In this document: positions 1-64,000 of the stretch, one piece after another
Numbering within the stretch: the first letter of the stretch is position 1
How the letters are laid out: every line of letters begins with the position of its first letter
Notes under the pieces: generated by a model
Database searches by the model: none
What the model was told of the DNA's origin: nothing
The model's input: the letters and a program-made list of their open reading frames with translations, nothing else
NCBI GenBank assembly: GCA_905221615.1
Contig: CAJNDT010002846.1
Span: forward strand, 735,361 to 799,360
Reading direction: 5' to 3'
Origin: Symbiodinium sp. CCMP2592
Taxonomy: Eukaryota; Sar; Dinophyceae; Suessiales; Symbiodiniaceae
Length of the DNA stretch: 64,000 nucleotides
Made by a program: the position numbers and the translations under genes

Positions 1-712
1 TTCATCCGTGAAGGTTTGCAGGCCGAAGAGTCGCGAACGGAAAACTCCGACACCAGGGCGACATAAACGCAGTTTTTTCGGTCCGGCAGCAGCTAAGGAA
101 AGAGGAGGCGTGAGAAGCATGAGCCTCTGCTGCGCAAAGAACCTCTTGAGGGGTTTGGGGCAGGGGAATTTCGGAGCGCCGTTCGACATGCGTTTTGGTT
201 GAATGGCTCGCTGCTGATCAATGCTGTAGTGGTTGTTTTGGGTTTCCTGAGTTGTAGAATTTCGAGTTGGGGTGCGCAAGGGATGAGGACGTCGGGATCT
301 ATAAGGCCCATGTGTGGGCAGGCTTCGGTGATTCCACGGTTGGATTTGCCTCCTTCCAAAAATGTGGCTCTGCTTTTTCGTTATCATAATAACAAGGTCC
401 TGTACAAGGAAGTACAGCTGAGACTGTAGGTCACAGGTAAACCTGAACCTCGCGCAACAAACACCCTCTTATTGGACCCACTTGTAAGCCTTTATCGGGT
501 CCTTACTATACCCCTTATAAATGTCTGCTCCACGGCACTTTTTCAACCCCGTATAGCCCTAAACCTTGAACCCAAACCCTAAACCCCGAACTCTGGACCC
601 TGAACCCACACCATATCAAACACCTATAAAAGCGGTTCGAATCTTTGGATCAACGTTCTGCGATTTGGTAGAGCATCCGTCGTTCTGGGCTTTGTTGCGA
701 TATTTTCAGAGA

Positions 713-793
713 GTCCGTGCATACTACCACGGCTGAACTTAGGACTCAGAAGCCATCGTAAAAATGCGTAGCACGATGGTAGTATGCCTGGAC
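713..793. repeat. Short foldback (MITE-like) element
   Basis: The left arm GTCCGTGCATACTACCA is the near-perfect reverse complement of the right arm TGGTAGTATGCCTGGAC. The right flank GACCCTCTAGG also follows related elements near 5690, 8155 and 24600, so this belongs to a dispersed family. Confidence 0.65.
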
Positions 794-1105
794 CCTCTAG
801 GTGCTATAGCGGCGTGTATGTAGGGTGTGAGAGTCCTCGCGGCCTATTGGCCCACACACACGGCTACACTCTTGTATCGCAGCGGTGGCAGTGGCAGTAG
901 GCAGGCGGTTCTTGAATGAACATGCTTTTGCGGCATTCGGAGAGCTATGCATCCGACGAGCTGTTTGCAATGCACACCTAGACGTCAAGACGCAGGGCAG
1001 CAAGACCACCACACACTGCGTACTGTAGGACCCTGATCCTTCCTAAATCCAAAACACCTGGGAAGATCTGGATCGCTCCAGACACTGCTAACTTCCATGG
1101 AGATG

Positions 1106-1203
1106 TACCTATAGTCTCCATTGTAGTTCCTTGTTTAACCAATCTTATAATTAGGATCCTATAAGGTAACCCCAAAAAGGAACTACAATGGAGACTACAG
1201 GTA
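1106..1203. repeat. MITE-like element, family D
   Basis: A 26-bp terminal inverted repeat is seen directly: ACCTATAGTCTCCATTGTAG at the left and CTACAATGGAGACTACAGGT at the right, one mismatch, with the arms continuing into GTTCCTT/AAGGAAC. The interior is only about 45 bp and non-coding. No clear target-site duplication was seen. This is the only copy in the window. Confidence 0.85.
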
Positions 1204-1306
1204 GTAGAGGTTCATATATGGCGCGTCCATTTAGCAGCACTCCAGTAGACGACATTCATACGCAGGGCTCCCTAAACTCTAAAACCCCTGCCAAGCGTGC
1301 CCTGCA

Positions 1307-1387
1307 ATGAGCGGCAAGCGCAAACGCGAGTCCTTGGTGAAGGAGGCGGAAGAGGAAACGGCGCAATTCTGGGATGACCTCAGGCAG
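1307..1387 (+). CDS. BTB gene, exon 1 (start)
   Basis: ATG at 1307 opens 27 codons (MSGKRKRESLVKEAEEE, then TAQFWDDLRQ) ending at a possible GA donor (cag|GAGATT). An alternative GC donor lies four bases earlier. The intronless BTB gene at 27630 begins in the same style ([13 protein letters not shown]), which supports this as the N-terminus. Confidence 0.55.
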
Positions 1388-3088
1388 GAGATTTAGAGCG
1401 ATATGAGGGTTTACAGAGCGTACGCGGTCAGGGTTTTCAAGGGTTTGGGATGTCAGGGTGACAGGTTTCAGGGTTTCCAGTCTGGGGAGTTTTCAGGGTC
1501 TGTTAAGGCCAAGATGTCCCTAAACCCGAAACCCGATCCCCAACCCCTAAACCCTAAACCCGAAAACCCCCAAACCCCAGGCTCTAGACCCTAAACCGCT
1601 GCACAGTGGCAATACTTGGAGGGTCCCGGGACTTAGTAAGTAGGTAGTAGGTAGACTTATGAGTACCCTAAAAGGGACCCTAATTGGGGTTATGGTACTT
1701 ATAAGTCCTTAAAATAACCAGTTACTAAGTCCCCCGACCCTCCAAGTAGAGGATCCCTTTTCAGGTTCCATTATAATCCCTTTGAAACCAAAAAGGGCAC
1801 CCTGTTTATTCCTAGGTTACTCTTAGGTCTAGGGCAATACCCTAAGGCTCAAAATAGCCCAAAAGCCTTACATAGTATGGTCTTTGGGCCCAAAGGGGAT
1901 TAAGGAACCTAGTCTAAGTTACCAAAATGGGGATCTATAAGGGTTCCTTTAAGGCTTCTATAGCTAGGATGCCCAGTAGTACTTTTATTCCCAGGTTCCT
2001 TATAACAGTTGCCCAATATCAAAAAGGGAGCCCTTTTCATTCGTGGGTTACTGGGCATCCTAGTCGTATGTTCCTTACTCTTACAAGGACCGTAAGAAAC
2101 CTACATTTTGTAGGGCTCCTGAATTTGATTTCCTTGTACCTTTTTAGGGTTCCTTACCTTATAGGGTCTAAGGACACACATTTTGAGGCTTTTGGTCCCA
2201 ACGGTCATACTACGTAAGGCTTTTGGGCTATTTTGAGCTTCAGGGTTATACAGAAGCAACCGTAAACCCTTCAAGCCCGTAACCCTTAATAAATCGGAAG
2301 TAGTAAGGAGTATTGCCTGTCATTAAAACTGCCATGGTCGTCTCTATTCAGTGGTTCATGGTTGCGGAGTGCGCGTCGCCTCATTCATGCTGTAATCTGT
2401 AATTGTGTCTCAAAATGAACCTGTTGGATTGCAGTTTCGGGTTCAGGGGTGAGGACAATCCCCACGGTCACAGGCAGTCGACCCTGGTAGGGATGTGTCA
2501 TGAGGGGGGAGGGGTCCTGCAAGTTCTTGTCAGGATTAAGCCGACGTTGCAGCTGCAACTTGCAGCTGCAACTACTTAGCACTCAAGACTCTCTAGACTA
2601 TGGCGATTTCGGGACTCTGACCTCTACCACCTGTACTCTGGAAGCTCTAAGACGCAACATGCCCTGAGGGCCATGTGTGCGCGACAGAGCCCGTCTCTCC
2701 CCCGGACAATACCAAGCGATCCTGGACACAGGGACCCTCCGCAAAGGCCTCCACTCATCCCTGCTGCTTCCTGTAGGCCTTCTTTCAGAAAGGTATATCC
2801 ACTGGGGCGACTGCCATTGCTATCCTGCTTGCTCATGCCAACTGTGTACTATGTGATCAAGACGGTGAATCTGTGACCGCGGATGATTGTAGCAGTTATA
2901 ACAGCAGCAACAGAAGCAGGAACAGCACCAACAGAAGTAGTAGTCGCCGCCGTATAGGTAGTTGTAGTGCTAGTGGTAGCAGTAGATGTAGTAGTAGTAG
3001 TACTAGTAGTAGTAGTAGTAGTAGTATGTAGTAGTAGTAGCAGCAGGAGTAGTAGTAGGAGTAGTAGTAGTAGTAGCAGCAGCAGCAG

Positions 3089-3122
<34 letters not shown>

Positions 3123-3162
3123 CGTAGTCGTAGTAGTAGTCGTAGTAGTAGTCGTAGTAGTC

Positions 3163-3196
<34 letters not shown>

Positions 3197-3326
3197 CAGT
3201 GGGTAGTGGTGGCAGCTGCCGCATGGTAGTAGTCATCGGCGTTGTTGTTGTTGTTGGCGGTGGTGGTCGTGCTGCTGTGTTGCTGTTGCGGTTGCTGCTG
3301 TTGCTGCTGTTGCTGCGGTTGCTGCA

Positions 3327-3359
<33 letters not shown>

Positions 3360-3367
3360 GCGGCTGC

Positions 3368-3398
<31 letters not shown>

Positions 3399-6300
3399 GT
3401 TGTTGTTTTTGTAGGAGGAGAAGGAGGAGGAGGCCGCGGCGGAGCAGGAACAAGGGGAGCAGGAGTGGGAGTCGCTGTCGCCCTGGTCGCTTCCTTTGTT
3501 ATGATTTTGCTATGTCAGGTTGGAGTTCAGTTGCGGCTGCTCGAGCATGGCGAGCTCACAACTGCTTTGTTCTTGCTCCGAGGTTCGGTCTGGATTTGAG
3601 AGTCTGGATCCACGTTTTCGGGGTGCCCCTAGAGGGCCTTCAAAATGCTCTATGATGGTTTAGAATGAACAGAATCTAGATATTCCAAGGTCAAAAGTTC
3701 GAGGTAGTGGAGGTTTTCGGCTTATGGGACTCCGAAGCCTTCGACCGAAATCAAAACCTCTTAGCCTAAACCCTCAACCCAGGGAACCCTTACACAACCC
3801 CTACCAGGGCTGCTCTGAGGGCCACTGACAAGTCACGCCCTGGTTGTAGGGAAAGCAGAAGGGTTGATTTGAGGGTTTCTGCCAGGGCTACTATAGTAGG
3901 GTTTCAGGTTTCGGGCCGTTTAGGGTTTAGGGGTGAGAGTTACCATGCAGGTTCTCATGAATATATTCGTCTAGTGACGCCACGTGAGTACAGCGGAGTT
4001 TAGTACCAACTTGGGCTTCAACATAACATCTCAAATGTTTAAACCCCGGTAACCCTAAACCGTCGAAGCCTACTGACACCCTTACAGAGCCCTATAGATC
4101 CCTGCAAAGGAACCCTCAATCCCGAAGCTCCACGCGCCCATTCCCCGAGCTTAAAACCCACGCGCCTAAACTTTATTCTACCCAAGAGGGTCCATATAAT
4201 ATACAGATTTAGGGTTTAGGGGTTCAGGTTGATTCCTTTAACGGATAATTTGCATAAGGCTTCCTCTAAAGGCCCTTATCGGCTAAACCCTAAACTCCAA
4301 ACCCTATGAGCCCTAAAGCCTAAACCCCTAAACCTGAACAAAGAAGGCCCAGACAGTAGATCGGACCCTTAAAGGATCCTTTAAAGAGTTACTAAGCCTT
4401 CCGACCCTCCAAGCATACTAAACCCTAAACCCCAAACTCTAAACCCTATGAGCCCTAAACCCTGAACCTTTAAAGGAAGCCCTACAGCTCGAACCCTTAA
4501 AGGAACCCTTACAGGATCCCTTGAAGGAGCCTTAGAAGGAACCCTCAAGGGATCCTTTCAACCACCCCCTACTTGGAGGGTCGGGGGACTTAGTGACTGG
4601 GTAGTAAGTAGACTTATAAGTACCCGAAAAGGGATCCTAATTGGGGTTATGGTACCTATAAACCTCTACAAAATAACTACTTAGTAAGTCCCCCGACCCT
4701 CCAAGTAGATACCTCGGGAGGTCTTCCGGTCGATGCTCTCCTCCGGCATGAAAGAGGCACAGCAGCGGAGCATTAAGGTGGAGGTGGCCACGAAGCAGGA
4801 CTCGTTCGGGGGGGGAGTTGGGGTTTACGGTGTAGGATTTGGGGTGTAGGGCTGAGGGTTTAGGATTCAGGGTGTGGGATTTTTTGGGGTTGGAGTTGAG
4901 GGTTTAGGAGTTTGGGTTTAGTGTTTAGCGTTGTCGATTTACGACTTAGCACGGTTTGGGGTTCAAAGGGCTTCTATAAGTTGTTCCTGCAGACCCCACA
5001 ACCCCAAAGCGTTGTTGATCCATTCGCAGTTCTCAAGCCTAAACTGACCTTTGGTTGGTACGGAATGGAAGAATGGTATATAGTAACAGTAGTTATAATG
5101 GTACCTCATGCCTCCATTCCCTACTAACCCAAGGTCAGTAAAGCGGGATCGCGATGTTGAACTTCAACCCCATACCTGCGGGCTGAAGTGCAGATCCCCT
5201 ACCAACTTTGAAAGTACGTATTAAGGCCCCTAGATTAGGCTCTTTAGAAGATCTTTGTAGGCTTCGGGCCACTGAAGACCTGTAGAAGACGTGATGAGAA
5301 TGTTGGTGTGGGCAAGCCGCAACATTCGATGTTGTAGATCCTGCACTCCCCATAATGAGAATGTACCATGTAGTGTAGGCTCATGAAGGTAATGCAGGAT
5401 CTATATCATCAACCGTACAGTCACCCTAAACCATGCCTGAAAGTTCGAAGCCATCCCAAGCCCTGTTACCCCAAACCTTGAAACAAAACGGAGAGGATAC
5501 AACAACAGATCCCTGAAAACACCCATGTACCACAGGGGCAGTAATAATTACATGTAACCCGAAATGCTCCCGGCTAAGCTCCATGGGTTAAGGGTGATAC
5601 CCTAACAAGGACTCAATAATCAGGTACCTTGGTTAGGATAGATAGTAGTTATGTAGGTCAATATTTGGGAGAGTATATGATTACTAGGTACTTGGACCCT
5701 CTAGGGTCAAAGGTCCCCAGAAAGCCCAATAAATACTCCTTAGTTAGGGCATAGTCCTCCCAACAGCCGCAGGATTTCGATGCCTTTTACAGTCTGCTCA
5801 AGCGCCTCCTGGGGAGGCATCCTGTGAAGCTGAGCCTTGGTCAGCGATCACGTTTACTTTTTGCGTTTTGGTTTTAAGGCTCAGGGACTACATTCCGGGA
5901 GCTCATAAGCCGCGTACTTTTCACTTTCCTCGGACACTAAACCCTAGACCCCTAAACCCTAAGGGTCCAAGTACCCAAATAGTAGGGTTTCAGGGTCCAA
6001 AAACCATTCAGGGTATGGATTTGGGGACCTAAAACCCTACTATTTGGGTACTTGGTCCCTCTGGGAAACCCTAAGCCCTGTCGGACACAGGACTGCTCAG
6101 AACGTGGACACCTTGCTCACAATCAGCGACTACTACCAGGCCATGAAGTCCTGCAGCCTGAAAGGGCTAGGGTTTAAAGCTTGATCCTAGAAGAAGAATC
6201 ATCGCAATAACCTCTAAACCTCAAATCGCGAAACCCAAGATATGGTCGAATCTTGGGATTCGGGTCTTTTTGTTGAAATCCAAGATTGCTTTTCTTCCAA

Positions 6301-9300
6301 CCTATTGCAGGCCCGCTATCATACTCCCAACCCTCCGAAGGGCCAAAAACCTATCAGAAACACATACTCAACCTGACAGTCCTTGTCTCATGGTAAACTG
6401 GGTTTGGGTTAGGGAATACCTGGGGATCCAAATACTCTTTAATTAAGGGTCATAACCTACCATTTTTGTGGGTTTGGGGTCACAGGTTTAGGTCAAGTTA
6501 CGATTATTGAAGAGGGATGTATAGTAGCGTCAAGGTTTCCTTCTCATGGTAGCAGAAGTCAAATTCCTTGACAAGAGCCCAGCAAATCTAGACAGGCCGG
6601 CATGGCAGATTTTGTGTTGAGTTCTAAAGTCTTTACAGCAGGTCTTGGTTAAGGGCTTGTTAGGAAGACATGCCGAAACCCCAAATTCTAATCCCTGCAC
6701 CTAAACCCTAAAACCTGAAGCCTAAAACCCAAATCTAAAACCCTAAGCCTTAAACTCTCAATGCCTGTCGCCTGCCCAAATGGGCTTTTGAGACGCTTTC
6801 TGCAGATCGAAAAGAGGCCCTTTAAAAGAAAAGACTCCAAACACTTACGCCCTGAAACAGAAACACACCGCAAAACCTTACCCCAAACTAACCCCCTCAA
6901 ACCCTAAACCTAAGCCCTCAACACCCGGAGCACCGTGCATTCCGTGCGCAGGTGGATCGGCTGAAGAAGGCCTGTGAGGCAACTCTTCTCCGCCTCCCAG
7001 CTTCTGGACTTCTTTGGAATGTTTAGGATGTAGGGTTTACGGGTTAGGGTGTAGGGTTCAGGATTTCTGTCAGTGGGGGGTTTAGGCTTGAGGGTTTACG
7101 AAGGGTGCAAGGACTAGTGTGAAAATCAAAGCTATATCAGCCCTTATCCTTGCTTCCAGAATTTAGACCCCAAGCCCAACTCTAATACATGCCACAATCA
7201 AAGCCCCAGACCCCAAACGGCTACCTGTATCCCCAAACTCTACAAAATAGTAGATTATGACCCCTAATTCACCCTTAAAACAGCAGGCTTCTGGCTCCCC
7301 AAGTAAGCCCTAGACCCTTAACCCTAAACCCCAAACCCCAAACCCAAAACCCTATACCCTATACCCTAAACCCTGTTTAATCATTTGTTAAATCCCTATA
7401 ACCCTGTAAGCCCGAAGCCACTGGAGTGTGCCCTGGGCCGTAGCCCCTGCCTAGGTGACCCCCGCCAGGCTGCTGCAGGTGGGGGGATTGAAACCCTAAA
7501 CCCTTAAACCCGAAACCCTAAACCTACGTTTTGCGGTTTGGGGTTTTGGAGCTTTTGGTTACGCTGCGGGGTTTTCGGTTCCAGATGGTTGTGGAAGTTT
7601 TCGGGGTTCGAAGGTGTTTCAATATGTTTGGGAAAGGCCCTGCACAGGGTCTCGAGGGCTTCGGGAAGATATATGAGGTTATGCCTGAGGTATAGATACC
7701 CCTGACAGTCCCTATATCGCCGTCCCAGAACATCTTCTACTGAGCAAGCCCAGGCAATTTTGCCTATAGTTCGAACCCCATTTGGTGTAAAGATGAATCA
7801 CCGCGTCGGCAGCAAGAATGCAGTGATTCAATGAAACTTGAGCCGGTGATTTGGAGGGTTGAGGGGTTTAGGATGGTTTAGAGGTTTAGGCTCTGAGAGT
7901 TTTAGGGTTGAGGGTCTAGGGAAGAGCAGCAATGATGAATCTGGTGATGGTGAAGTTGATGATGGTGAGGTTGGTGCCATTGAAACTGCTGACGGAAAAT
8001 GATTTTACGGATTGTGATGACGGTGATAATTACTCTAAGGGGTTCCATACATACATATATATATATACACACACTACCATTATGAAATTAGGTTTCCAAA
8101 AGCATCATTAAGGATGGTCTTCTGGGACCTAGTTCCGCAATGGCAGTAGACACGGACCCTCTGGGCTACTGATGATTACGGTAACCCTAAACCCTAAGCC
8201 TCCGAACCGATAGCGTAAGATGCCAATATGTCGTCGGGGACGGAGGTTAGGCATCCATGCTCCCTCGAACAGGGGTTTCGGACGCAACTGCAGACGGAAA
8301 AGGGCTAATAAAACAAAACGGACCGTTTCATGAAGAAGCTATTGCTATCGAGCCCTCTCTTGATCCACAGCCCCGTGCACATCCGCAAATAATGCAGCCG
8401 CGCGAAAACACCATGGCAGGGCCTACCGAAAGCAGCTTTACGGTAACTGAGTTTAGGGTTTTCAGTTTTCAGGGCTTGGGCTTTTCAGGGTTTAGGGCTT
8501 TCAGGGTCAGGGTTTAGGGCTTTCAGGGTTTGGGGTTTAGGAGTTTCAGGGTTTAGGGCTTTCAGGGTTTGGGGTTTAATTAGGGTCTTAGGGCTTTAAG
8601 AGAACTCGCTGCAAGTTGGGCTTCCGAAACCTCCCACAGCGCTACATGCCGGGAGCCGGCTTGCCTCTGGCCCTAAACCCTATAAACCCCTAAACCCTGA
8701 AGCAGACTGTGGACATTCGGCAGGGGTACCACCGGAGACTTGGATGCCCGCACCGTCAAAGTGGTCGGAATTTGATACAAAAAAAGGGGCACCAAGATTT
8801 CTGCACCGTGGCTTCGGTCCCCTCAGTGCAGCAGCACTACAAAAGCGAGTGGGCCAGCGTGAGCGAGGAGCACCATGTAGTATCGATCCGCGGCTTAATT
8901 CGCACTCATGAGTGTTGCGGGGCCCCCTGCTCGGCAGTCCATCCACGGCTCCTGGTCATCGACTGTAAACTAAAAGCCCGATCATCTGTTATACGGACTG
9001 GAATAGGCTTTAGGGTTTTGGGATGGTATTAATATCCCGCTACCCTTATCGTCCGTAAACATATTTTAATAACCCACAAACCCGGTTCAATCGTTGTATT
9101 TCTGATCGTGACCTTTTTCCAGAAACCTTGAGAGGAACCCAGGCCGCTATAGTACGCCAGCTCTAACCCTAAGGGTCCAAGTACTTAATTATCATATACT
9201 GCATATACTCTTTAAAACAGTCACGTGTATTCTTAATGACTAAATCTCTATCCCCAAACCGAGTGCCTAATTCGGTCCTTTGGACCCTTAGGGTAATTAA

Positions 9301-11431
9301 TAGGGCTCTGGATCACAGAAATTTCTGCCGTGGGCTCGTTTTAACGTTGCAGCTGGGCGCGGGTTGTATGAGAGCGTTTTGGGTTCAGAATTTTGGAGCT
9401 TCAGGATTTGGAGTGAAGGTTAGGACCCCCGCTACACCCACGCAATTGGTCTAACCTAGCCAGCGCAGCACTACAGCCGGTGAGCTGTCATCCCAAACCC
9501 CACACAAACGCATATGCATCTTGGGTTCCCTTGGGAGGATCAGGCTGGCGCAACAAGGAGACACCTATATTGGTTGTTGTCAAAATTATGGTCCCTTTTT
9601 GGGTCCTTATTATAATACGGCACCTAATGTTTAAGGTATCCGAAAAGGGACCCTAATTTTGACAACTACCTATATATCCTAAACCCTAAACAAACACACA
9701 ACAGGCTGAAAAGGCTGGTCTGCAGAGCCAGTTCCTGCGATGTGCTCGAGAACTGGCATCCAAAGGCTTTCTGGCTTGGGCAGTCTACGGTGTTGGGGTG
9801 CTCTGGGTTTAAGGGGATTTAGGGTTTAAGGGTGTTGGGGTTTGGGGGATCTAGGGTTTAGCACGTTAGGGTGTTAGGGTATGGGGTTTGATTTGGGGTA
9901 GGGTTTAGGCTGTTAGGGTTTCGCGGATTTAGGGTTTGGGGTTTGGGGATCTTGGGTTTATGGTTGTAGGTTGCCTTAAAGGCTTTATGGCTGCAGGTTC
10001 GGTGGAAATAGCCATGCATTATTGCGCAGGCATGTTTCCGGGGTACTGGCGAAAGAAGGTTTATGTATGCAGTGTGAGTGATGGCAACACAATTCCTCAA
10101 TTATGGGTTCCGCAGGAATTGGACTCATAGACTTGTGGTATAATATACCCGAAAAGCGGCTCTCATCATTTATTAAGCCCCTTACATTGAGTATGTACGA
10201 ACATCTGGGACAGCCGCCAACCGAATGCGGCACCTGGAGGCTTACAAGCACGATTGGTGGTTTGGTGAATCCCCTCAGGAAAACCCCAAAACCCTCTTTT
10301 ATGGGCTTCGCATAATGTCCCTGGGTCTTGAAAGTCCTAGCCTGAGACCCGAGCCCTCAGTCTCTGGTGGCTCCTTAGAAAGGCGTCGTAGACACGAAGA
10401 AGATATCCCGGAGCAACACATGGCACCCATGTGTACTCCAAGGCCCCACCGACAACAATCTACTCTACCAAAGCCTAGAAACCTTATAAGCCCTAAAAAC
10501 CAAAGGATCCGACTAGAACCGTGTGACATGCCAAATTCAACGCTTCCGAATATGTCAGGGCAGCCCCGTCCCAAATCGTCATCCATTTGGGTGGTTCTCA
10601 AATCTAGGGCTCCTTTCGGGCTCCCAAACGAAACGGTGCCGTAGCAAGAATAGGGCTCCGCAATGGGACCATGATTTTCAGAGTCATCCGTACTGGCCCC
10701 ATATTACTTTTCTGTTCTGGGCTTATAGGGACCAGGAAGTCCCCTTTTGGCTATACCACAATATCCACCTTGAAATCTTTGTCCTAATCATTCGGAGCCT
10801 CAAACCCTACACCCTAAACCCTGCATCCTAAACCCTGCACCCTAAACCCTGCACCCTTAACCCTAAACCCTCCAAAAAAAACCCTGCATCAGGTACGAGG
10901 AAGGACCTGAGGGTCATCCACGCCTCCTCTGCCGACGCGCTCTTGGCAGTGGCCATTTCGCTGTTGAAGATGCGTTCGCAGGCCGGTTTAGGGTTTTGGT
11001 TTTGTTGGGTGTTGCTTAATGCCAAGACCCTATATAAATTCTAGACATGTGGAAAACCAGTGCATTCCTACGACAGTCCCACACCCCTCAATCCTAGGAC
11101 CTCAAAGAGCCAACAGTAATATAGAATAATAATATAGAAGTCTGAAGAATTACCAAACATTACTCCGCAGAGTTCGGCTCTGATTTTACTGTAAATACAA
11201 CTATAGTGTATACCCCAAAAGCTGGTCAAAGTAACTCTAAGTTCCGAAGCTGGAGTTCTAGAACTCTGAACTAAGAGTTCGGGCCCCTGAACCCAGAGTT
11301 CGAATAACTTAGGCCCCTACATGACTCTTGTTGAGGCGGATGAGTTGGACACCTTTGACTACTCATCGGACGACAGATCTCCTGCAAACGCAGATTGCTT
11401 CGCTGTTTCACCCTGTCGCACACCTGGCTAA
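1307..11431 (+). CDS. BTB-domain protein, multi-exon gene (whole span)
   Basis: About ten short exons read in order as a BTB protein with a charged N-terminus (MSGKRKRESLVKEAEEE), the helix RAHNCFVL, then REVFRSMLSSGMKEA, IKVEVATKQ, DFDAFYSLLKRLLG, NVDTLLTISDYYQ and VDRLKKACEATL. This is the usual BTB order: AHxxVL, VFxxML, xDFxAFxxLL, NVxxLLxxSxYYQ, LKxxCExxL. A helical tail follows (AEKAGLQSQFLRCARELAS, ADALLAVAISLLKMRSQ). BTB proteins are dimerisation modules, often adaptors for cullin-3 ubiquitin ligases; the specific role is unknown. Junctions 4798/5773, 5813/6091, 6139/6952, 9765/10893 and 10981/11336 keep phase only with GA or GC donors. The exon carrying the first BTB strand (between 1387 and 3531) was not found and 6999/7411 is unresolved. 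Introns carry telomere-like repeats and foldback elements. Confidence 0.72.
1613..1749. repeat. MITE family A, copy 1
   Basis: Starts TACTTGGAGGGTCCCGGGAC and ends CCCCCGACCCTCCAAGTAG. The inner part carries GACTTATGAGTACC / GGTACTTATAAGTC, so the arms pair over much of the element. Full copies recur at 4569 and 24004, with a 3' half at 30376. Confidence 0.85.
1840..2245. repeat. Long foldback element, family G (406 bp)
   Basis: The left end CCCTAAGGCTCAAAATAGCC, continuing CAAAAGCCTTACATAGTATG, is matched at the right end by its reverse complement (CATACTACGTAAGGCTTTTG, then GGCTATTTTGAGCTTCAGGG). The arms are about 40 bp with few mismatches. A 96-codon open frame at 1927-2217 lies inside, but it resembles no family and follows the element's own repeats. 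Shorter relatives lie near 12044, 17711 and 34510. Confidence 0.82.
2928..3418. repeat. Compound trinucleotide microsatellite
   Basis: About 490 bp of imperfect AGT/AGC, GTT and TGC triplets: (AGT)n up to about 3187, then GTT/GCT-rich triplets. It makes all six frames open and produces long single-residue ORFs (poly-Ser, Val, Tyr, Gln, Leu, Cys) that are not genes. It lies in the intron before the BTB exon at 3531. Confidence 0.95.
3531..3574 (+). CDS. BTB gene, exon with the AHxxVL helix
   Basis: Reads AAARAWRAHNCFVL after acceptor ttcag| and ends at a GC donor (ctt|GCTCCG). WRAHxxVL is the conserved first helix of the BTB fold. It joins in phase to the exon at 4709, giving FVL-IPREVFRSML with the expected spacing. 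The true 5' edge may be further upstream. Confidence 0.55.
4569..4708. repeat. MITE family A, copy 2, ending at an exon
   Basis: Begins CTACTTGGAGGGTCGGGGGA and ends TCCCCCGACCCTCCAAGTAG. The two ends are exact inverted repeats over at least 20 bases. The last two bases are the AG directly before the BTB exon at 4709, so the element end appears to serve as the splice acceptor. Confidence 0.88.
4709..4798 (+). CDS. BTB gene, exon with VFRSML core
   Basis: Thirty codons: IPREVFRSMLSSGMKEAQQ then RSIKVEVATKQ. The donor is GA (cag|GACTCG) and joins in phase to GATTTC at 5773, giving KVEVATKQ-DFDAFYSLL, the expected BTB continuation. A start at 4721 (after cgggag|) is also in phase but would shorten the VL-VF spacing. 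Confidence 0.75.
5773..5813 (+). CDS. BTB gene, 41-nt exon
   Basis: Reads DFDAFYSLLKRLL plus two bases. The acceptor is ccgcag| and the donor GA (gg|GAGGCA). The split codon is completed by the first G at 6091 to give glycine. Confidence 0.75.
5962..6060. repeat. Near-perfect hairpin element
   Basis: Left arm AGGGTCCAAGTACCCAAATA (continuing GTAGGGTTT) pairs with the right arm AAACCCTACTATTTGGGTAC (continuing TTGGTCCCT): roughly 29-bp arms with one mismatch and a 41-bp loop. Related ends occur near 5690, 9172-9292, 11865-11955, 30300-30343 and 35885-35980. It lies in the intron before exon 6091. Confidence 0.85.
6091..6139 (+). CDS. BTB gene, exon NVDTLLTISDYYQ
   Basis: Acceptor cacag|G; reads TAQNVDTLLTISDYYQ; GC donor (tac cag|GCCATG). 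Joined in phase to 6952 it gives ISDYYQ-VDRLKKACEATL, the classic end of a BTB fold. This is the strongest single BTB motif in the gene. Confidence 0.82.
6952..6999 (+). CDS. BTB gene, exon VDRLKKACEATL
   Basis: Acceptor gtgcgcag|G; reads VDRLKKACEATLLRLP, the last BTB helix. The donor is probably GC (cca|GCTTCT), but a GA donor at 7007 is also possible. The join to the next exon is not resolved. Confidence 0.72.
7317..7378 (-). repeat. Telomere-like repeat cluster
   Basis: Several successive CCCTAAACC / CCCAAACCC / CCCTATACC units, degenerate versions of the CCCTAAA heptamer. Intronic in the BTB gene. Confidence 0.8.
7411..7468 (+). CDS. BTB gene, possible exon
   Basis: Reads KPLECALGRSPCLGDPRQ between a gtaag| acceptor and a GC donor (cag|GCTGCT), ending in the phase required by the exon at 9705. 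It has no family signature of its own and its 5' phase does not match the proposed end at 6999, so an exon is missing or one edge is wrong. Confidence 0.35.
8446..8590 (+). repeat. Telomere-like repeat cluster, TTTCAGGG variants
   Basis: Alternating GGGTTTAGGGC and TTTCAGGGT octamers in nearly regular order. Variant heptamer/octamer mixing shows decay of a telomere-like array or amplification of a variant unit. Confidence 0.8.
9575..9670. repeat. MITE family B, copy 1
   Basis: Left end GTTGTCAAAATTATGGTCCC and right end GGGACCCTAATTTTGACAAC are inverted repeats. The interior contains TATAATACGGCACC. Two further copies lie at 17421 and 19676. It ends about 35 bp before the BTB exon at 9705. 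Confidence 0.9.
9705..9765 (+). CDS. BTB gene, exon AEKAGLQSQFLRCARELAS
   Basis: Acceptor acacaacag|G; 20 codons plus one base; GC donor (aaag|GCTTTC). The leftover G joins GT at 10893 to make glycine. The helix resembles the region after BTB domains (AxxxGLxxQFxRCAxxLA). Confidence 0.7.
9800..9960 (+). repeat. Telomere-like repeat cluster
   Basis: Many GGGTTTAGGG, TTAGGGTGT and GGGGTTTGG units in one orientation, about 160 bp, inside a BTB-gene intron. Confidence 0.75.
10801..10873 (-). repeat. Tandem CCCTAAACCCTGCAT telomere-like array
   Basis: Several copies of a 15-bp unit built on CCCTAAACCCTGCAC/T in tandem, directly before the BTB exon at 10893. The telomere-like heptamer has been captured in a longer tandem unit. 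Confidence 0.8.
10893..10981 (+). CDS. BTB gene, exon ADALLAVAISLLKMRSQ
   Basis: Starts with GT completing glycine from 9765, then TRKDLRVIHASSADALLAV and AISLLKMRSQ. The GC donor (cag|GCCGGT) runs straight into a telomere-like GGTTTAGGG. The + frame has G/C-rich third positions. The opposite strand is also open here but joins to nothing. Confidence 0.68.
11336..11431 (+). CDS. BTB gene, terminal exon
   Basis: After acceptor ttgag|G, 31 codons (ADELDTFDYSSDDRSPANAD, then CFAVSPCRTPG) end at TAA. The phase agrees with 10981. The acidic tail has no family signature. Confidence 0.55.
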   Translation, partial: ADELDTFDYSSDDRSPANADCFAVSPCRTPG

Positions 11432-12716
11432 TCCTCGGCCAGGGTTCAGGGTTTAGGGTTTCAGGCTGCCAGTCAACTGAAGCTTAAGACTCTAGGGTTT
11501 AGGGGTTTAGGGTTTTAGGGCTAAGTAGGGGTTCAGTGTTTGGGGTTTAGGGTTTGTTCATGTACGTAAGACCAGTGCTTAGAGAACTGGAGACGCAGGC
11601 GGTCTCGACAGTCGGCAGAACCCACAGTGCCAAGCCCCGTAGGCCCAAACCACAACAGGACGCTCCAAAGCCTCCCGACGCTCCAAAGCCTCCCGCATAT
11701 CCTAGAGGGTTCATATACACTACTATGATGGAATTAGGCCTTGAAAGACCCTCCCCATTATGGTTTTGGGGGGCCTAATTCCATCATTGTAGCGTATATG
11801 GACCTGCTAGCATAGATCCCAAAGGGCAATGAACCACCTAATCGGCAGCTGAGCGTTGAGGGCTAGGGAACCCAAAGGGTCTCTATATTGCGAATTACTA
11901 TTATGATTTGGAGAAGTATTCCCCATAACAGTACCTAGGACCCTTTGGGGAAAGACTGCGACCACAAGTGTCAAAGAACCCGCGGACCAAAAGTGAGCTG
12001 CATCCAACCCATGGAGGGCCGACTCGCCTGGGGATCAAACTATAGCCCAAAAATCTTATATAGTATGGTCTTTGGGCCCAGAAGCCTTAACATATGAGTC
12101 CATAGAGCCCTACAGGGCCCTAGGGCAAGTAGGCCAATTGGGCGGTTGTGCGTTCTGAGATTTTCACGTAGCCTCAGGAAGGCTGTTCCTCGTTGCACAG
12201 GTTCTGTTACTACTCTGCAAGTCGGCTGAGGATGTCTGAGCCGAATCTTGACTGTGCGCCGACTACCTCAGTTCCTAACTCCAAATCTAAACCCTGAAGT
12301 CCATGCTACAAAGCAAGGCCACGGCTGAACCTAGATTTCGCAGTACCCGCAGTACCCCAAATTCCATCAGCCCCCAGAAGCCCATATTCCTCCCCAGCAA
12401 AGCCTAAACCTCCAGGGTTTAGGGTTCAGGGGCCTTCCAAGTCTCTGGGCTGCTCTACACACCAGGTACGGAAAGGCACAGGACTCGTAGCAAGGTCTCT
12501 TAGTCGCTACGTGGAGCATTCAGCCCTAAATTCAACATGATTGAGAAAGACGGAAGGATTGCTGCTTTCGAATCTTATGTGCACAGAAGTCAGTTGTCTT
12601 TGCTAGAAAAGCACTCCCCTGCAGGATTTCAGAGACCTGATGAGGTTTAGCGGTTTCGCTGGCAGAAAATAGAGGTCCCTTGCTAGCAGCCACACTCCTT
12701 CTGCAACGGTGAAGTC
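11432..12716. other. Intergenic between BTB gene and membrane-protein gene
   Basis: Contains telomere-like motifs (11445-11550), the family H hairpin, and degraded family G sequence around 12044-12125. A 37-codon ATG frame at 12538-12651 lies just upstream of the next gene and could be an upstream ORF of its mRNA, but nothing supports its translation. Confidence 0.45.
11711..11800. repeat. MITE family H, complete hairpin copy
   Basis: TCATATACACTACTATGATG followed by GAATTAGGCC pairs with GGCCTAATTCCATCATTGTA followed by GCGTATATG. Degenerate relatives lie at 8071-8164 and 24530-24608 (TAATTCCATAATGGTAGTAT). Confidence 0.85.
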
Positions 12717-13454
12717 ATGGCTCCGGCGTTCTGTCGACTCTGGCGAAGTCCCGGTATCCTGGCATTTGCGTTCTTGGCTGTCTCCGCCATCAGTGCAGTT
12801 GTGGCGAGCTACATCAGCGAAGATGTCCAGCGGAGTTGTTGGGCCGGGTGCTCTGAGTCAATCTCTTGCTTTGCGTCCATTGCGCTTGGCTCCCGCGCCT
12901 GCATTGGTGATAGCAGGAAGTGCTTTGATGCATGTCCCAGAAACAAGCAAGGGTGCTTTGATGAATGTTTCCTTCTCCTTGCTGAGGAGAGAGTGGCAGA
13001 TACCGCTCTTGTGGAATGCAAAGAAGCTTGTGGCAGTCATCAGGCTCCTTTTCGTATCAGAGAAGCTGCGCTTGCGCTGACGTTTTTGGCAGTTGCTAGC
13101 TGCTTATGTTCGAAGACCTGCTGCAACAAGGGATGCGGGGTGGAGTGCGCGGACTCCCCAGCGACTTGGATGTGTGGGGGTACTCTTTGCTTGAGTGCCA
13201 GCATGTTCTTCCTGTTGGCGTACATGGTGTTTTTACAGCCGTACTGCCAGCAAGACGAGCTACGGGTGCAAGATACTGCTGATTGCAGGTTTGCGCTGTG
13301 GTTTATCATGCCTCTTCCCTCCTTTCCTATTGCCACCTGCCTGCTTTGCTTCGGGCTGCCCACTGGCCTGGCCTGCAGTTGCCTTACGCGGGCACAGGTG
13401 CTGATGTTACGTAGCCAAGACGAAGAAAAGGCGGCCGCGATTGCAGCGCCCTGA
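12717..13454 (+). CDS. Cysteine-rich multi-pass membrane protein (unrecognised)
   Basis: Intronless 245-codon frame. The ATG at 12717 is the first in this frame. A hydrophobic segment at residues about 12-32 (GILAFAFLAVSAISAVVASY) could be a signal anchor. A cysteine-rich stretch follows at about 41-110, with cysteines spaced in C-x3-C and similar pairs (CWAGCSES, CFDACPRNKQGCFDEC). Three further hydrophobic segments lie near 115-140, 158-182 and 198-225. The short tail is charged (SQDEEKAAAIAAP). Paired cysteines between the first and second segments would suit a disulfide-bonded lumenal or extracellular loop. I do not recognise the family. The lack of introns, beside genes with many tiny exons, suggests origin through an mRNA intermediate, but no spliced-leader relic was recognised upstream. 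Confidence 0.72.
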   Translation: MAPAFCRLWRSPGILAFAFLAVSAISAVVASYISEDVQRSCWAGCSESISCFASIALGSRACIGDSRKCFDACPRNKQGCFDECFLLLAEERVADTALVECKEACGSHQAPFRIREAALALTFLAVASCLCSKTCCNKGCGVECADSPATWMCGGTLCLSASMFFLLAYMVFLQPYCQQDELRVQDTADCRFALWFIMPLPSFPIATCLLCFGLPTGLACSCLTRAQVLMLRSQDEEKAAAIAAP

Positions 13455-14059
13455 ACGAATTGCCAGCAAGCAACCTACAGTGCATGAGGGCTTAGCCAAG
13501 GAGTCCTGAAGATAGGGACTACTTCTACAGGCAACCATTTGGGTGCCTGGTGTGTTTGATCGCATACCTGTTGATCACATAAACCAAGCGCCTGTCATTG
13601 CATGAGCTCTGCGGTGTAGATCAGGAACCACGCAAGAATCCACATCCAAGCCCTAGGCCCTAGGCCCTAAAGTCCCCTCGCTTCCAGTTCCGGTGTGACA
13701 GATCTATGCCAGCTGCGTTTTGCTGTCGGCTAAGCCGTCCATGTCCTCCAACCAGTGCAGTGCACAGGGTTGCGCTCAGACAGGTACATGCCGGTATTTG
13801 TTGATTGGCTGCGGTTCTTCAAAGATTAAGAAATACGCTTTTGTTGTTGAGGGCCTCCATGAAATCATTCGGAGCTTAATCTACCCAAAACCTATTCTTT
13901 TGCGGGTACTTGATACGTAGTCTTAGTATAAGCCCTAATATGGGATCTATATATAGGGACCCTATCAGAAAAGTAGGTTCTGGTAGGTTGAAGTAAAGTG
14001 GCATTGCCGAGGTTCTGTACTGGGTCGAAGGCCCTGTCCTGCACATTTTTAATCAGCCG

Positions 14060-14200
14060 TGCTTCGCTTGCGCATTTTTAGGGTTTAGGGTTCAAGGTTG
14101 GGGGTTTAAGGGTTTAGGGTTTAGGGGTTTAGGGTGTTAATCAGCAGCGCTTCGCTTGAATCCCAAGCCCAGGGTTCAGGGTTTCGGGTGTAGGGTTCAC
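14060..14200 (+). repeat. Telomere-like repeat cluster
   Basis: GGGTTTAGGGTTCAAGG, GGGTTTAGGGTTTAGGGG and related units, interleaved with a short direct repeat AATCAGC(C/A)G(T/C)GCTTCGCTTG at about 14051 and 14140. Confidence 0.75.
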
Positions 14201-14468
14201 CCCTTCACAGCCTAAGCGAAGCCTTGAATCCCAGCCACGACAAAGCACTACACCTTCAAACCCTAACCTTGAACCTTGTGTCCCTCAGCATGAGATTATG
14301 TCGTATTATACATATTTTGAGACATTACAGCATTCTGTGATACAATAGTAACATTTCGCTCATCCTGAGCTGCCTAGGAGTTCAGGCGACACGCGCTTTG
14401 AAAGACGCAGTAGCAGTACTGCAGGGGCCCAAACGATTACCAAGTATATTCTTCGGGGTTGGTCCTCA

Positions 14469-14496
14469 GTATAGTATAGTATAGTATAGTATACTA
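14469..14496 (+). repeat. (TATAG)n microsatellite
   Basis: Five tandem TATAG units in a row. The same pentamer appears as shorter runs at 17740 and 37517, within remnants of foldback elements. Confidence 0.85.
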
Positions 14497-15059
14497 TTAA
14501 GGCTCTTATAGTAACCCCTTGCAAGACCTCTGTTGGCACTCCGTTGTGTGCAGTGTTTCCGCTCTTGCCAGAGGCAAGAGCGGAGACGTGTGTGCTTTAT
14601 GTCGGCGGCAAAGTCAAAGCCGGCTCACATGGACGCTGCTGAACCGAGTCGACGAAGGCGAGTCAGCTCAAAAGATTCCACCTCCCCGTCCACATGCCCC
14701 TGGAAAAGTTTCGATATTATTTGCACCGAAACCTTCAACTCTACTTCCGCCTTAACCAATGGCCTCCTAAACCACTCAAGCCTTGAACCTTAAACCCCTA
14801 GCTCCCTCAACGCGACAGGCCCTACTTCCGCATTTTGCCGGAGCTTCGGAGAGAAAACTCCACCCCCCCCCCCCCCTCCCCCTGAGCTTCGAAGCTTGCA
14901 CTGCGCGCGGGGTGTGCTGAAGAGCACCGCCATGTGGGCCTTTAGGGTGCAGACTTCAGGGTTTGGGCTTTAGAGTGCTAAGCCGTAAGTAAAGTGTAGG
15001 GTTTCCGTGTTCAGGGTTCCAGCCGGAAAGACTTGAAGCCCTGCACTCCTCCGGAGTAG

Positions 15060-15375
15060 CACGGGGGTGGCGATGACGATAGTGATGGCGATGAGTGGCC
15101 ATGATGTTGATGTGGAGATGATTTGGGTTTGCCATGCTGATGCTGAGGTTGAAGGTCACGATGCTGTTGCTGGTGCTGGTTCTTGGTGGTGTTGGTGCTG
15201 AAGCTGTCGCAGGCGCTGCTGGCGATTATGGCTACGCTCTGGATGATGATGATAATGGTGATGTTGATGTTGCTGCGATTGTGATGATGATGTTGATGAC
15301 CGTGATCATTGTGATGGTGACGATGGTGAGGATGAGGATGATCGTGATGATGACTACGATGCGGCGATGATGTTG
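15060..15375 (+). repeat. GAT/GTT-rich imperfect triplet repeat
   Basis: Degenerate GATGATGTTGATG triplets over about 300 bp. Long reading frames here are Met/Val/Asp-rich artefacts. Confidence 0.85.
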
Positions 15376-15476
15376 TTGTTGATGATTGTGATCATTTTTT
15401 TCGGTTAAGATGGGTACGACGATTTTGTTGTTGTTGGTGGTGATGATGACAATGGCGAGGACGTTGATGATGATGC

Positions 15477-15617
15477 TGGTGGCGGTGGTGGTGGTGGTGG
15501 TGGTGGTGGTGGTGGTGGTGGTGGTGGTGGTGGTGGTGGTGGTGGTGGTGGTGGTGGTGGTGGTGGTGGTGGTGGTGGTGGTGGGGGCGGCGGCGGCGGT
15601 GGTGGTGGTGGTGGTGG
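15477..15617 (+). repeat. (TGG)n microsatellite
   Basis: About 140 bp of almost pure TGG triplets, broken once by GGGCGGCGGCGG. It gives an artefactual poly-Val frame on + and poly-Thr on -. Confidence 0.97.
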
Positions 15618-16395
15618 CCGTGGCTATGTAGCTGAGGAAGAGGTGTTTGAGGTCTTCAGGGTCACAGACGCGCGGTTGCAGATTCGACGTTGCTCGATCC
15701 AATACCATCTTACGTGCCAACCTACTTCATCAGTTCTCACAGACGCCCCAGCAGCCTTGCTTTGCTTTGGTGGTTGTCTGCACACAGACTCAGGGATCCG
15801 CCTACGCACGACAGAGGGTTAAGGGTGGTTTATGGTTTCGGGGTTAAGTGTTTAGGGCGTGAATTGTGCGAGAGGATCTAGGCACGGAGTGCAGCAGAGC
15901 TTGAGCACCCGATTCCCCATCTGCACTTAGGCTTTACTTGTCGTTTGTGGTTCGGCATGCACCTGATGCACCCAGATCTTCAAGTATCCCTTAATCGAAA
16001 TACGTATATCTTAAACTGCCTTATCCCAAGTACGATTTAAGGCTTCAGGTTGATGGGAGTTTCCGCAAATTAGGGGCACCTTATTTCGGGGTCCTCACAA
16101 TAAGGATCCTACTATTTGGGGTATCTACGCAGCCAAGGACAGGGACGCAGCGGGAGATCGACCGACAACCCCTCATGGCTCTGAGAAAATGCCTTCCAGT
16201 CTCGGGTTATTCCGGGTTAAGGTCGGGTTTAGGGGTGAAATCACCACTAGAATCGCCAACAGTCGTGCTGCCAGGGGCTTAAGTAATATTACCAACGCCA
16301 TTTTGGGGGCTCCTGATCATACTTATGGTATAATGGGCCCCGAAAAATTATGACGGGTCCTATGTTAGACAAGCAGGAGTCGGTAGCAGTACCCA

Positions 16396-16496
16396 GAGAT
16401 CCCAAAACCCCCTAATTAAGGAATATACCTTAAACTATATCGGGCATAACATTACATTTTAAGGTACATTCCTCGATTAAGGGGTTTTGGGATCTC
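16396..16496. repeat. MITE family F, copy 1
   Basis: GAGATCCCAAAACCCCCTAA, then TTAAGGAATATACCTTAAA, pairs with TTTTAAGGTACATTCCTCGA, then TTAAGGGGTTTTGGGATCTC. The second copy is at 32461. Confidence 0.88.
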
Positions 16497-16549
16497 GTTG
16501 TATGAATGATGATCACATTTACATTTGCCTGTCTTAAGGAGTAGGTGTG

Positions 16550-16635
16550 AGGCGGGGGTTTAGGGTTTAGGGGTTTAAGGGTTTTGGGTTGTGGGATCTA
16601 GGGGTTTGAGGTTTAGGGTTTGGGGTTTATGGCTG
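16550..16635 (+). repeat. Telomere-like repeat cluster
   Basis: Runs of GGGTTTAGGGTTTAGGGGTT and GTTTAGGGTTTGGGGTTT. Confidence 0.8.
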
Positions 16636-17022
16636 GGTTCTTGAGCATGTGGTTGCGTTGCTCTAGCCAGGTGCTACCTTTCTGTTTGTTTGCCTGTGTG
16701 TGTGCTTGTGTGTCTAACTACGTATGTTTTTCTTTCATATAAGATGTGTAAATATGTGTATATGTGCACATGTATATGTACGCGCAAATGCACTGTACTC
16801 ACATGTATGTGTGCGCCGAAGCTTGCGGTATTCAAGTGCCTCCGTTTTCACAGAGTCGTCAAACGTTACATAGTCGGTGTGGAAAGACTTTGGCAGAACT
16901 GCATCTGGCAGTCGTATTGGATGCGACACGCGGACACGGCGAGCTCTGTGGCAGACCCAAAACTTCAACCTGCAAGCCCCAAGCCCTGCCACAGCCTAAG
17001 GCTCATCGACCTTACAGTCATA

Positions 17023-17127
17023 TACGATTGATGTTATGAATCCTGCATTACCTTAAGGACCCTAAACTATGGGAATTGTGGTATATTCCTTATTATGGGT
17101 AATGCAGGATTTGTATCATCAACCGTA
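17023..17127. repeat. MITE family E, complete copy
   Basis: The left end TACGATTGATGTTATGAATC continues CTGCATTACC. The right end GGTAATGCAGGATTTGTATC continues ATCAACCGTA. The arms are about 30 bp with a few mismatches. Partial copies lie at 5378-5412 and 34072. Confidence 0.88.
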
Positions 17128-17420
17128 GTCTATACGTCGGCCGTAAAGTAAACCCTTCTTCAGACCAGAGTTTACATTAAAGGGAAAAGTTGTCTGGGTC
17201 GCAGCCGATCGGGCACCAGGATTCCAGCTCTGAAAATGCGAGCTATGAGAGTTCCATTGCAATGACCCTGGCAAGGATTTGGGGTCTAGTCGAGCGTGCA
17301 ATTTCAGATCGCGAGGTTAAAGAAGCTGTTTAGTGTTGGTCTGCACAGTTTGGGCATGAAGGGTTTAGAGTAGTTGTCTGTTCTAAGGTGTCCGCTCTGG
17401 CTGAAGAGTACAGTACCTTT

Positions 17421-17522
17421 GGGTAGTTGTCAAAATTGGGGTCCCTTTTTCGGCACCCTAAATATTCGGTGCCGTATTATACTAAGGACCCAAAAAAGGG
17501 ACCGTAATTTTGACAACCACCC
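17421..17522. repeat. MITE family B, copy 2
   Basis: GGGTAGTTGTCAAAATTGGG at the left is mirrored by CCGTAATTTTGACAACCACC at the right. The interior GGTGCCGTATTATA is shared with copy 1. Confidence 0.9.
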
Positions 17523-17710
17523 ATATTGAAAGGCCAAACCCCGGAGGGGCGGAGAGGGTTTACCCTAAGGCCTTTATTCCCAAACCCTGGCCATTCACCA
17601 TATGCCTACTTTATCGGTGTCTAGACATAGTATCATTCGCGTAACCGGCTTATGCAAACCCTTCCAACCCACAAACTCAATCCGTAACTCCCCTGGCGAT
17701 AGAGCTCTTA

Positions 17711-17771
17711 CCCTAGGGCTCAAAATAGCCCAAAAGCCTTATATAGTATAGTATGAGTCCTTAGAGCCTAA
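17711..17771. repeat. Family G fragment
   Basis: CCCTAGGGCTCAAAATAGCC followed by CAAAAGCCTTATATAGTATA matches the terminal arm of the long element at 1840. It ends GAGCCTAAGGG, so this is a collapsed or solo-ended copy. Confidence 0.75.
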
Positions 17772-18545
17772 GGGTCACAAAAAGCCCGCTATGGCGCCGT
17801 CTCTTCGCCGGAGCTTTTGGAGAACTGGCTCCTTGGCTCATGGGTTTTTTTCGGGTCCGTTAAGGTTTCCTTTTGCGATTGTTTAAAGGATTTTTGAAGG
17901 CATCCTGTCAGGCTGTTTAGAATTTAGAATACAGGTTCAGGAGTTTAGGGCTTAGGTTTTGTTCTTGGGGGATTGTTCGGTCGTAGGTGTGTGCAACGGT
18001 TTTCATTCAAAAGGTACCTTTTTGTAAGGCGTCTTCTTCGGTAGGTAAGTAGGGCTTTGGGCCTTCAGGCAAACCCTAAACCCCTGTAGCTTGGCGGCTT
18101 TCGGCTCTGATTTTGAAGCCCTGAAAACCTGCCCTAGAGCCCTAAACTCATAAGGATCCCTTCCAGGTATAAAATCTTAAAAGCCTAGAGCCTAAACGCC
18201 ATACCCATGTCCCAAAGCCTTCCAGAACCTCCCAAATCCCGCGACGTCAAAATCACATGCATGAATGCGAAAATTCATGGATGTATGTATGCTTTTCCAA
18301 GGGCACGTAGTAGTTAGTGTGTGTGTAACTCAATTTCTATACGTCCATATGTATACATATAAGCATAAATATAAACACATGTGTATATATAAAAATATAC
18401 ACATATTAATCCCTCCCTCTCTGTCTCTTGGGTTTTCGTTACGGAATGAAAATTAAAGTTACCATAATAATCCGGGACCGATAGCTAATAACATGGTTTG
18501 CTTAATATGGTAACTTAGAAGAAATTCCTGAACAAAAAAGCCCAG

Positions 18546-18569
18546 CTCTCTCTCTCTCTCTCTCTCTCT
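18546..18569 (+). repeat. (CT)n microsatellite
   Basis: About twelve CT dinucleotides. Confidence 0.9.
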
Positions 18570-18854
18570 GGCTTTCCTTCGACTGAGAACCCCACAATCT
18601 TGATCCCTACACCCTGGGCCCGACACCTAGGTACCTTCATCAGTAGTACCCACGTGGTACCCTTTTGCCGGTATTTTGGGGTCGGGGTCTGCTTTTTTAA
18701 AACAGACTATGAGGAATAAGAGGGGAGTCAGATACCTTCTTTCGTAAACAAAAGCCGAGGTAAGGGTCGCACTTGCGCTGCGGCCGCCGTTGTGGCGGAC
18801 ACTTGGCAGCACAGGAGTTGAGGGGATGGGGGTATATAATTCCGCAGGACTAGT

Positions 18855-18966
18855 ATGGGAGTTTCCGAAAATCAGGGGTACCTTATTTAAATTGGGGGTC
18901 CCTATAATAAGGATCCTACTATTTAGGGTCCTTTTTTAGGGTCCCCCCATTTTCGGAAACCCCCCT
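18855..18966. repeat. MITE family C, complete copy
   Basis: TATGGGAGTTTCCGAAAATC at the left and CATTTTCGGAAACCCCCCTA at the right are inverted. The interior shares AAGGATCCTACTATTT with the partial copy at 16053-16123. A third copy is at 32617. Confidence 0.85.
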
Positions 18967-19675
18967 AATAACCCTTCCGATTAAGGGGCTCTTTTAAAGG
19001 GATCTGTAGCGGTTCCATAAGATCTACAAGGGAGGGCTCTGAGCTTGGAGTGTAACCGTTTTTTTTTTCGGGCCTTGGGCTTTGCAGGATGTTTTGGGTT
19101 AATCTTCAAGATCGGGGGATGTTGAAGGCAGGCTGCGAGAAGATTTACAGGCACCTGAGCAAGTCAGAGTCCCCAATACTTATTCTATAGGTAGAGTTTA
19201 GGATTGCGGCTTCAGACGCTTCAAGAGGTTTAGGGTTCAGGGGTTTAGGGGATTTGTGGTCTTGGGGTGTTGGAGGGGAAAGAAAACCATACACACCGAA
19301 CTGATTGCCAACCATTTCCCTTCTTGAAAAATATGTGGTGCTGGTGATGAGCCTACTGTTTTGGGATTTATGTTTTAGTTTGGGTTTCTTGATATGCTGA
19401 AGCTCCTAACTACTTAAACGGGTAGAGTAGTATATTTCCCATGTATACAGCCCCAAATTCCCAATACTAGCTTCAAGCCCTAGACCCTTGCAGTATCTTA
19501 TAGCATAGTATAGAACCCTCATGGCTCCATTCTAGAAAGCTTATGGAAACCCCTTATAGATCAGTTCTCAGCTTTCAGCTATCTACTTTGGTCAGGTGCT
19601 GGTGGAGGACCTCGTGGGGTGGAGTATATGTACTGTGCTTTCATCTCCATTAAGGGTTCCTTGAGGTTCTATATA

Positions 19676-19779
19676 GGTGGTTGTCAAAATTATGGTGCAA
19701 TTTTGGGGGGTCCTTAATGTAACACGGCACTTACTATTCAGGGTCCCTCAAAAAGGGACCCTAATTTTGACAACTACCC
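19676..19779. repeat. MITE family B, copy 3
   Basis: GGTGGTTGTCAAAATTATGG and CCCTAATTTTGACAACTACC form the terminal inverted repeats. The interior again holds AACACGGCACTTA. Confidence 0.9.
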
Positions 19780-21419
19780 TTTTGGGTTCCCTGGAGGCTT
19801 GGAGATCAGGGTTAGGGGCTTCGGAGTTTCGGGTTCAGGGTTTGAGGCTTTCGGCGTGGACTGCACCTCCCAAAACCAGCACCCTGAGCCCTCGACCCTA
19901 GGCCCTCCGGTCTAACCCCGCAACAGACGTTTCACTTCAAAAACAAAATCGATGTTGAGGGTGGAGAAAGGAGTTAAAAAGCTTAATAGATGCATATACA
20001 AACACCCTGGGAGAAACCCCAAGCCCCAAAGCTCTAAGCCCCTGGGGACCCTTATGGAACCATTAAAGCCTAAGAAAACTTTCCTGGATAAGAGGCCTCC
20101 GCCAAGGGCTCAACCCCAAAAACCTTCTTTAGTATTATCTACGGGCCCAAAGCCTCAGAAGAGGGTCCTTAGAGTCTGGAGGGCCTGAGGGTTAGTATTG
20201 TGGTGTCGGAGTCACCTCAAGCCGATTCGAGGTCCTGGTCTGGAGCAGCAGCAGCCGCTCGATTGGGTTTAGGGGTTTAGGTTTAGGGTTTCATGGCATG
20301 GCCTCGAGCACCGGGGTTTGGGAGGGTTGCGGGGTTGGGGTGTTGGGGCTTGTGAAGCCTGGGGGGTGTTAGGATGTAGGGTTGTAGGGTTGGGGGCTAA
20401 TGGCGTTGGGGGTGTTAGGACTGCGGGTGCGGAGCATTTGGAGTGTACGGCTTACAGTCCACCCTAAACTTCAAGCTAGAAACCTTGAAGCATGAATCAA
20501 AAGGAGCCCTGAAAGGATGAAAGGAACCCTACAGGGAGCACTTAAAGAAATACTGAAAGGAAGCCTAAAAGCTCGACTACGCGAAGCCTTCGACTTTAGG
20601 AGATTGCAACTTTCTGGGAGTGCGCAGCTCCCCATCGAGACGAATCCCAGCGGCACCATGGATTCGTGGGGCTTGATTTGGTTTTGCCGGGGAGATTTAT
20701 GGGTTCTGGTTACACGGCTCTCAAAAGGTTCTGTAAAGAGAATCGTTTCAGCTGCTTTTATTTAGGGTTGCGGGCTATGTGTTTACGGATGGGGGGGTCG
20801 GGGTTTATTGTGTATAAACAGTATAAACACTACAGTTTTGAAGCGCTTGGTGCTTGAAATTCATGGTACGGGCCTGCTCCGAAGGTTATTTGTACTTGTA
20901 AATCAAGAAGAAGTTCCAAGATACCCTGAAGGTTGTGTCTTCAGGGGGTTTTAGCGTTTCCCATGATTTCCTCCTAAACACAAGGGTTCAGGGTGTATAG
21001 GGTTTATCACCCGGAGCCTTAGACCTTAAACACCAAACTCCGCACCCCTGAACACCCAACTTTTAGGGTGCCGGATCCCCTGAACCCTCACCCGATTATC
21101 TCCTACACAGTCGCTTGATCTTGTAGCAGGCGACTCCGACCAGCGTATCCGAAGCCCAACACAGCCCGAAGCCTTAGCAAAAGGAGCAAGATGCGATGCC
21201 GAACTTGAACTTAAGCTTGCAGCGGTCTAGGCTTTAAGGTTACCCTAAACCCTAAACTCTGAACCCTATCCCCGTATGACCATAACCTCTGCACCGAATC
21301 CCAAACCCCAATTTACGACCCAAACCCACAAAGCTTAACTTTGTTGGAGGCCTTTGTATCTCTGACTAGTTCTTAACAGTCCCCCTGTTCTGTGATCACA
21401 ATATCCTAAATCAGTCCGC

Positions 21420-21458
21420 ATGGATCCCCCGTCGCTGCAAGGCGACATTTCGCGAAGG
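21420..21458 (+). CDS. Hydrolase exon 1 (start)
   Basis: ATG at 21420 opens [13 protein letters not shown], ending at a GC donor (agg|GCTGCC) in the phase needed for [11 protein letters not shown] at 21768. No targeting peptide is visible, so a longer N-terminus upstream cannot be excluded. Confidence 0.5.
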
Positions 21459-24400
21459 GCTGCCGACACAGGCACTTCGAGCCTCTGCTGTCAATGCGTT
21501 CCCTGTGCTTTACAGACGGTTATAGAGTTGTTTGTTCACCGCTCGGGTTGAAGGTTATTGTGTTGTTGTTTGACAACGTTTGTTGTTTTTTGCACATGGT
21601 TAGTATTTATGCTGGATTTGTGTTTTTTTCTTCCGTGGTGTTGTTTTATTCTTGGGGGGTGTCAGGCGTTCCTTTGTGCGTTTGGTGTCGAATGAAGAAG
21701 ACAGGATACCTCAAACGCTCAATTCCTGACCCTGCATCCCTACAGCGCCTAAGCAAGGAAGGATCAGCCCTTGGCACTCGTCGTTCCTGGATTCCTTGGC
21801 GACTGCGGGGATTTTGAGGAACTGGCGGAAGAAATGCGGCAAGCCGGGTACAAGGTGCGCCGGTTTTGGATTGGATTCATCATGATTTGCGTTGGGGGTT
21901 TTCGGGTTTGGGGTTCATGGTTAAGGGTGCAGAGTGTAGGGTCTACTGTACGCAATCTCGGTCAGAATGATGTCTTCGGGGATTAAGGGGTTTGAATTTG
22001 GTGTAGCACACCTCTCAGCCTTTATCAGCTCCTATAGTTCTTAAGCGCGGAATCGGGGAAGGGGTCATATTATGCGACTACTACATTGGTTTTTAGTGGG
22101 CCATCATCGTGATCCACTTCCATAACCCAGTAAGCCATAGAGTGGTAAGTGGGCTATGCCAGGTTCTACTTTCGATACAGTCCAGGACTATATGTTCTAG
22201 CGCTGCGGGTCGGGGATGAATATCCTGCCCGACCACATACCCTAAACCCTAAACCAGCCTAAACCCTAAACCCTACGTGCCGCAACCAAGACCTACTTTA
22301 CAAGACCCTTTCTACTAACCCTGAGCGCTTCGAAAGCCCTAGTCGGATTTAAATCCCAGACCCTGGTAAACCCCGACACCTTCCCCCCATTTTTTTAAAC
22401 CCTCAACTCTAAACCCCTAAACCACAACAGCCCCAAACCTCTAAACCCCTAATTAAACCCCAAACCGCTTAAAGCTCCAGGACACACCTGAACCCATGGG
22501 ACGAACAGCCACAGGCCTCAAGCTCGGGCTTGAGAGAATGAATGCAATCCAAGATCCGCACGACCACCGAAGAAGCGGTTTGAGTTTTAGGGCTTACCTG
22601 GAATACCAAAAGGTTATGCCTTGCAAGTGTGGCGTCATGACCAACTATGTTGCGGAGTTTGGGGAATTTTAGGGTTTACGTTCCAAAATCACGAACTTCG
22701 AAGGAAATCAAGAAACAGAGCAAGTACAGGAACTAAACCCTAGACCCTATTTAAGCCCAGGCAGTTGTTGCGCCGATCTCTTGGTGGCATTGGATCCCCT
22801 GCCCCTCGGAAGACCAACGAAGTCTTCTTCATGAGATCGTTCCCCTTGATTTAGGGTTTACTGTTTTTTTTTAGGTTTAGGGGTTCCGGATGTAGGGGTT
22901 TGGGCTTTAGGGGTTTAGGGTCTGAAGGGTTTTGGATTTGAGGTTTTGGGCGTTTGTAGTTCTTCATGAGATGTTTGCCTTGTGGTGGAGCTTCCGACCC
23001 AAATTGCTCCAAATCTGTACCGTAGAGAAGCCAAGCAAGCCCACAACCATAGTTGAAACCCCGAATTCCACCGTTCAGGTGAGTTCAGGGTTGAGGGTTC
23101 AGCTCTAAGCATTGTATGTGGGAGTTGCCGATTAGAGACTACGGCTGGCTTTGCTTCCAAGATTCTAACTGGAATGTTAATCCATGTTGCATATCGAAGC
23201 TACCCTAGGCCCCTAGGTCCAAAACTCCTGGAGCCCTAAAACCTAGCCCCGGAACCCCTGAAGTGCTAAGGGGATCCCGAATCATGGTCTTACCACAGAT
23301 TTCATTTGTCATGATCTAGCCAAATAGCACAGGCTTCAAGGGCCCGTATGTTAGAGTTTTGGAACCTACGACGATACGAGTTGATTGTTTTCTGCTATTG
23401 TGAGGCTTAACTTAAGAGAGGGTCAAGCCTTAGCAAGCTGGGGTTGCGCGATTTCAACGTCCACAACCCCTCGGAAAAGCAGTCCCCATAGTCTGGAAAT
23501 GGCTGAAGCGTGTCTTCATGCTCCTTGGAGCGTCTTCATTCAACGAGCCAAACAGTCTCCAAACGCCTTAGACTGCAGTGCACCACCTTGAATACGAATT
23601 TCCCCCAGACTCATCCGTGCATTGGATGTTCACCCGCCAAACCCATAACCCTAAACCCTAAACCCTAGACCCTAAACCCTAAAACCCTAAAACCCTAAAC
23701 CCTAAATCCCTAAACCCATAACCCTAAACCCGAATCGCCCAGAGTGAACCCAAACCCCTCCACCCTGAGCCCTCGAGGTATCGGCGGCCGGAGCATGCGT
23801 CCTATCTTGGAGCGCATCGATCATGCCGTCAATCAGGCTGAGTGGGGTAGGTTACAGCTTGCGGTAGTACTTGGGCTTGGGATCAAAAGCACTGCAATCA
23901 TCACATCCTTCATCTTTGCCGTCATCATCGTCGTCGTCGTCGTGGTCATCGTCATCAATAGGTTGAATGAGCTCGAATGATGAATGCCATTCACGGACTT
24001 AACGTTTGGAGGTTCGGGGGACTTAGTAGGTAGTAAATAGACTTATAAGTACCCGAAAAGGGACCCTAATTGGGATTATGGTACTTATAAGTCCCTAAGA
24101 ATAACCAGTTTTTACTAAGTGCCCCGACCCTCCAAGTAATGTTTGGAGGTTCGAGCTTGAAGCTTCCAGTCTTGACCAGGCACCAATCACCGGCTCAAGC
24201 CTCATTCCCAGACTGCTGTACTGCCCTTTGAGCGGCACAAGCCCTGAACCCTAAGGCCTAAACCGTTCAGGGTTTAGGGTTTAACTCTAAACCCTTTATA
24301 CACACTAAGTCTAAGGGCCCCGAAACCTACAGGCACTCTCTGTTTGGCGAGGCGTTCGCGCTGGAGGATGGCGCAACATCCGTGCCGACACCAGCGTCAG

Positions 24401-27400
24401 CGCATCTTCAAGTAGCACTCTTTTTTGGTTCGTTGAAAGCTGTGTTATACACGTTTTTCGGCTTTAACAACGGTTCGATGGTGTCCAGGGTGCAGGGTGT
24501 GGGGTTTTGCCTAGCCCCGATAACCAGTATGCAATAAGGTCCCAAAAGACCTTTCTTATTTTGGTTTCAGGGACCTAATTCCATAATGGTAGTATATGTG
24601 GTGCCTCTAGGTCATGTTTGCCCTAAACCCTAAACTCGAAACCGAATGTCGAGACCGAAACCTGACCTGCGGTCGCATCGGATTCTGCCGAACGTTGATT
24701 TAGTAGCTGAGTGGATACACTTTACCCTTTTTGGGATAATATTACCCCCTATAAAACTGAAAGTGTACACTTTTGCTCGCTTATGAACTCACAACTAAGT
24801 TGATATGAGGCTTCGAATCATTTACACTGGTATGCCCTTCTGATTCTAGTCTCTATGATACTCTTTCTCGTTAGTAGTTCGCTAACATCATATTCTAACT
24901 ATCAGGGCCCCTATGCGCCTGTATGTGGCTCGAAGCCGAAACCTTTGAGTACACCCCCAAAGAAGAGTTGACACCGAAGTTCGAAGACCCAGCTGCAAGA
25001 ACCCTCAAACTATGGCAGGGTTTAGGCTTTACATGGCTTTACAGTTCTATGCTTCCAAGGACCTTATAACTAGGGCCCTAGACCATCCTAGACCCCTCAA
25101 GACCCAATCATAAGGTCCCTGGAAGCCTAGGGGAACTGACAACTGATTCAACAAGCAAAGACCTGGTTTCTTCACGTCACCCTCCTGCTCACAACGCCAA
25201 ACCCCGAAACCCTGAAGCTTGAATGTCGAAAGCCGGAAACTATCCCTAAAACCCCAAGCCCCGAAACCTAAGCCTTACCTGAACCTTCGCTAACTTACGT
25301 GTTTTGCCCCCGCAAACAAAATAGCCAAAAGTAGGTTTCAGCAGACTTGGGCAAATTCGATTATTCGAGGTACAACGTGGCCGATTTCCTGACAGACCTC
25401 TTGAACAATCCGGGTGGCTTCCTCAAGGCCACTTTTGGCTTGGGATTTGGGGTTTGGGGTTTAGAGATTTCGCTGCGATGCGTTGTCGACCGCTCCATAT
25501 TAAGGTGGGGACGGCGCATGAGCTGCAATGCCAGCCCTCCCACCCAAAATTGCAATCCCCAACGGGTTTAGGGTTGTATACCTTCCCGAATTATCAAGGG
25601 GGGCTTGCATGGTTTGGAGGAAAGGCGTCTGAAAGCTGTGAGAATTGATTTGAGAAAATGCAGCAGAAGTTGGCCGAGTGTGAAAGCGACGTCAAGTTGC
25701 TTTCGCTTACAGCCAAAGCTGCAGAAGCTAGAAAATTCAAGGTCTGTTCAACCATGCTTTCATTTCGTATGGTGGAACTAGCAGGCATCAATACGTAGAT
25801 GTGCATGCATCAGGTCAAGTGCGAGATGCGGCACAGCACAATTGCTACCAACCGTGTTTTGCCACCGGCATGCACTGTGTTGTGGGGCCCTTCGAAACTG
25901 ATCGTTTTCTGGATAAGCCGCTATAAAGGAAGATGCGATTTTCTTGTCCCCGCTGCACTGATTGATCCACACGTGGTGCGCAAACGGATTCCCACTGGTT
26001 CTTTTGTTAGATGCCACGAGAAAAGGCCCCCCGGTCTTTGTAGCCATTTGAAGACCCCTACCTCCTGAAACGAGGTAAAGCACCCCTGCGCTTTGTCGAA
26101 TATTTGAACCCCCGCTCCTCCTGCAAAGCACATGCCACGGATGAGGCACCCCCTGCTTTTTGTAGCCATTTGAGAACCTTTTCATTTCCTAGTATTGTTT
26201 AGTCGACTTAAGCACCGGATTGAGGTGCACACCGGGATTGGCTACCATCTAAATTTAAACTACACATTTTATAGGCAGAATCTGATAACTAAAATCGGCC
26301 TCTGATTTTCCGAATTCCGTTGTTGCGGCTCTCAATTCTAGGCTCGGGTCCTTAATTACAGTTTCGGGTCCTTGGTCCTTGACTTGTGGGTTCGGGTTCT
26401 TAATTTAAAGCACAAGGTACTTAAATTTTCGGTGCCAGCCCTTAACTTCAAACTCCTGGTCTTTAATTTTAAGCTCGTGCCCTTGAGTTCTTGTGCCCAA
26501 TTTTTCGCTTGGGTCCTTAATCTTGAGTTCGGGTCTTGGGTCCAAGTCCTTACTTTTAGGCCCGGGTCCTTAATTTTAAATTCTCCGGGTTCCTACTTTT
26601 CAGCCCGGTTCGGACTTCATGTGAAGCTCCAGCCCTGGTGGATTTCAGTGCTCCCGCCGGTTTGCGCCAAGGTTTAGGGTTATTACTATATAGGACTGAC
26701 ACAGGCGGCCCATTCGGATCAGCCGCGTGGACCTTGCGGTCCAGGAGTCCAGGACCTCGGGGCAGGCCCTTTTCAGTGGCCGCCTTCGCCCTCGGTCCAC
26801 AAGCTCCTTCCGGTCAGCCTGTTGCGACCGGCCCCCATCGCTGCGGTGGGGGCGACGGTCTTCGGGTTTAGGGTGGGTAACCCTGAACCGTTTTGGGGTG
26901 CGCCATACTCCTCACATGATCCTTAAAGTGAAGCTTTTAGTTCCCTTAGGATATTGGACAAGTAAGAAGAACTGTATGGCCATGAAGGCTACAAACAACT
27001 GCTTATGGTTAGCTATACTGAGCTTGATACTTCCAGCTTAATCCTAGTCTACTTGTAAGTGCCCAAGAAGCTTCAGGCAAACGGTCTGAAGCGTCCGATG
27101 TTCGAATCGATAGGAATTGGAGCTGTAGGCAAGGTTGATGGAAGACCATTCGGTAAATTAGCCGCTCAATGCAAAGTTATCTAGATGGGTTTGCTGCGCT
27201 TCGGTTCAGGCCAGCGGGCTTCCATGTAGCATCCTTGCTTGCAGGGAATGTTGATGTTGAGGGGACGCTTCTGAGAAGGGCGCCCAAATCCGAACCGAGG
27301 GCCGAAATATGTAAGCCCTAATTCCACCCAAAATTCTGTAGACTCTAAGTCCAAAATCCTTGACATTCAGGGTTTAGGGCTCAACCGGCAATAAAGGTTC

Positions 27401-30400
27401 AGCCCTTAATCCAGTCTTCCGCAGACCTTCATTCCGAAGCTCTCACTCGCCGAATTCCGCTTTGCAGCCAGCTATCGGGCCAGCAACATCATGTCCATTT
27501 GAACCATGAGAAGAGTTGCTTTCTATATTACCTGTTTGTAAGGGGCTTTAGAATTCCGGGTTGCGAAGCAATACCCCAGTTCGGGAGAGCTGGGTGTGTC
27601 TGTATCGCTTTCCTCGAAGAGCGGCCGGCATGTCCGCAGGATGCAAGCGGAAAAGGCAGCCAGAGCTGGTGGTTGCAGACGAAAACCTGTCTGCTGCATC
27701 TGACATGTGGAATAAATGCTTCGGCAAGGACGGAAACTTTACAGTCATCGTGGAGGAGCCCTCGGGTGAAGATTGCCAGGGTACTGCAGGCAAGCTAGCA
27801 ATGAAGCACACGGAGTTTAAGGTGTGGTCTTCTCTGCTTGCCCAGTGGTCTCCTGTCTTTGCAAAAATGGTCGGCTCAGACAGCTATGCCGAGTCGCAGA
27901 GGGCAGAAGTCGTCATCCCAGACTTTTCGGCCAGTGCTGTTGAGATGTTCCTGCGCTTCATGTATTCCGGGAGCATAGTGGGCTCCATCACAGCAGTGGT
28001 GGAGGTGGCAGCGTTGGCAGACAAGTACCAAGTCAAGATTTTGCATCTGTCGTGTCTCCAACTCGTTCGAGAGACCATCACCCCTGACATGGCCTGCGAG
28101 GTCCTAGCATTTGCTGACCGTTTTCGCGTAGACGACTTGCGAGCAGAGGCTTTCGATCTCATCCTCACGAAGCCGGAAGAAGCCCTGGAAGAGTGTCCTT
28201 CTCTCCGGCCGGAGCTCTTGACGGAGATCCTGGGTTCAGGCCAGCTCTGCATTTCAGCGGAAGGTTTGCGGAAGACCATCCGGGGTTGGGGAAGGAAGGA
28301 CTGCGACTCTTTGGAATCGATCATCGACATCCGAGCACAAAATGTGCACACGACAGACGCACTTTTCACGCTCTGGAACCGCTACACAATGGCCGGGAAG
28401 AAGGGCATTTTTGTGGGCTGTTGGGTGGTGCCGATCGTCGGGCCGGAGCAGGGCGAGGACTTCAGCGCGGAAGATCTGAGATCTACAGCCGAAAACGACG
28501 GCCCCTTCACGCTTCGAAAAGGGTGGGTGCAATGGTCGCTTCCCCAAGCTTGGGTCTATCTTCAAGGCATTTCCTTCGGAGAGAGTTCCACGATGTTTTC
28601 TAACCCGGAAGAGGTTGTGGAAGGATCATCCGCGGCATCTTTCCTGATTTGGTCGTCCGCAGACGGCGCGACGTGGCACCTCGCTTATGAGTCGCACAAG
28701 CAAGAGATCAAAGGTAGCACGTTCTTGGCTTGCAAAAGACCTCCGAGCCTTGTGAAGCACTTTAAGCTGGAAGTCTTGGAGGGTGAGCTTGACAGCATCT
28801 ACTTCAACATCCACGGCATCTTGCAGACACCCATCCGTCCCAGCTGATTGTGATAGGGATATGGCCTTGTGCCCAGCGTCGCAGCCAGGTTGTGCGAAAT
28901 GCATATGATGATGCCACTATGATTCGTACGACGATAGGACATGTTTGGTAAGAAGCGCTGGCAGCAACAAGCTTGGCACGTTCCTTAAGTCTGGCACGTT
29001 CCTTAAGTCATGCAGCAATATGCGAAACACCACTTTGTCTTGCCAGTGCTTCGGGTTTGGGGGTGGGGTAGTAGGGCGTAGTAGCCAGGTAGTAGTGTGT
29101 AGAAGCCGCATCTGCGGGTCGTGTGAGGTAGACGTTACATTACCATAGATCGTTCATGGGCTTCACGCAGTGCTCGTTAGGACTTCGATACATCCGTAGC
29201 TTGATATACCAAGCAGGCTAGGACTCGTAGAGAAATCCTTTAGCTTCCCAGTTGCTTATACAGAGCTAACTTCGAAACCCACGCTTCCACTGCCCCGACG
29301 CACACCTTTCAAACCCCTATATAAGCCTTACACCTAAACCCTACCAACCCCTAAACCCCTACACCCTAAACCTTAACTACCCTTAGCGTTACCCCCAGGC
29401 CCATCCCTGAAAACTCAAGCTCAAATCCCCCGTGTGGGATTCTAGCAGCCGAGACCGAAACCCGATAATCACCCTTGTAATGGTAACGCTTCTAGTAAGC
29501 GGTTGGTAACCCTTATAGCAACCATTATCGCTCCCTTACACCCGCCAAACCCAAAACACTTGTAATGGCCCGTATAGAACTTGTAATAACCTCTGTCGCA
29601 CCATTACGGGCTACGTCCCAATGAGGGTGTCATTCGGGTTCCTTTAGGTCAAGTCTTCAAAGGGGGCCCCAGCAGCACCTGTAGGAGTCGTTAAAGGGAT
29701 CCTACTAGAACCCAAAAAGTCTCTTTTTAAAGGACCGGTCAACCCCTTCGGAGGTCGGTGGCACGGACGACCCGGCAGAGTACCCGCCATTCGAGCCTTG
29801 AGAACCCAAGGAAGTTCTTTTAAAGGAACCTTTCTGGGATCCTTTAAGGGTGCCTGTAAGAGCGCCAAATGGGTGTAGGGTATATGGGTCAGATGAACTC
29901 GTTGGTCGTAGACTTTGGCTTTGCTGTAGCTCTTGTTTAGTACCGTATGGCCCAAGTACGTACCATATCGGTACATGGACCCTTATAGGGTCAGCAAAGT
30001 TTGGATTCGTTGCTAGGCTCCGAGGCTAATAGGGTTAGTAGTTACAAGCTTTAGTTTGTTTTGGGGCCGAAGGTTTTTCTGCATGAGTAGCGTTGGTTTG
30101 TGTTTTTTAAGCTGTATGGCCATAGTTCTGGGCTCAGGGTTTCTAGGTGTTACGCAGGGTTTTGGGCTTCGTAGGGCTTAGTGTTACGTGAACGTGTGTC
30201 ACACTCTGAAGGTTTCGGGTTTTTCCCAAGGCGTACAAGTGGCTAACTGTCATGTACCCTCCAGAATAGTATATAACTCCGACATATCTTGTAGCCGAAA
30301 CCCAGGTACCTATTTATTGGGTACTTTGGACCCTTGGGGAAGGGTTTATGGTTCAGGGTTCGAATTCGGACCCCACTTTTCGGGTACTTATCAGACTACT

Positions 30401-33400
30401 GTATACTTATTACCTCTCACTAAGTCCCCCGACCCTCCAAGTAGGCCTTAAGCCCGAGCACCAAAGGAGCCCTGTGGTGCGGACTTCGTGAGCACTTCGC
30501 GTTCACAGCTACCGGGCTTCCACAGCTCCAAGTTTTTTCTTTGGGGTTTAGGGGTTGGGGTTAATTCGGGGCTTAGGGTTTAGGGCATTTAGTGTTTGGT
30601 CCCATATGTTTCAAGGCTAGCTTGGCCCTCCATGAACCTGAAACGCTGGTCCGCCAGTCCCTAGAACCCCCGCAGCCATACAGCCTATAACCACTTCTTA
30701 TAATAACACTGCATAAGACTCTAACGGCTCGCGCCCGAGCGATTTTTGGGATCCCGCTACGTTGCTTCTTTGTTCCACTTGACAGAGCTTGTTCATGCTT
30801 TGGTAATGGGTTGCGCAAGCCGTGATCGGGTGTTTGTAGGAGCTCATTTGGGTTATACAGTAAAATTGCGTAGTTCAGGGCTTAGGGGTTTATGGTGTCG
30901 GGCTGCATAGATTTATGTCGGCTTTTCGAGGTTTGTTTGCATTGCATAAACACCCCATGGGTTTTCTTCTGCCCAGGTGGCCAGCAACCGACGGTCAGCG
31001 CTTAGCCTTGGCGACGTGGGATGAACGGGCTTCCACATGTGCTTGGTTTAGGGTTAAGGGTTATTTGTATCTCTTGCTTTAGTTGTTAGTAGGGCTGTAC
31101 AAAGTTCAATCGATTGGGAGGGGTGTTAAAGATGATTTTTGGGTTGGGCTTTCCATGGGTTGTACAGGTTGTTTTCTTTTTGTAGGATCGTTTGCAAAGT
31201 TATCTGTCGGCTGTATGTTCACATTGGGATTAGGGTTTTGGGGCTTGTTCGATCTGGAGAAATTATCTGGAGTAGGCATCTAGCATTCAATTGAAACGCT
31301 GCTGCTGTTCCACCGCCACCACTATCACCAGCACTGCAGCACTACTGCTCCCGGTGCTCCTTGTTTTGCCGGGGCTGCCAAGGTCACCAGCCTTCAGTCA
31401 AGAGTAGCGTCCCTGCGCATGGCGGTTGCTAATGGTGTGTAGGGTGTAGACTTAAGGGAGCATGTGGAATTGCATTGCTGCAAGCCGCTAAGCTCAGTTA
31501 CATCCAGAGCCCTCCACTGGTTCGGCATCGAAGGTCGCACACTCTGCCGCGGGGTGGATCTCCCGCCTGCTCCTGTGATGCAAGCAGCGACGCATCTGTC
31601 CATGTTCGCTTGGGGTGTACTTCCTGTAGGTTTCTGGATGAACTGAAGTGTGGACTCTTTACTGGTAATCTGCCACCTCCAAGCTGCACCCAGTAACAGC
31701 ATCTGTCAGGGGTTTTCGTTCGTCAGCCCCTACGGTAGGTGATATCTTGACAGGCAAAAGATTCGAGAGGCAAAAGGACTGAGCCACATAGCCTTGGAGC
31801 TTCACGGGCATTTATGAACAGGTTCACAAGCAAAGCAAGGCGGTTACAATAGAAGCATCGAAGCTTGCAGTGCTGACCTATGCGCCCCAGCCCAATCACC
31901 TTACTGATAACTACGTAGGTCTTCGAGAAATCAGTAGTGCTCGCGGGGAAGGAGCCGAGAAGCTGTCCTGTTTACGCCTTTGACTGTATGGCTGTTGGGG
32001 TCGGTCTAGGGTTCATTGGGCTTTATCCCACTCATAACTTCCAAAGATTTTCGGGTCAAACTTGAGCTTTGTAGGAGTAGGGTTGAGGGCTCAAGGGTAT
32101 GCGAAGGAATAATGTGCATCATGACTTTCCAGACAGGTGCAAGACAGGTGAGGGCTGCTTGTCGCAGGCAGACAATGCTGCAAAGCCGAAACGTATGCTG
32201 CCGTCGAAGGTTGTTGCGACAACGAAGCCCGGTTCCCGAAATGTACGCCTTATGCATGACGATGCCGTTTGGTTCAAGACGTACTACCAGGATCAGATCG
32301 AGAATCACTTCGACGTCAGCGACGCCGGCACACGCTATAAATTATAACTACTGGAGAGAACCTATACACCCTATGTTTTGCGGATACTGGCAGAGATCTG
32401 ACGTCAGGATACACAGCCGTCGAAGTATTCAGCAGGAGTCGATACAGCTTTGTTACCCGGAGATCCCAATACCCAATTAAGGAATATGCCTTAAACTCTA
32501 GGGGGCTTTCTATTATAACTTAAGGTATATTGATTAATTAAGGGGTATTGGGATCTTAAGGTACTCTTTTAAGGGTCTGGCTTCAGGGCGCCCTCTGAAA
32601 GCCCATGAGCAACACATGGAATTTCCGAAAATTAGGGTGACCTTATTTTTAGGGTCCTTATAACTAGTGAGGGTACTATGTTAGGGTCCCCTCTTTTCGG
32701 AAACCCCCTAAACCCCAAACCCTTTATAGAATTATACAGCCTTATAGATCCCTTTTCAGGAACCCTTTAAAGGAACCCCAGGCTCCCCCTATCGGAAACT
32801 CCCATATAACCTCCACCAAGGTTGTCTTCAAAGGCACCCGAAACCCGAAGCTCTCAACTGACCCAGGACCCCCCCCACGGTTTAGGGTTTAGGGTTTATG
32901 GTTTAGGGTTTAGGGTTTAGGGTTGAGGGTTTAGGGTTGAGGGTTGAGGGTTTGGGGTTTAGGGTTTAGGGTTTAGGGCTTTAATGGAGCACTTATGGTC
33001 CTCAATAGTGTGTAAATTTAGGGCATATTAGAGGTTAGTTGGGGGCCCTGAACCCTAGACCCTAAACCCTAAACTGACTTCAGGTACCTTTCAAATGTGC
33101 CCTACGGTGGTCGAGCTTTCGACGGAGCCGAGAAAGTCCACTCAGACGCCCGTCGTTTTGTTTAAGGTTTAGGGGTTCAGGGTTTAGGGGTTTGGGGTTT
33201 AGGGTTTAGGGCTTTGGGTTTAGGGTCTAGGGTGCTGGCTTACGGTGTTTTCATGGTTTTGCATGGTTTATAGTCGCGGGGTAGGGCTTGCGGCTAGCTA
33301 AATTGATTTTATGTGCGGCTCAGGATTTAGTGCCGACCACCCAGGATCAAGTGCAAACCTCTCTGATTTTATTGTCAGCGTTGGCCCTAGATGAAAGGCT

Positions 33401-35405
33401 CGGTGGTTCTTGTGGGACTTCAATTGTGGTTCCTCTAGGAGTACCTTTTCAGAAATACTTTAAAGGGCCGCAAAACTACAACCCAGCAGGAAGATTCGAC
33501 AAATGCTGGGCCAGATTCTCCGAATGGCATTCAAGGTTTACATAGGGTTTCAGGGCCCTCTTTTTGAATGACTTTGTGGCTTTCTTGATCCAGCTTGGAG
33601 ACTGTATGAGGGTTTAGGGTTTGACGGAGGTGTGAGGAAGCTCTTAACATTTCTACCTACCAAGTCCCTCGAGACACGTTTCGTAGTCCATTCATGTAAC
33701 CCATTCCCCCATGCCCTCTTCAGAGCTAAAAGGAAAAATGTTCCATTTGTATTATGATGGTGCCCGAATCGGCCACAGCCCAGACCGAGGAGTTACTGGT
33801 GAGTCTTGCAACAGGGCTTTACAATCTAAACTCTCTATGCATATGTCTACATCTATTGTATCTATATCTACACACTCCTAAGCCCGAGCCTTCTCCTAAA
33901 CCTGAAGCCAATAAACCCCTAAACCCTGCGTAGGTGCACCCTTAACCCTAGGCCCGTACACCCCAGACGCCAGCTCAGGTCGTTTGCCTGGGGTCGCCGC
34001 ACTTCATCGCCAACAACACGGTCTACAAAGCTTTGACCTATCTGGAAAGCAGCCGGACAGACATCAAGACGGCTGATGATATAAATCCTGCATCACCCAT
34101 AAAAAGGAATATACCATAACTCCCATAGTTTAGGGTCCTACAGCTTGATCAGCCATGCATCGACCCAGATGCTTGAACAAGTCTAGAACGCCCTAAACCC
34201 TAAACCCTTAGAAAGTATCCTTCTGGAGCCTTGTAGATGCCTTAGAGCACCCTTGCAGGAGCCTTTTCCCCAAAGCGCTTTGCCTAAACTGTAACTAGCT
34301 TTTGCCCTTTTTCTTGTATGCATCCCTTTTTAGAACTGAATAATTAACAGGAAAAACCCTAAACCCCTGAACCCTCAATTTTCATTATTTTGCATTCACC
34401 CAGGAATCTAGGCAAGAAGCACCCGTGCCGAGGCCGCGCTGAGCGCAGCCTGCCCGAGAATGTCCGCTTCCTTTGCGTCGGACCCTGTGGTGGTTGAGGG
34501 TTTAACCCATAGGCCCCAAGGACTCATGTGTTGAGGCTTTTGGGCTCAAAGCCCATACTATACAAGGCTTTTGGGGGATTTTGAGCCTTAGGGTAAGGTT
34601 TGGTGTTTACGGTGTAAGGTGTTGGGTTAAGATGGGTTTAGCGGGTGAGGTTGAGGGTTTGGTAGGATCTCAGGTGTAGGTGTTGAGGCTTAGCTTCAGA
34701 AAAGAAAGGACCCGAAATGCAGAAGAAACCTGAATATATAGGCGCCACAAAGGGGACTTGATACAAACTCCCTAACCCCAAAGCCTAAGCAGCAGAAAAA
34801 ACAAGACTGCCGAAGACTGCAGAACTCTTGAGTTAGGGCTTGAGATCTGCAGGTGCGGGTTCGATCAGGGTTGCTATAACAAGGGTTACGGTTAGTTATA
34901 CTAATTCTATGTGTCTACCTGTAGTATCTTTATTGTGGCTTCTTTTTGCATGACAGAAGAGCGTGTGATGCTTTGTATCCGGGCGGGAAGTACAAAGTAG
35001 GCGAATGGTAGCGTAGAGACCCACGATCGATATAACCCCTCCTTCCTTTTAGAAGAGTCGTGGTAGAGACCCCAGACCCAAAGCCCTGAACCCTGAACCA
35101 GTATTAGGGCCCTTCAACAAAGAGGTGTTTCTGAATCAGGGGTCTACGATCGGGTCTGCAAAAGTTTAGATGGTTTTTGAGATATGAGGGTCTATTACCC
35201 TAAACCCTAAACCTCGAAACGCCAAACCCTAAGCCCTAAACCCCCACCCCGTTTAATCTCCAAACTCCAAATCCCTAAATCCTACATGGCACGATGGCCT
35301 GAGCAGTTTGACCAAATGTCTGTGGGATCTACAGATGATGCTTTGCGTCATGTTCGCCAACTAGTTCCGAAAGGGCAGCCAGCGTGTTTTCCTCAATGAG
35401 ACCCC

Positions 35406-35448
<43 letters not shown>

Positions 35449-35497
35449 ATATATATATATAATACAATAAAAAATATATACACATATATATATTATA

Positions 35498-35531
<34 letters not shown>

Positions 35532-38500
35532 CATATTATATATATATATATATATATATATTTGTATCTGGTTACGGGGTGGGGGCAGTTCCCGAGGTAT
35601 ATCTCCACCTTAAACCCTTAACCCATAAAGCCTTCCTTCTCCAAGGTCGGATCCTCTGGGACGAAAGCTGGACTTGCTTCGGACACTGCTAGGGTTTAGG
35701 GTTATAGGCTTTAGGGTTTAGGGTTTAGGGTTATAGGCTGTTTAGGAGGAAGTTGACCAAATTTGGGGGGTTTAGGATGTACCAAGTCCGTGGTTGAGGG
35801 TTTAGGGCTTAGGCTGGCAGTACGGCTTAGTTCATGTAGACGGTGTCAACTACGTAACGAGTTCATAAGTCTCCCTTAAGCACCCAAAGGGTCCTAGGGA
35901 ATACTTCCCCAAATGAAAATAGTATTTCCTAAAATAGAAACACTACATTCTACTATATAGGTACTTTGGACCCTTTTGGACAGGAAGTATAGCGTTGCTG
36001 CCTTGTTGTTGCGGACTTGGGTCCCCTCGAGCTCGAAGGCGGAAGGTTTTTACCATTACCGTTCCCTAAGGCCCCATAGTAGTTCCTTCTGGCGGTTCAT
36101 ATTTAGAACCTTATGAGGTAGTCCCAAGAAGGAGCTGCTGTGGGGCCTTAGGGTCGCGACCCTAGCTTCAGAATTTCAGAAGGGAGTCTTGCAAGCTTGA
36201 CCATCAAGCCTGAGGTTGCAAAAGCCACGCCCGAGACAGCATGAGAACAGTCGAAGTGTGATCCAGACTTCAATGAAGGGCGCAAGCACCTGATCATTAG
36301 CGTTGCGCTCTCCTCCATTGTGGAACGCGGCTGCTTCGTACTCGCCACGAGCACTCAAAAAAAGCTTCCAGCCCTCTAGATTCGCCCTAGAGACGTGGTT
36401 TATCTGTCTACATAGTTGTTCGAATATAGCTAGACATACAACTTATGTAGGTAGCTCAGCTATGTACGTAAACCGGCCGGTCAGTACATGACCATGTAAG
36501 AACACAGGGAGTCATGGTAAAGAAATCATGGCGGTGCTTCAGGACACGAGAGTCGGACATATGCGTATTGTGCCTATGAAAGCGGGTACATGCATGCAGC
36601 TATGTCGTTTTTCGTGTGTAGTGTGTGATGGTTGTTTGCCGTTTCTCGGTTTTGTGTGTTTTCTGCGATGTTAGTTAGTTAGTTAGTTTGTTTGTTTGTT
36701 TGTTTGTTGGGCTGGTTGGTTGTTCGTCTGTTGGTTGATTTGTTTGCTTGCTTGTTTGTGCATGTTTATCTGGCTGTTTGGCTGTTTCAATTGGCTGTGT
36801 ATGTACACATGCACTGTCACCCGAAACCCCGCAAGGTTTAGGCTGTAGTAGTAGAGCACTTTCAGCAGCACTAAACCCTAAACCCCAAACCCTAAACCCC
36901 AAACCCCAAGCCCTAAACCCCAAGCCCTAAACCTTAAACCCATGCAAGCCTGAAGGACATGACGCGCGGAGCCTACGCATTCTGCGGTGCAGCACCGGAT
37001 GATGAGCCGCCCTGCGGGGGATGACCGAAGTTCCTGTGAGGGATCTATAAACTCTAAAGTAGGGTTCCTAGGGGTGCTAACTATCGGGTTAAAAGAGGAG
37101 AGATCGAAAAGGGTTACTGGTAGAATAGGGCAGTCAGTTATGATTCCGGTTCAAGGTTGAGGGTTTGTGGTTTCTAATGACCGAAGTTTAAGCATTCTGT
37201 TGGGCTAATGCTGCTTAGGGTTTTGAGGGTTTGGGCTTCCAGGCACCATGATTGTAAGGACTGACAGGCACACGAATACTTAGCACCCAGTCCAATGAAA
37301 CCAATCCTCAAACTTGAACGATTGACCTTAAACCCTAAACCCTGAACCCTAAACCCCTAAAGCCCTAAACCCTCTATAGGTCATAGACCCTGGAAGCGGG
37401 CGCAGTCAAAAAAAAGCCTAGAAAAGGCAAGGCGGTTTAGGGCTTGGGGCCTCCAGCAGGGCTAAGACTAATCCCTAGTCGTAGAGTAGGTAAGCTTCAA
37501 CCCTTTTTGGGTAGTATAGTATAGTCCCTATAACCCTATTTATTCCCGATATAACCAAAAAGGTTAGCCTTTAGCTCCCCATGATACCCGACAACTATAG
37601 GAATCCGAATACCCAAGCAGATGGTCCACACACCCAAGCGCTTACTTAGCCAGTGGGAGATCTTTAAGCTTTTGGGCCTTTATGTTTGGTCTACGAAAGA
37701 TTGAAGTGTTTTGGGCCTGGTTATTGGAGAAGGAGAACGACGACAAATTCCCAAAAGCACTTTTTAAGACAGGCTAAGAAGACTGAGGCTCTCCCCCTTC
37801 GGAAATGGATTTCAGGGGGTTGCCGGAGAGGGCCGCGAAACTTGCCAATCTTATTCCTTAGTGTTCCTTAATTTGTAGAGGATCTGGGAAAGAAAACCCT
37901 AGTCCAAAGACTAGGGTTTTATCTTGGGGGTCTTGGAAATTGGCAACACATTTTTTTTGGGGTTTAGGGTTCTGGGTTCCCGATAAGTTGAACGTTTACA
38001 GTATAGAAACCACCAAACCCAACCCAGGCTAAATGTTCAAGCTTCTGTATCATTCCGTAGGATTTGCGTCGGGTTTCCGTGGTTTTGGTTTTGGGTGTAA
38101 GATTGAATGCGCGAGCTCCTCATGTGAAGTATTCTGGTAGAGTCCGCATCTTAGATAACGCAGTCTGTTCTGCAGCACTAGGGTAAAAGCCAGTACACGT
38201 AACAACCAGCCTTTGGGTAGGAGGTATTGAGATATAGTAAAGCCCTTATCCCCACTCCCAAAGTTAGTGCTTAGGGCACCTCAAGACTCTCAAGATCGAG
38301 ACCCCATTATGATAAGACTTGAGACAAATGCTGAAGATGCAAGCTACGGCCTCAAGCAGCACCTAAACCCGAAATGCCCGAAGCTGAGGTCCGTGGAGGG
38401 AGATGGCATGACACCCCTCTTCTCGGCCCTCGCTTTCGAGCCCGCGGCGCGGAAACCTGAAATTCCGAAGTCGGCTTTAGGGTTTTAGGGTGGGGATCTG

Positions 38501-40767
38501 GGGTTCGAGGCTTCAGGGTTTAGGGTTTGGGAGTGGGTTTGGTTTCAGCTTTGAAACATCGTGCTTTCGTATTTCGTGCTTTCTTAGTTTAGGGTTTTGC
38601 GGTTGTCTCAGCTAGCATTTGATTAGGGACCCAAAAAGCGCATAGGCAGAAGCATTTTATAGGGATATCCTTACCTTATTGGGCTTCATCATAAGGGGGT
38701 TGAAAGGGGATATCCCTAACCTCATTTTTGCTTATGTGCTTTTGTGGGGCCCTATTCCTTGGAGACTAAATAGCCTTGAAAGAAGAAGGCTATGCACCAT
38801 TTCAAAAGGCCGCAAAGATGTGGATCATGTCAAATGACCCTGAAAATGAAGGCTTTCTGTATGTTTTGTATGTGAAACGAAATCGTAAGTGATGTTTATA
38901 ATGCAAATAAGAGTTCAATCATGGGTTATTGTTTTTTGTACTTCTGATGCTCGTATGACTTGGAGATTCCAAAGCGCCTGCTACCCCTATATAGAACTAG
39001 ACTGACCGAAATTAGGCTGACCCAGCTTCAAGAATACTCAGCAAGACAGGCATTGCAGGTTGATGTGTATAGTGTTCTGTTCAAGGGATTGAAGCTCAAA
39101 TCATTCGGTACAGGTTGTGATATCCAGACCTCCGGTCTATGCAAATCAGGTGTTAAACTGTAGGCTTGCATGCAAATGGCGCCATCGGTCTGCAGTGTTG
39201 AAGCTGGTCGAGCTGGTGTGAAAGCTTGCATGAAAGTCAGGATGTGGATTGTTATGTCGGCCATGCAAACTTATACGGTTGTGCAATAGTATAGTATATT
39301 TAGATAGGGCTACAGGATAGATATGTGCATGGATCGATATAGGGTAGGCATGCAACAATGTTGTCGCTCAAAAAAGCCTTGTTATATAAGTGCAGTGTGT
39401 AAAGAAGATATAGAGTTACATGAGCTAGAGAGTGTGTGTGGGTGTGATTGAAATGTGAGACATAATATTAGTAAGTAGTATTTTAGAGTTATGCCCACAC
39501 TCTGCCCGATGTTTCCAGGTCATTCGGTGACCATTTGTGCGAAAACTCAGATCCGGAGCCTGGCAATTAAAAAAGTAGGTGCCAAATAAGATGAAGTGAG
39601 CCATGTGCGCTCGCCTTTGGGTGATACCCGATGCCTGAGGCCTGCAAGTGCAATGTGATGCGACAGTTGTATGTGCATGTGGGTGTGTCTGTGTTTGTGT
39701 GTGAGTGGGTCTATGTTTTGGCATTTGATTTGCCTTCCGAAATCATGCAAATCTGTGACATGCATTCACAGTTCAGTTGCAAGAGCTGGGTGATCATTAT
39801 TCGCGATCTGTTTGATGCAGGCTGGCTACAAGAGCAAGCTCAAGAATGTGTTCAAGTCTGCAAGATCAGGTGTGCCCTCTCGTGCATCCACTTAACATGC
39901 ACTTGCATGTAGGAACTCTCCTGTGTGTGTGTGCACTTACTTATGCAGTATCGCCTGAGTGATACAATGATAAGTACTTTCTGATCGAGGCACTTAAGCC
40001 TTGAATCTGCATGTGCACCATATGTATCTGACACGCTGTTTGACACCAATTCTGCCGTGCCTATCCTTTGGGCCTGAGCTAAGTTTTGGGCGAGCATTTT
40101 CGAGCTTGCATTGTGCCATGTGCAGCATGAAGAAGAAGGATTCGAGCGACAAGGATCTGAATCCTGCCCCGGTGGTGTCGGAAGAGGCCGAAAATCTCGC
40201 TTCGGCCTTCGAGAGTGAAGCTCCGCTTCAGCATGTCACTTTGTTGCAGATGTGGAAGCTGTTTTATGCATGCCCAGTGAAACTTTTGAATATGTATAGG
40301 AGAGCATGGTTTGTCTGTGCATGTGCATGTGTGTGCATGTGATTTTAGTTTTGAGAAGTCTGTATGTGTGTGCACTGTGGGGAATGTAGTGTGACTGGGC
40401 TGGCCCAGGTCGGCTTCAACCTTCTGGTGGATCGCACAGGGCAGCTCATGAAGGAGAAGCGCCAGGTAAACCGCAAGGACGTGGAGCTGAACCCGCGAGC
40501 AGCTTGCTTGCAAGCTTTGTTGAAGGAGTCAGTGCATCTACACGGGAGGGGGGGGAAGAGGGACAGAGACAGAGAGGGGGGAGAGAGACATTTTGATCGA
40601 GACATATAGGGGAGAGAGCCATACAGGATTCGGGATGGAGGGATAGAGTGATTGGGATCGGTGGGATGGAAGGATAATTCATCTGAACAATGGTTTGAGA
40701 CACTAGCTAAGCCTTTCTTGGGAAAGGAATGGGAGAAAGACTTTATGATACAATGATTAGGTGAGTC

Positions 40768-40802
<35 letters not shown>

Positions 40803-41217
40803 CATAAGGAATTTCAGATGGTTGCAATTCGGCCCAAGGCCCAACATACATCTCAAGCACCAAGTCCTAAGCAACAGGCGTTTTCCATAACAAATACAAT
40901 ATGAGTATACTAATGTACAGTAAAACACATTCTATATGTAATATGTATATCTATATACATAACAAATACATATATATATATATATATATACACACGTAAG
41001 TTAGCCAGATGTATTTTTATAGTGCTGTATTTTCCTAGGTTTATTTATTCGGTTTATGAAAAATGTATATGCATATATACACAGGCGAACAGCTAGATAG
41101 CTTCATAGATATAGACGCAGTTAAGGAATTATTGTGCAGAACTACGTATGCAACATGTTGGCTTTGTATAGATATAGGTATGTAGGTGTAGATGTAAAAT
41201 AAGCTCTCCATATACAG

Positions 41218-41248
<31 letters not shown>

Positions 41249-44200
41249 GGGCATACTTGAGGGCAGTCAGAATCACAGGCAGACAAATTAATAGATACAG
41301 ATGGATGGAATAGATATAGATAGTGGATATGCAAAAATCATTGATACCATACATGCAGTAAGACCTGAGTAAGCTAGCCTAGAAGCAACCAAAGTTAATC
41401 ACAAACAAGATGGGCCTCCTCAATAAACCATGAGCTAAAGTTGCTGGGCCATTATAGTCAAAGTCATTGGGTCTGTATGTGGTACTGCTATGTTGGAAGC
41501 AACTCTGAAACCTTGTGCTATCGGGATGGGCTTCAGCTGATGGGGTGCTTTGGCTCAGGATGAAAAGAAACTTAGCTCGCTGGTTGCAGGAAGGGTTGGG
41601 TTCAACTGAAATGCAAGGCTCGTTGAATCGGTTTGATCCAGTGTTTAAGCAGTTTCTTAACAGAAGTCCCTCTGGGAAGATCGAACCAGAAGCATTGGGG
41701 TCGACACTACTAATTTGGTTCAGTTTTGGGTTTTCGATATAAGCCAAATATTCATACACTTGGTGAAATATAAATATATTTATTCAGTCAATCTCATAGT
41801 CACTGTATTAGAGCCCCTGGTAATTGGCTCCTGAAGAAAAGTTCTAGGGTCAACCTGCAATCGAAATGATGCATATATGGGCCTATATACTAACCGGCTT
41901 GTGTGGACGATGTCAACATTCTGGTCGGGTGTGACGAGCTGTACAACTACCATTTGTGGGCATGTGCACACACACATGCACCTGAACCTGTAGAGTCTTC
42001 TGCCTGGCTGGATCATGCGACAAAAGCTATGCAAGCTTTACCCAGTACAAGATCCCATAAATTGCACACCAAACAATTGTAAACCCCACTTAATTTCTGA
42101 AAACTGCAGTCAATACCTGGAACTACCTCTTAAGATTATCTGTTATCTAACATCCAGAAGTCCTGGTAAGACCGACATTCTAGCACCCTGGTCTATTGCA
42201 AACCCTCCCTTTTCCGATGAGGTGATCGCTGCTGTGCTACGTGGAAGCCGCAAGGGCCGCAAGCGCTACAGCGCACATCTGATAGCAGATGCACTTCGTT
42301 GCTGGTACCACCGCAAGAAGCTGGTGCCACGAGGCATCAGTGTCAATGCCCCCAGTGTTCAGGACTGGGCATTGAAGGCAGGAAATGCCATCAGGAAATT
42401 GGAAGCTAGATTGCACTATTAATTCTGAATACTGAGAGTCCTATGGCCTCATGTGACTGTTTTTGGGATCTTTGTCGTTTACTGGGGGCTCGTTTTGTCA
42501 AGGGCTGAAGATGTGCTTCACTCACACAGCAGCCCAGGCAACCAAGTTCAAGCGCCTGGCGCAACGTGCTCGAACTTCCCGCAACAAAGCCCTAATGGAG
42601 CTCAAGCAAGAGTTGATCGACTTCCTTCCCAAGCAGGATTTGCAACATGATGCATCTTACAAACGGTGGCTCTAAGATTTAATTGCTCTCATCGTGCAGG
42701 ATTCTGAGTCTGGAGATGAAGACAGTGATGTGGATGACGATGCTACGGATGTGGGGTCCGAGGGAGAGGTCGAGGCCCTTGAGGTTTTGGGTGAATGCGA
42801 GGCCGATGTGAACTCGGCTGAAGTTTCCAGCCAGCACACATGTCGTACATGATGTGAATTCTAGTTTGAAGTAGAAGATTAAGATCATACAGTCATAGTA
42901 AGGCTGTCACCTCTCCGTGCTCAATGGCTACCACATCGGCTACTTCCGGGAGCTCTCGTGTTGAGATACTTGTCGTATACATGTGTATGCCAAACCCCCC
43001 AGCATGCTCCTGTCGGAAAGCTTTTGCAGCCGAGGAGCCTGGTTCTTAAGTACCGCAAGCTCTCCGTGTCTTCATCCTCCTCAGTGGCAGCCGAACAGAC
43101 TGCTGCAAAGGAAGATGCACTTTCGGAAGTTTCCACGGCAGTGAGTTCTGGTGCAGCACGGGCTGCGTGCAGTACTGCGAAGCTGAATGACATCTTCTTA
43201 CGGTTGAAGCAGCAAAAGTTGCGCAAGACCCCGGACCAGATGCAAAACAACTTTGTGGTTCCAAAGTCGGTGCTTTGTTGGAACAGTTGGTCATAGCTCA
43301 TGCTCCTCTATATATAGGTGTGAGTAGATGTGATACTGATATGTGCATGCAGTACAGGTATCTAAATAAAGTAAACCCTGAACTGTCAGTTGGCTGCACA
43401 ACAAATAAGGTGCTGAGCAGCTTTGAGGCCATGTCCAAGGCCGCCCCGGCCAAGCCGTTCCTGCCGAGCATGCAGTCGCTTGGATTTGCACAGAGTACGG
43501 GACACAAGCCTGAAACGAATGCAGGTGTGCATATTAGACCTAAAGCAACACTACATCATTGGTTTGGGTCACATGTTTCGGCGTTGATTGCTGGTGTGTA
43601 ACACAGTTTGGGCTATATGTGATTCAGGTGGAAGGGGCAGGAGTACGAGAGCGCGGGTGAGGAAGAGGAGACTCCGGAGCCGGATGCAAGCGAGATGCAG
43701 GAGGATCAACCGAAAGCAAAAGCCAAGGCTAAGGCTAAGTCGAAAGCCAAGGCTCAGTCTGCTCCAAAGGTCCGGGTTGAGGTCGATGCTCCTCATGGGG
43801 ATTGTGCTTATGTTCCGGGCGAGTTTCGCAAGAGGAAGAAGGAGTATTGCGCGGAATGCACGAAGGAAGGCTTCCTGACTTACTGGGAAGCTCTTCAAGC
43901 TTGGAATTTCAGTGATGAGAGGGCGAAGTTGTTGAACAATCTTTCGCCCGGTGAGCTCAGTCGCCGAAGGTTCGACTGAACATGTGCTCGGAATGCTTTA
44001 CATGATGTACGGGGCCACAGGATGGCTAGGCATTGGATGTATGAGTGTGGCTTGTCCCATGACACCAAGCTCTTTCCTAATTTGCTGTACAGTGCCGACT
44101 AATTGGCAGGCATCCATGGTTATCCACGGTGCTACGTGTGCAACTCTGCAACATCTCGCGAGCATTAAACATCGACATAGACTGTGTTTTGCATTGTGCC

Positions 44201-47200
44201 GATCTGGTGTTTGCAGCCATGCTGACATGTGGGTTTCGGGCATGCTTGCATATTGATTCGGCAGGTCCAGAAGCCTAGGCATCGCCAAGTAGTTTTTTTC
44301 GTTCTGGACACATGGTTGTGGCTGAGCTCTTGCGATGGGGAGCACCCTTGGGCCTGTGTTTAGCCAATCTCCTCTTGGCCTTCAATCCCGACATTCACCA
44401 AAAGGAGGCTTGGGAGGGCTTGGTGTTCTGGGCTGTACACTTAGCCTCTTAAGTTGATGTTCCTGAAATCACAATAGAGACGGGTATGTAGATTAAAATC
44501 TTTCCGGAGGTTTGTTTGGGGATACTTGGAGCTTTGATTGCACATTTTAATGCACGGAATGTTTGTTTCTTGCAGGACAATGACTTTGTCGAGCTCTTTG
44601 CTGGCATGGGCCATGTCACAGGAGCCTTACGTGATGAGCCTCGCCTGTGTATGATACTGTCTGTGAAACAATGCTGTAGCTTGCTCTGTCTTGTACTGGG
44701 TGACTGTCGAAGCTAGGACGGTAATGTTGGTGTGGCCTTGGACATCCAGCACAATCCCATTGCACTTGATATGACAACTGATGGTGGTTTTGCTGCTGCT
44801 CTCAATGAAGTTCGTCGGCTGAAGCCTGGTGGTGTCTGCGTTGTTGCCCTATGCTGCAACAGCTTCAGTGGCATGTGGCTAGTCTTACACATGTGAGAGG
44901 CAGTGTTGGGTGGAAGTGCTACATATAGAAATAAGCATTCGTTCTACTGCACAGGTCCCGGGCCACATCAGGACGGAGCATTATCCGACCGATGGGTAAT
45001 GCTGGGTACAACTTTGTCGCGCAAGGCAATTTGCTGGCGGCTAGAGTTATGCTCATACTTCTAGTGGTGTCAGCAAAGGGCTGCCGCTGGCTGCTGGAGC
45101 AACCATCTGGATCGTTTCTGGATGACATGCCATGCTTTCAGTGGCTTCTGGACCGAGTCAGGGCAGCTTGTATTCAGAAGCCAAGTGATCACAAGTCTTG
45201 TGCTGCGATACTTGAGACAAATAGAGTGATTTAGTCTGCTCGCCTAGGTCTTCAAGGGCTACTGGTACATGGCGAACTTCGGCCAGGGTTGTGCCAAAAG
45301 GCATGTGGCCTGGAGTAATGATTGTGATTTCATCGAAGGAATTATTCGGGAGGGTGGCTTTCTCTCGAAGGCTGATCGCCAAGCTCTGAACCTTTCGAAA
45401 CTCGCGCATCACTACCTCGATCCGAAAGTTGGCAAGATCCGCTACACTGGCAAGTCTTTGTTGCTGCCTGGTTCTGCGTGTCCCAGCTGTAAATGTGTGC
45501 CAACATGTTGTTACTGTTCTATCTGAAGCTGCTTCCGATGGGGTTACAGTCGGCACGGAGCATGTCACAATCTCAGGAAGTACCCGGCTAAGTTTGGTCA
45601 GAAGATTGCTGAGCTCTTTCGGTGCAGTGGTGATGCAGCAACTCACCATGCAACCAGCAAACCTAGCTGTGTAATCGTAGACTGTCCTGCATGCAACCAT
45701 TGATCAGTGACTTATTAAAGACAAACTCAATTGAGGCCAAGATCCCTGGACCCAAGATGGCTGGTGATGTGGATTGGGGCAAAAGCGACTATGAGCTTGT
45801 GAAGTGCCTCTTCCCTGCCACCCTGGAAATGGACAGTTTTGGGGATTTGGCAAAGGAGGTGGCTTAGTGGAAATCTGTGTTGCAGTGAAGCTGGCATTCA
45901 AAAATGCACCCATACCTGTCCAAACTCATGTGAGGGTTCCCCCAGAAAAGACCCATGCCCTGAATGTCCCATGCACTGTTACATTCCGCAGGCCAAGCTA
46001 CCGTCGCTTATCTGCTACCTCGTATTCTGCAAGCATCTGAATGCTCCGGGCCAGTGGGTTTCTCGATTGCAACATATTCAAAGTCAAAGTGTGGCACTTT
46101 CTTCAATTGCAGGCTGTAGTTTTGCTTGGGAGGGATCAGGAACTAAGGAGGATATGTAGATAGTCTTTAGGGACACCGAAAGTTTCCACAGCACTGTCCT
46201 TGGCACTGTTGGTGCCATAAGAAGCCAGTGTGATTGCATCGAGGTGGTAGTCTGCACATATTGATAACCTGGGATGCAACTGCTAGAGTTATACTAAGGA
46301 CCATGTCGTGGAGCGGCTTCGAAAGTTTCTTGGGCTGCATTGCGCCTGGCTTCGTTTATTTGAGATATGTGTATATATATATATATATACACATATGTAT
46401 GCATGTATATGTACTTGTATATTTAGTTACATACATATATATATATATATGTAGACATTGGGTTCTGTAGCAACACAAATTCAAGGCCTTTTGTCCTGAC
46501 CTCTGTTCAGATCTATACAGGGCTGGGAGGGAAACATGTGCAGCAGGATAGTGTTCTGGTGTATTAGCCAAAACACGGGCTTAGGTAGGAGAGGGAGAGG
46601 GAGTCTTGTAAGCATACATACGGTTTCAAGCTTGAGTTCATGAAAGCTTGTTTTGGGTGTCTACAGGGCCTATATGATATCACATTGCATCTATCTAACA
46701 AATATGCTCTATCTTCGTGTGTGGAGCTTGGATGGTGGTTTCCCATTATATCACTGACCATAGAGCTTGGTCTTTAGGGTTTCTTCTTTTGGGGGAACAG
46801 GTCGTTTGGCTCAAAACTTGTTAAAGCTCCCATGCAACATCCTAGTTAACAGTAGATGGTAGCTACTTGTAAAAGTACTTTTGCAAAGGCCTCCGAACCT
46901 GTTCGAGTCCGAGGTCTAGGGATCCGAAGAAGTCCCAAAGCACATTTACACAGGCAAGACGAGCTCGACCCCAACAACCTGAATCCAAGGCTTCCCTTTC
47001 TGAAGTTTCAGCAGGAGCATCATACTTTCCCCTACCATTCCAACAGAGCAAAACCGAACCCCCTATAATTGAGGTACTTAGTTGTTCCTGTATGGGATGA
47101 ACACTGATTGTAGAAGGTTTGTGTTCAGACTCCACGATAACCCAACAAACCCTAATGAAGGCTATAAGCCCCAATCCAAAACGTTCCAAATATTCTTCAT

Positions 47201-50200
47201 AATACAAGTGCCACTCGATCCTGGGCAATCCTGGGTTCAACGCAAGCCTACAGGTAGCAATTGCCAGATACACCCTACTTGCGACTGAAGTAACATGCCC
47301 ACTCTGAGATCCTAGCCTGGTGCTCAGTGTTCTCCAAAAGAACAGCCCCTAACCCAAGAAGCCCAAATGTTGCAGTGTGTGCCCATCTGGCCAACTTACT
47401 GCCTCTGCATGCTGCAGTGGAAATCGCAGGACTGTGCTGATCCTATATAGAATAGGGATACCTAAGCAACCGTTCAGCCGAGGTTTTCATAAGGGCTAGC
47501 TTCTGTAGATTAACACACTATCCGTGTGTTGGGTCTAGTTGAGAGGTTTTTCTTTGTGTGTCTAGGTTTCTTCCTATCTATACATGGGGGCTACTACACT
47601 AAGATGATATGCAGTATTCTCGTTGGGATTGCTTTCGGGTTGTTTGTGTCCAATGGGGTCTGCACTCCTTCAGGATCGAATCAGGGACAACACTGTGCTT
47701 GTGGGATATGTGGGCAGGTGAGCTAGACTTCTTCAGTGTCCGAATCCTCCCAAATGTTATCTTCTAGGCCCTAAAGAGGCCCACAAAGGCTGGTTGCGAC
47801 TACATATGTTTCTTGATGGTGATCCATATAAACCTTTTGTGGTTTCGACGTGGCATTGGTTTAGTAACTAGGCTACAGATAAGATACCCCCAAGAATCCT
47901 ACAAAACGTGCCCGGTCCAAGCCCCATGTCTGGTGCAAGCCAAGGCCCGGAAACATGCGACAGTTTGTCACAATAGTGGCCCAATGCAATAGCAGTGATG
48001 GTGTACCTGAAAATTAGTTCTCGGGTGAGGTTGTTGAGTTTGATATCAAGGCATGGATTAATGTTTGGTCGATAGAAAACAAAGCAAGCTTTGGACATGG
48101 TGTCCTGACTCGAGTCTCTGGGCCCACGATAGGCAACCGGGGTGCCACAGGGAAATTATGCTGACCCAACACACACACAGATCCCCTAGTGTAAAGTCCC
48201 TCCACACCAACTTTTTTTTGGGTATTTTAAGGGTGGTGTTGTGTAGGGTGCCTAGGGGCTGCCAGGGTGCTCACTATTGCTGTTGGTTTGTGTTCTAGAG
48301 CAACAGAGAAGCTGGCTCGGGTCAGTTTAAAAAGGGATTGGAACTAGCCTGTGCCCCAGTTGTCCTCCTAATTAGCCAACAGCCACCAAAGGTGCTCTGC
48401 CTATCGATATGAGTAATATTCCCACAATGCACCCACATAACAGCAAATGTTTCAGTGGAGCATCTACAGATAGTGTTTTCATGCTACAGTGGTATTACAC
48501 TCTTACAATCGAACTATGCTGCTGGACCTTCTCATATGTATGGTTCGAAGCACGAATAGCTACGCCACCGAGGGAAACCCCACAAGCAGTGTGCATGCTT
48601 ACTTAAACCAAATCCATTGGTATCCTGTCTTGGCAGTGCCTTTATGTACATCCTGCGGGCTAGATCATTTGAGCTCCTATCCTAACCCTAAGCTAAATTC
48701 GAGCCCCAAAAACAGTTTGTGCCCTCTGTCGCCGAGGTTCTTCTGGGAGGCGACCCCCGGCCGGCTGTCCGTGCTGAAGAGAACCTGCACCGATGGCCCA
48801 GAGGAACAGCTAGTTAAGCGCTCACGGGCGACCTAGTGAGCAGAAGGTCCAAGTCCCTGCTCAAAGCCAATGCACTTGCTAGACAGGAACTAGAAGGGCT
48901 AGCTACAACAAAAGTGGTTTTGTTACTTTCTGACCTAAATACATGGAAACATAGCAAACAAGTGTTTTTTCTCCCTCTAGGTTCCAAACTAGCTTAATTA
49001 GTGATGATCGACATCGGACAAACTCGCGTGAAAAGGCCGTGATCCGGCGTGAAACGGCCAGGATCCAGCGGGATCCGCGTGAATCCACTTTCTAGAACAC
49101 ATTAAGTTCCATATCGGCTGTTTCTGTTGTTTTGGTGCTATTCAACGAAGAAATACAAAATCTAGTGACCCGAACTAATTAGGCTAAGCCGGGCAATTTT
49201 AGTTGTATCCAAACTAGACTACAGCATATCCCTGAAAGCTTCCATAGCTGACAGTAATTGAATGTTCCAAAGGATGTTATGGATTTTGCTGTCCTTGGGG
49301 CTTCTTCCCTAAAGTCATTCACTATATTTCTGTTATATGAGGACGATGGCACCCAGCTAGTGGTTGGACTCGCTCAAGTTATAAGTTTACATTACAGGTG
49401 CTGACTGCAAACCTGCAGAGCAGAAGCCTGTTTGCCTAGGAGGGTTACATCTATAGGCCTAGCCACTGGTATTAACTCGCTACCTGTCTAAACGAATGTC
49501 CTTATGAGCAGCACAGAATCTGTTCCCTAGAACAATCATAAAACACTGGCTTGTTGGCTGTTGATTCTGGTACACCTATAATAGCTCTTGTAATTTTCTG
49601 AATGTGAAGAGTTCCTAATGTGATTTCTGCTGCAGTGACATGCAATTCTCCTTGCCTGCTACTCAAGGATTTGACAGCCTGTGTAGTGATTCCTTGCTGC
49701 TGTCGAGCAGAGTGAAGCATGGCCAAGACCAAGGGTGCTTGTGAGCCTCCAACTAAGGTGGCTAAGGCTGGTGTTAAGAAGGTTGCTGAAGCTGATGGTG
49801 CAGCTTCGGAAGCCTCAACCACAACCACAGCCAGCTCGTCGGGGTGTTTCCGAATGGATACACCTTTGATGGAAGGTGGTGACATCACCATAGAACAGCT
49901 CATGAAGGATGAAGAGATCTCCTTCAAAGAAGCTGTTGGTGTTGCTATGCGCCTTCGTGAGGAAATGAATGCCCTTGCTGTGGAGCGGGAGCAGGCTGTG
50001 AGCAGTGAGCCTGAGCCCAAACCTGCCAAGGCCAAGAAGCCTAAGCGCACCACGGTGCCTTCAGTGCCCACTGAGGCTGAGGATGGTGATTGTGATGTTG
50101 GCGGCAGTGGTAGTGCAGGGAGCAAGGCCCCCCGCAAGTGTGGGGCTATCCCCAGTGGAGCCGAGGCCGCCAGAAGCGAGGATAAGGCTACCGCAAGCGA

Positions 50201-51854
50201 GGTCAAGCCCACAAGCAAGACCGAGAACGCCACAAGCAAGATCAAGCCTGCAAGCAAGGTCAAGGACACCACAAGCAAGGTCAAGCCCACAGGCAAGGTC
50301 GAGGACACCACAAGCAAGATCAAGCCCACAAGCAAGGTCAAGGACACCACAAGCAAGGGTGAGGACAGCAGCACAGCCAAGGCACTCAAGCTGGCTTCCC
50401 CGTTTGTTGCAGTGGCCACTGACAAGCCTGCAGATCCTGATGAGCCTGTCGAGCCTAGCCCCAAGCTTAAGGCTTTCTGGGACAAGTACAAAGTGTCCAA
50501 GCAACCTGTGGAAGAGGATGTGCCTGAGACTGTCCCTGAACCTGAGCACATGGAGGAGAGCCTGGCTGTGGCACCCAAGCTCTTGCGTCTCCGTGCAACG
50601 ACCGAGTTGGGAGACAGCTTACTGGAGGACACCAATCCACTCCCTCCTGCAGCGGTTCGTCGTGGATGGCAGCTTGCTTGTCACAAGTTTGTCACACATG
50701 GGTTTGTATGCATGTACACATATACATATATCTCTGATGTTTGTGCTTTGTCAGCTCAGGTCCTGTGGAACTTTGCATGTGGCTGACCAACAGCTGAGCA
50801 AGCAACGGGGCATGGATAATGCTGATACTCTTGTCATGGAGAATGCTTCCCAGATTCTTGCAGGGCACCTTGATTTACGTTATTATACATAAGTTTATGT
50901 GTGTGTGTGCGCATGCATGTGATGTGTCGATCATGGCTATGCATACTATGTTGTATGCTTTATTGCTGAGGCTTGGAGGGTCTGTGTCACAGACTGGCTC
51001 CTCATCCTCGGTGCAGGAATGCTTGAAGCTTCAGCAGATGATCCAAGATATGCAGCTGTACCAGGCTACGTTGGTGAAGAAGTTGGAGGCCAGTGGGCAG
51101 GATGTGCCTGTCGACCCCTCCAGCTTGGGGGCTAAGGTCGCTACGCAGGCTGAGGCCTCTATGGAGGCTAAGGTCCCTGCGGAGGCTCCCCGATGTGTGG
51201 AGGTTCCGGTTCCGGAGCCTGAGGATGATGACATGGATGGTAAGTCTGTGCACTCCGAAGATGCTGATGACGATGATGAAGCCATGTTGGGCTCTGATGG
51301 TGAGGAGCAGGCAGAGCCGGATGGCGACGAAGAGAGGTTGGAGCTGGAGGCGGAGCTCGAGAAGGAGCTGGCTGAGTTGGAGGTTTCCCCAGGGAGGCCT
51401 GTTGGGAAGGCTGACAAGACGAAGATCGTGGAGGAGGCTCCTGTGATGGGCGGGTCTAGGCGGGACAGCCAGCCGTCCTCGGAGCGCATCTTTGCCACGC
51501 AGTCGGTGACATCCAGTCCGGCTTCGGAGCCGGCTGCACCCCCTCGACCAGCTGCAGCAATGGAGCCCCCGGCGGAGGAGATCATCAACAGCCGCACTCA
51601 CAAGCGTGAGTACATGGTTCTGGTGCCTTTCTCTGAATTGTTGTTTTGGCTGTTTGGGTTTGAGTGTATAGCTCTTTAGGCTTTGTCAGTTTCTTGGTAT
51701 CGTTCTGTGTTCAACCTAGATAAGGACCGTCTGATGAAGAGTGGCACGTTGGCCACAAAGTGTCCGAACATGACATCGCTGGCCGAAGGCACGCTTAAGG
51801 CCGGCTTTCAAGCTACTCACCATTTAGGCCCATATCTGTAGATCTCTATCTCCA

Positions 51855-51947
<93 letters not shown>

Positions 51948-52902
51948 CTCTATTTCTCTCTTTATCTCTCCCTTTTTCAACCTCACTCTGTTTATTTGGC
52001 TTACTTTTTGTTTCTCTTCTCTCAACAGAACTAAGCACTCGTGCTGCATTGTACACTATAGATGGCCTCACAAATAGGTTCTGTGCAATCAATCCATGTC
52101 ACCCTTGCCTTGGCATATCCTTGTTTTGTGTGTTCTGCTCCGTGGTGGAGTGTTCCTACACTTCCCTATGACGGTGCAAGGGCAGTCCCTTTCAGTGTCG
52201 GTGAATTGCAAACCAATGAATGCCTAAGTAAAGGGTAGCTACTTGATAGTTACCTGGCGAAGGGTCGGCTAATATTACACAGGCTTGTTAAGGGGATTGG
52301 GTCTTAAACGGTATGCATACATACACGACAAATTGATTCAGAATAAGCCAACAAGCCTCAAACCACTAACCTACGGAAGCTTCTAAACTTGTGGAAGTCA
52401 GACAATAACACAAACAGCCTTGTGTGTATTGCTAGATAATCCAATGTATGTGGTAGGAGTCATGCTGTAGCATGTGCTTGCTGTTGGCTATATACATGTA
52501 ATGCACATGTATGTTCATGACGTAACTCAAAACATGCAGATAGTGATCGACATATTTGTATGCACATGTAGCTAGAATCTGTGTGAGTTAGGTCCGGGCT
52601 CGTGGCTAGATTTCCCGTTAGATGGGCAGATACCACATGTATGGATGGATTATGAAATGAAACCTCGAATAGGTCGAAGTAAATGTTTCATGTTTTCAAA
52701 GACATAACACACACACATATATATATATGTATATATATATATGCCATATGAAATAATGCACATGTGAACCTGGTATCTATATAGCATGTGCAAATTATGA
52801 TAACACATATGTGTGTGTATATATATACATACATATGTATACATATATATATATATATACATAAATAATCAAATCATAATATATGTGTATATGTGCATGA
52901 GA

Positions 52903-52949
<47 letters not shown>

Positions 52950-55900
52950 TATCAATAACTATGCACATTCCTGTTACACATGCAAACAATCGAGCTATGA
53001 AAGCAGATGGGTGATACCGCCAGGAACGCCAGGAGCTCCTGAAGCGCTGGGTGCAGTCGGGCGGCAATGTTCAGGCCACAGAGGCCTCCATCCATGCATC
53101 CAGAACCTCGCGATCCAAAGCTCGGAGTGTCAAACGACTCGTTCCGGTCAAGGACATGACGGAACCCCCATACCGGTTCAGCAAGCCCCAGTGCTGACAT
53201 CAATATACAAATTTTATTGTGTATACAAATATCATGCTCTTCAATTGGTTTGTAATTGATCCTGTCAATCTGAATGCAAGTTAGGCAGAAAGTGGAGGCA
53301 ATCATCGCCAAAGGTGGTGGCATCGCCGACCCTGATGCTCCAGGAGTGCTAGCTGAAACCCGCTTCTGGGTTACCCATATGGTCGAGGCGGCTGATGAGG
53401 TCGATGTGGAGGTGTCGCAGCGCCTCAGCATGAATGTGGAGCCCTCGGCTTCGATGGTTGATGGTATTCTCGGGAGTGACCCCCTCAACTCTGGCTTGAC
53501 TGGCAAGAGCAAGACATCTGCTACTTCGGGGCCGGGTCGCAACATGGATGTTTTGCGTGCCTTTGACCAGTACAATACGGACCTAGCAGCCTCGATCAAT
53601 GCAGGCCGAATCTCTGAACTTTGTTGTGATGGATGTTTCTCTTTGCAAACAACCTAAAAATCTGAACCCCTAAACTCCCTAAACTTCGAACTCAGGCATA
53701 AAAACCTCTAGCGCAAAGAAGCTGATTGCAATTGAACTCACCAACACGAACACCTTATCCGGACAGGAGCTACTGCTGCAGGATCCGGTGGAGCTCCCTC
53801 GCAGGCCCCGTCCACCAGAACTACCCGGACGAACAAGTCTTCGGGAAATGGGAATGGGGGCAACAAAAAGCGTCCCTTGATCGAGGAATGTTTCAAAAAC
53901 GACGCCGACAAGCACACTCGCTGGAGTATTGTGGGCTGCATTATTGCACTATCAGTAGCACATAGATAAAACCTAGACGTAGGTGTTTAAAGAAAACCAA
54001 CAACACCCTGTATATGTATAATGGATAACCAATCCTAATAATCATGTGCACCTGTTTATCTCGGCTTTCAGGCAATGAAGTGCGCCGGGAGATTGGCAAC
54101 CTCACATGCATCCTCATGGACCTGCCTGACAACTCAGAGCTGAAGACTCTGCTGGCAGACCATCAACAACAACTGATGCAGCATGCTGAAGAGTCCTAGA
54201 CTTAGTCGTAAGCCAACCCCAATATGCTACTAGTACCTTACAAACATAAGCCTCAAAATTTGATGCCAGAGGCTGAAGGGCAAGAAGACCTCATCGGCGA
54301 TGGATCCTGTGTGTCGTGCAATCCACGACGAGGCCAGTAGTTGGCGGGGCTTCTTTTTTTGTTATGTTGATTGTAGGGTTTATCCAGTTAATCTATGCAG
54401 GTCGTCGAGAATCAGCTTGTCAAGGCGCAGGCGAAGGCTGTCGTTCTTGAGCTGAAGAAGCGTGACTAGGCTAGGTCACTGGCTGAACAACAGCTGGTGT
54501 ACCAGCTGTTGCGACCGATTCTTCTACAAGGTGCTGGAAAGCTGGTGTGTTACAGCAAGCTGTAGCTAACTAGCTTGGAAATATTCTGGCTGTTGTATCT
54601 CCTATACATGCACTACCTTATATTGGGTTGCTACCAGTGCCGCCTTTTGAACAATCCTGGTGCTCATGCTTGCACCGGGCCCTGCTCCGATCCACTTAGA
54701 GGTGTGGACCAGGACAAGTATTGGGGAAGCCCAGATATCCGGGCAGTTTACATTAGGTATTAGGGGCTTGCGGTGCAGCGCAGCTGCATACTGGCTTCCA
54801 GTATGTGGCATAGACGCTTTGCAGTGCGCAACAAAAAAAGCACGGCCGTTCAAATGCATGTGTAGGCATGTCTGATCCGCTGAATTTGCTGTGATCCCAA
54901 CTTGAAGCCAAGCCCAAGCACTAACCCCGGCCTTAATGTATTGTGTGTGATGCGTCCCAACCTCAGATAGTATGTGACCCTTAGCCCCCAATGCCTTCGC
55001 AGGTGAAGTGGCCACCTCCTCGATGTCATCAGCTGATCGGCACAATGCCTTGGATGGTAAGCCGCTGGGTCGGATCAAATACTGAGGACTTAATTCCGAT
55101 GGGTTCCAGTACCGCATAGAAGAGTCTTATGTACAGAGCTCCAGGCTGTGTGAACCGAATACACCCTCGTGTAGGTCTAAGTTCCGGTACACCCACAAAA
55201 GCAAAACTAAAAGGCTAGGGTATTTGCAATAAAGAAACCCAGCTCAGGATCATTGGAGCTGTCTGCGAGGGACAAATGGATGTTACTTTGGCTTGTGATC
55301 TGGGAGCCTTGGCTCTAGGGGTTGATCCATTCAGTGTTGGATGGATATATTACTTCAGAGTTCATGCAGTGTGTGATATATCTTCCTCAAGCTCGGGATG
55401 CAGCTATAAGGGTCCTTGAAGTGAAATCTCCGATCGCCTGCAAGACCAGACTGGCCGAACACTTCCTTGATATAGGGTGTCTAAATGCATGATCAGGACA
55501 ACCCACCTTGTTAAAATCGCTGAGGAGATACTTATGGATCGCATTTGCTGGCTGGATACGACACCCGGCCATTGCGAGAGGTGGAATTCCACAATCGCGT
55601 GGCATTATCTGGAGAAGCCTTAGATGCGGAGGTTTCGTACACACAAATTCCTGTGACGGTTCCCAACGAGGATGGGGATCAGGTGGTGTCTGTTGAGAGT
55701 TGGCCTGTTCTTCTTCCGAGTCAAGTGGTCCTTTGGTCTGCAAGTAGGCTTGCAAATCCTTTGATTTATGAAGAAATACCAGTACAGTTAACCTTAAACC
55801 CTGAACCCTCCTAAAAACCCTAGGCCTACCCACCCCCAACATATCCTTTATGTTGTCAGCTGTCCATTTCAGGCCAAAGCTTTGTTGCGCGAAGGGTTTC

Positions 55901-58900
55901 GGGAAACGCTGGCTCCGTTCGAAGTGCTGGCATCCTACTGGGCTACGATTCTACGAGATTTCCCGAACCATCCTATGCACTCCATGCCTCAAAACTGGGC
56001 CAGGACTGTTCCTATTCTTATTTGGGGAGATGAAGGCCAAGTTCGAAGAAAAAGCTGGATGGTGAGTACGTGGTGCCCTGACATTTGCATATATAGCCCT
56101 GAACCCGAATTCTTCTAAGCACCCTAACCATCTTATCAAATCTATTCTGTTATAGTTAGGGTTAGGAGGGTTGTGAACAAATCCAAAGATGACCTAGGAC
56201 GCCGGACTTGTGCAAGTACCGTACCAATGGCAAGGCATCGAGATACATCATATTTTCCCTGCCAGTCAGCCGCTACCATGTGGATGATGCCAAAGTGAAC
56301 CACTCGCTTCAAGCCCTGTATGACAGTATTGTCGACGACCTCAACAAACTTGCAACCGAGGGGCTGCCGGATGAGAAATTCGGAGATCCTTGTAGCAAGA
56401 TAACAATATATGGGTATGGGTGTTTAGTCAATGGGTGTTTTTATGAAAGCTTCTCTTGGATCGGGATCTTTGTGTTTCTTTGTTGGGTTTACACTGGTTA
56501 ACTCTATATTTCATATTTGGGAGAACTAAGACGATCTTCTTCTCTGTGGTTTCGGTGAAGGGAGACTTAAAATTCCTCAAGCAAGCCTTCAACCTGGTGC
56601 GCCATCCTGGAAGTGAAGAGGCAAGTTAATATATGGCTTGTATTGAAGCCAGCAAGGAGCTGTGATTAAGTCAACCAAAACTTATAAGACCCGATCCTCA
56701 AGGATTTACCAGTATCGGCTATTTATTGTGGTATCCTCAAAGATTTGCATGCCCTGAAGGTATGCCATCTCTGCTTGGCTTCCATGGGACGGTCTGCAAA
56801 TTTTGACCGTGTTTACACAGATGTCTCCAACGGTGCCGGCTGGAGAGCGACGAGGGGCGTGATGGACCCGTGGAATGCTGCACCAGCCTTATCAAGGCTG
56901 GTAGGATTTTCCATGAGGATGATTGCCACGGATTTGTTGCACACGTGGAATCTTGGGTGCTTGCGGGATGTTGTTGGATCAACTGTTAAGATTTTGGTGC
57001 GAGACAAGCATTATTATCAAGGCTCGAACATCCAAAAACGCTTCAGAACTCTTTCTCGTGAACTTCGAAGCTTTGCAAGCTCCAATGGCATGCAGCTGTC
57101 GTTGACTGGGGTCAAGAAGGAAACCATTGCCTGGAAGTCCGATGCGTGCCCTGAACTACATGCTTCCGGACATGATGCCATGGTCTTCCTTAGGTACTTG
57201 GTGGCCAAGGTCCAGCAGCAAGCACCGCCCCGCTATAATGGCTTAGTCGTGAACTTATGGGCGGCTGATACTTTCATGAGCTGTATTCAGCATGGAGGTC
57301 CGTTTCTGACTGAAGATGAAGCTGCTACAGTATATGGTGTGGGCAACCTTTGGCTTACCAGTTACATCAAGCTGGCGAACGAGGCGCTCAACAACCATGA
57401 ATACCTTTTTAAGTGCCGACCGAAGATGCATATGGTAAACCACACCGTCGACGATGCAGTGGAGCGCTTGTCGCGGCGCAATCCCAGCCAGGATACGACA
57501 TGGATGGACGAGGACTACATAAAGACTGTCATGAGGATGAAGCGCAAGATGGACTACAGAACGATGTCGACTAACTGTTTGTACCGTTTCCTTGTAGTTG
57601 TCAAGCGAAGCTTGCAGGCAGCTCTGAAGGCGGACGGTTGCTAGTTTGTAGCTGCCATATACATATGTACTAAGAATGATAGGCTGGTTGATCCCATATA
57701 TATTTATGTAATTACCGATGTACAGAACAGTACACTAGGTGGAGCTATTTAGCATAATGCCTCTGTAGGTACCTACAACAATTAGTGTACATATATAGGG
57801 TTCCAAATAGTTGCTATAACCAAAAGCCTTGCAGAGCTTGGAGCTCGTGGCCAAAGGGATCGGCTCTGAGGCTTGCAAAAGGGGCTTTGGGGAACTGTGG
57901 GGTTAACTATGCTCTACTTTAGTAAACAAGCTTTGCTTCGAAACAACAAAAACCCTAAAAACCCTTAATTCCCTAAATCAATGACTGTGCACATGATCTG
58001 CCACCTGGGCTAATTCAGATTGTGAACTCCGCAAATCCCAAAATAGAAGCTGGTCCTTCCTGACATCCCTACATTAAATCCTTCATCCCGAATGAGTTCT
58101 TGAGACCCAAACCCTGAACAGCTCAACCTGCCGAAGCCGAAACACAAAACCGTGCTTGCTTAAGATTCAAAGCTAGAGTTCTGCTTTCGGTTTCCCCGAC
58201 CTTAACTAACTGGCCCAGACCTTTCAAACCTGAAGCTGGGAATGCAAGGGAAGACAGCTAGGGCTAGGGGGTAGGCCGAATCTTTTTTTATGGATGCTGT
58301 CTCTATTATACTATTTGCAGCGGTACATCTGGAAATCATTTGAAAACATCCTGAAGCCTAGCACCCTACCATTTGCAGTAATATCTTAGCAATCAGTGCA
58401 GCTTCTTTATAAAGCCCTTGAGCCCAAGCCAGTGAACCCAAACAGAACTTCTGAAGTTCCATAACCTAAAACCAGAAAGCCTCGATAGAGGCCCCATGAA
58501 GCCACATAAGTTTAAAGCCTGTTTCCGGATACGTGCAAATCCTTTATGCATTTACAATATATTCTCACAAAGTGGATGTTGTAGAACTGGAACTCGGAAC
58601 CTTGTCTCGGAGAGTTCGATGTTTAGGATGAGGCCCATATCCTGAATGGGTCTTGAAACCCTAAAGGGGTTAGGGCTTAGGGTTGACGGCTTAAGGCTTA
58701 AGGTTGGGGCTTTAGAGGGTTTAAGGATTAAGAGCTTGGGGTTTAGGGCTTAGGGTTCGGGGGTAGGGTTGAAGGTTTAGGGTTTGGGGGTAGGGAATTC
58801 AAATTTCTTTAGGGCTTAGTGTTTGGGCTTAGGGTTTAGGGTTTGGGGTTGGGCTTTCGGGTTAAGAGGACTTGGGGCTAAGGTTTAGAGTTGTAAGGTT

Positions 58901-61900
58901 AGGGTTTACGGTTTGGGGTTCGGGGTTTGGGATATGTATATGTATATGTATATGTGTATACATTTTCTATAGATCCTGGGTAACCTGCCGGTTATATATG
59001 GTAACTGTAGACCTGTATACGTCCAGGTTGATTCAAGCGGTTGAATAGTACGAACAGGGTTTCAACTTGATTGGCTTGTCTATCGAATTGTTAGTTGTTT
59101 TTTCTGTATTTTTTTCGTGTGGGTCCCTCCCAACCGGAATTCCGGGCCTTCTGAACAAATATAAGAAACTGCGAATTCCAATGTGTTAGGTCGGCATGAT
59201 GCAAATTTTGATGCTCATGATAACAAACTGTCTGGGACATTCATCCTGTCATAAATATGTCATTATGTCATTGTACATAGCTTTAAAAAATCACTTTTCA
59301 AATGATCCTGATATTTCCTGATGATCTTGATGCTCTGGATGGCCTTCATATAAAAACTGCTTTTTGATGGCTCAAACATGATGAAGGCCATCACGTCTCC
59401 AAGGTTAGAATGCTTCCTGCTCCATGGCCGTAGGGTTGCTGTTTTAGGGCTTGCTTGAACTTTTATGTAACTCTGTCGCAAAGGCCTCAGTTTATAGAAA
59501 TCCTGGTTTTCAGGGTGTAGGCTTTAGCGTTTAGGGCTTTAGGGTTTAGAGAGTCTGTAGAAATTGTTAAAGGCTTTGGGTGCCAATAAGTGTTGACCGA
59601 AACGTGTTGAGAAGGTTTTTAATTGAACTTGATTCTGGGCCGCGGGCTGGGCTCTGGCAGGGGGGGCTGGGACTGAGCCGGGGTTGGGGGTGTTTGGAAT
59701 TGGTGGGCCGGGGGAGCGGGGCTAGGCTCGGTTGGGCTGCTGGGTACTGCGTCGGAACAACTGTCATCGTTTGGCGCCACCCTTGACCTTACAACTTGCC
59801 TAAACCCTTTTCTACAGCGGGTTCTGACTGTCATCGTGTCAAAGTATACACGGCGTTTTCTTCAAATTCATCGGAATTGAACAGCCTGTTTTGACCGTAG
59901 TGAAAACTAAAGCTGCTACTCTTATCCCCATATGTCGAGACCCTTTGAGTTAAAAACAGAAATCATGTTCGAAAACATAAGAACAGTCGTTGTTTTGTTC
60001 GATTGTCGCGTTTTTCTCATGTCGCTAACGATTACAAGCGCAGCCCTCATAAACCCCAAACCCCGAACCCTTTTCGCTATCAGCTTTTGTTCTTATATCT
60101 TGCACAACGGATACCTGGTCGGAAGTAGATGTTGGAACCCTAAACCCTAGCCTAAATGCTCCGCCGTGTTCTAAACCATAGTCCTCTTTCGGTTCCCTTT
60201 CCTAGGTTAGCTGCATACCATCAGCGAAACCGCTCCAGAGTCGATGATCTGCTCACATCATAGCTGCTCTGCCTCGGACTTCCGCCGCCGACCCAACTTA
60301 AAAATCTAAAATAACTAGACGATAACAGCCCCGCCAGGTCCGCGCAATACGATCCGACTCGTCAAGCCTTTGAAACATCCAAGCTTTGATTTTTGATCTC
60401 CTTATACAATACAAGTCAGCAAACGTTTGGCTTGTTGGGTTCTTAGGTCCAGGTATATCTCTAAATCCTTAACCAGGCAAGCCCATTCCCCGTGCTCGGC
60501 CAGGAGAAGCTGGAGTTAGACGGAGTGACGCATGCACCCGAGACCCTTGGCCCAAGCAACGGTAGGGTTTAGCGTTTAGGATTGTTTCCATGGACCCCCC
60601 GGGTAAATAAAAGATCGAGCGTTTAGGGCTGTTTCCATGGACCCTCCGCGTAATTCAAGGATTTCGAAGGCCAAACAAAGGCTTGCTAGGGTTTAGGGAT
60701 TTACATGGATGTTCGGTTTCGGTGCCTAAGGTTCCCCAGAGTTTCCGACATACCGTAGTAGTTGAAGAATATTCGTGAAAGAACAGTAGGATACCCAACA
60801 TGTTTTGAAGCATTCCTTCTTTTAAAGTCCCAGACGCCAATACCCACCGCCCAACATGTTCATGACTAGAGAACGATGCTGCTGACGCTGATGATGATGA
60901 CGATGGTGACAATGATGCTAGTGATGGTGCTGGCGATGATGATGACGACAGTGACGAACATGATGATGACGACGATAAGGGCGATGGTGATGACGATGAT
61001 GGTGACGATGGCGATGACGATGGTGATATCCATACGACGATGATTGCAACGATGATGATAACCACGATGATGAAAACGATGGCGATGACTGGGGTGACAA
61101 CGATGATGACGATCATGATAACGATGCTCATGGCGATGGTGATAGCCTGATAACGATGCTGCTGCCGATTGTGATGTCCAAGATGATGACGACGATGTTA
61201 CCCACCATGATGGCCATGATGGTAACCATGATGATGACGATGCTTCTCACGATGGTGCAGACGATGACGATAACGACGAGTATGACGACGATGATAACGA
61301 TGACAATAACAATAACGGTGATATGTTCTGCGAGTCACGGCTTTCAGCGTGGGTCTGCCAGCCCTTTAACTTGCAGCAGCGAAGGGGCGATCTGCAAAGG
61401 GTGGCTGCGTACAGACCATTTTTCGTTTGTTCTTCGCCTCACAAGCCTTGATAAACTTGTCCTAATCTTCAAAACCTTTGCCCTCACCAGCGCTTTAGCC
61501 GTCTCTCGTAACACTGCCTGCGCTGCCCGTTTTTGGGGCCTGGTGCCGTAAATAACGCAGATGGAAGAAACATTTACATAGATTCAAACCAGAGCTGTGG
61601 TTTTCAATTTGAATTCTAGCTCGGGTGTACGCAGCATGATCCAGGTGCAGCATGTAAGGTTTGTAATGTAGGGTTGAGGATTGATGTGTGGGAGTCAGGC
61701 GTAGGATGCAAGTTCGGCTTTTGGGATTGAGAGTTCAGGATTTGGGGATGAGTAATGAAGGGGTTTGAGCACGTTCATTTTTTTCAACTCTTAAGGTTAA
61801 GACGAAGCTTCTACTTGATTTAAGAATGCCAAGACCGAAGTTTACCACAGATAATAGCCGATAGATCCGAATTTCGAAGCATCCCGGTGCTCCAAGACTA

Positions 61901-62725
61901 TTTTTCTTGCAATGGGTTGGGGGTTGGGTTTAAGTTTTTGGGCTCAGGGTATTTTACGATTGGCAGTTCCCGATTCAAAGCTTTCGCATCCCATTATCAA
62001 ACCATGTCAGACAGACCTGTAGGATCCCCAAAAAAACGGTAAGCCTTAGTTCGCAGTCGCAAGGTATCTCGGTCTCCCGTCGCCCATCTTTGTAACTTAG
62101 GTATCTTATGATATACCCTATACCCAAAACAGGAGCCCTGTATATTCCTAGGTTGCTGGGGATCCTAGGTACCCTGCCTTTGGTCCAAGCTCCGCTCTGG
62201 CAGAAGAGCGCGCATCCGGAAAGCCGTGGTACGGACGCTCGGTCCTGCGCATGGTGAATCGCCTGTTGTGTTGTGTTACAAGGACAGGGTTTGTACTATA
62301 GGGGCTTTTGTAGGTTTTAGTGTTTTCGTGCTTGGGTTCTAGTGTTGTGCATTGGGCTTCGGAAGATGCTGAGGTATTGGACACTTTAGGTTTAGGTTCA
62401 TCTATGTTGCAAGGCTCAGGGTTCAGCGGGGCTTAAGGAACTGGGTGCAGTTACTAAGAACAACAAGCCCTCCTTGCTTCTGATGTTTTTCATTTCAAGA
62501 ACCCTGATAAATACAAAGATTTCGTGTAAACAGAACAGAAAATCAACGTACTAACCAATGGAAAACCCGCACTCGCATCTACTCTCACCGAACCACAAAC
62601 TTGGCTTTACCTTACAGTCCTAAGCCGTTAACTTTAAACATGCTAAACGCAAGGTCCTAAACCTAAGCCACCGAGGTAGTCCTGAGATCTTGAAGAAGTG
62701 GCTCCCGTGGCTCCAAGGTGCTTAG
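21420..62725 (+). CDS. Alpha/beta-hydrolase, multi-exon gene of about 41 kb (whole span)
   Basis: At least 14 short exons in one order read as a lipase-like alpha/beta-hydrolase of roughly 300 residues: [155 protein letters not shown], stop. PGFLGD near the start fits the oxyanion region, LGSPH a late strand, and THAP is a plausible catalytic His. The order matches plastid/cyanobacterial-type lipase-like hydrolases as I know them; substrate unknown. Most junctions agree in phase using GT, GC or GA donors. Two gaps remain: the exon for the nucleophile elbow and the first half of the YLS strand (between 29792 and 33084), and a short piece between 34480 and 36949. So the gene may be intact with missed exons, or decayed. 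Its introns hold an intronless BTB gene and a 19-kb mobile-element block. Confidence 0.75.
21768..21854 (+). CDS. Hydrolase exon, PGFLGD motif
   Basis: Acceptor ggatcag|; 29 codons including [20 protein letters not shown] and RQAGYK; GT donor (aag|GTGCGC). Strand-turn-helix layout typical of the first strand of lipase-like alpha/beta-hydrolases. Confidence 0.82.
22761..22800 (+). CDS. Hydrolase exon, WWHWIPC
   Basis: Acceptor aagcccag|G; reads [13 protein letters not shown] plus one base; GC donor (cct|GCCCCT). The split codon with GT at 23778 gives Cys, producing [17 protein letters not shown]. Confidence 0.8.
23641..23731 (-). repeat. Telomere-like array (CCCTAAA)n
   Basis: About a dozen nearly regular CCCTAAAC / CCCTAAAA units in a row, one of the two best-preserved arrays in the window. 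It ends about 45 bp before the hydrolase exon at 23778. Confidence 0.9.
23778..23836 (+). CDS. Hydrolase exon, [18 protein letters not shown]
   Basis: Acceptor ctcgag|G; reads [21 protein letters not shown] donor (cag|GCTGAG). Joins in phase with 22800 and 24333. Confidence 0.82.
24004..24139. repeat. MITE family A, copy 3
   Basis: GTTTGGAGGTTCGGGGGACT at the left pairs with AAGTGCCCCGACCCTCCAAG at the right. The interior ACTTATAAGTACCCGAAAAG is shared with copies 1 and 2. The sequence GTTTGGAGGTTCG recurs just outside the right end (about 24140), so the flank may be duplicated. Confidence 0.85.
24333..24411 (+). CDS. Hydrolase exon, linker region
   Basis: Acceptor cctacag|G; 26 codons plus one base ([20 protein letters not shown], then SVSASS); GT donor (caa|GTAGCA). 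The motif is not conserved, but the phase fits both neighbours exactly: the leftover A plus AC at 25345 gives Asn. Confidence 0.62.
25051..25127. repeat. Short foldback element
   Basis: GCTTCCAAGGACCTTAT at the left and ATAAGGTCCCTGGAAGCC at the right are inverted repeats with one mismatch. Confidence 0.75.
25345..25427 (+). CDS. Hydrolase exon, NNPGGFLK
   Basis: Acceptor ttcagcag|; reads [20 protein letters not shown] then NPGGFLK; GC donor (aag|GCCACT) at a codon boundary. Joins to VGGTDDP at 29754 to give the expected PGGFLKVGG. Confidence 0.82.
25655..25741 (+). CDS. Possible exon, coiled-coil peptide
   Basis: Twenty-nine codons between tttgag| and a GT donor (aag|GTCTGT): [20 protein letters not shown] then KAAEARKFK, with heptad-like hydrophobic spacing. 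It does not belong to the hydrolase sequence, where 25427 joins 29754 directly. It may be a fragment of another gene. Confidence 0.35.
26018..26182. repeat. Diverged tandem repeat, unit about 48 bp
   Basis: The units share AAAGCACCCCTGCGCTTTGT-type starts followed by AGCCATTTGAA or GAATATTTGAA and a CCCC(T/G)(A/C)C block. Two copies contain GTAGCCATTTGA exactly (near 26040 and 26161). On the - strand the repeats are open ([17 protein letters not shown]), which may hint at decayed coding origin. Confidence 0.6.
27630..28847 (+). CDS. BTB (BTB-BACK-like) protein, intronless
   Basis: A 405-codon uninterrupted frame. I chose ATG 27630 ([20 protein letters not shown]) over the in-frame ATG at 27561 because it matches the start style of the other BTB gene and the intervening peptide is not conserved-looking. 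The BTB fold spans about residues 35-150: [73 protein letters not shown]-like helical stretch follows ([40 protein letters not shown]). The C-terminal third (about 250-405; [46 protein letters not shown]) looks like a beta-rich sugar-binding or F5/8C-like domain, a guess from pattern only. BTB-BACK proteins usually recruit substrates to cullin-3 ligases. The gene lies in the hydrolase intron between 25427 and 29754. Confidence 0.85.
   Translation: MSAGCKRKRQPELVVADENLSAASDMWNKCFGKDGNFTVIVEEPSGEDCQGTAGKLAMKHTEFKVWSSLLAQWSPVFAKMVGSDSYAESQRAEVVIPDFSASAVEMFLRFMYSGSIVGSITAVVEVAALADKYQVKILHLSCLQLVRETITPDMACEVLAFADRFRVDDLRAEAFDLILTKPEEALEECPSLRPELLTEILGSGQLCISAEGLRKTIRGWGRKDCDSLESIIDIRAQNVHTTDALFTLWNRYTMAGKKGIFVGCWVVPIVGPEQGEDFSAEDLRSTAENDGPFTLRKGWVQWSLPQAWVYLQGISFGESSTMFSNPEEVVEGSSAASFLIWSSADGATWHLAYESHKQEIKGSTFLACKRPPSLVKHFKLEVLEGELDSIYFNIHGILQTPIRPS
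28848..29753. other. Hydrolase intron, repeat DNA
   Basis: Downstream flank of the intronless BTB gene. It holds an 18-bp direct tandem (TGGCACGTTCCTTAAGTC at 28974-28991 and 28992-29009), telomere-like motifs (29310-29390) and AATGGTAAC/GTTACC-type partial foldbacks (29475-29600). No gene. Confidence 0.6.
29754..29792 (+). CDS. Hydrolase exon, [13 protein letters not shown]
   Basis: Acceptor tcggag|G; thirteen codons [15 protein letters not shown] donor (ttc|GAGCCT), though a GC donor two bases on is possible. Continues PGGFLK from 25427 in phase, so this exon proves the gene continues past the nested BTB gene. Confidence 0.75.
30376..30444. repeat. MITE family A, 3' half
   Basis: Contains TTTCGGGTACTTAT and ends CTAAGTCCCCCGACCCTCCAAGTAG (25 bases seen, shared with copies 1 and 2). 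The left terminus is missing. The last AG lies directly before a candidate exon at 30445. Confidence 0.8.
30445..30531 (+). CDS. Candidate exon directly after a MITE end
   Basis: Twenty-nine codons ([20 protein letters not shown] then TATGLPQLQ) between the MITE's terminal AG and a GT donor (caa|GTTTTT). The phase is 0 at both ends. It lies where the hydrolase's nucleophile region should be but shows no GxSxG. It may be a hydrolase insertion, another gene's exon, or chance. Confidence 0.4.
31840..31983 (+). CDS. Candidate terminal exon, unknown
   Basis: Forty-seven codons to TGA after gcaag| ([38 protein letters not shown], ...). It is protein-like in composition but matches no family and no phase partner was identified. 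Confidence 0.3.
   Translation, partial: AVTIEASKLAVLTYAPQPNHLTDNYVGLREISSARGEGAEKLSCLRL
32148..32347 (+). CDS. Candidate terminal exon, unknown
   Basis: After acceptor agacag|G, 66 codons to TAA ([56 protein letters not shown]). Its charge pattern and lack of repeats stand out from the surrounding DNA. No family recognised. It lies in a hydrolase intron. Confidence 0.4.
32461..32556. repeat. MITE family F, copy 2
   Basis: AGATCCCAATACCCAATTAA, then GGAATATGCCTTAAA, pairs with TTAAGGTATATTGATTAATT, then AAGGGGTATTGGGATCT. Confidence 0.88.
32617..32812. repeat. MITE family C, nested or composite copy
   Basis: Left end TGGAATTTCCGAAAATTAGG. One inverted end lies at about 32710 (CTTTTCGGAAACCCCCTA) and a second at 32795-32812 (ATCGGAAACTCCCATA). 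Two right ends suggest nesting or a tandem end. Confidence 0.7.
32880..32982 (+). repeat. Telomere-like array (TTTAGGG)n
   Basis: About fourteen tandem units of GGTTTAGGG with GGTTGAGGG and GGTTTATGG variants, the cleanest + orientation array here. It sits 100 bp upstream of the hydrolase exon at 33084. Confidence 0.93.
33084..33144 (+). CDS. Hydrolase exon, [15 protein letters not shown]
   Basis: Acceptor cttcag|G; reads [22 protein letters not shown] donor (tca|GACGCC). Joins in phase to VVCLGSPHF at 33979, giving [11 protein letters not shown]. Its first base completes a codon from an upstream exon not found. Confidence 0.8.
33165..33235 (+). repeat. Telomere-like repeat cluster
   Basis: TTTAGGGGTTCAGGGTTTAG-type units starting about 20 bp after the hydrolase exon at 33084-33144. 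Confidence 0.8.
33979..34055 (+). CDS. Hydrolase exon, [19 protein letters not shown]
   Basis: Acceptor agctcag|G; reads [20 protein letters not shown] then YLESS plus two bases; GA donor (cg|GACAGA). The split codon with G at 34404 gives Arg. LGSPH is the strand after the nucleophile helix in this lipase type. Confidence 0.8.
34072..34145. repeat. MITE family E, partial copy beside an exon end
   Basis: CTGATGATATAAATCCTGCA then TCACCCATAAAAAGGAATAT matches the reverse arm of the copy at 17023 and begins 16 bp after the hydrolase exon end at 34055. The other end is lost near 34145. Confidence 0.72.
34404..34480 (+). CDS. Hydrolase exon, NVRFLCVG
   Basis: Acceptor tcacccag|G; reads [20 protein letters not shown] then RFLCV plus one base; possible GA donor (gtcg|GACCCT), with GT donors at 34490 and 34493 in the same phase. 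A following short exon starting with two bases has not been found. Confidence 0.65.
34510..34593. repeat. Family G element, short copy
   Basis: The right end AAGGCTTTTGGGGGATTTTG then AGCCTTAGGG corresponds to the terminal arm of the 1840 element. The left part carries AGGCCCCAAGGACTCATG. Confidence 0.7.
35407..35562. repeat. (AT)n microsatellite
   Basis: About 150 bp of AT dinucleotides with short interruptions (TCATATAT, AATACAATAAAAA). An unjoined exon-like reading lies just upstream at about 35286-35397 ([20 protein letters not shown], to a TGA). Confidence 0.95.
36064..36153. repeat. Foldback element
   Basis: CCCTAAGGCCCCATAGTAGT, TCCTTCT at the left is matched by AGAAGGAGCTGCTGTGGGGC, CTTAGGG at the right: 27-bp arms with three mismatches. 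Confidence 0.82.
36160..36380. pseudogene. Unjoined protein-like segment, strand uncertain
   Basis: On + the frame reads [20 protein letters not shown] then [13 protein letters not shown]. On - the same stretch reads [20 protein letters not shown]. Both look protein-like and neither has a start, recognised family or phase partner. It is probably a relic of an exon or element and does not belong to the hydrolase sequence. Confidence 0.25.
36670..36708 (+). repeat. (TTAG)n-(TTTG)n microsatellite
   Basis: Four TTAG units pass directly into five or more TTTG units. Confidence 0.9.
36870..36942 (-). repeat. Telomere-like array beside a hydrolase exon
   Basis: Tandem CCCTAAACCCCAAACC and CCCTAAACCCCAAGC 15-mers end only a few bases before the exon at 36949. 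Confidence 0.88.
36949..37003 (+). CDS. Hydrolase exon, [10 protein letters not shown]
   Basis: After gcaag|, [18 protein letters not shown], ending at a likely GA donor (gat|GAGCCG), phase 0 with LRSVEGDG at 38384. The 5' join is not settled (the intron acceptor could instead be 36955). The motif D(M/L)T(R/K)GAYAFC fits this hydrolase type. Confidence 0.65.
37893..37920. repeat. Perfect 12-bp-arm hairpin
   Basis: AAAACCCTAGTC and GACTAGGGTTTT with a 4-base loop (CAAA). Perfect palindromic stem built from a telomere-like core. Confidence 0.85.
38384..38446 (+). CDS. Hydrolase exon, [14 protein letters not shown]
   Basis: Reads [20 protein letters not shown] then A, ending at a GC donor (gcg|GCGCGG). 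Joins in phase to [13 protein letters not shown] at 60504, more than 22 kb downstream. The 5' edge is 38384 (after gaag|) or 38389 (after ctgag|G). Confidence 0.78.
38447..38627. other. Hydrolase intron, telomere-like DNA before the island
   Basis: Contains the last telomere-like motifs before the mobile-element block (GGGTTTAGGGTTTGGG at 38514, TTTAGGGTTTTG at 38588). Confidence 0.6.
38628..38753. repeat. Foldback at the left edge of the mobile-element block
   Basis: GGGACCCAAAAAGCGCATAG at the left and TTATGTGCTTTTGTGGGGCC at the right are imperfect inverted ends. The interior holds an inverted pair GGGATATCCTTACCT / GGGGATATCCCTAACCTC. It marks where telomere-like DNA stops. Confidence 0.6.
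38774..38884 (+). CDS. Element gene 1, first recognised exon
   Basis: [20 protein letters not shown] then [16 protein letters not shown], ending at a canonical GTAAGT donor. No start codon is apparent, so the true first exon may be upstream or lost. Confidence 0.55.
38774..45868 (+). CDS. Mobile-element-like gene with methyltransferase-like core (whole span)
   Basis: A series of + strand exons without telomere-like repeats between them. N-terminal exons are Lys/Ala- and Glu-rich, with one (43628-43980) carrying [15 protein letters not shown] and [20 protein letters not shown]. The core exons 44576-45453 read [86 protein letters not shown] and [12 protein letters not shown], then [14 protein letters not shown]. 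ELFAGxGxxT followed by a D(I/V)xH..D strand and a cysteine-containing turn resembles the SAM-binding part of a Rossmann methyltransferase (cf. LFAGxGG of C5 DNA methylases). Proteins with this exact series of motifs are, to my knowledge, very abundant in Symbiodiniaceae gene models and behave as mobile repeats. Catalysis is inferred, not shown. Exon edges upstream of 44576 are approximate. Confidence 0.62.
38957..39058 (+). CDS. Element gene 1, exon
   Basis: [20 protein letters not shown] then [14 protein letters not shown] donor (cag|GTTGAT). The 5' edge is approximate. Confidence 0.5.
39821..39869 (+). CDS. Element gene 1, 49-nt exon
   Basis: Acceptor gatgcag|[19 protein letters not shown] donor (tcag|GTGTGC). 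Basic peptide. Confidence 0.5.
40126..40225 (+). CDS. Element gene 1, acidic exon
   Basis: Acceptor tgtgcag|; reads [20 protein letters not shown] then [14 protein letters not shown]. The donor is unclear (GC at about 40220 possible). Confidence 0.5.
40409..40529 (+). CDS. Element gene 1, exon [18 protein letters not shown]
   Basis: Acceptor ggcccag|G; reads [20 protein letters not shown] then [20 protein letters not shown]. Helical, no family name. Confidence 0.5.
40530..42158. other. Intron-like interval with AG and AT microsatellites
   Basis: No exon recognised. It contains (GA)n at 40770-40798 and AT-rich simple sequence at 40970-40992 and 41217-41240. The 126-codon - strand frame at 41379-41759 has no family signature. 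Confidence 0.55.
42159..42422 (+). CDS. Element gene 1, exon [20 protein letters not shown]
   Basis: [60 protein letters not shown], with a stop at 42420-42422 unless a donor is used before it. Strongly basic helical region suited to nucleic-acid binding. Confidence 0.55.
   Translation, partial: SPGKTDILAPWSIANPPFSDEVIAAVLRGSRKGRKRYSAHLIADALRCWYHRKKLVPRGISVNAPSVQDWALKAGNAIRKLEARLHY
42522..42650 (+). CDS. Element gene 1, exon [19 protein letters not shown]
   Basis: [20 protein letters not shown] then [20 protein letters not shown]. Basic, helical. Confidence 0.5.
   Translation, partial: SHSSPGNQVQAPGATCSNFPQQSPNGAQARVDRLPSQAGFAT
42699..42853 (+). CDS. Element gene 1, acidic exon
   Basis: Acceptor gtgcag|G; reads [20 protein letters not shown] then [20 protein letters not shown]; ends near a TGA. 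Confidence 0.5.
43019..43296 (+). CDS. Element gene 1, Ser/Ala-rich exon
   Basis: [60 protein letters not shown]. Low complexity with a basic helix. Stop at 43294 unless spliced before it. Confidence 0.5.
43376..43522 (+). CDS. Element gene 1, exon
   Basis: [20 protein letters not shown] then [20 protein letters not shown], ending at gaatgcag|GTGTGC or just before. Edges approximate. Confidence 0.42.
43628..43980 (+). CDS. Element gene 1, KA-repeat and cysteine exon
   Basis: [20 protein letters not shown], a (KAKA)n/KSKA repeat, then [20 protein letters not shown] and [40 protein letters not shown]. CxxC (CAEC) may bind zinc. The repeat is encoded by imperfect AAGGCT/AAAGCC units. Confidence 0.6.
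44576..44642 (+). CDS. Element gene 1, SAM-binding-like motif exon
   Basis: Acceptor tcttgcag|G; reads [20 protein letters not shown]. ELFAGxGxxT resembles motif I of Rossmann methyltransferases. Confidence 0.65.
44717..44874 (+). CDS. Element gene 1, methyltransferase-like exon
   Basis: Acceptor gaagctag|G; reads [52 protein letters not shown] plus two bases; GT donor. Phase-consistent with 44955 (AT + G = Met). Confidence 0.68.
44955..45156 (+). CDS. Element gene 1, exon LLEQPSGSF
   Basis: Acceptor ctgcacag|G; reads [40 protein letters not shown] and [20 protein letters not shown]; ends near gaccga|GTCAGG. LLEQP/LLENP is a hallmark of this dinoflagellate element family. Confidence 0.7.
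45247..45453 (+). CDS. Element gene 1, exon YWYMANFG
   Basis: Acceptor tcgcctag|G; reads [60 protein letters not shown] donor (caa|GTCTTT). Confidence 0.65.
45576..45655 (+). CDS. Element gene 1, exon [14 protein letters not shown]
   Basis: [18 protein letters not shown]. The pattern YPxxFGxxIAxL ends the core region in this family. Edges approximate. Confidence 0.5.
45729..45868 (+). CDS. Element gene 1, possible terminal exon
   Basis: [47 protein letters not shown] then TAG. An acidic C-terminus is plausible. The next + strand exon-like reading ([18 protein letters not shown] near 48748) is isolated. Confidence 0.4.
45869..49718. other. Between the two element genes
   Basis: No convincing coding region, no telomere-like arrays. 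It holds AT-rich simple sequence at 46372-46392 and 46434-46452, and one exon-like piece at 48745-48835. It could be the 3' flank of element gene 1 plus the promoter region of element gene 2. Confidence 0.5.
49719..50686 (+). CDS. Element gene 2, first exon
   Basis: ATG at 49719 opens [20 protein letters not shown]; 322 codons plus two bases to a GT donor (cacaa|GTTTGT). Includes [20 protein letters not shown] and a Pro/Lys-rich linker. The phase agrees with 50760 (AA + G = Lys). The other open frames here are shadows. Confidence 0.7.
49719..57644 (+). CDS. Mobile-element-like gene with DDE-transposase-like C-terminus (whole span)
   Basis: About twelve + strand exons. The N-terminal 320 residues are low-complexity, with a Lys/Thr/Ser tandem repeat. 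Next come a helical region ending [10 protein letters not shown], a segment [15 protein letters not shown] / [20 protein letters not shown], and linkers. The C-terminal exons read [107 protein letters not shown] and [23 protein letters not shown], then GDLK, a CxxC, DLLHxxxLGxLRD and a KxHMxxH-type end is a layout I associate with CACTA/Plavaka-like cut-and-paste transposases; the acidic residues could be DDE catalytic positions. Such proteins are, to my knowledge, highly repeated in Symbiodiniaceae. One in-frame TAG at about 54468 suggests decay. Terminal inverted repeats were not identified. Confidence 0.62.
50206..50360 (+). repeat. Coding tandem repeat, [12 protein letters not shown]
   Basis: Five or more imperfect 30-33-bp units encode (T/A)SK(I/V)[12 protein letters not shown]. 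The codons are kept nearly identical (CACAAGCAAG, GTCAAG), which points to recent repeat expansion. Confidence 0.85.
50760..50859 (+). CDS. Element gene 2, second exon
   Basis: Acceptor cagctcag|G; reads [20 protein letters not shown] then [15 protein letters not shown] donor (ctt|GCAGGG). Confidence 0.6.
50993..51616 (+). CDS. Element gene 2, third exon
   Basis: Acceptor tgtcacag|; [20 protein letters not shown], an acidic central part ([20 protein letters not shown]), then [14 protein letters not shown] to a GT donor (atg|GTTCTG). Helical, possibly coiled coil. Confidence 0.65.
51859..51944 (+). repeat. (TC)n microsatellite
   Basis: More than 40 TC dinucleotides in an element gene 2 intron. 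The Arg/Glu ORF on - is an artefact. Confidence 0.97.
51945..52990. other. Intron of element gene 2
   Basis: Apart from one short reading just upstream ([20 protein letters not shown] at about 51720-51800) no exon is seen. AT-rich simple sequence at 52720-52745, 52820-52860 and 52904-52946. Confidence 0.55.
53007..53180 (+). CDS. Element gene 2, exon [11 protein letters not shown]
   Basis: [56 protein letters not shown]. The motif LLxxWVxSGxN and a basic follow-on are typical of this dinoflagellate repeat family. Edges approximate. Confidence 0.58.
53282..53604 (+). CDS. Element gene 2, exon [13 protein letters not shown]
   Basis: [40 protein letters not shown], then a Ser/Thr-rich part ending [15 protein letters not shown]. 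Recognised family motif. Confidence 0.6.
53765..53960 (+). CDS. Element gene 2, linker exon
   Basis: [54 protein letters not shown]. Low-complexity linker then a charged helix. Edges approximate. Confidence 0.5.
54072..54200 (+). CDS. Element gene 2, exon
   Basis: Acceptor ctttcag|G; reads [20 protein letters not shown] then [20 protein letters not shown]; ends near TAG at 54197. Confidence 0.48.
54403..54535 (+). pseudogene. Element gene 2, exon with in-frame stop
   Basis: After atgcag|, [22 protein letters not shown], then TAG, then the frame continues [20 protein letters not shown] stop in the middle of an otherwise continuous helical exon suggests a decayed copy, unless an unusual splice removes it. 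Confidence 0.45.
55536..55790 (+). CDS. Element gene 2, exon before the transposase-like core
   Basis: [60 protein letters not shown]. Edges approximate. Confidence 0.5.
55873..56059 (+). CDS. Element gene 2, exon with ILIWGDEG
   Basis: [20 protein letters not shown] then [21 protein letters not shown] donor (atg|GTGAGT). The Asp of WGDEG is a candidate first DDE residue. Confidence 0.6.
56195..56400 (+). CDS. Element gene 2, exon
   Basis: [60 protein letters not shown]. Donor uncertain. Confidence 0.5.
56560..56622 (+). CDS. Element gene 2, short exon [10 protein letters not shown]
   Basis: [20 protein letters not shown]. GDxKxxxxAFxLxR is a conserved step of this family and holds a candidate second Asp. 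Edges approximate. Confidence 0.5.
56745..57644 (+). CDS. Element gene 2, terminal transposase-like exon
   Basis: About 300 codons to TAG at 57642, open throughout. Starts [14 protein letters not shown] (CxxC), then [80 protein letters not shown] and [33 protein letters not shown] and KMHMVNH are candidate catalytic-core elements of a DDE transposase. The best-preserved coding region of the block. Confidence 0.72.
   Translation: MHALKVCHLCLASMGRSANFDRVYTDVSNGAGWRATRGVMDPWNAAPALSRLVGFSMRMIATDLLHTWNLGCLRDVVGSTVKILVRDKHYYQGSNIQKRFRTLSRELRSFASSNGMQLSLTGVKKETIAWKSDACPELHASGHDAMVFLRYLVAKVQQQAPPRYNGLVVNLWAADTFMSCIQHGGPFLTEDEAATVYGVGNLWLTSYIKLANEALNNHEYLFKCRPKMHMVNHTVDDAVERLSRRNPSQDTTWMDEDYIKTVMRMKRKMDYRTMSTNCLYRFLVVVKRSLQAALKADGC
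58655..58945 (+). repeat. Telomere-like repeat cluster
   Basis: About 290 bp of GGGCTTAGGG, GGTTTAGGGTTTGGGG and GGGTTTACGG variants in one orientation, ending in a (TATATG)n run at 58931-58954. Confidence 0.85.
59638..59745 (+). other. G-run cluster, possible G-quadruplex DNA
   Basis: More than ten runs of three to seven G on the + strand (GGGCCGCGGGCTGGG, CAGGGGGGGCTGGG, CCGGGGTTGGGGGTG, GGGCCGGGGGAGCGGGG). Several successive runs are 1-7 bases apart, fitting the G-quadruplex pattern. Unlike the telomere-like DNA around it, this cluster is not heptameric. Confidence 0.6.
60504..60561 (+). CDS. Hydrolase exon, [11 protein letters not shown]
   Basis: Acceptor ctcggccag|G; reads [19 protein letters not shown] plus one base; GT donor (aacg|GTAGGG) that is itself the start of GTAGGGTTTAG. 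Joins in phase to 38446 upstream and to 62204 (G + AA = Glu). The His of THAP is a candidate catalytic residue. Confidence 0.78.
60887..61320 (+). repeat. GATGAC/GATGAT imperfect triplet repeat
   Basis: About 430 bp of GAT-GAC-AAC triplets. Makes long Ser-rich - strand and Met/Thr-rich + strand frames that are not genes. Confidence 0.9.
62204..62233 (+). CDS. Hydrolase exon, 30 nt, KPWY
   Basis: Acceptor tctggcag|; AA completes Glu, then ERASGKPWY plus G; GA donor (tacg|GACGCT). The shortest exon in the gene. The join gives [19 protein letters not shown], with phases correct on both sides. A longer version starting at 62169 is possible but out of phase with 60561. Confidence 0.75.
62676..62725 (+). 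CDS. Hydrolase terminal exon, [13 protein letters not shown]
   Basis: Acceptor caccgag|G; GT completes Gly, then [15 protein letters not shown] and TAG at 62723-62725. WYGSPEIxxxWLPxL is a typical C-terminal end of this hydrolase type. Confidence 0.8.
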
Positions 62726-64000
62726 CATCTGAGCCGGACCGAACTTCAAGATTTCTTGAATTCTCTATCGGTTCGAAACTGATCAGGAATCCTTTTATTT
62801 TAAGAATATTGCCTACTATATTATAATATTATGTTGTATTATGCTGCATTATGCTATATTCTACAGTAATTCATATATACATAGATAATTAAATAAAAAA
62901 ATAAATGAGTGTGTGTATATATATATATATATGTACACACAATTCTTTCCTGCTGATGTCTTGTTTTCCACTTTGTTCTATTATATGCTATGAATTATTG
63001 TTTTATTATAGTTATACTGGATATGTATATATATATATATAGATGTATCTATATATGTATTACGGAAATTGGAACAATGATAAATCGATTCACGTGTAAA
63101 AGATATACGGTTGAATATATTGTCTTCTTACATACCATCTATTTATTCTCTTTAATCGAAAGGTGGGCTCTTCGGATAAGCGTGCACAGTAATAGCGCAA
63201 GCCACGGAATACTCGCACAAACCTTGGGAAGTAATGGCGCAAATGTTGCAGCGCAAAACCTGCTAGCACTGATCAGTAGTATAGTCCCGAAAGCATTCTG
63301 CTGTCAGAAGCTGTCTGGTTTCTCTTGTTGCTACTTTCTGGTGTGTGCCGGGGTGTGTGCCGGTGTGCCGGTCGGGGGTGTGTGGGCTGTCTGGCCTGCG
63401 CTTGCAAGGCATCTGCAAGGGCCTGCCGGGAGCTGTCTGTGAGAGCGTGCTTGTGTGGGGTGGTGGGTGCGAGTGTGCGGGGGTGGGCAGTTCCGGCTGT
63501 GATCGACTTTCGTAATTTCGTACCATCTTCGAAGGAGCATGCATCATTGGTCATTGTTTCTTACTGCAGCGCAGCGATGCACAAATTCGCAGTTGAAGAA
63601 ACATGCTTTTGCTCAAAGCGTCGATCGCACCGTGTTGCACGGAAATCGTAGCCAAAGAAAAATGTGATTCATACGAACATCATAATGCTTCCGTGCTCGA
63701 AAGTAGTGTCGTGCATACTGCCGCGAAATATATCGATAATTATGATATATGTCGTCATATCTTGAACTAACCTCTCCAACAACATATTCCGACGGATAGT
63801 CTCAGGTTAACCTTGAGTCTGTGGACTAAGAGAATCTTTAATTTATATACCTCGAGCTTTGTCGTGTTATGATTCGAAAGCGTCGGCGTCGGCTTCTTCG
63901 TTGGAGGGTCCGTCGATGAGTAAGTATATATTGATTAGTAATTAGTATAAGTTGATGCAAGCCTTGATGGAAGGACGCTTCTTATTTTTAGGAAGATATG
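62726..64000. other. Downstream of the hydrolase gene
   Basis: AT-rich DNA with dinucleotide runs at 62918-62931 and 63027-63040, then a G/T-rich stretch at 63340-63490. No telomere-like arrays and no convincing gene. Overlapping frames at 63260-63650 are mutually exclusive shadows of the G/T-rich tract. Confidence 0.5.

Follow-up and report, generated by a model that had tools for sequence, protein, structure and literature searches.

A hydrolase gene of Symbiodinium sp. CCMP2592, most likely a single one, that carries a 20.6-kb DNA transposon in an intron

The window studied here is a stretch of 64,000 nucleotides from Symbiodinium sp. CCMP2592 (G000:C2846:735361-799360 in the searched assembly of 1.098 Gb and 5,383 contigs), and its features are collected in Table 1. 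Reading of the plus strand by motif and phase gave an exon model for a hydrolase gene, which consists of at least 14 short exons spread over about 41 kb. The 14 exons from 21768 to 62725 can be joined in frame without any stop codon and give 279 residues followed by TAG. Their 13 introns have GT (4), GC (6) or GA (3) as the donor and AG as the acceptor in every case, though the AG acceptors were selected for in model building. The G+C content is 58% in the hydrolase exons and 69% at their third positions, against 48% in the introns, the inserted element included. There is no N in the window, and the contig ends where the window ends, 1,275 bases past the stop codon of the hydrolase gene.

Table 1. 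Positions, within the 64,000-nucleotide window, of the hydrolase exons, the long intron, the transposon with its parts and the nested BTB/POZ frame
Feature	Position	Strand	Basis and remarks
Possible 5' exon with ATG, proposed by an earlier reader	21420..21497	+	By eye; no homologue reaches this far; uncertain
Exon, first with homologue support, donor phase 0	21768..21854	+	Spliced alignment and assembly search
Exon, GC donor, phase 1, ends in split Cys (C) codon	22761..22800	+	Spliced alignment
Exon, opens with split Cys (C) codon, donor phase 1	23778..23846	+	Spliced alignment and assembly search
Exon, donor phase 0	25342..25427	+	By eye and phase
Exon, end uncertain	25655..25711	+	By eye; another GT donor gives end 25741, both in frame
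Intronless BTB/POZ open frame in the 5.8-kb intron (25712-31533, second largest)	27552..28844	+	Pfam PF00651, 4e-14
35-nt exon with nucleophile motif, donor phase 2	31534..31568	+	Spliced profile alignment; start from phase
Exon, donor phase 0	33084..33144	+	Start and first 31 bases by spliced alignment; end by eye and phase
Exon, GA donor, phase 2	33979..34067	+	By eye and phase
Exon, donor phase 1	34404..34489	+	By eye and phase
34-nt exon, split (A) to split (E), GC donor, phase 2	36972..37005	+	By eye and phase
Exon with aligned Asp, GC donor, phase 0	38389..38446	+	By eye from motif and phase; Asp by column alignment
Intron, GC-AG, 22,057 bp, of which 1,409 bp host DNA	38447..60503	+	Exon join
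Target duplication, left copy, TT	38755..38756	.	Comparison with copies
DNA transposon, 20,648 bp, in the hydrolase intron	38757..59404	+	Ends sharp against C5054 and C1391; 3' end also at C3179
5' terminal inverted repeat CCTTGGAGAC	38757..38766	+	Comparison with copies
Element gene 1, multi-exon, extent approximate	42210..46084	+	Protein-level matches in copies (among the matches listed)
Element gene 2, multi-exon, extent approximate, ends in a 318-codon open frame	49716..57641	+	Protein-level matches in copies (among the matches listed)
3' terminal inverted repeat GTCTCCAAGG	59395..59404	+	Comparison with copies
Target duplication, right copy, TT	59405..59406	.	Comparison with copies
Exon with aligned His, GT donor, phase 1	60504..60561	+	Spliced alignment
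Exon, GA donor, phase 1	62204..62233	+	By eye and phase
Last exon, stop TAG	62676..62725	+	Spliced alignment

An earlier note on this DNA had proposed exons from 21420 to 62725 and a protein of about 300 residues over about 41 kb. The observation was upheld, but the start at 21420 found no homologue support. The end of the putative first exon at a phase-0 GT donor is a guess, and anything 5' of 21768, including the ATG at 21420, is among the weakest parts of the model, together with 36972-37005 and the end of 25655-25711. Both joins in the C-terminal part that the note had predicted were borne out: the exon ending at 38446 with a GC donor in phase 0 joins the exon from 60504 in frame over 22,057 bp, and the exon ending at 62233 with a GA donor in phase 1 joins 62676-62725 in frame to the TAG. 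Seven exons (those starting at 25342, 25655, 33979, 34404, 36972, 38389 and 62204) were located by eye, with motifs and phase as the guide. Among the internal exons 36972-37005 is the least certain, with another phase-consistent choice, also seen by eye, near 34958. At the exon 31534-31568 the spliced alignment came in via an earlier acceptor at 31497.

To place the protein in a family, we obtained 36 cyanobacterial loci (L002-L037) with a consensus sequence and built a profile from 35 of them, one having been removed by a length/motif filter. The joined 279-residue protein scored 103 bits against this cyanobacterial alpha/beta-hydrolase profile. A former draft of the protein, which lacked the nucleophile exon and the exon from 33084 and contained another piece instead of 36972, scored 73 bits. 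At the near-invariant columns of the cyanobacterial family, 41 of 94 are identical in the joined protein, including His-Ser-Ala, Gly-Asp-Gly and His-x-Pro, and 53 differ or are gapped. The order of the motifs is the same as in the cyanobacterial proteins (PG[FY]L - GGRS - [GA]HSA.GWISR - LG[TS]PH - GDG.TP - HxP - WYGSPE), though the alignment to the family is weak in the stretch from LGSPH to GDG. On the other hand, the window gene differs from the cyanobacterial ones in its division into at least 14 exons, in having AHSAAG where they have GHSAGG, and, in the column alignment, in two insertions, one of about 35 residues ahead of the nucleophile and one of about 10 ahead of WYGS.

The nucleophile elbow (G/A-x-S-x-G) is present as AHSAAGW in the 35-nt exon, and the C-terminal part has an acidic residue and then His, namely Asp of GDG in the exon up to 38446 and His of THAP in 60504-60561. 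The window protein and the cyanobacterial hydrolases share the aligned Ser, Asp and His, and each of the three columns is invariant in all 35 cyanobacterial proteins. The order of nucleophile, acid and His is usual for the alpha/beta-hydrolase fold, and on this basis the aligned Ser, Asp and His are presumably the catalytic residues. The joined protein is predicted to be an active hydrolase. Another peptide that had been taken as a degenerate nucleophile was dropped, as the true motif sits in the separate 35-nt exon given by the spliced alignment. Comparison with hydrolase profiles, which had been suggested as a check, was successful for the cyanobacterial profile but reached no cut-off in Pfam, where the best hit of the joined protein was PGAP1 (11.2 bits against a cut-off of 24.3, E 0.31). 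For 2 of the 36 cyanobacterial relatives, scanning against Pfam gave PGAP1 (PF07819) just over the cut-off, with 24.9 and 26.7 bits. With the draft protein, a search of PDB sequences revealed no relative (best E 0.47), and a search of Pfam and NCBIfam gave nothing useful. A weak candidate paralogue at C4446:752594 (E 1) was rejected, since by eye none of the listed open frames of more than 80 residues there resembles the hydrolase family.

The cyanobacterial profile was also aligned to the DNA in spliced form with three intron penalties, and the DNA of the locus with the element removed is called host DNA below. At the lowest penalty, host DNA scored 113.3. Twelve randomised sequences with a similar dinucleotide composition gave 43.3 +/- 3.6 (maximum 48.1), and the other comparisons gave 43.5 (reverse complement), 47.5 (the 21.3 kb upstream) and 41.0 (the element alone). 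The region after the element alone (59407-63000) scored 34.4, against 21.6 +/- 2.5 (maximum 28.0) for 30 randomised sequences. At the middle penalty the corresponding values were 80.3 for host DNA (control maximum 31.8) and 31.3 for the post-element part (maximum 26.2). At the highest penalty host DNA scored 52.8 (control maximum 21.8), which equals the score of the N-terminal part alone, so that the C-terminal part contributes nothing there; scored by itself it reached 28.3, against a control maximum of 26.0. Thus the C-terminal part alone stands moderately above its controls. The full stretch with the element scored slightly higher than host DNA (122.1 against 113.3) because chance exons were filled in. 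Such chance exons of the unrestricted alignment lie at 37.6-57.5 kb, in the middle and C-terminal part of the protein and many of them within the transposon. The same alignment recovered exons one to three, the nucleophile exon and part of 33084, as well as 60504 and the last exon, and missed the exons 33979, 34404, 38389 and 62204. Taken with the 14 in-frame exons and the 103 bits of the joined protein, the score of host DNA well over the randomised maximum agrees with the earlier claim that a collinear alpha/beta-hydrolase lies on both sides of the mobile block.

The aligned Ser and Asp lie 5' of the element and the aligned His lies 3' of it. Since they are on opposite sides of the long intron, a functional hydrolase would need both sides. 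A second copy of the C-terminal exons elsewhere in the genome had been named as a finding that would speak against one gene. The 1.1-Gb assembly was searched for a second copy of the N-terminal, middle and C-terminal exons and none was found, the next matches having E values of at least 0.5 or being absent (best candidates scored). As no second copy of the exons of either half was found, the two halves most likely form one gene.

What separates the two halves had been described as a mobile block of about 19 kb on the same strand, at 38774-57644. A mobile element is indeed in the intron, but it is one transposon of 20,648 bp with wider borders (38757-59404). It starts 310 bp past the intron donor and stops 1,099 bp short of the acceptor, and the intron without it is 1,409 bp long. 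Collinear relatives are present on contigs C5054, C1391 and C3179. At C5054 and C1391 both ends match the window positions 38757 and 59404. The C3179 copy agrees at the 3' end, and its 5' side has a gap of N. A pattern of 35 bases from the 3' end, with up to 3 mismatches, occurs at only four places in the assembly, the window included. The two terminal inverted repeats match fully (10 of 10 bp) in C1391 and in the copy of the window and at 9 of 10 positions in C5054, and all three copies with both ends readable are flanked by a 2-bp target duplication (TT in the window and at C5054, AA at C1391). Between the copies at C3179 and C5054 the identity is 99.8% over a length of 16.5 kb, but their 3' flanks differ, which indicates that the family moved recently. 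The nearest relatives of the window element are only about 65-79% identical to it (aligned pieces of more than 500 bases), so that it may have been inserted longer ago. Among the matches listed, C2112 carries a more remote relative of the two element genes.

Several other kinds of element were considered and rejected. For an LTR retrotransposon, none of the nine direct-repeat families of at least 25 bp in the intron connects the two ends of the element, and the families with far-apart copies look simple or telomere-like. An introner element supplies the intron itself and ends at or near the splice sites; the ends of the window element are 310 bp and 1,099 bp away from them. The 25 longest of the 494 inverted repeats in a scan are simple AT or CT repeats and not element ends; the minimum of the scan was 14 bp, and the true ends, with 10 bp, are below it. 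CACTA/EnSpm-like transposons are likewise large and multi-exon with short inverted ends, and by eye a stretch of 13 residues of the probable transposase looks similar to theirs. However, CACTA/EnSpm elements have CACT(A/G) at their ends and a 3-bp duplication, whereas the ends of the window element start with CCTTGG, the duplication is 2 bp and there is no Pfam match to a transposase.

The 318-codon frame (56688-57641) at the end of element gene 2 belongs to a large dispersed family, with at least 130 genomic matches when the frame itself is counted (125 scored out of 1,082 first-look candidates), and element gene 2 is probably the transposase. Scanning 17 frames of the element against Pfam gave no hit at the cut-off. 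The same holds for the 318-codon frame and five relatives, for which a DDE transposase was looked for. In element gene 1, at about 44561-45490, one peptide and WLLEQPSGS recall what we take to be DNA methyltransferase motifs, with no Pfam match. Among the papers listed for dinoflagellate DNA transposons and for Symbiodiniaceae and CACTA, no title or abstract opening describes the element, and we do not claim its absence from print. It is possible, though less likely than not, that the element represents a superfamily of giant dinoflagellate DNA transposons (about 20 kb) not yet described. Its marks would be CCTTGGRGAC ends, 2-bp TT/AA duplications, a transposase without a Pfam model and an additional gene resembling a methyltransferase. 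Elements of this kind may enter introns in sense orientation and stay there as complete nested gene units that the host splices out.

The host introns have other contents as well. The intronless BTB/POZ frame in the second largest intron belongs to a dispersed family: a search of the genome gave 65 matches, counting the frame itself, and contig C5240 holds many of these. Telomere-like TTTAGGG/CCCTAAA units are found in both orientations in host introns and flanks, with 4.77 per kb in 21768-38756, 3.63 in 1-21767 and 1.81 in 59405-62725, and with 0.63 in the element (about 0.12 per kb is expected at 50% G+C). The density is 0 to 6.7 per kb in 19 other stretches of the same genome. The distribution in the window fits the borders of the transposon. 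The intron after the exon 60504-60561 contains a long low-complexity repeat of GATGAC type at 60860-61320, in which several frames are open.

Dinoflagellate mRNAs bear a trans-spliced leader. Its 21-nt core, used as the query, occurs 429 times without mismatch in the assembly (217 forward and 212 reverse) and the reversed control not once, which marks the DNA as dinoflagellate. In the window, no relict spliced leader by the hydrolase gene or the BTB frame was found at up to 5 mismatches. Elsewhere, next to the C5054 copy of the element, on its 5' side, the DNA (L063, C5054:124690-124790) contains CATTTTTGGCTCAAG, which looks like the relict spliced leader of a retrogene.

Taken together, we are confident that the window holds one nuclear serine alpha/beta-hydrolase gene of cyanobacterial kind, with at least 14 exons and the 20,648-bp transposon inserted in one intron. 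In the proposed course of events, the ancestral gene would have had an intron of about 1.4 kb, which a cut-and-paste DNA transposon of 20,648 bp would have entered in the orientation of the gene. The host would now splice the pre-mRNA across the resulting 22-kb intron from the GC donor, from 38446 to 60504, and the element genes would be read as separate units of their own.

It is unlikely that the insertion broke the gene, that is, that the flanking exons are intact while transcripts end or are spliced within the element of a recently disabled gene. Poly(A) and splice sites for this could come from the element, which is 20.6 kb long, lies on the same strand and has genes of its own, but all 14 exons are free of stops and frameshifts, the aligned catalytic residues are retained, and the distance of the element from its nearest relatives allows an older insertion. 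We give a distinctly smaller chance to an assembly chimera, in which N- and C-terminal halves from different places were joined via a repeat, as the existence of related copies and the nearness of the contig end might suggest: the intact inverted ends and the matching TT are flanked by host DNA as one insertion event would give, the known copies are too divergent for a likely mis-join, and the halves are complementary, were found nowhere else in the assembly searches and lie in a window without N. Hardly credible is a pair of genes whose N- and C-terminal fragments are expressed apart and perhaps trans-spliced together, for although trans-spliced leaders exist in dinoflagellates and the leader sequence is present in this genome, neither part has the full aligned set, Ser and Asp being 5' of the element and His 3' of it, and the long intron has an AG acceptor and a donor of known type, in phase.

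The reading as one gene with an inserted transposon has close precedents in print. GC and GA donors make up 25-74% in Symbiodiniaceae, and an intron of 26,372 bp in Crypthecodinium cohnii is cited in the same review (PMC11453091). That intron is likewise longer than 20 kb, while the length of the window intron could be traced to one transposon. In two Polarella genomes, 8.4% and 6.5% of the predicted genes are nested within introns (PMC7245778). Polarella glacialis thus likewise has whole genes inside the introns of another gene, whereas what is nested in the largest intron of the window gene is an entire DNA transposon whose ends can be seen. The mean gene length in Effrenium is 20 kb (PMC11114475). 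Since reports of very long introns, of GC/GA donors and of nested genes already exist for dinoflagellates (PMC11453091; PMC7245778), the phenomenon is known, and what is new here is the locus and the element as further examples of it.

Finally, the hydrolase locus leaves beliefs about dinoflagellate genes unchanged. It offers a clean case in which a single step would have lengthened a dinoflagellate intron from 1.4 kb to 22 kb, and the transposon ends and the target duplication can still be seen. Standard annotation settings would probably give several wrong genes at this locus, and GC and GA donors as well as long introns must be allowed when such genomes are annotated.
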